Positions 1 through 25,653 of a DNA stretch of 25,653 nt are shown here, piece by piece. Source of the stretch: a virus. The first letter of the stretch is position 1; every line of letters begins with the position of its first letter. The notes below the pieces were generated by a model. It saw only the letters and a program-made list of their open reading frames with translations, was not told where the DNA came from and did no database searches. Both the position numbers and the translations under genes were made by a program. The DNA lies in the IMG/VR virus record IMGVR_UViG_3300037488_002525, positions 1-25,653 of that record; one strand, written 5' to 3'.

Positions 1-103
1 TTGGCCCCAGGGACCGTTCGCAGGTTCCATAAGTTTTACTTATCATTCAGGTCCCATCGATCAGCATTGCTTATCATTGCAAAACGTTACAATCGAAAGA
101 ATA

Positions 104-137
104 CAAAGAAAGCCCCTAGCACTGGTGTACTAAGGGC
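104..137 (-). terminator. Rho-independent terminator ending the leftward small-gene operon
   Basis: Read on the minus strand, 137-127 (GCCCTTAGTAC) pairs with 122-112 (GTGCTAGGGGC) around an ACCA loop. The 11-bp stem includes T-G wobbles and is followed by CTTTCTTTG-like T-rich sequence. It lies just after the stop of the leftward gene at 155-367, which supports real leftward transcription of this segment. The plus strand has no T-tract after the stem. Confidence 0.65.
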
Positions 138-154
138 AGATGTAACGTATTGTG

Positions 155-367
155 TCAGACCTGGTGCATCCGGCGAATGGCCTGTCCCATCCCCTCAAAC
201 AGGTTCTCTGCATGGCGCCCCTGTGCTGCTAGGTAGCGGCCACCACGGTAGGCATCAGGCAGGCACCACACCGGGCAGAGCATGATGGCAGTCAAGTCAG
301 TCCACATCTGGGCTGGGCCGAAGGCATCCAGTATCAGGTTGGCGCGGGCGTTGAGTAGGGCGTTCAT
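155..367 (-). CDS. Small leftward phage protein of unknown function (70 aa)
   Basis: I do not recognise this protein. It is 70 residues, with a short N-terminal helix-like stretch and two cysteine/tryptophan-rich segments (LCPVWCLP) in the middle. The ATG at 367 has an AAGGGA ribosome site about 8 nt upstream, within CAACCAAGGGA (386-376). The same 11-mer precedes the neighbouring gene at 445-696, and a GGCC/TGTAAC element lies exactly 36 nt further up in both cases. A leftward terminator follows 18 nt after the stop. The shared leader and the terminator are the main support for it being a gene, because there is no recognised domain. Its opposite orientation to the late genes suggests an early or regulatory role, which is inference. 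Confidence 0.6.
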   Translation of the reverse strand: MNALLNARANLILDAFGPAQMWTDLTAIMLCPVWCLPDAYRGGRYLAAQGRHAENLFEGMGQAIRRMHQV

Positions 368-375
368 TGGGTGGT

Positions 376-386
376 TCCCTTGGTTG
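376..386 (-). promoter_or_regulatory. Ribosome site CAACCAAGGGA, copy 2
   Basis: On the minus strand CAACCAAGGGA (386-376) contains an AAGGGA Shine-Dalgarno core 8-9 nt before the ATG at 367. It is identical to the site at 714-704. It decides the start of the 70-residue gene. Confidence 0.6.
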
Positions 387-406
387 ACTCTGTAATTCTA
401 TAGGCT

Positions 407-427
407 GGGCCCCATGGATCGGGGCCC
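407..427. repeat. Perfect inverted repeat GGGCCCC-N7-GGGGCCC
   Basis: A 7-bp perfect GC stem (407-413 with 421-427) around ATGGATC lies between two leftward genes, inside the leader of the gene at 155-367. No T-run follows on either strand, so it is not a canonical terminator. It could be an mRNA processing or stabilising hairpin, or an operator. Confidence 0.45.
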
Positions 428-436
428 CTGTAACAA
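423..436 (-). promoter_or_regulatory. Leader element TTGTTACARRGGCC, copy 2
   Basis: Minus-strand TTGTTACAGGGGCC (436-423) matches TTGTTACAAAGGCC at 764-751. In both leaders the gap to the CAACCAAGGGA ribosome site is 36 nt, and the start codon follows at the same distance. This is a candidate promoter or transcript-start element; no -35/-10 pair is evident. Confidence 0.4.
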
Positions 437-444
437 TACTTAAC

Positions 445-696
445 CTATGGCGCTTCGGGGCCGTACGTCCAATCATGGGCCAGCTCTTCGCCCACTTGAA
501 CGAGGATGCCACGGATCATCAGGTCGGCCTGCTGGGGGCTCTGACCCTTGACCCGCACTGCTTCAGTGTACAGGGCATCGGCAAAGGCCTGTAGGGCATC
601 GTAGGCAGCGTCCTGCGCGTCCCCTGCTTCGCGTACCAACTGCCGAAGCTCGGGGTCGGCAACGTCACGCGGATGAAGGCGGGTCTCGGTGGTCAT
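445..696 (-). CDS. Small acidic leftward phage protein of unknown function (83 aa)
   Basis: An 83-residue, Ala/Asp/Glu-rich, mostly helical protein beginning MTTETRLHPRDVADPEL. I recognise no family. The ATG at 696 is preceded by CAACCAAGGGA (714-704), a good AAGGGA ribosome site 7-8 nt away. The same leader is used by the downstream gene at 155-367, so the two probably belong to one regulated leftward unit that ends at the terminator near 112. GC content is higher than in the late genes to the right (many GGC, CTG and GCC codons), which suggests a different history from the rightward genes. A small early modulator of the host is possible but unproven. Confidence 0.7.
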   Translation of the reverse strand: MTTETRLHPRDVADPELRQLVREAGDAQDAAYDALQAFADALYTEAVRVKGQSPQQADLMIRGILVQVGEELAHDWTYGPEAP

Positions 697-703
697 GGGT
701 CTC

Positions 704-714
704 TCCCTTGGTTG
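704..714 (-). promoter_or_regulatory. Ribosome site CAACCAAGGGA, copy 1
   Basis: Minus-strand CAACCAAGGGA at 714-704 provides AAGGGA just before the ATG at 696. It is identical to the site at 386-376. Confidence 0.6.
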
Positions 715-750
715 CCCTGTCAGTCTACACCCCAGCCTGCGACCACCAAC

Positions 751-764
751 GGCCTTTGTAACAA
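751..764 (-). promoter_or_regulatory. Leader element TTGTTACARRGGCC, copy 1
   Basis: Minus-strand TTGTTACAAAGGCC, 36 nt before the CAACCAAGGGA site. It is duplicated at 436-423 with the same spacing. Candidate promoter or operator for the leftward unit. Confidence 0.4.
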
Positions 765-849
765 ATCGAAACGTAGTACAGACGTACCCCCAGGCGATTG
801 TACGATTAGTCGGGCTTAGATTACCCCCTCTACAAATCCCCCATAAATG

Positions 850-1029
850 TCAATACAGCCCCCGAAGCCAATCCCGTTCTTGCGGCGCCAATAACGGCAA
901 CACCCTAAGCACTAACGCTTTCCCATAGCCATCATAATAATCAGTTTCATATTCCCTTAACAATTGCCGAGTACCAAATTCAGATTTCGCTTTAATTGCC
1001 AACAATAAGGCGATACCATTCAACAACAT
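850..1029 (-). CDS. Possible small leftward protein with hydrophobic N-terminus (59 aa)
   Basis: The frame is open from 1113 (GTG) to 850. I favour the ATG at 1029 because a perfect minus-strand TATAAT lies at 1060-1055, about 25 nt upstream, and the GTG start would overlap the divergent gene at 1106. The 59-residue product begins with a hydrophobic stretch (MLLNGIALLLAI), followed by a charged and Tyr-rich segment and a C-terminal LLAPQERDWLRGLY. I do not recognise it. If translated from the GTG it would be 87 residues with a likely membrane segment. There is no clear ribosome site, so the gene itself is uncertain. Confidence 0.4.
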   Translation of the reverse strand: MLLNGIALLLAIKAKSEFGTRQLLREYETDYYDGYGKALVLRVLPLLAPQERDWLRGLY

Positions 1030-1054
1030 AACCAAGTACCAATATGCTACACAT

Positions 1055-1060
1055 ATTATA
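1055..1060 (-). promoter_or_regulatory. TATAAT -10-like box facing left
   Basis: Minus-strand TATAAT at 1060-1055, about 25 nt before the ATG at 1029. No good -35 hexamer is seen at 17 nt. It lies in the divergent interval between the leftward and rightward units. Confidence 0.35.
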
Positions 1061-1073
1061 AGGTGTAAATAAC

Positions 1074-1083
1074 GGAAATATAG
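1074..1083 (+). promoter_or_regulatory. Relaxed copy of the late-promoter-like motif
   Basis: GGAAATATAG matches the GGWAWMCTAG family with two differences. It lies 32 nt before the ATG at 1106, about the spacing seen for the better copies. Confidence 0.3.
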
Positions 1084-1097
1084 AACAACAGTTGTTC
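1083..1097. repeat. 15-bp palindrome in the divergent interval (candidate operator)
   Basis: GAACAAC-A-GTTGTTC is a perfect inverted repeat 9 nt before the first rightward gene and upstream of the leftward promoter candidate. Its size and position suit a dimeric repressor site, but no repressor gene is in the window. Confidence 0.35.
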
Positions 1098-1105
1098 CAA
1101 TTCTG

Positions 1106-1501
1106 ATGGCCACCTTAAATACAGCAGCGGGGTGGGTGAGTGGCGATGAGATGCGTGTGTTAATCGCAAGCGGCTTACTGGTTAGCGGCTACCATAAGGA
1201 GCAAATGATTGTATGCATGAACGAACTGGCGGCCTTATCTCCAACGCTGGTGGGCCCAATCCAAGACCTATTGGATCAATTTGAAGAAGCACAAGCCAAT
1301 ATGACATCCTTGAATGCAAGTGGCAATGGCAAGACCCTTATCAAAGCTGACGTCCTTGAATGGGAGTCATCCCAACTGGGAATGTCATATTCTCCAGAGC
1401 GTGAGATCAGCCGCATCCAGGGCCTGCTGTACCAATATTTCGGATCATGCCCCTTGTACCACGGTGGCTTCAATACATATTCAGCATTGATCCGCTCGTA
1501 A
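1106..1501 (+). CDS. Probable virion neck protein, possible head-tail adaptor (131 aa)
   Basis: A 131-residue, mostly helical protein that opens the rightward late genes. It has an N-terminal segment with SGDEM, a central acidic helix (LLDQFEEAQ) and a C-terminal part (LIKADVLEWE... YSPEREISRIQGLLYQYF) of the kind seen in small helical head-tail adaptors. Three genes later comes an HK97-gp10-like protein, so a neck role fits the usual order adaptor, head closure, gp10-like, terminator. No sequence family was confirmed. No Shine-Dalgarno site is visible before the ATG. A relaxed late-promoter motif (1074) and a perfect palindrome (1083-1097) lie directly upstream. Confidence 0.65.
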   Translation: MATLNTAAGWVSGDEMRVLIASGLLVSGYHKEQMIVCMNELAALSPTLVGPIQDLLDQFEEAQANMTSLNASGNGKTLIKADVLEWESSQLGMSYSPEREISRIQGLLYQYFGSCPLYHGGFNTYSALIRS

Positions 1502-1631
1502 TATGCATCCGCTATCCTAATACGGTAACAATAAATACCATCTAGTAAAATTTCAAATATTTTTTGGTACAGGTCACCCGTCCAGGTCATACTATAAGGC
1601 ATACTGACTTAAGCGATCAACAAGGTACGAC

Positions 1632-1817
1632 ATGATACATCCAGAAAATTCCGATGAAATAAATGCAATCATCAGTTTCGCGGAGAATTCCGAAACCGTT
1701 CCTGTATGGTGTCATGGATGCAATATGGAACGTAAGATGAATGCAATATATGCACCATATGTCCAGCACATTGGCCTGGAATCATGTCGTTTCTGCCGTA
1801 ATGGCGGGATGCAATAA
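1632..1817 (+). CDS. Small CxxC/CxxC putative zinc-binding protein (61 aa)
   Basis: A 61-residue protein with two Cys pairs, C27-H-G-C30 and C52-R-F-C55, the pattern of a small zinc ribbon or knuckle. The N-terminal half is acidic (HPENSDEINAIISFAENSE). AAGGT lies about 7 nt before the ATG and a relaxed late-promoter-like GGCATACTGA lies at 1598-1607. Its stop codon overlaps the A-run of a leftward terminator at 1816-1840. Function unknown; free-standing zinc-ribbon proteins of this size are common in phages as accessory or regulatory factors. Confidence 0.6.
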   Translation: MIHPENSDEINAIISFAENSETVPVWCHGCNMERKMNAIYAPYVQHIGLESCRFCRNGGMQ

Positions 1818-1840
1818 AAAACCGACCATTTGCTGGTCGG
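1816..1840 (-). terminator. Leftward rho-independent terminator
   Basis: A 7-bp perfect stem (CCGACCA 1822-1828, TGGTCGG 1834-1840) with loop TTTGC. The run of six A at 1816-1821 is a T-run on the minus strand, so the orientation is leftward. No T-run follows on the plus strand. It would stop transcripts entering from 1841-2000 before they run antisense into the rightward genes. Confidence 0.6.
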
Positions 1841-2059
1841 CCCTGTAATCGGTTCAGCAGTGTCTGTCTGGCCTTTCGCCTACTGCGTATCGCTTGTGGG
1901 CGTCTCTTGCCCTTGGTGGCCCTTGTGGGGCCCGATCGCGGTGTTTCCCAACGTTTCAAACGATTGAAATCATTCATCATGGAATTTGCCTTGCTGTTCT
2001 ACCTAGTGTACTTATCGATACTTGAGCTAAGTATTAAGAAACCACTAAGAAAAGACGAC
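1841..2059. other. Interval without a supported gene (about 220 nt)
   Basis: Between the leftward terminator and the promoter-like motif at 2060 I see no confident rightward gene. The minus strand holds an open frame from ATG 1980 that gives a very basic peptide (RRKARQTLLNRLQ in its middle) before running through the terminator at 1840. It has AAGG about 9 nt before its start. It is either a small basic protein or a non-coding stretch. Confidence 0.4.
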
Positions 2060-2069
2060 GGAAAACTAT
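2060..2069 (+). promoter_or_regulatory. Late-promoter-like motif GGAAAACTAT
   Basis: Matches GGWAWMCTA exactly and lies 25 nt before the ATG at 2085. An AGGAAAA stretch follows at 2071 and may serve as the ribosome site. Confidence 0.5.
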
Positions 2070-2084
2070 AGGAAAAGTGTCGGC

Positions 2085-2588
2085 ATGGCCTCTCCTTTAC
2101 TCCCGTACGCAAATTCAGCAATTGTAATTGCATCAACGGGTGCTGTCAGCACAGTAGATGGTCGAATTACAGCTACGGCCGGCAATCGATACCTAATAAA
2201 AGCATTTCTGAAACGTGAGCAATCAACGGGTACCGAAACTGGTGGTACCAAGACCCCATTGCGCGGCCAATCGGGAAATGTCCTGCCAGGTGCTTCTGGT
2301 GAATACTTCCTATATAGAGGATATGCCTTGCAATACGCAACGGTCCCATCGACTTTTGTATTGGGTACCACTTCCGAAACTAATCTACAGTATACAAAAA
2401 TACAAGAACAATTTGCATGGATGCTACCGGGTCAAAATGGCCAACTACGATTTGGTGATGACAGGATCCTGAATGCACAAATCCAAAGATCATCTGGTGT
2501 ATTCGGCGGCGTCGGCATCGACGAAATCATTTACAATGAAATCGGCGGCGTCCAAATCCAAGTAACAGGGGCGGAGCTAACTAACTAA
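2085..2588 (+). CDS. Virion neck protein, possible head closure protein (167 aa)
   Basis: A 167-residue protein rich in beta-forming residues. An N-terminal VDGRITATAGNRYLIKAFLKR segment is followed by Gly/Thr loops and a C-terminal IGGVQIQVTGAEL strand. No family is recognised from sequence. Its TAA overlaps the ATG of the HK97-gp10-like gene (TAATG at 2586-2590), so the two are translationally coupled. That neighbour and the strand-rich composition make a head-closure or stopper role reasonable, as inference. AGGA lies about 12 nt before the start and a promoter-like GGAAAACTA lies 25 nt upstream. Confidence 0.65.
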   Translation: MASPLLPYANSAIVIASTGAVSTVDGRITATAGNRYLIKAFLKREQSTGTETGGTKTPLRGQSGNVLPGASGEYFLYRGYALQYATVPSTFVLGTTSETNLQYTKIQEQFAWMLPGQNGQLRFGDDRILNAQIQRSSGVFGGVGIDEIIYNEIGGVQIQVTGAELTN

Positions 2589-3094
2589 TGGCAAAACGAG
2601 GACTGGCCGGATCTCAATTTATCCCAAGAGAGTTGTTGAAGATTCCGGATATTCAATTTTCCGCCAACGTAAAACACGGATTCACAACAAGCCTGAAATT
2701 AACAGGTTACAAGCCAAGGGATTTTGGCAGGGACTTGAACAAGGCGGTAAAAAGTGCTAACCAGTTAATTGCCAACAAGCTTGCAACGGCACTTGACGAA
2801 GCAATGGCGTCAACAGCGTGGGGTGGAGGCAAAGACATAATAGACACGGGTGAATTAAAAAATTCTCTTGTTATAACAGCAACTTCTGGCGGTGTCACCG
2901 TAAAATATACGGCACCGTATGCAGCAATTATTCATTATGGTGGATATATCTTGCCATATGGTAATCCTAAGCTAAGTAAAGTATACATTCCTCCTAGGCC
3001 ATGGGTTAGTTCGGTGATGAAAGGAGGAGGACCGGTGCCTGCATTTGACTTCGAATCAGTGTATCGCGAAGCAATACAAGCAGTGTTTGGCTAA
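2588..3094 (+). CDS. HK97 gp10-like neck / tail completion protein (168 aa)
   Basis: A 168-residue protein with the hallmarks of the HK97-gp10 / virion morphogenesis group: a basic helical N-terminal half (DFGRDLNKAVKSANQLIANKL), then DTGELKNSL at about residue 85, a strand pair leading to TAPYAAIIHYGGY, and near the C-terminus IPPRPWV. In relatives this protein sits at the head-tail joint and is needed for tail completion or attachment. It starts in a TAATG overlap with the preceding gene and is followed by the tail chaperone gene. No truncation is seen; the length is typical. Confidence 0.85.
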   Translation: MAKRGLAGSQFIPRELLKIPDIQFSANVKHGFTTSLKLTGYKPRDFGRDLNKAVKSANQLIANKLATALDEAMASTAWGGGKDIIDTGELKNSLVITATSGGVTVKYTAPYAAIIHYGGYILPYGNPKLSKVYIPPRPWVSSVMKGGGPVPAFDFESVYREAIQAVFG

Positions 3095-3110
3095 GTGCTG
3101 TTATCTGGTG

Positions 3111-3120
3111 GGAATACTAG
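3111..3120 (+). promoter_or_regulatory. Late-promoter-like motif GGAATACTAG
   Basis: Exact match to GGWAWMCTAG, 28 nt before the ATG at 3139. The following CGCAC resembles the CACAC after the copy at 16109. Confidence 0.5.
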
Positions 3121-3138
3121 CGCACTTATTGCCCGAAC

Positions 3139-3711
3139 ATGGCCAAGCTTCCTTTTGTTGTAGAGCCTCGAATGAAGCCGATCATCGAAGAAATCGGCTC
3201 AGAGGAATCGGGTAAGATCCAAATTGAACGTCGTGGATATTTGACATCTGGCGAGAAAGCATTTTTCCAGCAAGCAAAACAAAGCGATAGCGGAACATCA
3301 GGTCTAATCAACTTGTCGCGTAAGATTTCACGCGCAACAGGTCTTGATATGACAAAATCATATGAAGCTGTAGTGCGTATCATCTCAGGCGCTGCGACAG
3401 AGGAGGTCGACGCAAAGATCGAGAATGATTTTGCAGAAGAATTAAGCGGTGTATTGCGTGACCTTACCAATGGTCAAACACATGATGAAATCTTGATGGC
3501 AATGTGCCTGATCAAGTATCGAATCAATTCAGAATTCAGCCTTGACGAGATGCTGGAATTGCATCCTGATATTGTCACGCAACTTGCTGAATTGTACCGC
3601 CAAGAAGAAGCAAAATCAACAGATAGGCTAATTGACGCAAGCAAAGACGAAGCAGAAGGCGTCGAGAAAGCAGCAAAAAAGCCGACATCGAAGGCAAAGG
3701 CGATGATTTAA
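3139..3711 (+). CDS. Tail assembly chaperone, short (G-like) form (190 aa)
   Basis: A 190-residue protein with an N-terminal segment KIQIERRGYLTSGEKAF, a helical core (LIKYRINSEFSLDEMLELHPDIV) and an acidic-to-basic C-terminal tail. Size, position upstream of tube and tape measure, and above all the overlapping -1 frame suit a lambda gpG-type chaperone, which keeps the tape measure soluble and recruits tail tube subunits. The 0 frame reads through AAAAAAG (3675-3681) and ends nine codons later at TAA 3709-3711. A -1 slip there gives a fusion of about 392 residues. No Shine-Dalgarno site is visible, and a promoter-like motif lies 28 nt upstream. The family is inferred mainly from context and the frameshift. 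Confidence 0.75.
   Translation: MAKLPFVVEPRMKPIIEEIGSEESGKIQIERRGYLTSGEKAFFQQAKQSDSGTSGLINLSRKISRATGLDMTKSYEAVVRIISGAATEEVDAKIENDFAEELSGVLRDLTNGQTHDEILMAMCLIKYRINSEFSLDEMLELHPDIVTQLAELYRQEEAKSTDRLIDASKDEAEGVEKAAKKPTSKAKAMI
3675..3681 (+). promoter_or_regulatory. -1 programmed frameshift slippery site AAAAAAG
   Basis: In the 0 frame the codons are GCA-AAA-AAG, so A-AAA-AAG has the X-XXY-YYZ form that lets both tRNAs re-pair one base back. The -1 frame is closed upstream (TGA 3633-3635) and open from 3636 to 4316. It has no ATG or GTG, and no TTG before 3789, so its coding content from 3681 on is unexplained without a shift. GAAGG (3655-3659) upstream may act as an internal stimulatory ribosome site, though it is farther away than usual. 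Confidence 0.8.
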
Positions 3712-4316
3712 TTCCCTTTGAGGAATATTACTGGCAGCTAAAAAAGGGATTTCCGGGTGACCCTGAATTCTCGAAGGATAGTTACTGGTTGCTGCCATAC
3801 GACTATGTAATATCGGCCGCCAGCAACCTCGCCAGACTGAGGGGGCGTGAGTTGCATGAATATGAAAGGCCTATTGCTGTATTGGCCGTACAGCAGGCTG
3901 AGATGAATCGCGACAAAAAGAAAAGGAAGAAGCCATTTGAACTGGATGAATTCTGTCTATATAACTTCGAGAACAAGAAAGATACCATCAGTCCAATATA
4001 TGGCGCCGCCGCTTTGGAGCTAATTAGGATAAAAGAATTCCCGGTCTGGGCGCTATTCATATACAAAGAATTGTCTGAAAGAGCGCAAGAATCAGCACCG
4101 CCAGATGTTTTATGTTATAAGTGCGATCAAGCTATCATACTCGCTCCCAGAATTGAAGAAAACATATGCAGGGGCATGTTAATAGCAACTGAGTTAGCCG
4201 GATCTCGCACCTTGACGATGAAATCACCATGCGGCAAGGAGCTAAGGGTAAGAATGCCACAAGTCAATTCAAAGATAATTGCAGAAGAAAACTGCTACCT
4301 GGACATCATAAATTAA
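3681..4316 (+). CDS. Tail assembly chaperone, T-like extension made by -1 frameshift (211 aa added)
   Basis: The extension reads in the -1 frame from GCC 3681 and adds about 211 residues to the first 181 of the upstream frame. Protein-like sequence is present well before the first TTG at 3789: PFEEYYWQLKKGFPGDPEF lies at about 3714-3770. Later parts include YDYVISAASNLARLRGREL, a basic stretch (RDKKKRKKPFELDEF) and a CYKC pair. An independent start at TTG 3789 would discard clearly conserved-looking residues. In lambda-type tails the rare GT fusion binds tail tube subunits through its T part. The stop abuts the stop of the leftward HNH gene with no gap. Confidence 0.75.
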   Translation, partial: ADIEGKGDDLIPFEEYYWQLKKGFPGDPEFSKDSYWLLPYDYVISAASNLARLRGRELHEYERPIAVLAVQQAEMNRDKKKRKKPFELDEFCLYNFENKKDTISPIYGAAALELIRIKEFPVWALFIYKELSERAQESAPPDVLCYKCDQAIILAPRIEENICRGMLIATELAGSRTLTMKSPCGKELRVRMPQVNSKIIAEENCYLDIIN

Positions 4317-4718
4317 CTAATCGGGCAGCCTACCATATTTCAACCAATAATCAATACGCTCTTCACGCCATTCTTCGTAAAAAACTTGCTGCCTAAACCA
4401 TTCACGCCATTCCGTAGAACCCTTTGATGCATTACATTCCCTGTCGGCGGGCACTATGTTGGCGCTAAGGTCTTCACCACCCCTGCATTTTGCTCTGACA
4501 TGATCCAAAGTAAGGCTGGAGTCATCAATTGGCGGCTTACCGCAGTAGGCGCATTGATTGTTCCATATATCCTTAATGGATTGTCGCCATTTCTTTTTTG
4601 CTTCTTTGTGTGTTAGAGCTTCCATGTTCCACAAATAATCACAGACGCGTTCGTACATCGGCAGAGAGTACTCCGAAGCCATCGAGATGTCGATAGATTT
4701 AAGTGGTTCCTTGAACAA
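4317..4718 (-). CDS. HNH homing-type endonuclease, leftward insertion (133 aa)
   Basis: A 133-residue HNH nuclease with C56-A-Y-C59, the catalytic D72-H73 in LTLDHV, a GG turn at 80-81, N87 and C95-N96...K99 in ECNASKG, which is a complete HNH/beta-beta-alpha-metal core. The N-terminal helix and Trp-rich C-terminal end may bind DNA. Free-standing HNH genes inside phage structural blocks are usually mobile and drive their own spread. It runs against all its neighbours, and its TAG directly abuts the chaperone stop. The TTG start at 4718 is weak; ATG at 4682 (residue 13) is an alternative. On the minus strand AGGAGG (4776-4771) precedes an 11-codon reading frame (ATG 4757) that ends TGA-TGA just before, and in frame with, the TTG. 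Confidence 0.85.
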   Translation of the reverse strand: MFKEPLKSIDISMASEYSLPMYERVCDYLWNMEALTHKEAKKKWRQSIKDIWNNQCAYCGKPPIDDSSLTLDHVRAKCRGGEDLSANIVPADRECNASKGSTEWREWFRQQVFYEEWREERIDYWLKYGRLPD

Positions 4719-4793
4719 TCATCACATAAGGGATGCAAGTAAGCTCAAGCATTGCATATCAGCGATTGTTCCTCCTAGGATTCCTGTAAAATA

Positions 4794-4803
4794 TCAAAAC
4801 TAG
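4794..4803 (+). promoter_or_regulatory. Weak copy of the late-promoter-like motif (TCAAAACTAG)
   Basis: Shares AAAACTAG with the GGWAWMCTAG family but lacks the leading GG. It lies 40 nt before the ATG at 4834. Confidence 0.25.
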
Positions 4804-4833
4804 GCAGTCTATAGCAGTTATTATTGTATCAAA

Positions 4834-5268
4834 ATGGCCCAATTGAAGGCCGATTCACCGGAAGTCATTTACGATACATTGACTGAAGATACAGAATTCG
4901 CAGCACTGGTTGGCAGTTACCTCTTCGTAGGTCAAACAACCCCCGTAGATTCCATCAGTATACTGTCCCCAAACGAAAAACTGCCTCAATTGTCAAGCCA
5001 AACAGGCCTAGAGGTCATAATTCATGACGTAGGGGAAGTGCAACGTGTTGATTACCTGACGGATCCAAGCGAAGCAGTCATAAGTTGGAAGGTATATTTG
5101 ATTGCGTGGCCGGGGGCTAATGGCGGAACAATTACAGCCGCCACCAAGCGAATGATTGAGATGTTTACCAATGCTGTGGGAATTGAAATAATCGCAACAC
5201 CGAACGAAATTGGCGCATTAGTCCAAAATGTTGTGCTAATTCCAAGCAATGCAGCAATCATGATTTGA
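4834..5268 (+). CDS. Probable tail terminator / tail completion protein (144 aa)
   Basis: A 144-residue alpha/beta protein: N-terminal helix (SPEVIYDTLTEDTEFAALVG), a central strand LEVIIHDVGEVQRVDYL, a strand pair around AVISWKVYLIAW, a helix (AATKRMIEMFTNAVG) and a C-terminal strand. This order resembles gpU/DUF3168-like tail terminators, and its place directly before the tail tube gene fits. The assignment is inferred from fold pattern and order. There is no Shine-Dalgarno site. The 16 nt TATCAAAATGGCCCAA spanning its start codon are identical at the start of the gene at 24900. Confidence 0.6.
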   Translation: MAQLKADSPEVIYDTLTEDTEFAALVGSYLFVGQTTPVDSISILSPNEKLPQLSSQTGLEVIIHDVGEVQRVDYLTDPSEAVISWKVYLIAWPGANGGTITAATKRMIEMFTNAVGIEIIATPNEIGALVQNVVLIPSNAAIMI

Positions 5269-5303
5269 AATGGCAGACTATTGACTATCTAAAAAATAAA
5301 CGT

Positions 5304-5315
5304 TTGGAAACCTAG
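5304..5315 (+). promoter_or_regulatory. Promoter-like motif TTGGAAACCTAG before the tail tube gene
   Basis: TTGGWAACCTA, here 68-70 nt before the ATG at 5374, recurs before the capsid gene (17147) and the decoration gene (24825). The region also shares CTAAAAAATAA upstream, and TACCTG, CTTTGTC and CGNCTTG downstream in the same order, with the capsid leader. Confidence 0.55.
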
Positions 5316-5320
5316 TTATG

Positions 5321-5336
5321 GCAGGTAGGTACCTGC
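5321..5336 (+). promoter_or_regulatory. Leader hairpin GCAGGT-AGGT-ACCTGC
   Basis: A 6-bp perfect stem with a 4-nt loop within the predicted 5' leader of the tail tube mRNA. It lacks an adjacent T-run of terminator length and could stabilise the transcript or affect translation. Confidence 0.35.
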
Positions 5337-5373
5337 TTTGTCCATCGTCTTGTCAAAACCTACCTAGCTAATT

Positions 5374-6003
5374 ATGGCAAACATTTCAACCGCTTTTGGC
5401 TACGACGTCTACATCATCCCGCTGTCTTCGGCTGATGTTGACACTGCTTTTACTGGCATTACTGCTGGCATCGGTGAGACCGGTGGTTTCGTAAACCTGG
5501 GGGAATCTAACGTCAACGTAGTTAGCGCCAGTGCCTCAGTTGCTTATTCGAGCGGCATCTTTACGGTTGCAGGCACCGCCTTTGGCATGGACGGCCTTGA
5601 TGATGCTGTCCGCCTTTATGGCCTGACTAACGCAGCACTCGAAACTGATACCAACTCCGAGGATGTCATCACCTATGACTCGGATACCAAGGGTTTCAAC
5701 CTGAGCCTGCCTACTTCTAAGTCCTGGAGCATCTCCCTTGGCGGTGTTGCTGACTTTAAGGATGCCGGTTACCAAATCCTGCGCTTGACTGAGCAGAATA
5801 CGGTGGCTGACGCCCTGCGCGTCAAATTCGCTCGTGTGGGCCCCACAGGCACCGATGAGTGCGTCTATGGCTATGGCACCCTCACGGGTTACACTGAGGC
5901 CATTGAAGCCGGTTCTATCGTCTCCTGGGAAGCGACCGTCCAAGGGTACGGGGCTTATCGCATTGACATCGACGCCAACGCCGCTCCCGCTCCAGGGCCC
6001 TGA
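5374..6003 (+). CDS. Major tail tube protein (209 aa)
   Basis: A 209-residue Gly/Thr/Ser-rich beta protein: N-terminal MANISTAFGYDVYIIPLSSADVD, central strands with FNLSLPTSKSWSISLGGVADF (a typical tube-protein strand pair), then RVKFARVG and a final strand EAGSIVSWEATVQGYG before an Ala/Pro tail. Length, composition and position two genes before the tape measure fit the tail tube (gpV-like) subunit, present in hundreds of copies. Codon use is much richer in C/G-ending codons (CTG, CGC, GGC, ACC) than in neighbours, as in the capsid and decoration genes, consistent with high expression. It has its own promoter-like motif and long leader, and a strong terminator follows. Confidence 0.85.
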   Translation: MANISTAFGYDVYIIPLSSADVDTAFTGITAGIGETGGFVNLGESNVNVVSASASVAYSSGIFTVAGTAFGMDGLDDAVRLYGLTNAALETDTNSEDVITYDSDTKGFNLSLPTSKSWSISLGGVADFKDAGYQILRLTEQNTVADALRVKFARVGPTGTDECVYGYGTLTGYTEAIEAGSIVSWEATVQGYGAYRIDIDANAAPAPGP

Positions 6004-6024
6004 CAATAGTCAGTTATTATACCG

Positions 6025-6048
6025 GGGCTCCTTCGGGGGCCCTTTTTT
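6025..6048 (+). terminator. Rho-independent terminator after the tail tube gene
   Basis: Stem GGGCTCC (6025-6031) with GGGGCCC (6036-6042), one T-G wobble, a stable TTCG tetraloop, then six T and TTATTGTCTTTT. It lies 21 nt after the stop. It separates the abundant tube transcript from the tape measure gene. Confidence 0.9.
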
Positions 6049-6092
6049 ATTGTCTTTTCTAGGCAACATAAAAGGAAGGCTGTGACCATTTG

Positions 6093-9000
6093 ATGGCTGA
6101 TATAAACCTTGGCGCTGAATTAAAGGTAACAGCCGTTGGCGCTCAAACAGCTTGGGATGCTTTTATAGCAGGCGGCCAAGCAGCAGGGAAGGCTACTAAT
6201 GCTTCACTCGGGGGAACTGTAAAGAAAGATATAATCGCCAGAGTAATAGTAGATGATCAAGGATTGAACAAGATAGTTCTTCTAGAGAAGGAAAGACTAA
6301 GTGTTGTAGACAAACTTCAGGCAGCGCTCAAGAAAGCAAATGATCTAGAAAGGGATAGTGTAACCAGTCTTCGCCAGCAGGTCAACCAAGCGAAGCAGCT
6401 TAGGGATAGCATGGCCAAATATGGCGCTAGCGTAGATGGCATATTCACTAAAGTAGGGAAAGTCAATGGCGCATGGGAGACTCAAAATGCAAGAGTAAAG
6501 GACCTGCAAAGGCAACTGGACATTGCTGGAGCATCTAATATCTGGCAAAGACTGTCAGCGGAATACAATCTGGGAGGCCTAGCCAGTGCGGGTCGGCAAA
6601 TTTCAGAACTTGTCAATGTATTTCAATCGGTCTCGATTATTGTCGGCCAAGTAATTGGTAGCGTTAACCAATTATTTGATTCACTGCAAAAGTTGCAATC
6701 GATTAGGCTAACATTTGAAGGCATCGGCAAAGGGAGTGATGTTGATAAGGTATTTTCGGAATCAAGTAGAATTGCGTTAGGTCTTGGCGTTAGCCTTAAT
6801 ACTGTCCGGGATGGATTCCAACAGCTTTCACCTGTTATCCTTGCGACAGGCGGTAATATCAATGACGTTTCCGCTATTACCGAATCCCTATCATCTCGTT
6901 TCGTCACTTTCGGTCTGAGCGCCGATAAGTCAAGACGTGTAATGAATGGTGTCGTCCAGGCTTTCTCAAAAGGAAAGCTGATGGCAGAAGAGCTGACGCA
7001 GCAAATCTCTGAAGCAGACCCAGCCTTTCGTACTGACCTGGCAACTGCCATAGGGGTTACAGTAAAAGAATTGGGCGACATGGTCAAAGCGGGAGAAGTG
7101 ACAAATGAATTATTGCTGGACGCTATCCCAAGGATGTCAAAATCCGCAGGGCTTTTCGGCAAGCTTGGCGACAGTGCCCTTGACGCCGCCCAAGGCTTCA
7201 GGGAGGGAGGCGTCACTGTTGAGCAATTCAGAAATCAAATAGCAACAATTGAACAGTTAAGCCTGGAGAATCTGGTGAATCCGGATACCGGTCCACTGCA
7301 ACCCTTGCTTGCATCATTGCTTGAGCTAAGGGCAGTAGTGACAGATGTTGGCGTTGCATTTGCAAACTCCGAAGTATTCAGAACTTTTCTTACATTGCTA
7401 GGTGATATAGCATCTCAGATTTCATCTGTTGTACAAGTTTCAGCAGCCTTGATCAGTGCTATCGCTTCAATTACTCAGCCAATTTTTGGTGCGATCAATG
7501 CCATCAATACCCTTGGCGGGAGATTGGAGAATTTTGGGATTATCTCATCACTGGTCGCTGGCATAATCACAGCAAAGCTAGTCTTCGCCCTTGGGGCATT
7601 GGCGGTATCAGGGGTGGTCGGGACGGCTATTGGGGGTCTGAAGCTGCTCACTGCTGCGGTAAACCTTCTCAATTCTGGCGCTATTATAAACCTAATCAAG
7701 ACGATAGGGCTATCTATCGCTGCTTTTATAGGATTGGGGGGCGCAACCGCTCAAGCTGCGGCGAAAGAAGGACTTGCAACTATAGTAACGAAGGCCAGAA
7801 CTGTTGCATCAGCAGCACTTACTGGTCAACTTCTAAAACAAGCAGCCGCTGAGAAATTACTGGGGGGCATTGCTCCTGGTGGCACCGCTGGCGGACCCAA
7901 GATCACTCGTGGCGCCGGGGCACCCACGGGAGTGGCTCCCGTATATGGCCCAGCCCCACCGCCGCCCAGCGCACAGATTGCCCAGGCTAAAGCTGCGGCG
8001 GAAGCAACGGATAAAATCAATAAACTGAAAACGGCTTGGACTGGTCTAAGGACCGCAGTTGCCGCTGCCGCTTCAGGTATTGGTGCGGCAGCGATTGCAA
8101 CTGGGGCTATTGCAGTAACTGCGGCATTAGCTGCTGGCGTGATTGTATATTCTAGCTGGAATGGTCTTACCGGAGAAGCAAGGACGGAGAGTGCTAGATT
8201 TGCTGAGGGCCTTAAGAAAATCGACGAAAGTGCCAAAAAGGCTAAGGATGCTATAGATAAATCCGGAAGTAGCGCCAAGGTTTTTGAAACAGAACTTTCC
8301 AATCTAAAAATTCGGCCAGACGACTTCATTAGCAAGAATTTCGGCCCCGATCTTTGGAGGCAAGTAAGATATGACGAGCTAATCAAGGGAGCGAAAACTG
8401 CATTTGGCGACGTAGATAAAAGAATTGACGCTTCTGCGAAGGCTGTACAAAACTATTCCGAGGTGAATGACAAGACTGGCAAGGCCGCCGAAAAAGTGGC
8501 TATTGATATCAACACCGCAGAGAAAAGCAATCAGTTACTACTCGATCAAACCAAGAAAAAGCGTCAAGATTTACTCACAGAGGTAAAAAGGGGTGGCAAG
8601 GGTGCTACCGTAGAAAACAAAAGACAAATAACTGAATATAACAAAATCGTAGGAGCGTTAGAGCAGAACAAGCAAAAAATCATAGAGACCAAAAAGGCTG
8701 CGGAGGGCAAAGGCGTTGTCCTTATAGAGGCAGACGTAAAGCCGGCTATAGACACACTGGAACAATTCGATGTCCGAGTAAAGAGCCTTAAAGCTCTGTT
8801 GATCCTGGAGACAGACCCGGCAAAACAGGAAAAATTACAAGGAGAAATAAATGCCATAGAAGCTCAGCTAAGGTTCTTGCAATCAGATCGCATCGAATTC
8901 AAAATAAATGCCGAGTTCAAAATCAACCAAAGAGCATTGCAGGACGGCTTGGGTCTTTCGCAAGCCATAATTGGCAGTCTGCAAGCAAGTGTTGAATATA

Positions 9001-10511
9001 CACAATCGTTACTGAACCTGCAGGCGGGGTACCTCTCGGGACAGGAAAGGACCAGTCAGTCCGAGCTGGAATCGATAAATGAAAGACTAAGCAGAGAAAA
9101 AGAGATAAGGCAAGAGAAGCTTGAAGCTGCAGAAGAGGCTGGGGCAAGCGAGGGTGAAATCAAAAAACTCAAGGCAGAAGACCGGGCTGCCGACAAGGCT
9201 GGCCGCGCTGAAATAAAGGCAGTAGAAGCAGAACTTAAAAAGCTAGCCGAAAGCAAAAGGCAAATTGAAATACAGGGCATTCAGGCAAAGCTCAATGCAT
9301 TGCCAGCGCAGCAAGAGGCTGAGCGCGAATCGTTGCGAATTCAACAGAACTTAGCGCGACTTGAACTGGAACGATTAACCAACGCAGCCCGACGAGCAAA
9401 ACTGGAAGCCGTTGATGAATTGAATGACACAAGCAAGGATATTGACAAAGCTGGGGCCAGGGGTGACGATAAAGAAGTACAAAGACTAACTAAACTATTC
9501 AATCTGCAAATTGAGTACATCAACTTGCTAAAAGAAGAGGAAAAAAGTTTACAAAATTCAGCGAACCTGCAGGGACAGGCGAATAAATACATCCAGGAAG
9601 CACTTGCGAAAAAACAAGCTTCTGCCACTTTGGATTTACAGGCACAGTTGGCGTCACAAAATGCCTTGGTGGCACAACAGCAAACAGCGACTGCTGTGCA
9701 GGGTACCGCAACTGCAATGGCTAATGTTGCTACAAATGCTGCCGGATATGCACAGGCTGCGCAGACCGGCTCCGAATACGAGAGAAGTGGTGCTTTGGCC
9801 GCCAGAATAAAGGCTGACGCCGAGGCTGATGCCACCGCACAGGCCGAGGATGGTGCTAAAGCCAACAGGGATGGCGCTGCCGCCAACAAGGCTGCGACTA
9901 CCTCTACCAAGGGTGCTATCAAGCCTACTGATGCCACTGCTGACAATCTAACCCAGGGCGCTGATGCAGCCCAACGTCTCGCGAATTCGCTGACCGACTT
10001 GCCGAACAAGATAGATATAGCAGTTAATATCGTAGGTGGTCCACTGGGTCTATGGACTGGTGGTCCAACTGTCGGCGGACAGACCTATCGAATCAACGAA
10101 TTAGGGAAAGAAGGATTCCTGTCTTCGACGGGCGACCTAAGCCCGATCAATAAGCCCCGCAATGCCCTCTGGAAGGCCCCTGGAAAGGGCATGGTGATAC
10201 CTGCGCACATTATGTCCACTCTTGATGTTCCAACGGGTCGTGTGTCCACTGGAGTGCGCCCTGCCGTGACCGGTTCTGGTAGTAATGGCTTGACCAAAAT
10301 CGCTCGTGCCATCCAGGCGGCACTATCTCAAAACAGTAAGCCAGATTCCGGATTGCAGGAAATGGCAGCAGTACAGGCACACCAAGCGATACAGATCGGA
10401 AAACTAAGCCGCGCAGTGACCAAGCTAGCCGATAAGGACTGGAACGTAAATGTTGGAGTCCGAAACACTGGCAGCACTGCTTACCTTGATGCATTGAATC
10501 GCAGGATGTAA
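6093..10511 (+). CDS. Tape measure protein (1472 aa)
   Basis: The longest gene. Residues 200-355 form the tape-measure N-terminal region (LRLTFEGIGKGS-like start, many short helices, ELTQQISEADPAFR). Hydrophobic segments lie near residues 440-470, 490-515, 530-560 and 655-690, as expected for the part that contacts or crosses the host membrane. A long charged coiled coil runs at about 985-1200, then an Ala-rich stretch and a C-terminal domain. I see no clear lytic or peptidase motif. At about 1.5 angstrom per residue the tail would be near 220 nm. ATG 6093 is preceded by GGAAGG (6074-6079), 13 nt away; TTG 6090 is an alternative. It ends in a TAATG overlap with the next gene. Confidence 0.92.
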   Translation: MADINLGAELKVTAVGAQTAWDAFIAGGQAAGKATNASLGGTVKKDIIARVIVDDQGLNKIVLLEKERLSVVDKLQAALKKANDLERDSVTSLRQQVNQAKQLRDSMAKYGASVDGIFTKVGKVNGAWETQNARVKDLQRQLDIAGASNIWQRLSAEYNLGGLASAGRQISELVNVFQSVSIIVGQVIGSVNQLFDSLQKLQSIRLTFEGIGKGSDVDKVFSESSRIALGLGVSLNTVRDGFQQLSPVILATGGNINDVSAITESLSSRFVTFGLSADKSRRVMNGVVQAFSKGKLMAEELTQQISEADPAFRTDLATAIGVTVKELGDMVKAGEVTNELLLDAIPRMSKSAGLFGKLGDSALDAAQGFREGGVTVEQFRNQIATIEQLSLENLVNPDTGPLQPLLASLLELRAVVTDVGVAFANSEVFRTFLTLLGDIASQISSVVQVSAALISAIASITQPIFGAINAINTLGGRLENFGIISSLVAGIITAKLVFALGALAVSGVVGTAIGGLKLLTAAVNLLNSGAIINLIKTIGLSIAAFIGLGGATAQAAAKEGLATIVTKARTVASAALTGQLLKQAAAEKLLGGIAPGGTAGGPKITRGAGAPTGVAPVYGPAPPPPSAQIAQAKAAAEATDKINKLKTAWTGLRTAVAAAASGIGAAAIATGAIAVTAALAAGVIVYSSWNGLTGEARTESARFAEGLKKIDESAKKAKDAIDKSGSSAKVFETELSNLKIRPDDFISKNFGPDLWRQVRYDELIKGAKTAFGDVDKRIDASAKAVQNYSEVNDKTGKAAEKVAIDINTAEKSNQLLLDQTKKKRQDLLTEVKRGGKGATVENKRQITEYNKIVGALEQNKQKIIETKKAAEGKGVVLIEADVKPAIDTLEQFDVRVKSLKALLILETDPAKQEKLQGEINAIEAQLRFLQSDRIEFKINAEFKINQRALQDGLGLSQAIIGSLQASVEYTQSLLNLQAGYLSGQERTSQSELESINERLSREKEIRQEKLEAAEEAGASEGEIKKLKAEDRAADKAGRAEIKAVEAELKKLAESKRQIEIQGIQAKLNALPAQQEAERESLRIQQNLARLELERLTNAARRAKLEAVDELNDTSKDIDKAGARGDDKEVQRLTKLFNLQIEYINLLKEEEKSLQNSANLQGQANKYIQEALAKKQASATLDLQAQLASQNALVAQQQTATAVQGTATAMANVATNAAGYAQAAQTGSEYERSGALAARIKADAEADATAQAEDGAKANRDGAAANKAATTSTKGAIKPTDATADNLTQGADAAQRLANSLTDLPNKIDIAVNIVGGPLGLWTGGPTVGGQTYRINELGKEGFLSSTGDLSPINKPRNALWKAPGKGMVIPAHIMSTLDVPTGRVSTGVRPAVTGSGSNGLTKIARAIQAALSQNSKPDSGLQEMAAVQAHQAIQIGKLSRAVTKLADKDWNVNVGVRNTGSTAYLDALNRRM

Positions 10512-11257
10512 TGGCCATTACGATTGGGGGCACTGATTTTCCTACTCTGACGGCCCAACCATTTGGCTATGAGGAGACAAATACAAGATCGGGTCAAACT
10601 GCAAGGAAGTGGCTGCTTACAGGTCTGCTGAAACCCAGCGAATGGCTGGATCTATTAGACGAATACGATGGATGGCGAAATACTAGGATCGAAGATGAAC
10701 CAACTGAAACATCTAATGTTGTTGGTACGACTGTTGCTTTCAGTGGCGACGGCCCCGGTGGTCAGTCGTGGACCAGTGTAGCGTGTTGGTTTATAGCAGC
10801 GCCACAGGCAGAACAATCTGGTGCGTACCTGGCTGCCAGCGTAGAACTGATTGATGCAAATGAAGCGTTAGAAGTCTTACTTAAGACAAAGGAAGATGAA
10901 GCAGCAGGCGAAGACCTACCCGATTTGGGTACCATTACAATTGGCACCACTACCCTAACATTACTGAAGCCTGTAGATGCCTATGCGACATCTCCTACGA
11001 TGGAGTTAACAGCAACAGGAACACATTACATCCAGGGCGCACTTGTGCCGTATAATATCAAGGATGTAGAAGGTACAACGAATTCCGCTGGGTGGACTGC
11101 TATTAGGGCTTGGTACGAGACACAGATAGATGCAGTGCCACTTGCTGGTAGCTACTTCCCTATTACGGCGCCAAGTGCATCGGCGGCGAATAAAGTAGTT
11201 GGTGGTGTAACAAGTGTCGAATATACAGTTTCCATTCAACTGGGGCTAGTTTTATAA
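10511..11257 (+). CDS. Distal tail protein after the tape measure, Dit-like by position (248 aa)
   Basis: A 248-residue protein directly after the tape measure, coupled to it by TAATG (10509-10513) and to the next gene by another TAATG (11255-11259). It has an N-terminal strand MAITIGGTDFPTL, conserved-looking Trp residues (RKWLLTGLLKPSEWLDLLDEY), a CWFIAAPQ strand in the middle and a C-terminal GGVTSVEYTVSIQLGLVL strand. Position suggests a distal tail or baseplate-ring protein linking tube and hub. No family is recognised from sequence alone. Confidence 0.65.
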   Translation: MAITIGGTDFPTLTAQPFGYEETNTRSGQTARKWLLTGLLKPSEWLDLLDEYDGWRNTRIEDEPTETSNVVGTTVAFSGDGPGGQSWTSVACWFIAAPQAEQSGAYLAASVELIDANEALEVLLKTKEDEAAGEDLPDLGTITIGTTTLTLLKPVDAYATSPTMELTATGTHYIQGALVPYNIKDVEGTTNSAGWTAIRAWYETQIDAVPLAGSYFPITAPSASAANKVVGGVTSVEYTVSIQLGLVL

Positions 11258-13917
11258 TGGCAATTGATATCCGAGCTGAGGTCCTGTGTTCTCTGGGTAC
11301 GATAATTAGCGGAAGCATAGGTGATGACTATCTTCAGGGTAGCGGCTTAATCAAGACGCAGGGATCGGTGCTGATCTCAGGTCTTATTACTCCAGCGATT
11401 GGAACTATCGTTACTTTTACTTATGTAAAGCGGGGAGTAACGAGAAAAATCCCACGCAAAATGCGTGTACTGAGTAGTTTTGCTGATCCGTTTAGGCGCA
11501 CAACTCAAGTTGAACTTGGTTGCAAATTAACCTACCTTTCAGATCTTAAGGAATCAGTAAAATGGTTCGTTTTTGACGACCCGCTGAACGAGGAATTCAC
11601 AGAAGAGGATGCAGCTATTGTTACACTACCCATCTCCGCTGTTAGTGTTGCTTCCAGATGCCTTAGTGAAATCGGGATAACAGCAACCTCGATTCCACTT
11701 ACAAGTAGGTTCAGCATCCCAGAATTTGACTTCAGTTCTGGCTATGTTGATGTACTTTCGGGATTGCTAGTCTCAGAAAGCTATTTTGGCTATCTTGATA
11801 GTAACGAAGTGCTACAAGTCCAATCACTGGACCAGAATGGTGGAACCGGTCCAGTATTTACAAAACAAGATATTATTGACATTGGTTCAATTGGTGTCGG
11901 CTCCCTTCCGGGCGAGGCTGTAACAGTTACCTACAGTACATTAGTGCTAAGCGTCCCAACGGAAGAGGAAGCCGAGGCCGCTGGCGAAGAGCCAGGCGAG
12001 GGCGGCGTAGAGGCTTTAGTGGATCCCGAAGATCCAGGGCTAACACCAGAAGAGAAGGAGGAGGCTGAGGATCGAGAAAAAGAACAGGAAAGGATTAACT
12101 GGGAACGCATTGACACTAATAGTACGCCACAGTCGTTTTATGTATCCTACACTAGTGTAGTAGAGGGAGTATCTACAAACTTTGTACAAGGATATACCGG
12201 AGCATTTTCTAGCTCTACGACAACTGACTATATGATAGTAGCCGGAGGAAAGGAAGTCCCATCTTCTAGAACAACTACAAATCTCGGACCCAGTATCTCT
12301 GTATTATCATCTGCTGCGCAGCAGTATCTACAGAACGGCATAAGCTTCAATAATGTTGGTCTAACACTTAGTACTTCAACAGAAACATTTTCTTACGATG
12401 GCGATGGTAATCAAACTGGATCGATCAAGACCACAGTCCAGTCCGAAGCAGCGGTCTTGGGGGCAGCAGCCTTAAAATGGGCTGAATCATCGGCCCTGGG
12501 GCCTACATTTTATACTATTAACTATGGCGGATCGGTGATAACAGAAAGAGTGGAACAATCCAGTCAAACGACAGGTGGCTTCACCAGGGAAACAACCACT
12601 ACATATCTCCTCCATAGCCTTACCCAGGATGGGCAGCAAGGGATAGCCAATGCTGCCCAGGACGCAACTGTACTCGACACGCCCTCTATCGCTGGTGCAA
12701 TACTCTCGGGAGGGCTATCTCATTCCGATACAACCACTACGACCACAAGGAGAGGAACAGCAAGTAGTCAGTCAAGACCATCTCAGGCGGATCGAAACAA
12801 TAAGGCATACGCTAAGCCCCCTTCCGGAGGAACTGTTTCAGTATACGATCCTGCCGCAATAGATGGTGTGCCGCCTGAGGATACCACCACATCGGCTGGA
12901 CTAGATGGTGATCCAGATGAAAGCACTGATCCGAATAACGGATATTCGACCCAGAGTTCATCCGAGATAGTTCTAGCACTTGGCAGCGCAGCGGCAGAAC
13001 GCAGGATAGAATTCAGCCTACCGTATGCGCCAGATGATACATTTTCAGGTCCACCTGGAGGACCTTTTTTCAGCAGACGCTCTAAGGCCGCGTCAATAGC
13101 TAAGAGGTATGGGCGTGTTCAGAATCGCTTACTGCTTGGCAACCGCGATGGAATCAGCATGCAAATAGCGCCAGAACGCATGCCCGCAGCTCCGTTCAGG
13201 GCGATTACAGTAAAAGCAAATGGCCTTAGCGCACTTTATCGTGTGAATGGTGCCAGTTGGGCATTCGATGCCAATGGAATAGTTGCCAGTATGGATGCTT
13301 TATTCTGGGGTGCCACTGGAGGCACTGGTGACTTCTGGTTCCCCGTCGCCCCTGGAATCGTTTCCCTACCCGAGAGCCCAACCGTAGTTGATACCAGCCC
13401 AGACCAAGTACTAGGGGCAGTTGAAACGGTAGGATCAACACCTCAGACCGTCTTAAATGCTGCCTTCCCGGAAGCCATCGCTGGAGACGGTGTACAGGAT
13501 GAAGCAACTGGCAACTTCTGGACTTATGACGATACTATTTGGACCAACGTTGGCGAAACGCCAGGACCCACTAGTGTAATTGCCTCGGTAGTGCTGCCGT
13601 ATAGCGAGACTTCCGTGTACACGGGTCGACTTCGTCCCATTATTGAAGTCACCAAGTTTACTTATGGTATGCAATTGTTCACGGAGATACCTCCAGTCAC
13701 GGTTAAGCTACGCTTAAATATCGCCAAAACGTCACCAAACGTTACATATTCTTTCTCCTGTTTGTCTCCTGTTGTTCTTACCGACCTAGCGCTGCCGGTG
13801 CCGACTGTTGGTCAATCGATGATCACCTGGCAGCCTTATGTAAACGATCTAAAGATATCGATTCCCAACGTGAGTTTTAGCATTGTGGCATTGGAGCCTG
13901 GCGTCGGAGGGGGCTGA
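11257..13917 (+). CDS. Large tail tip / baseplate hub protein (886 aa)
   Basis: An 886-residue protein following the Dit-like gene, where siphophages encode the tail-associated hub. The N-terminal 230 residues are strand-rich (KVLSSFADPFRRTTQVELGCKL-like), as in hub domains. Residues about 234-285 are a very acidic Glu-rich linker (TPEEKEEAEDREKEQERIN). A Ser/Thr-rich middle follows with runs of Thr near residue 495, then a Trp/Gly-rich region near 680 (FWGATGGTGDFWFPVAPG) and a beta C-terminus. No peptidase or muramidase motif is seen. A GGGGG-CTGA-CCCCC hairpin spans its stop codon without a T-run. Confidence 0.7.
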   Translation: MAIDIRAEVLCSLGTIISGSIGDDYLQGSGLIKTQGSVLISGLITPAIGTIVTFTYVKRGVTRKIPRKMRVLSSFADPFRRTTQVELGCKLTYLSDLKESVKWFVFDDPLNEEFTEEDAAIVTLPISAVSVASRCLSEIGITATSIPLTSRFSIPEFDFSSGYVDVLSGLLVSESYFGYLDSNEVLQVQSLDQNGGTGPVFTKQDIIDIGSIGVGSLPGEAVTVTYSTLVLSVPTEEEAEAAGEEPGEGGVEALVDPEDPGLTPEEKEEAEDREKEQERINWERIDTNSTPQSFYVSYTSVVEGVSTNFVQGYTGAFSSSTTTDYMIVAGGKEVPSSRTTTNLGPSISVLSSAAQQYLQNGISFNNVGLTLSTSTETFSYDGDGNQTGSIKTTVQSEAAVLGAAALKWAESSALGPTFYTINYGGSVITERVEQSSQTTGGFTRETTTTYLLHSLTQDGQQGIANAAQDATVLDTPSIAGAILSGGLSHSDTTTTTTRRGTASSQSRPSQADRNNKAYAKPPSGGTVSVYDPAAIDGVPPEDTTTSAGLDGDPDESTDPNNGYSTQSSSEIVLALGSAAAERRIEFSLPYAPDDTFSGPPGGPFFSRRSKAASIAKRYGRVQNRLLLGNRDGISMQIAPERMPAAPFRAITVKANGLSALYRVNGASWAFDANGIVASMDALFWGATGGTGDFWFPVAPGIVSLPESPTVVDTSPDQVLGAVETVGSTPQTVLNAAFPEAIAGDGVQDEATGNFWTYDDTIWTNVGETPGPTSVIASVVLPYSETSVYTGRLRPIIEVTKFTYGMQLFTEIPPVTVKLRLNIAKTSPNVTYSFSCLSPVVLTDLALPVPTVGQSMITWQPYVNDLKISIPNVSFSIVALEPGVGGG

Positions 13918-13945
13918 CCCCCTAGATGAGAGCATCCCGAAAAAT

Positions 13946-13955
13946 GGTAAACTAG
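13946..13955 (+). promoter_or_regulatory. Late-promoter-like motif GGTAAACTAG
   Basis: Identical to the 10-mer at 16109-16118 and at nearly the same distance from the start (29 versus 28 nt). A preceding T makes TGGTAAACT, which resembles an extended -10 box. Confidence 0.55.
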
Positions 13956-13974
13956 GCCTGGCAAGAGGAGCTAC

Positions 13975-14406
13975 ATGGCCTTAACAATTACTCCATACAA
14001 CCATACCGCAAGACTTTTTGCGGATGGTTCGTTTACCCCGGGAGATACCTATAAGGTCATGCTGCTTACCACAGCAACTTTTGACGCTTCTGATGCAATC
14101 TTAGCAGATATTACCTACAGCGAGATAGCTGGTAGCTATGGTTACACTAGTGGCGGAGTCGCACTCACGTCTGTTGATGTTACCACTGTAACGACAAATG
14201 ACGCTAAGTTTGATGCAGATGATTCTACATGGACTGCGTCCGGTGGAAACATCGCTGCAGACTACGCTATTATGTATAATGAAACCGTTACCGACTCCCC
14301 GCCACTGGTATTCATCGACTTTGACGGGACAGAGACGGCTGTTGACGGTACAGATTTTATGCTCGTATGGAATGCAAACGGTATCTTTAGTTGGACGGTA
14401 GCCTGA
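13975..14406 (+). CDS. Small virion structural protein (143 aa)
   Basis: A 143-residue beta-rich protein beginning MALTITPYNHTARLF, with YKVMLLTTATFDASD, a central SGGVALTSVDV segment, NIAADYAIMYN and a C-terminal LVWNANGIFSWTVA. Proteins with this layout are common in the distal tail or fibre regions of phages; the exact role is unknown. The ATG has the best ribosome site in the window, GAGGAG 5 nt upstream, and a promoter-like GGTAAACTAG 29 nt upstream. It appears related in layout to the next gene (start, KVML strand, tyrosine-rich centre, C-terminal strand pair). Confidence 0.75.
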   Translation: MALTITPYNHTARLFADGSFTPGDTYKVMLLTTATFDASDAILADITYSEIAGSYGYTSGGVALTSVDVTTVTTNDAKFDADDSTWTASGGNIAADYAIMYNETVTDSPPLVFIDFDGTETAVDGTDFMLVWNANGIFSWTVA

Positions 14407-14407
14407 T

Positions 14408-14812
14408 ATGGCAATTGTTGTTTCTCTTAGCCAAAAAGAGCTAAAACGTGTAGCAGAGTTAGCCTACGAGGGCGAAACTGTTAAGGTAATGCTATGCAGT
14501 GCGGGTGTTTCTGGTTTTACTGTTGAGAGCACTGTCGCTAACTGGCAAACGGTTGAGCAGTCAGGCAATGGTTATACACGTTACTCTGAGGTCGTGGGGA
14601 CTGGTTCTTATAATATCTCCACTAGTCGCTATGAGGTGCCGTCAATTGATGCAGCCTTCTCTGCTACCGGCGCTGGATATAGCTATGATCGAATTATAAT
14701 TTACATTGATGGTACGACTTACCTGCACAGCCTTATTGTCGAGAGTCCTAATATCACATTGTCAGCCGGTCAAACGCAAACATATCGCATAAATTTAGTA
14801 TGTGACGATTGA
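14408..14812 (+). CDS. Small virion structural protein, likely paralogue of its neighbour (134 aa)
   Basis: A 134-residue protein: MAIVVSLSQKELKRVAELAYEGE, a VKVMLC strand matching YKVMLL in the preceding gene, NGYTRYSEVVG, SYDRIIIYIDG and a C-terminal QTYRINLVCDD strand. The shared order of elements suggests an old duplication of a small tail or fibre-adaptor domain; this is inferred by eye. It starts one base after the TGA of the preceding gene and has no obvious ribosome site of its own, so coupled translation is likely. Confidence 0.7.
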   Translation: MAIVVSLSQKELKRVAELAYEGETVKVMLCSAGVSGFTVESTVANWQTVEQSGNGYTRYSEVVGTGSYNISTSRYEVPSIDAAFSATGAGYSYDRIIIYIDGTTYLHSLIVESPNITLSAGQTQTYRINLVCDD

Positions 14813-14821
14813 CGTATTACC

Positions 14822-16012
14822 ATGTCTACTAATATTAACATAACAGTTGACAATAGTAATCTGACGAGAGCGGCCAAGCTTTTCCAGGAAACATCTCGCC
14901 AGTCTAAACAACAAAAAGAATCTGAAAAAATACTAGAATCAAAAATACAAAAGGAACGCAGCGATAATCTATTGGCATCTAGCGGGCAGACTGGACAAAC
15001 GGTACAAGGGGGACAGACTTCTACTCAACCAAACGCGAACAACAACGCCACCGACAGGAACTCGTTCGGCTACTTTCCCACTCAACCTTACCGCCAGCGC
15101 CGCCCAGCCGCCAATCGTCGAGGAAGCACAACATGGATCTTTGACTACTCGGACTTGCGGGAAGTGTTTCTTGAAGGCAATCTTTACGAATATGGCACAT
15201 ATAGAAATGGATCAAGAATACAAAATTATGAATTCAACGGCTCATTGTTTGCAGAAGCAGAATCTCCTACACTAGGAACTGACGAAGGAGGACCCTTTCT
15301 TTCTTCACCAACGGGCATACTTCAAGGCACAGTAGACGTCTATGGCCCGGGCATAGCCGAACTGCATACTTCTCCTGATCAATATCTTTTAGAAAAGCCA
15401 CCCAATGCATTTAATAAAATTACAGTACAAAGAAGATGTCATACGCCAAGGCCTGGAATACCGTCTCCATCTAATGAGGCAGGATCCGAACGGCCCTATG
15501 TTGCATATCGCTTGGAAGAAGTCCGACTGGCCTTGGGCGAAGAAATAGCCTCCGAATTCTCTTATGATCTAATAGATTGTACTTTTACTGTAGTTAGACT
15601 AAGCAATAACTGGACCGAGATTGATTTTAGCTATGAGCAAGGGCTTGGTGATTTTTACTCTTCGTACGAAGGTGAGTATGGGCAAGATATGGTTCTTCTT
15701 ACCATAGTAACCGATCCGCTTAGTAGTGGGTCAGAACTTTTCTTAAAGGCTCCCATTGCTTTTGCTAGTGAGACCTATGTTGCTAGAATTGAGTACAACG
15801 GTGCAACTGGTATGGTAAGGGGTTATATAAACGACATTGAAGTAATAAGTTGTGCCACTGGGGAAATCATAGGAAAGAAGAGATACCAAGTCCAAACGAG
15901 TGCTTATTCGACCAGGGATCACGTGGGCGCCATATTTGACTACGACCTCGCTGAAAGCCCTGTAGGGGAGCCTCCCCTCAAGCTTTACAAAGTAACCTCT
16001 ACATTTACATAG
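14822..16012 (+). CDS. Probable tail-associated structural protein, unknown family (396 aa)
   Basis: A 396-residue protein with two parts. Residues 1-105 are hydrophilic: a helix with many Lys/Glu/Gln, a Gln/Thr/Asn linker and a basic RQRRPAANRRG patch. Residues 105-396 are a beta-rich domain (TTWIFDYSDLREVFLEGNLYEYG, VYGPGIAELHTSPDQYLLEKPP, MVRGYINDIEVISC) that could be a lectin- or fibre-like fold. I do not recognise it. It lies 9 nt after the previous stop in the same direction, so it is likely a component of the tail tip or a fibre. Codon use is more A/T-ending than in the capsid gene. Confidence 0.65.
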   Translation: MSTNINITVDNSNLTRAAKLFQETSRQSKQQKESEKILESKIQKERSDNLLASSGQTGQTVQGGQTSTQPNANNNATDRNSFGYFPTQPYRQRRPAANRRGSTTWIFDYSDLREVFLEGNLYEYGTYRNGSRIQNYEFNGSLFAEAESPTLGTDEGGPFLSSPTGILQGTVDVYGPGIAELHTSPDQYLLEKPPNAFNKITVQRRCHTPRPGIPSPSNEAGSERPYVAYRLEEVRLALGEEIASEFSYDLIDCTFTVVRLSNNWTEIDFSYEQGLGDFYSSYEGEYGQDMVLLTIVTDPLSSGSELFLKAPIAFASETYVARIEYNGATGMVRGYINDIEVISCATGEIIGKKRYQVQTSAYSTRDHVGAIFDYDLAESPVGEPPLKLYKVTSTFT

Positions 16013-16038
16013 ATACGAATCCTATCTTCATCCCCGCT

Positions 16039-16060
16039 AGCTGCTCAACCAGGAGCAGCT
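16039..16060 (+). other. Hairpin AGCTGCTC-N6-GAGCAGCT after the 14822 gene
   Basis: A perfect 8-bp stem 26 nt after the stop codon with loop AACCAG. No T-run follows, so it is either a weak or factor-dependent end point or a 3' stabilising hairpin. Confidence 0.35.
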
Positions 16061-16108
16061 CCAAATCCTAGGCCAACCCCTACGCGCTATTGCTTACGCG
16101 GATCTAAC

Positions 16109-16118
16109 GGTAAACTAG
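16109..16118 (+). promoter_or_regulatory. Late-promoter-like motif GGTAAACTAG
   Basis: Same 10-mer as at 13946, 28 nt before the GTG at 16137. TTGCTT at 16090-16095 is a possible -35 with short (15-nt) spacing. Confidence 0.5.
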
Positions 16119-16136
16119 CACACGGCATACACTTCA

Positions 16137-16253
16137 GTGTCAAAAGAATCAAATCTATCTCAATATGCCAAGATACTACAAGCAGTAGCACGTAATGGCC
16201 TATTACGTCGTGAAAAAGATGAAAAGTTAGCCAAAAAAATCCTCAACAAGTAA
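16137..16253 (+). CDS. Very small charged helical protein upstream of the scaffold (38 aa)
   Basis: GTG 16137 to TAA 16251-16253 encodes 38 residues: MSKESNLSQYAKILQAVARN then GLLRREKDEKLAKKILNK. The whole product is a charged amphipathic helix pattern, and the frame is closed by TAG at 16116 just upstream. No ribosome site is seen, but the motif GGTAAACTAG lies at the standard 28-nt distance, so the transcript would have a very short leader. It could be a small capsid-assembly accessory or a regulator; no family is recognised. Position between tail and head modules suggests co-expression with the scaffold. Confidence rests on the promoter spacing and composition. Confidence 0.5.
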   Translation: MSKESNLSQYAKILQAVARNGLLRREKDEKLAKKILNK

Positions 16254-16303
16254 TCCCGGCGTTAACCATACTTATCTAATAGGCATACTACCACGCACTC
16301 ATA

Positions 16304-16316
16304 GGGCGTGACGCCC
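16304..16316 (+). promoter_or_regulatory. Hairpin GGGCG-TGA-CGCCC just before the scaffold start
   Basis: A 5-bp GC stem ends 8 nt before the ATG at 16325, where a ribosome site would be expected. No Shine-Dalgarno sequence is present. It may control scaffold translation. Confidence 0.3.
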
Positions 16317-16324
16317 GAATTTCA

Positions 16325-17062
16325 ATGCCTGAAGATAACGCACAAACGCTTGAGATGAGCGGGACGCCAAATACCAGCTCCGACAACATCGATGTTGCCG
16401 AAGGCAAAGCTTATAGCGAAGATGAAGTTCAGAACCTATTGAAGGCGCTGAAGTCTGAACGCGAAGCGCGTAAGATCTACGAGAAAGAAGTCAAGGAAAA
16501 GGCTGCGCAACTAGAGAAGTTTGCTCAGATCAACCCTGATGAATATCGTAAACTACAAGAGGAAGCATCTATTGCGGCCCGCGAAAAGGCTGCCGCTGAC
16601 GAACGCACATCGCTCCTGGAAGAAAAGTACGGCGGTCAAGCTGCAGAGGCTGCAAAACGCGCTGATGCAGCTAATCGTGAGCTGCAGGAATTCCGCAAAC
16701 GTTATGCGCTTGAGAAAGTATTCTTCTCGGCTGGCGGTCGCACTGATGCTGCTGATGGCGTATCTTTCTTTGATATGCTAGCAAATCAAATCGGCGGCCA
16801 ATTCCGCCTGGAGGCTGACGGCAACGTGACCGTGATTGATGGCGCTGGTGATCCGATCCTGGACAAGGATTCTGGCCGGCGTGTCAACCCTGAGGACTAC
16901 CTGAGCCAGTTCAAGAACCATCCCATTTATGGCACCTTCTTCAAGGGCAACAAGGGATCTGGTGCTGGTATCGGCTATGGTGGTACTGATGCCAATGGCG
17001 TAACAGGTGAAGACTTGTCATCGCTTAGCCGTGATGAGCTATTCCAACGTGCTTTTGGCTAA
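16325..17062 (+). CDS. Capsid scaffolding protein (245 aa)
   Basis: A 245-residue protein with the usual scaffold layout. An acidic, disordered N-terminus (MPEDNAQTLEMSGTPNTSS) is followed by a long coiled coil at about residues 33-135 rich in Glu, Lys and Ala (ALKSEREARKIYEKEVKEKAA). A compact C-terminal part with GGRTDAADGVSFFDML, NPEDYLSQF, a Gly linker and SLSRDELFQRAFG probably binds the capsid protein. It directly precedes the capsid gene and is closed by its own terminator. I see no protease domain here. A hairpin lies before the ATG. Confidence 0.85.
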   Translation: MPEDNAQTLEMSGTPNTSSDNIDVAEGKAYSEDEVQNLLKALKSEREARKIYEKEVKEKAAQLEKFAQINPDEYRKLQEEASIAAREKAAADERTSLLEEKYGGQAAEAAKRADAANRELQEFRKRYALEKVFFSAGGRTDAADGVSFFDMLANQIGGQFRLEADGNVTVIDGAGDPILDKDSGRRVNPEDYLSQFKNHPIYGTFFKGNKGSGAGIGYGGTDANGVTGEDLSSLSRDELFQRAFG

Positions 17063-17083
17063 ACAAGCTGAAGTCAATCGAGG

Positions 17084-17105
17084 GGGCCGATTGCGGCCCT
17101 TTTTT
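17084..17105 (+). terminator. Rho-independent terminator after the scaffold gene
   Basis: Stem GGGCCG (17084-17089) and CGGCCC (17094-17099), loop ATTG, then six T. It separates the scaffold from the capsid unit, so the capsid must use its own promoter. Confidence 0.9.
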
Positions 17106-17146
17106 AATGCTAAAAAATAACAAATTACCAACTCTATTGAAAATGC

Positions 17147-17158
17147 TTGGTAACCTAA
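17147..17158 (+). promoter_or_regulatory. Promoter-like motif TTGGTAACCTAA before the capsid gene
   Basis: TTGGWAACCTA lies right after the scaffold terminator and about 135 nt before the capsid ATG. The long leader shares the ordered blocks TACCTG (17169), CTTTGTC (17180) and CGNCTTG (17191) with the tail tube leader at 5330-5352, as well as CTAAAAAATAA upstream (17110-17120). Confidence 0.55.
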
Positions 17159-17282
17159 TAATTGAAGATACCTGAATACCTTTGTCGAGACGACTTGGTA
17201 AGAGGGTGTCGAGCTAATGCCCAGTGTGACACAGGTTTTAGCAAATCACCCATCTTTTCCCGTCGTTTATTAGGTACTGATC

Positions 17283-18176
17283 ATGTCGCTTACATTGGCC
17301 GAGGCCAAAAAGCACTCTACTAATCCCCAGGAACTGGCGATTATCACTGAGCTTGCTGCCGGCCCCCTGCTCCAAAGCCTGCCTTTCCGTGAAGTTCAGG
17401 GCAATGGCCTGTTCTGGAAGCGTGAAGAGTCCCTCGGAGACGTGGGCTTCCGTGCTTTCAACGATGGCTATACTGAGAGCTACGCTACCGTCAAGCAACA
17501 CAGCGAAGCACTGAAGCTCTTTGGTGGTGACATCAAGGTTGACCGCGCTATCGTTGATCTGGAGGGCCCCGAGGCTCGTGCATACCAGATCCAAGCTAAG
17601 ACTCGCGCAATGCGTCTGGCTTTTGAAGCACTGTTCATCAATGGTGACTCCAATAGCAACTCCGCTGAGTTCGACGGTCTGGCCGCTCGCCTGCCTTCTG
17701 GTTCCAGCCAGTACATCGCCAATGGCGGTGGTGCCCTTAACACCGGCAAGCTTGACGAAGCCATCGATGCAGTGGACGCCCAAGGCGGTTCCAAGTATCT
17801 GGTTATGTCGAAGTCTGCTCGCCGTCACCTGAGCAAGATCGCTCGCGCCAATGGTCAAATTGACATTGAGCGTAACGATTTCGGTTACCAGCAACTGTTC
17901 TACAGCGGTATTCCTGTACTGGAAATCGACCGCGACCATCAGAACGTTGCTATCCTGGACAGCACCCCCAGCGACCAGTCGATCTATGTTGTTGCCTTCG
18001 GTAATGACCTGCTGACCGGCCTGCAGAACGGTGGCCCTCAAGTGCGTGACCTGGGTGAAGCAACTGATTCGCCTACCCTGGTGACTCGCGTTGAGTGGTA
18101 TTGCTCGATCGGTCTGCTGAATGGCCGCGCCGCCGCTCGCCTGGCTGCCGTCGACGCAACCGCCGCTGTTTCCTGA
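17283..18176 (+). CDS. Major capsid protein, HK97 fold (297 aa)
   Basis: A 297-residue protein with the features of a short HK97-type major capsid protein. An N-terminal helix (LTLAEAKKHSTNPQELAIITELA) is followed by the E-loop region (REVQGNGLFWKREESLGDVGFRAFNDGY), a spine-helix segment (LKLFGGDIKVDRAIVDLEGP... QIQAKTRAMRLAFEALFINGD), the SGSSQYIANGGG loop, an A-domain core (KYLVMSKSARRHLSKIAR), GIPVLEIDRD, and a final strand VTRVEWYCSIGLLNGRAAARL. With a separate scaffold upstream there is no fused delta domain. Codons are strongly biased to C/G endings, unlike most neighbours. It sits between two terminators with its own promoter-like motif. ATTAGG about 9 nt before the ATG may be the ribosome site. 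Confidence 0.9.
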   Translation: MSLTLAEAKKHSTNPQELAIITELAAGPLLQSLPFREVQGNGLFWKREESLGDVGFRAFNDGYTESYATVKQHSEALKLFGGDIKVDRAIVDLEGPEARAYQIQAKTRAMRLAFEALFINGDSNSNSAEFDGLAARLPSGSSQYIANGGGALNTGKLDEAIDAVDAQGGSKYLVMSKSARRHLSKIARANGQIDIERNDFGYQQLFYSGIPVLEIDRDHQNVAILDSTPSDQSIYVVAFGNDLLTGLQNGGPQVRDLGEATDSPTLVTRVEWYCSIGLLNGRAAARLAAVDATAAVS

Positions 18177-18201
18177 TACATCCTGTCTTAAACAGCAACC
18201 T

Positions 18202-18227
18202 GGGAGCCAATTGGCTCCCTTTTTTTT
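18202..18227 (+). terminator. Strong rho-independent terminator after the capsid gene
   Basis: Perfect stem GGGAGCC (18202-18208) and GGCTCCC (18213-18219), AATT loop, and eight T. It lies 25 nt after the capsid stop. Confidence 0.95.
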
Positions 18228-18240
18228 GTGTCTTGCCTTC

Positions 18241-18834
18241 ATGAGTGGCGCTTGGTATACTGGTAATGTCTATAGCGATCGAGCAGTGCGGCCTCCGATA
18301 GAATTGCCTCGTATCAGCGTTCTTGGTGAATATTTTGAGCTTGATCCAAATATCCCGCATGGCCTAAGATGGAAAAAGAAGGCAGCGCGTAACACGATTG
18401 TCGGAGGCCCTGCGGGAAGACGTCACTCGAACGGATACTGGGAAGTTCGATTTCAAACTGTGCTGTATAAAAGTTCGAGAATAATATACAAAATCTATAA
18501 CAATGGCGAAGACCCTGGGCTATACGAGATAGACCATCTAGACAGAGACAAAAACAACAACAATGGCTCCAACCTAGTTCTGGCAACTAGAGCTGATCAA
18601 AATAGAAACAAACCAGTAAAAGCTATCTCTGGCTTTAGGCATGTTTCGATCGATCTTAGGGCCGAAAGAAGTCGTGCTCCGTGGATTGCCAATGTCTCTC
18701 TCAGGATAAAAGGCAAAAGAACGAATAACTATCTGGGTTATTTTTTAAATCCGTACGAAGCTGCAATTGCGGCGATCGTATACAAACGTGAAAATGATAT
18801 CAGGTATGAGTACGCTCCGGGAGGTACGGTGTAG
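18241..18834 (+). CDS. HNH endonuclease with AP2-like C-terminal part (197 aa)
   Basis: A 197-residue protein. An N-terminal segment (YFELDPNIPHGLRWKKKAARN...GRRHSNGYWEVRF) is followed by the HNH core with E96-I-D98-H99 in LYEIDHLDRDKNNN and N111 in GSNLVLATRADQNRNK, and by a C-terminal AP2-like DNA-binding region (NVSLRIKGKRTNNYLGYFLNPYEAAIAAI). This architecture is typical of mobile phage HNH homing enzymes that cut a related phage at the same locus. It sits in the gap between the capsid terminator and the fibre cassette. ATG 18241 is chosen because the terminator lies just upstream; the frame extends further up only through non-coding sequence. Confidence 0.88.
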   Translation: MSGAWYTGNVYSDRAVRPPIELPRISVLGEYFELDPNIPHGLRWKKKAARNTIVGGPAGRRHSNGYWEVRFQTVLYKSSRIIYKIYNNGEDPGLYEIDHLDRDKNNNNGSNLVLATRADQNRNKPVKAISGFRHVSIDLRAERSRAPWIANVSLRIKGKRTNNYLGYFLNPYEAAIAAIVYKRENDIRYEYAPGGTV

Positions 18835-18854
18835 CAATTCGCTCTGCCCCCTTA

Positions 18855-18864
18855 GGCAAACTAT
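18855..18864 (+). promoter_or_regulatory. Relaxed late-promoter-like motif GGCAAACTAT
   Basis: One mismatch to GGWAWMCTA, 29 nt before GTG 18884. The distance equals that of the best copies and supports that start. Confidence 0.4.
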
Positions 18865-18883
18865 CCTAGTGACGCTATTAGCA

Positions 18884-19216
18884 GTGGTTCCCGGAAGGTA
18901 CGATATTACCATATACCAGCGGGCCACATTCAGGAGGCAAATTACGCTGCCGCTTGATCTGACGGGCCACCAAGTATTTGCCCAGATTTGGGATGCAAAA
19001 AGACGTAATAAGATTGCAGATTTTGAAATTGATATAACAGATGAGGCGGGTGGTGAATTTGACATAATCTTAGATTGGGAGGAGACAACACCATTGAAAA
19101 AGGCTGCCTCATGGGACCTGATGGTTGTTTATGCGGACCAAACTAGGGATTACTATATTGAGGGATTGGTAACGGTCGACACTGGCCTGACTGCTCCAGA
19201 GGATGCAGATGCCTGA
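18884..19216 (+). CDS. Small fibre-base protein, BppU-like N-terminal domain (110 aa)
   Basis: From GTG 18884 this gives 110 residues: [21 protein letters not shown] then [35 protein letters not shown] and [25 protein letters not shown]. The strand pattern and the 'induces-change-in' layout resemble small Ig-like or BppU N-terminal domains that anchor receptor-binding fibres. GTG 18869 is an alternative start. I chose 18884 from the 29-nt spacing to GGCAAACTAT. The TGA (19214-19216) overlaps the start of the collagen-like fibre (ATGCCTGA), so the two are coupled, which supports a fibre-anchor role. Confidence 0.65.
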
Positions 19217-21677
19217 TCCTGTTATCGAAATAATAAATAATATAGCGACTGTTACTGTCAACGAAGGTGACAATGCAATAATCAATATTGGACTAGAGCC
19301 AATTGTTGAGACTATAGAGCTAGGGGTAGTCGGCCCCCAGGGACCAGTCGGCCCCTCTGGTCCGATAGGTCCGTCTGGCGCAATTGGGGTAACTGGTGCG
19401 GAAGGAGCGTCAGGTGCTACAGGCATCCAGGGCGCAACCGGTATTCAAGGTCCCACGGGTGTAACTGGGATTCAGGGCCCAACTGGAGCACAGGGTATCA
19501 CTGGGATAACTGGCGCAACAGGCGTCATTGGTATTAGCGGCGCAACGGGTCCGGTCGGGCCTACAGGGGTTGTTGGCCCAACTGGAGTATCAGGCGTTAC
19601 CGGTGCAACTGGAGTTCAGGGTGTTACTGGAGTTTTTGGTGCAACTGGAGCCACTGGTGTTTCCGGATTAAGTGGTGCCACTGGCGCAACAGGCGTAATA
19701 GGCATTAGCGGTGCCACTGGCGTTGTTGGTGTTTCAGGTGCTACAGGCATTGGGATTACCGGAGCTACAGGCATCAGTATCACTGGCGCAACAGGCGTAA
19801 TAGGCATTAGCGGTGCCACTGGTCCTATTGGTCTGACCGGCGTCTCTGGCGCCACTGGCCCAATCGGCATTAGCGGCGCCACTGGCCCAATCGGCATTAG
19901 CGGAGCCACTGGTCCAGTAGGCACCACTGGCCCCACTGGCGTCATCGGGATTAGCGGCGCCACGGGCCCCGTAGGGCAAACCGGCGTCTCTGGCGCCACA
20001 GGTGTTATTGGCACCACCGGCGCTACCGGTCCCGTGGGCCAAACAGGCGTTTCTGGTGCCACAGGAGCTATCGGCGTTTCTGGTGCCACTGGCGTAGTTG
20101 GTGTCAGCGGTGCCACTGGCGCGACTGGCGTGGCCGGCCCTAGCGGCCCCACCGGACCACAAGGATACTCGTCCAGTCTTTTTCGTTACCGAGCGAGAAC
20201 AACAATCACCACTGGCTACCCAGGCGATGGCCACATTATCTGGAACAACGCAACGCAAACTAGCGCAACCGTAATCAGCATCAGCCACTTAACAGATGAA
20301 AATATTGATATTGATATTTTCCTAGCTCAACTTATACCAACTGAAAATATCACGATCCAAGATCAAAACGCAAGTAGTAACTACCAAATTTGGCGCATCA
20401 CTGGTGCGCTGACAAACATCAATCCTGATACGTCAACCAGTTATTGGACCTTGCCTGTCACGCTTGTTTCGTCAAACGGAACAGGCACGACTAATTTTGC
20501 CAACAACCACGCAATTTTCGCTGCACTAGTGAATGGTGCAGAAGGAGCCACCGGCCCCCAAGGCGCTACCGGCGTTGTAGGCGTATCCGGTGCCACCGGA
20601 ATCCAAGGCATCACGGGCCCGACAGGCCCCCAAGGCGCTACGGGCGTCACTGGTCCGACAGGCGTTATCGGCGTCTCAGGCGCCACCGGGGTTCAAGGCG
20701 AGACTGGCATCCAAGGCCCCACTGGCGCCCTCGGTCAGACCGGCCCCAGTGGCGTAGTCGGCGTTACAGGACTTACTGGGAGTACGGGTGCAACAGGTGT
20801 TGTTGGGGTTTCTGGGGCTACAGGTGCAGTTGGCGTCTCAGGCGCTACTGGAATCCAAGGTCCCACTGGTGCTACGGGCGTAGATGGCCCTACTGGCGCT
20901 AGTGGTGCAACCGGTGTCATCGGCGTTTCCGGGGCTACTGGCGTCATCGGTGTCTCAGGTGCTACCGGCGTTGTCGGCGTCTCAGGGGCTACTGGTGCAA
21001 CTGGTGTAGCTGGCCTTGGTGGTCCCACTGGTGCCACGGGGATCATCGGCGTATCTGGTGCGACTGGAGTTGTTGGCGTATCCGGTGCTACTGGTCCACA
21101 AGGAAGCACTGGGCCTCAAGGTATTACCGGACCAACTGGTGTTACTGGGCTTGTCGGTGTCAGTGGTGCTACTGGTCTGCAAGGCCCCACTGGAGTGAGT
21201 GGAGCAACTGGTTTACAAGGATCAACTGGTGTTACTGGTGAGCAGGGAGCTACCGGCGTTGTTGGTGTTACAGGAGCCACCGGAGTTGACGGCCCTACCG
21301 GTGTCACAGGCCCTGAAGGAGCAACCGGTCCTATAGGAGTCAGTGGAGCAACAGGTATTGGTATTACAGGAGTAACAGGTGCAACTGGAGTCATTGGGGT
21401 ATCTGGTGCAACTGGTGTAGGTATTACAGGCGCCACTGGTGCGGTTGGAGCTACAGGGGCAATCGGTGTTAGCGGAGCAACTGGTGTAGGTATTACTGGT
21501 GCCACAGGCGTAGGTATTACTGGTGCCACAGGAGTTATCGGCGTATCCGGTGCCACGGGAGTTATTGGTGTATCCGGCGCCACGGGAGTACAGGGGGCTA
21601 CCGGAATTCAAGGCGCCACTGGTCCAATAACTTATGGTAAACTACTTGCTGTCACGTATGGTGCAGCAATGCCCTGA
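19209..21677 (+). CDS. Collagen-like tail fibre with an internal knob domain (about 822 aa)
   Basis: The protein has an N-terminal strand-rich anchor of about 40 residues ([21 protein letters not shown]), a first collagen-like Gly-X-Y region (19330-20163) and a globular insert of about 120 residues. The insert ([61 protein letters not shown]) resembles the knob seen at fibre ends in other phages. A second, longer collagen-like region (20541-21630) and a short tail ([13 protein letters not shown]) complete it. Trimeric triple helices are expected, making a long flexible receptor-contact fibre. The ATG at 19209 has AGAGG 6 nt upstream; 19203 is possible. Triplet register breaks at GIGIT and GVGIT motifs. 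Confidence 0.88.
19330..20163 (+). repeat. First collagen-like repeat array
   Basis: Degenerate Gly-X-Y codons with recurring 9-residue blocks such as GVIGISGAT. One nearly exact 27-bp tandem lies at 19861-19887 and 19888-19914. Codons differ between units, so recombination would be local. Confidence 0.85.
20541..21630 (+). repeat. Second collagen-like repeat array
   Basis: A longer Gly-X-Y region with many GVIGVSGAT and GVVGVSGAT blocks. Near 21480-21530 a 24-bp unit encoding GVGITGAT is repeated in tandem and breaks the triplet register (G-V-G). Confidence 0.85.
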
Positions 21678-21695
21678 CGTTCGCTTTTATCTCTC

Positions 21696-22148
21696 ATGGC
21701 CGCTAACACTTCCCCCATCTGGACGCTGACGCCAAACGTCAGTCATGCAGACATCTTGACTACAGCCACAAACGTCAATACCACTGCTCCCGGCACTATC
21801 GGGACCAACTGTTTCGTGGCATTTACATCTGGCGTAGACGGCTCTTACATACAAAAGTTTCGCTTTTCGTTCGTCTCAACTACAAGTGTTATCAACTCTG
21901 TTGCTACGACATTGCAGGTGTACTCCTCCACCGTTAACACTGGTGCCACAACTACAGCCAACACCGACTTGCTTGCAATAGTTCAGGCCGCAGCACAGAC
22001 TGTTTCGGCAGTTACGACTGCGCCCTACCAAATCGAGATTCCATTTAACTTTGCAATCCCAGCTAACAGATACTTACTTGTGGCACAGTCCGTTGCACAA
22101 ACCACCAACGCTAACTGGCAAGGATTGGCGATTGGAGGCAACTACTAA
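21696..22148 (+). CDS. Probable virion structural protein of the fibre cassette (150 aa)
   Basis: A 150-residue Ser/Thr/Ala/Asn-rich protein with almost no charged residues: SPIWTLTPNVSHADILTTATN, IQKFRFSFVSTTSVINSVATTLQVY, PYQIEIPFNFAIPANRYLLVAQSV, WQGLAIGGNY. The pattern is a beta-sandwich-like virion protein. I do not recognise a named family. Its TAA overlaps the ATG of the glycine-rich gene (TAATG at 22146-22150), so the two are made together. A GGTAAACTA match to the promoter motif lies at 21636-21644, inside the end of the fibre gene, 60 nt upstream. Confidence 0.7.
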   Translation: MAANTSPIWTLTPNVSHADILTTATNVNTTAPGTIGTNCFVAFTSGVDGSYIQKFRFSFVSTTSVINSVATTLQVYSSTVNTGATTTANTDLLAIVQAAAQTVSAVTTAPYQIEIPFNFAIPANRYLLVAQSVAQTTNANWQGLAIGGNY

Positions 22149-23089
22149 TGCTTAACGTATTTGACATTCCAAAGCCGCAAACTGGTTTTGTCAACGTTTT
22201 CACTGGCTTTGCAAACGCCAACACTCAATGGGTGCCTTGGGAAAAACCCGCTGGCATCACCATGGTCCGCATTGTGTGCATCGGCGGTGGGGCTGGTGGC
22301 GGTGGCGGTTTCCCCAGTGCAACTGCAACTGCGCGAGGGGGTGGTGGTGGCGGCGGAAGTAGCGGCATCTCAACAGTAGAGATTCCTGCTGCTTTATTGC
22401 CTGACTTGTTGTACGTCTCAGCGGGCATTGGCGGTAACGGTGGCGCGTCTTCAACCACTGTTGGCACTCTTGGGATCAGCGGAATCGGCTCTTACGTTTC
22501 AATCGCTCCAGCTACTGCCGCTATCTACACCGTCTGCTTTGCTAACCCTGGAGCAGCAGGCACTACAGCGGCTTCGGCAACAGTTGTAGGAAATGCTGGT
22601 AACGCTGGTGCGGTTGCAACAACTGCCGCCTCTTTGCTTAGTGGATTGGGAACTAGCTTCTTCCTTGCAGGCCAAGGCGGCGGTGCTGGCGGCGCAGTTG
22701 CCAACGGTGCTGGCGGTGCAATCACCTACCCCACAACTGGATTGCTTCTATCTGGTGGAGCAGGTGGCGGCGGCGGCTCAACAGGTGCAGGCGGTAACAT
22801 CACAGCCCCTGCCTCGCAGACAGCCGTACTAAGCCTTTTTGCAACCCTAGTCGGTGGTGCCGCTGGTGCGACTGCGGGCAACGGCTCCCCTGGAGTGCGT
22901 CGTCCAACTCCGCTACTTAACACTGGCGGCTCAGGCGGCGGCTGTAACAGCGGCAACGCTCTTGGTGGATATGGCGGTGACGGTGCCTTTGGATCTGGCG
23001 GCGGCGGCGGCGGTGCAGGCGGCACTACAGGTGGTAGTGGTGCTGGCGGCAACGGCGGCCCCGGATTGGTGATGATCTATTCGTGGTAA
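22148..23089 (+). CDS. Glycine-rich putative tail-tip adhesin (313 aa)
   Basis: A 313-residue protein. An N-terminal strand region (WVPWEKPAGITMVRIVCIGGGAGGGGG) leads into repeated glycine-rich stretches alternating with Ala/Thr/Val strands. The C-terminus is GGGGGGAGG... GGNGGPGLVMIYSW. Gly-rich phage proteins of this kind can form polyglycine-type layers and serve as receptor-binding adhesins, like the Gly-rich adhesins of T4-related phages, though no homology is claimed. Variable loops between Gly runs would be the contact surface. It follows the collagen fibre and its coupled partner, so a host-contact role fits. Confidence 0.72.
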   Translation: MLNVFDIPKPQTGFVNVFTGFANANTQWVPWEKPAGITMVRIVCIGGGAGGGGGFPSATATARGGGGGGGSSGISTVEIPAALLPDLLYVSAGIGGNGGASSTTVGTLGISGIGSYVSIAPATAAIYTVCFANPGAAGTTAASATVVGNAGNAGAVATTAASLLSGLGTSFFLAGQGGGAGGAVANGAGGAITYPTTGLLLSGGAGGGGGSTGAGGNITAPASQTAVLSLFATLVGGAAGATAGNGSPGVRRPTPLLNTGGSGGGCNSGNALGGYGGDGAFGSGGGGGGAGGTTGGSGAGGNGGPGLVMIYSW

Positions 23090-23105
23090 GCAAGGGAATT
23101 ACCCC

Positions 23106-23119
23106 TATAGTGTTATAGT
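23106..23119 (+). promoter_or_regulatory. Tandem TATAGT boxes before the glycosyltransferase-methyltransferase gene
   Basis: TATAGT at 23106-23111 and again at 23114-23119, 12-25 nt before ATG 23131, resemble -10 boxes. This site is not a match to GGWAWMCTAG, so the gene may be under different control. No convincing -35 is seen. Confidence 0.3.
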
Positions 23120-23130
23120 GCTTGCCAAAT

Positions 23131-24741
23131 ATGATGAAACCCCGTTTGCATGTTGTTGGCATCTTTCACACCCAGCACAGCCAGGCATATAGTCACTGTG
23201 CTTTTACTGGTAAGGCTCTGCGTTTTCCAAAGATGATGCAGGGCCAAGGTTATGAGGTGATCGAATATAGCAATGCTGGCAGTGAAAGCAGCGCCAATGA
23301 GCACGTCACGATACTGGACGCGAGCGAGTTCATCGCATTGTTCAACCGCAGCGACACCGACTTTCACGGCAACGATGCCACAGTAGGCAGCGACGCCCAT
23401 GAACTCTTTGAGCAGCGCCTAATTCCAGCGTTGCGAGAACGCCTACAGCCCCAGGACATCATCTGTCATCCGTTCGGCCACGCGCACCAGCAGTTGATGA
23501 CTGAGTTCCCCAACCACCAGCACGTCGAAACCGGCATCGGCTACCCCACGTTGATGCCCAATAGCTTCCGCATCTTTGAGTCCTACGCGTGGATGCACTA
23601 CCACCAGGGCAAAGAAGGCCGCAACGGCAGGAACTACGAATGGGTCGTCCCGAACTATTACGACCTAGATGACTGGGAACCCAGCTACGAGCCCGGCCAA
23701 TATCTTGCCTTCCTGGGACGCATCACCCCCTTAAAGGGCATCGACACCATTAAGGCTATCGCTGACCACAGCCCCTGGCCCATCGTGCTGCACGGCCAAG
23801 GCGACCCAACGCCATGGGCTCATCCAAATATTGAATACCGAGGTCCCATTAGCGGCAAAGCCCGCAGTGAGTTCCTGCGCAATGCTCGCGCCCTGTTGGC
23901 GCCCACGGTGTTCACTGAACCTTTCTGTGGCATGGCCGCCGAAGCCATGCTATGCGGCACCCCCGTAGTAGCAGTGGATTATGGCGCTATGACCGAAACC
24001 GTCATCGAGGGCGTGATGGGTTATCGGTGCCACACCTTGCAGGACTGGGTTGATGCCATCAATGCTGTGGGCGACCTAGACAGGCGCGTGATTGCCGATA
24101 TCGCCCGCGCCAAGTGGTCACTGGAAGCTTGCGGCAAGCGCTATGACAAGATCTTTTCTCAACTGAATGATTTATACCGCGCAGGCTGGTACGAACTGCG
24201 CGATATCAGCTTCAACCAAATTGAGTGCGAAGAGGGCCCTTTTGCTAAACGTCTGGCAGGCTGGATTTCGGCCGAGTTAGCACCAGAGACCGTCCTAGAT
24301 ATCGGCTGTGGCCCTGGTACCTATGTGAGAGCAATGCGAGCAGCAGGCGTTAATGCCACTGGTATCGACACCGACGACCGGGTCCTGGGACAAGATCATC
24401 TAGAGCAGCGTAGTCTTTTTGACCTAGAACGCCAAGCCGAATTAGTCATTTGCCTAGAGGTAGCTGAGCACATTGACCCTGCACAGACGGAAGAAATTGC
24501 TAAGTGTGTAACCGATGCAATACTGCCCGGTGGTCACTTGATATGGTCTGCCGCTCAACCAGGACAGGGCGGTGTCGGACACATCAATTGCAGACCAAGA
24601 CAAGACTGGGAAGAGCTATTTGCCGCACAAGGGTTGTCTAGGTGCATCGAAACAGAGAACAAGCTAAGGGAAGACATGAGGGCTGGATATCATATGGGTT
24701 GGTTTTACAATAATGCGATTGTCTTGGCTAAGATGGACTAG
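23131..24741 (+). CDS. Glycosyltransferase-methyltransferase fusion (536 aa)
   Basis: Two domains in one chain. The N-terminal about 355 residues are a GT-B glycosyltransferase (GT4-like): an acceptor half (PRLHVVGIFHTQHSQAYSH...) and a nucleotide-sugar half with YLAFLGRITPLKGIDTIKAI, VLHGQGDP and the EX7E motif in EPFCGMAAEAMLCGTPVVAVDYG. Residues about 370-536 are a class I SAM methyltransferase with motif I VLDIGCGPGTYVRAMRAAGV, the acidic GIDTDD and LEVAEHIDPAQ followed by LPGGHLIWSA. It would add a sugar and methylate it or a neighbouring group. Target unknown: virion fibres next door or host surface glycans. ATG 23131 (or 23134) is preferred over TTG 23122; no ribosome site. Confidence 0.85.
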   Translation: MMKPRLHVVGIFHTQHSQAYSHCAFTGKALRFPKMMQGQGYEVIEYSNAGSESSANEHVTILDASEFIALFNRSDTDFHGNDATVGSDAHELFEQRLIPALRERLQPQDIICHPFGHAHQQLMTEFPNHQHVETGIGYPTLMPNSFRIFESYAWMHYHQGKEGRNGRNYEWVVPNYYDLDDWEPSYEPGQYLAFLGRITPLKGIDTIKAIADHSPWPIVLHGQGDPTPWAHPNIEYRGPISGKARSEFLRNARALLAPTVFTEPFCGMAAEAMLCGTPVVAVDYGAMTETVIEGVMGYRCHTLQDWVDAINAVGDLDRRVIADIARAKWSLEACGKRYDKIFSQLNDLYRAGWYELRDISFNQIECEEGPFAKRLAGWISAELAPETVLDIGCGPGTYVRAMRAAGVNATGIDTDDRVLGQDHLEQRSLFDLERQAELVICLEVAEHIDPAQTEEIAKCVTDAILPGGHLIWSAAQPGQGGVGHINCRPRQDWEELFAAQGLSRCIETENKLREDMRAGYHMGWFYNNAIVLAKMD

Positions 24742-24749
24742 GAAAACTA
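24741..24749 (+). promoter_or_regulatory. Late-promoter-like motif GGAAAACTA (distal copy)
   Basis: Exact GGWAWMCTA match overlapping the stop of the glycosyltransferase-methyltransferase gene, 159 nt before ATG 24900. It is the first of two such elements in this leader. Confidence 0.4.
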
Positions 24750-24824
24750 ACTAGACAGACACAAAAGCGTGATATTATCGTCTTCCGACATTTCAGATAT
24801 TCCTTCTACGATTATTTAGCAACA

Positions 24825-24836
24825 TTGGAAACCTAC
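24825..24836 (+). promoter_or_regulatory. Promoter-like motif TTGGAAACCTAC before the decoration gene
   Basis: The same TTGGWAACCTA element that precedes the tail tube and capsid genes, 73-75 nt before ATG 24900. Confidence 0.5.
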
Positions 24837-24899
24837 ATCAGGAATCGCGTCACAACTCTACGAGGCGGATTTCGTTAAACCCAACCCCGGATTATCAAA

Positions 24900-25250
24900 A
24901 TGGCCCAACGTTCTACTGGTGTATTTCCCCGCGAGAAGTTTGATCTCGACGAGTCCATGAAGCTGACGGCAACTGCTGCCGCCATGCCCATCACCCTGAC
25001 CTCTATCGGCACCATCCGCATTGTCGTCCTCGGCGCTGCTGGTATCGACAACGCCGGCACCAATAAGATCACCGTCAATGTTGGCGGCAAGTCTGTTGTA
25101 TTCAACGCTAACGATCTTGATGTCAACGGCGTTGGCATTGCTTATCTGCGTGGCGCTCTGTGTGACGCTAACAACAACGCTGACTACGATCTTGGCGGCA
25201 CTGGCACCGTTGACGCCGTTTATCTTGACGCCGTCGACAACGTCGGTTGA
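24900..25250 (+). CDS. Small abundant virion protein, probable capsid decoration protein (116 aa)
   Basis: A 116-residue beta-rich protein: STGVFPREKFDLDESMKLTATAAAMPITL, TIRIVVLGAAGIDNAGTNKITVNVGG, GIAYLRGALCDANNN and an acidic C-terminus. Gly/Ala/Asp/Val composition, C/G-ending codons, a TTGGWAACCTA leader and its own terminator match the pattern of the tail tube and capsid genes, so it is likely a high-copy capsid surface (decoration) protein. It is 6.7 kb from the capsid gene, with the fibre cassette in between. The start is ATG 24900 within the 16-mer TATCAAAATGGCCCAA shared with the 4834 gene; no ribosome site. A tail or fibre protein is an alternative. Confidence 0.65.
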   Translation: MAQRSTGVFPREKFDLDESMKLTATAAAMPITLTSIGTIRIVVLGAAGIDNAGTNKITVNVGGKSVVFNANDLDVNGVGIAYLRGALCDANNNADYDLGGTGTVDAVYLDAVDNVG

Positions 25251-25275
25251 TCGATAGCTAAAACTCGGAATAATA

Positions 25276-25301
25276 GGGGTGGCTGACGTCGCCCCTTTTT
25301 T
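25276..25301 (+). terminator. Rho-independent terminator after the decoration gene
   Basis: GGGGTGGC (25276-25283) pairs with GTCGCCCC (25288-25295), with two G-T wobbles and loop TGAC, followed by six T. The next gene starts only four bases after the T-run. Confidence 0.85.
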
Positions 25302-25304
25302 ATT

Positions 25305-25634
25305 ATGCATCTACAGAATCGCCCGACATATTTCGTAAAAGACGGCAATCGCAAAGCTGTATATTACACCGTTGATGCCCGTGAGTTGACTGAAGATGGA
25401 TGGGTGGTCGAACAAGACGCCACAGTAGCTTCCTTGAAGCCCAAGGCAGCACAACCAAAGCCCGTCCAGCCCGAGCAGCCCGTCGTCGAACCTGCGGAGG
25501 CCTCTGAGCCCGATCTTGATGGCATGACCCGCGCTGAACTGGTAGGGTTCGCAGAAGCAAACGACATCGAGTTCAAGTCCAATGCCTCCAAGGCTGATAT
25601 CTTGGAAGCATGCAAGGAATTTGCTGATGATTGA
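25305..25634 (+). CDS. HeH/LEM-domain-tailed phage protein (109 aa)
   Basis: A 109-residue protein with an N-terminal strand segment (RPTYFVKDGNRKAVYYTVDARELTEDGW), a Pro/Lys/Glu linker (KPKAAQPKPVQPEQPVVEP) and a C-terminal helix-extension-helix domain (LDGMTRAELVGFAEANDIEF... ASKADILEACKEFA). Such small proteins commonly sit in the head gene block of phages, and the C-terminal domain may bind DNA or protein. The ATG falls immediately after a terminator T-run, so expression probably depends on readthrough or on a start inside that region. Its last codons overlap the next gene. Confidence 0.78.
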   Translation: MHLQNRPTYFVKDGNRKAVYYTVDARELTEDGWVVEQDATVASLKPKAAQPKPVQPEQPVVEPAEASEPDLDGMTRAELVGFAEANDIEFKSNASKADILEACKEFADD

Positions 25635-25653
25635 CTTTACTTACAGTGAAGGG
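25627..25653 (+). CDS. Partial gene at the window edge (first 9 codons)
   Basis: ATG 25627 overlaps the end of the HeH/LEM gene (ATGATTGA) and reads MIDFTYSEG to the window end. Only the start is visible. Position in the head block suggests a connector-type neck protein, but nothing in nine residues confirms it. Confidence 0.45.

Follow-up and report, generated by a model that had tools for sequence, protein, structure and literature searches.

The window analysed here, which covers all 25,653 bases of an IMG/VR record, is a fragment from an S-CBS2-like cyanosiphovirus. Among its genes are those for the neck, the tail tube, the tape measure, the scaffold and the capsid. Its major capsid protein (MCP) shares 71% identity with that of Synechococcus phage S-CBS2, 67-70% with those of S-CRES1-3 and 51% with that of Prochlorococcus phage P-SS2. 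No replication or sigma genes of the phage were recognised in the 25,653 bases, and these genes were therefore examined in relatives. The sites and features found along the fragment are listed in Table 1; certain start codons were our choice among the ORF lists.

Table 1. Candidate promoter sites and other features of the window. Scores (bits) are from a PWM trained on reference phages with the fragment left out; d, nt from site to start; exact, match to GGWAWMCTA.
Feature	Position	Strand	Details
GGCATACTGA, candidate promoter -10 element for ORF 1632	1598..1607	+	11.3 bits, d=34
GGAAAACTAT, predicted promoter -10 element for ORF 2085	2060..2069	+	exact; 11.9 bits, d=25; predicted TSS 2073-2074
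GGAATACTAG, predicted promoter -10 element for ORF 3139	3111..3120	+	exact; 13.4 bits, d=28; predicted TSS 3124-3125
GGAATCCTAG, candidate promoter for HNH gene 4718-4317 (reverse strand)	4775..4784	-	12.4 bits
GGCAGTCTAT, weak candidate promoter for ORF 4834	4803..4812	+	8.7 bits, d=31
GGAAACCTAG, predicted promoter -10 element for tail-tube gene 5374	5306..5315	+	exact; d=68
GGAAAACTAA within tape-measure gene, activity uncertain	10398..10407	+	exact; 113 nt upstream of ORF 10511
GGTAAACTAG, predicted promoter -10 element for ORF 13975	13946..13955	+	exact; 13.3 bits, d=29
GGTAAACTAG, predicted promoter -10 element for small ORF 16137 (GTG)	16109..16118	+	exact; 13.3 bits, d=28
GGCATACTAC, predicted promoter -10 element for scaffold gene 16325	16282..16291	+	near-match; 11.8 bits, d=43
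GGTAACCTAA, predicted promoter -10 element for MCP gene 17283	17149..17158	+	exact; d=134; predicted TSS 17162-17163
Conserved structured 5' leader, major capsid mRNA	17162..17282	+	alignment of relatives
Major capsid protein gene	17283..18176	+	PHROG major head protein 3.5e-73
GGCAAACTAT, candidate promoter, gene start at or near 18884 (GTG)	18855..18864	+	11.7 bits
GGTAAACTAC in collagen-like gene 3' end, activity uncertain	21636..21645	+	exact; 60 nt upstream of ORF 21696
GGAAAACTAA, candidate promoter overlapping stop codon of ORF 23122-24741	24741..24750	+	exact; d=159 to ORF 24900
GGAAACCTAC, candidate promoter -10 element for ORF 24900	24827..24836	+	exact; d=73
GGAATAATAG, candidate promoter for ORF 25305	25267..25276	+	10.3 bits, d=38; overlaps terminator-like hairpin 5' arm

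A recurring element upstream of virion genes

Exact matches to GGWAWMCTA occur 11 times in the fragment (10 forward and one reverse), compared with an average of 1.17 and never more than 3 on both strands of 100 dinucleotide-preserving shuffles, so that the chance expectation of about one match given in a first-pass annotation of this DNA was about right. The exact positions reported there (2060, 3111, 5306, 13946, 16109, 17149, 24741 and 24827) are all correct, and the coding-region copies that it mentioned at 10398 and 21636 are both present. Among the relaxed sites that it proposed, those at 1598 and 18855 score well, but that at 1074 is weak (7.4 bits). The reverse match at 4784-4776, in the divergent gap ahead of the HNH gene, had been overlooked, as had several near-matches, notably that at 16282 ahead of the scaffold gene.

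Sequences preceding annotated genes were searched de novo by EM, separately for S-CBS2, S-CRES3, S-CRES2 and the fragment, and all four runs gave GGnAWMCTA or a close variant. The element common to the three reference phages is GG-H-A-W-M-C-T-A, and the matrix built from them, the fragment being left out, has the columns G.90, G.78, H, A.91, W, M, C.89, T.93 and A.62/G.26. When applied to held-out IMG/VR loci around capsid genes, this matrix gave 296 forward versus 43 reverse matches, compared with 89 for a column-permuted matrix on the same loci; counts across these relatives are not independent because they share ancestry. Of the forward sites, 76% were located outside ORFs of at least 100 codons, in sequence that makes up 12.8% of the total. 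A diverged form, GGAAnSCTAG, was found in P-SS2. No enrichment was detected in four control cyanosiphoviruses (S-CBS1, S-CBS3, S-CBS4 and KBS-S-2A), which are more distant, so that its lack there tracks ancestry too. Thus, a pattern scan of the kind that the first-pass annotation had proposed as a check, run on the relatives, revealed enrichment before genes, a strand bias and a virion-module bias, together with no enrichment in the control phages. No paper describing the motif was found in a literature search whose coverage did not extend to the S-CBS2 and S-CRES genome papers.

The placement of the motif relative to genes, like the motif itself, is established by computation, as are the presence, domain content and C-terminus of the group-3 sigma described below. 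About half of the genes that start at least 10 nt after their neighbour carry the motif, and genes closer than 10 nt rarely do. Within virion and packaging modules it precedes 75 of 108 genes, compared with 16 of 86 elsewhere (Fisher p=1e-12). In gaps of at least 60 nt, 29 of 54 sites fall 25-34 nt before the start codon (expected, 6.2). The claim that this spacing is general for ordinary genes holds in the fragment for the sites at 2060, 3111, 13946, 16109 and 1598, and also for that at 18855 (29 nt) provided that the start proposed at 18884 is correct, but not for those at 5306, 17149, 24827 and 24741. Several exceptions are conserved, including the tail-tube gene (59-68 nt, with d=59 in S-CBS2 and S-CRES3) and the scaffold gene (43-50 nt), the same decamer as at 16282, GGCATACTAC, preceding the scaffold-position gene of S-CBS2, S-CRES2 and S-CRES3 at d=45-50. 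The MCP site lies at d=123-152 in 45 of 47 IMG/VR relatives, so that the long leader of this gene is a conserved feature rather than noise. Sites are also found upstream of the HNH gene in S-CBS2, S-CRES2 and S-CRES3 (d=82-87) and of the ORF 4834 homologue in relatives (d=31). Some motif sites lie within genes, and those in the replication region are often TATACTGG, which is nearer to the canonical -10. Terminators were not enriched beside the motif (22 of 73 gaps versus 22 of 74 other gaps), and terminator adjacency was therefore dropped as promoter evidence.

Architecture of the element and the capsid leader

An alignment of 110 sites supported the earlier remark that no -35 box is shared. 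From -50 to -12 relative to the motif start no column exceeded 0.1 bits, and neither a -35 signal nor a canonical sigma-70 -35 element 15-19 bp upstream was observed. The preferences noted around the motif were a T at -11 from its start (0.16 bits), a T two bases ahead of GG, and a purine excess at offsets +13/+14, where transcription would be expected to start if CT closes a -10 hexamer. At the MCP locus, the sequence before the motif is unalignable among relatives and the sequence after it is conserved from near the predicted start, which is the pattern expected if transcripts start there. In the proposed model, motif columns 3-8 (H-A-W-M-C-T) would form the -10 hexamer, its flipped-out bases being A (-11) and T (-7), and GG at -14/-13 would serve as an extended -10 without a -35 element. 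Transcription would then start 13-14 nt downstream of the first base of the motif, and the resulting leaders would be short (approximately 14-20 nt), except for that of the capsid gene (approximately 120 nt).

The roughly 120 nt between the capsid promoter site and the start codon were found, in the alignment of relatives, to be a conserved and covarying RNA. The structure comprises 18 pairs in four helices, with 93.8% of cells paired. It showed 72 double-change cells, compared with 24.2 in shuffled alignments and 7-24 in slid controls, although the slid control favours the leader structure because the structure was chosen from the same alignment. Two leader folds compete, because a conserved ACC(C) lying further 3' offers the invariant GGGU an alternative pairing partner. 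An Rfam search for the MCP leader returned no family, its only match being a sub-threshold one elsewhere.

The candidate sigma factor and competing explanations

Two sigma factors are encoded by S-CBS2, S-CRES and P-SS2, and the gene for one of them, a group-3 sigma, directly follows terL. Among 21 capsid-relative contigs, 15 carry the group-3 sigma and 14 a group-2-like sigma; those without the former are all fragments (28-46 kb). Regions 2 and 3 of the group-3 protein match SigF models (7e-20 to 2e-23, below curated cut-offs), and its best NCBIfam match is SigF. Pfam Sigma70_r2 was detected in the PSS2 homologue (9e-10), the S-CBS2 and S-CRES matches being weak and below cut-off, and the AF2 model adopts the fold of sigma region 2 (Z 12.5; 77 residues at 1.8 A). 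The phage sigma is thus probably of the group-3, SigF type. Region 4 gave no Pfam match in 25 homologues, in which a degenerate domain may remain, and none by profile against PDB; a fold search with the last 97 residues also found nothing for it, all PDB matches being at Z 2.3 or less. A PF04545 (region 4) search of 11 genomes matched only the group-2-like sigma, in 5 of them, which serves as an internal positive control. As for cellular SigJ/SigF relatives of the phage protein, the single contig from a genome scan had been assigned to a Proteobacteria bin and may be viral, and a plasmid search gave Streptomyces matches only.

The element resembles promoters of cyanobacterial group-3 sigma factors. 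Nostoc SigJ reads the J-Box GGGaAtacT, and the gvpA start was mapped 10 bp from the hexamer centre (PMC6495340). Like the J-Box of Nostoc punctiforme (PMC6495340), which has GG adjoining aAtacT, a weak or absent -35 and a group-3 sigma reader, the phage element has GG immediately upstream of an aAtacT-like -10 hexamer in both the PWM and the logo of the 110 sites, and the best phage site, GGAATACTAG, includes GGAATACT. On the other hand, the J-Box has a third G that the phage element does not conserve (G at position -1 in 8% of the 110 sites), an additional A follows the T, and the presumed reader is phage-encoded and without detectable region 4. The Synechocystis SigF promoter has TAGGC at -32 and requires GGTAA at -12 (PMC2758279). 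The latter agrees with the start of GGTAAACTA, and SigF is also the best NCBIfam match of the phage sigma, whereas the phage sites carry no information at -32.

We consider it highly probable that the motif is a -10-only late (virion and packaging) promoter of S-CBS2-like cyanosiphoviruses, most likely read by host RNA polymerase with the phage group-3 sigma. The first-pass annotation had suggested a -10-only phage late promoter used by an altered polymerase or sigma, and this is supported, all evidence being computational; promoter activity, the identity of the reading sigma and timing are what we infer, and the 'late' label rests on gene function. The reader would be host RNA polymerase carrying a SigF-type sigma that lacks a detectable region 4. 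The group-3 sigma is the best candidate because of sigma-motif co-occurrence, the undetected region 4 and the GG-type elements of SigJ and SigF. Several observations weigh against this reading, namely that the 25-34 nt spacing would also fit a translation-level element, that some sites lie within genes, that terminators are not enriched beside the motif, and that replication-region genes sometimes have related TATACTGG sites.

The co-occurrence of the second, group-2-like sigma is a further point against it, and a promoter read by that protein, or by host SigA or host SigF/SigJ, may be considered an improbable alternative, in view of its presence in the relatives and of the similar GG-type elements used by cyanobacterial SigJ and SigF. 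However, the motif is not enriched in S-CBS1, S-CBS3 and KBS-S-2A, which carry a group-2 phage sigma only (the whole control set, S-CBS4 included, has either group-2 sigma only or no group-3 sigma relative). In addition, a group-2-like sigma with region 4 predicts a -35 element, and none is seen; Synechococcus is the host of motif-bearing and control phages alike. The tight 25-34 nt spacing, maintained even in long gaps, might instead reflect an RNA-level element, such as a translation enhancer, a ribosome-binding aid or a 5' UTR processing site, which appears very unlikely given the conserved exceptions at 43-152 nt, the strand and virion-module biases, the fit to a -10 hexamer with GG, and an MCP conservation that begins downstream of the motif. 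Least probable of all is a promoter for a single-subunit RNA polymerase of the phage. A conserved element that is short and lacks a -35 would suit such an enzyme, but the motif is only 9-10 bp long, PF00940 was unmatched in 11 genomes (a search without a positive control), and the 'RNA polymerase-like' S-CBS2 gp34 and PSS2 gp085 match DUF6171 only, below cut-off.

A C-terminal tag and the comparison with T4

The C-terminus of the group-3 sigma was examined in 45 distinct homologues of at least 210 residues, 40 of which have Q-x-x-[LV]-F (QGSLF, QPSLF and others) at or close to the end, two of the 40 with 1-5 further residues after the tag. The Q, L and F of the tag are 87-89% conserved, compared with 27-71% for adjoining columns, and an arginine two residues before the Q is 84% conserved. 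Among the annotated proteins of S-CRES2 and S-CRES3, the sigma C-terminus is the sole match to Q-x-[SDN]-L-F, so that this pattern search gave no second protein as a gp33-like coactivator. The annotated S-CBS2 sigma is shorter, and the same ending was found downstream in another frame; among the homologues compared, the tag is absent from the P-SS2 sigma and those of its closest relatives. Bacterial proteins that bind the beta clamp share the consensus QLxLF, in many cases at the C-terminus (PMC4549789); the phage tag differs in that its second position is usually G or P rather than L. DNA polymerase III beta (PF00712), the alpha subunit and polymerase A were not found in 11 genomes, with controls that worked, and the host clamp would thus be the partner; the T4-type clamp PF02916 was also unmatched, in a search without a positive control.

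In T4 gp55, region 2 is followed by a variable segment, and the clamp epitope lies at the C-terminus (PMC2988020, PMC7892883). Judged by its sequence, the phage sigma may share this layout, a region 2 protein with a variable segment and then a clamp-binding-like tail, and the late promoters resemble those of T4 (gp55, gp33, gp45) in being -10-only, by sequence and gene function. Unlike gp55, the presumed reader is a group-3 SigF-type sigma and its tail resembles the QLxLF type of bacteria, which would make the host clamp the partner; unlike in T4, no gp33-like or clamp gene was found by the searches described above. Docking of the sigma on the host beta clamp would be the counterpart of gp55 on gp45. 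We give about even chances to the proposal that a group-3 sigma which has lost -35 recognition docks via Q-x-x-L-F on host DnaN, so that -10-only late promoters would be active only on replicating phage DNA, and that this arrangement evolved independently outside the T4 family.

The P-SS2 genome paper predicted that the group-3 sigma serves a particular regulon, which was left open, and its promoter search was done with a sigma-70 tool (PMC2784084). The motif supplies the likely regulon, and the promoter logo is directly testable in S-CBS2 or S-CRES. Should the tag indeed bind the clamp, late transcription would have a second way of being coupled to replication, via the host clamp, and the logic of T4 would become testable in a smaller system.

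Sigma gene and putative regulatory sites

The gene for the phage-encoded SigF-type (group-3) sigma factor is usually preceded, at a distance of 28-32 nt, by GGTAGACTGG or a variant of it (contigs L126, L129, L133, L152, L160 and others), which could possibly serve as an autoregulatory or intermediate promoter. In S-CBS2 gp77, the annotated sigma stops early compared with most relatives and the conserved C-terminus is carried on in another frame; the cause is a genuine frameshift or else an error in the determined sequence. A group-3 sigma with 71% identity is also encoded by DGOV01000074.1 (L124), a contig binned as the Proteobacteria MAG UBA4457, which is probably a mis-binned cyanophage contig. 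Near the -35 position of each of three early-type CCATACTA sites in S-CRES3, a GAGTnnAAATACTC-like, partly palindromic repeat was found, which is perhaps a repressor operator.

Coordinates of the features discussed
Feature	Sequence	Position	Strand
Sigma gene gp77	S-CBS2 (L082)	12832-13564	
Early-type CCATACTA sites	S-CRES3 (L083)	31377, 31992, 32310	minus
Capsid leader	window	17162-17282	
Collagen-like gene	window	19203-21677	
Methyltransferase-glycosyltransferase gene	window	23122-24741	
Motif/hairpin arrangement	window	25267-25304	
Motif/hairpin arrangement	S-CRES3	60675, 61093, 62951	
Motif/hairpin arrangement	S-CBS2	33353, 34672	

Capsid leader and unusual genes

A structured leader of approximately 120 nt, both conserved and covarying, lies 5' of the capsid gene and corresponds to no Rfam family. 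Because its invariant GGGU has two alternative pairing partners (ACCC upstream or ACC(C) downstream), a switch is suggested. The window also contains a collagen-like gene of 824 codons, composed of short Gly-rich repeats; the strand opposite this gene has long open frames as well. Elsewhere in the window, a glycosyltransferase is fused to a methyltransferase domain, with virion genes on both sides.

Hairpins at motif sites

At several sites, a terminator-like hairpin is located between the GGWAWMCTA-type motif and the start codon, with the motif overlapping or directly preceding its 5' arm. Such a hairpin would stop read-through, and RNAs initiated at these motifs would escape the terminator because they would lack the 5' arm.
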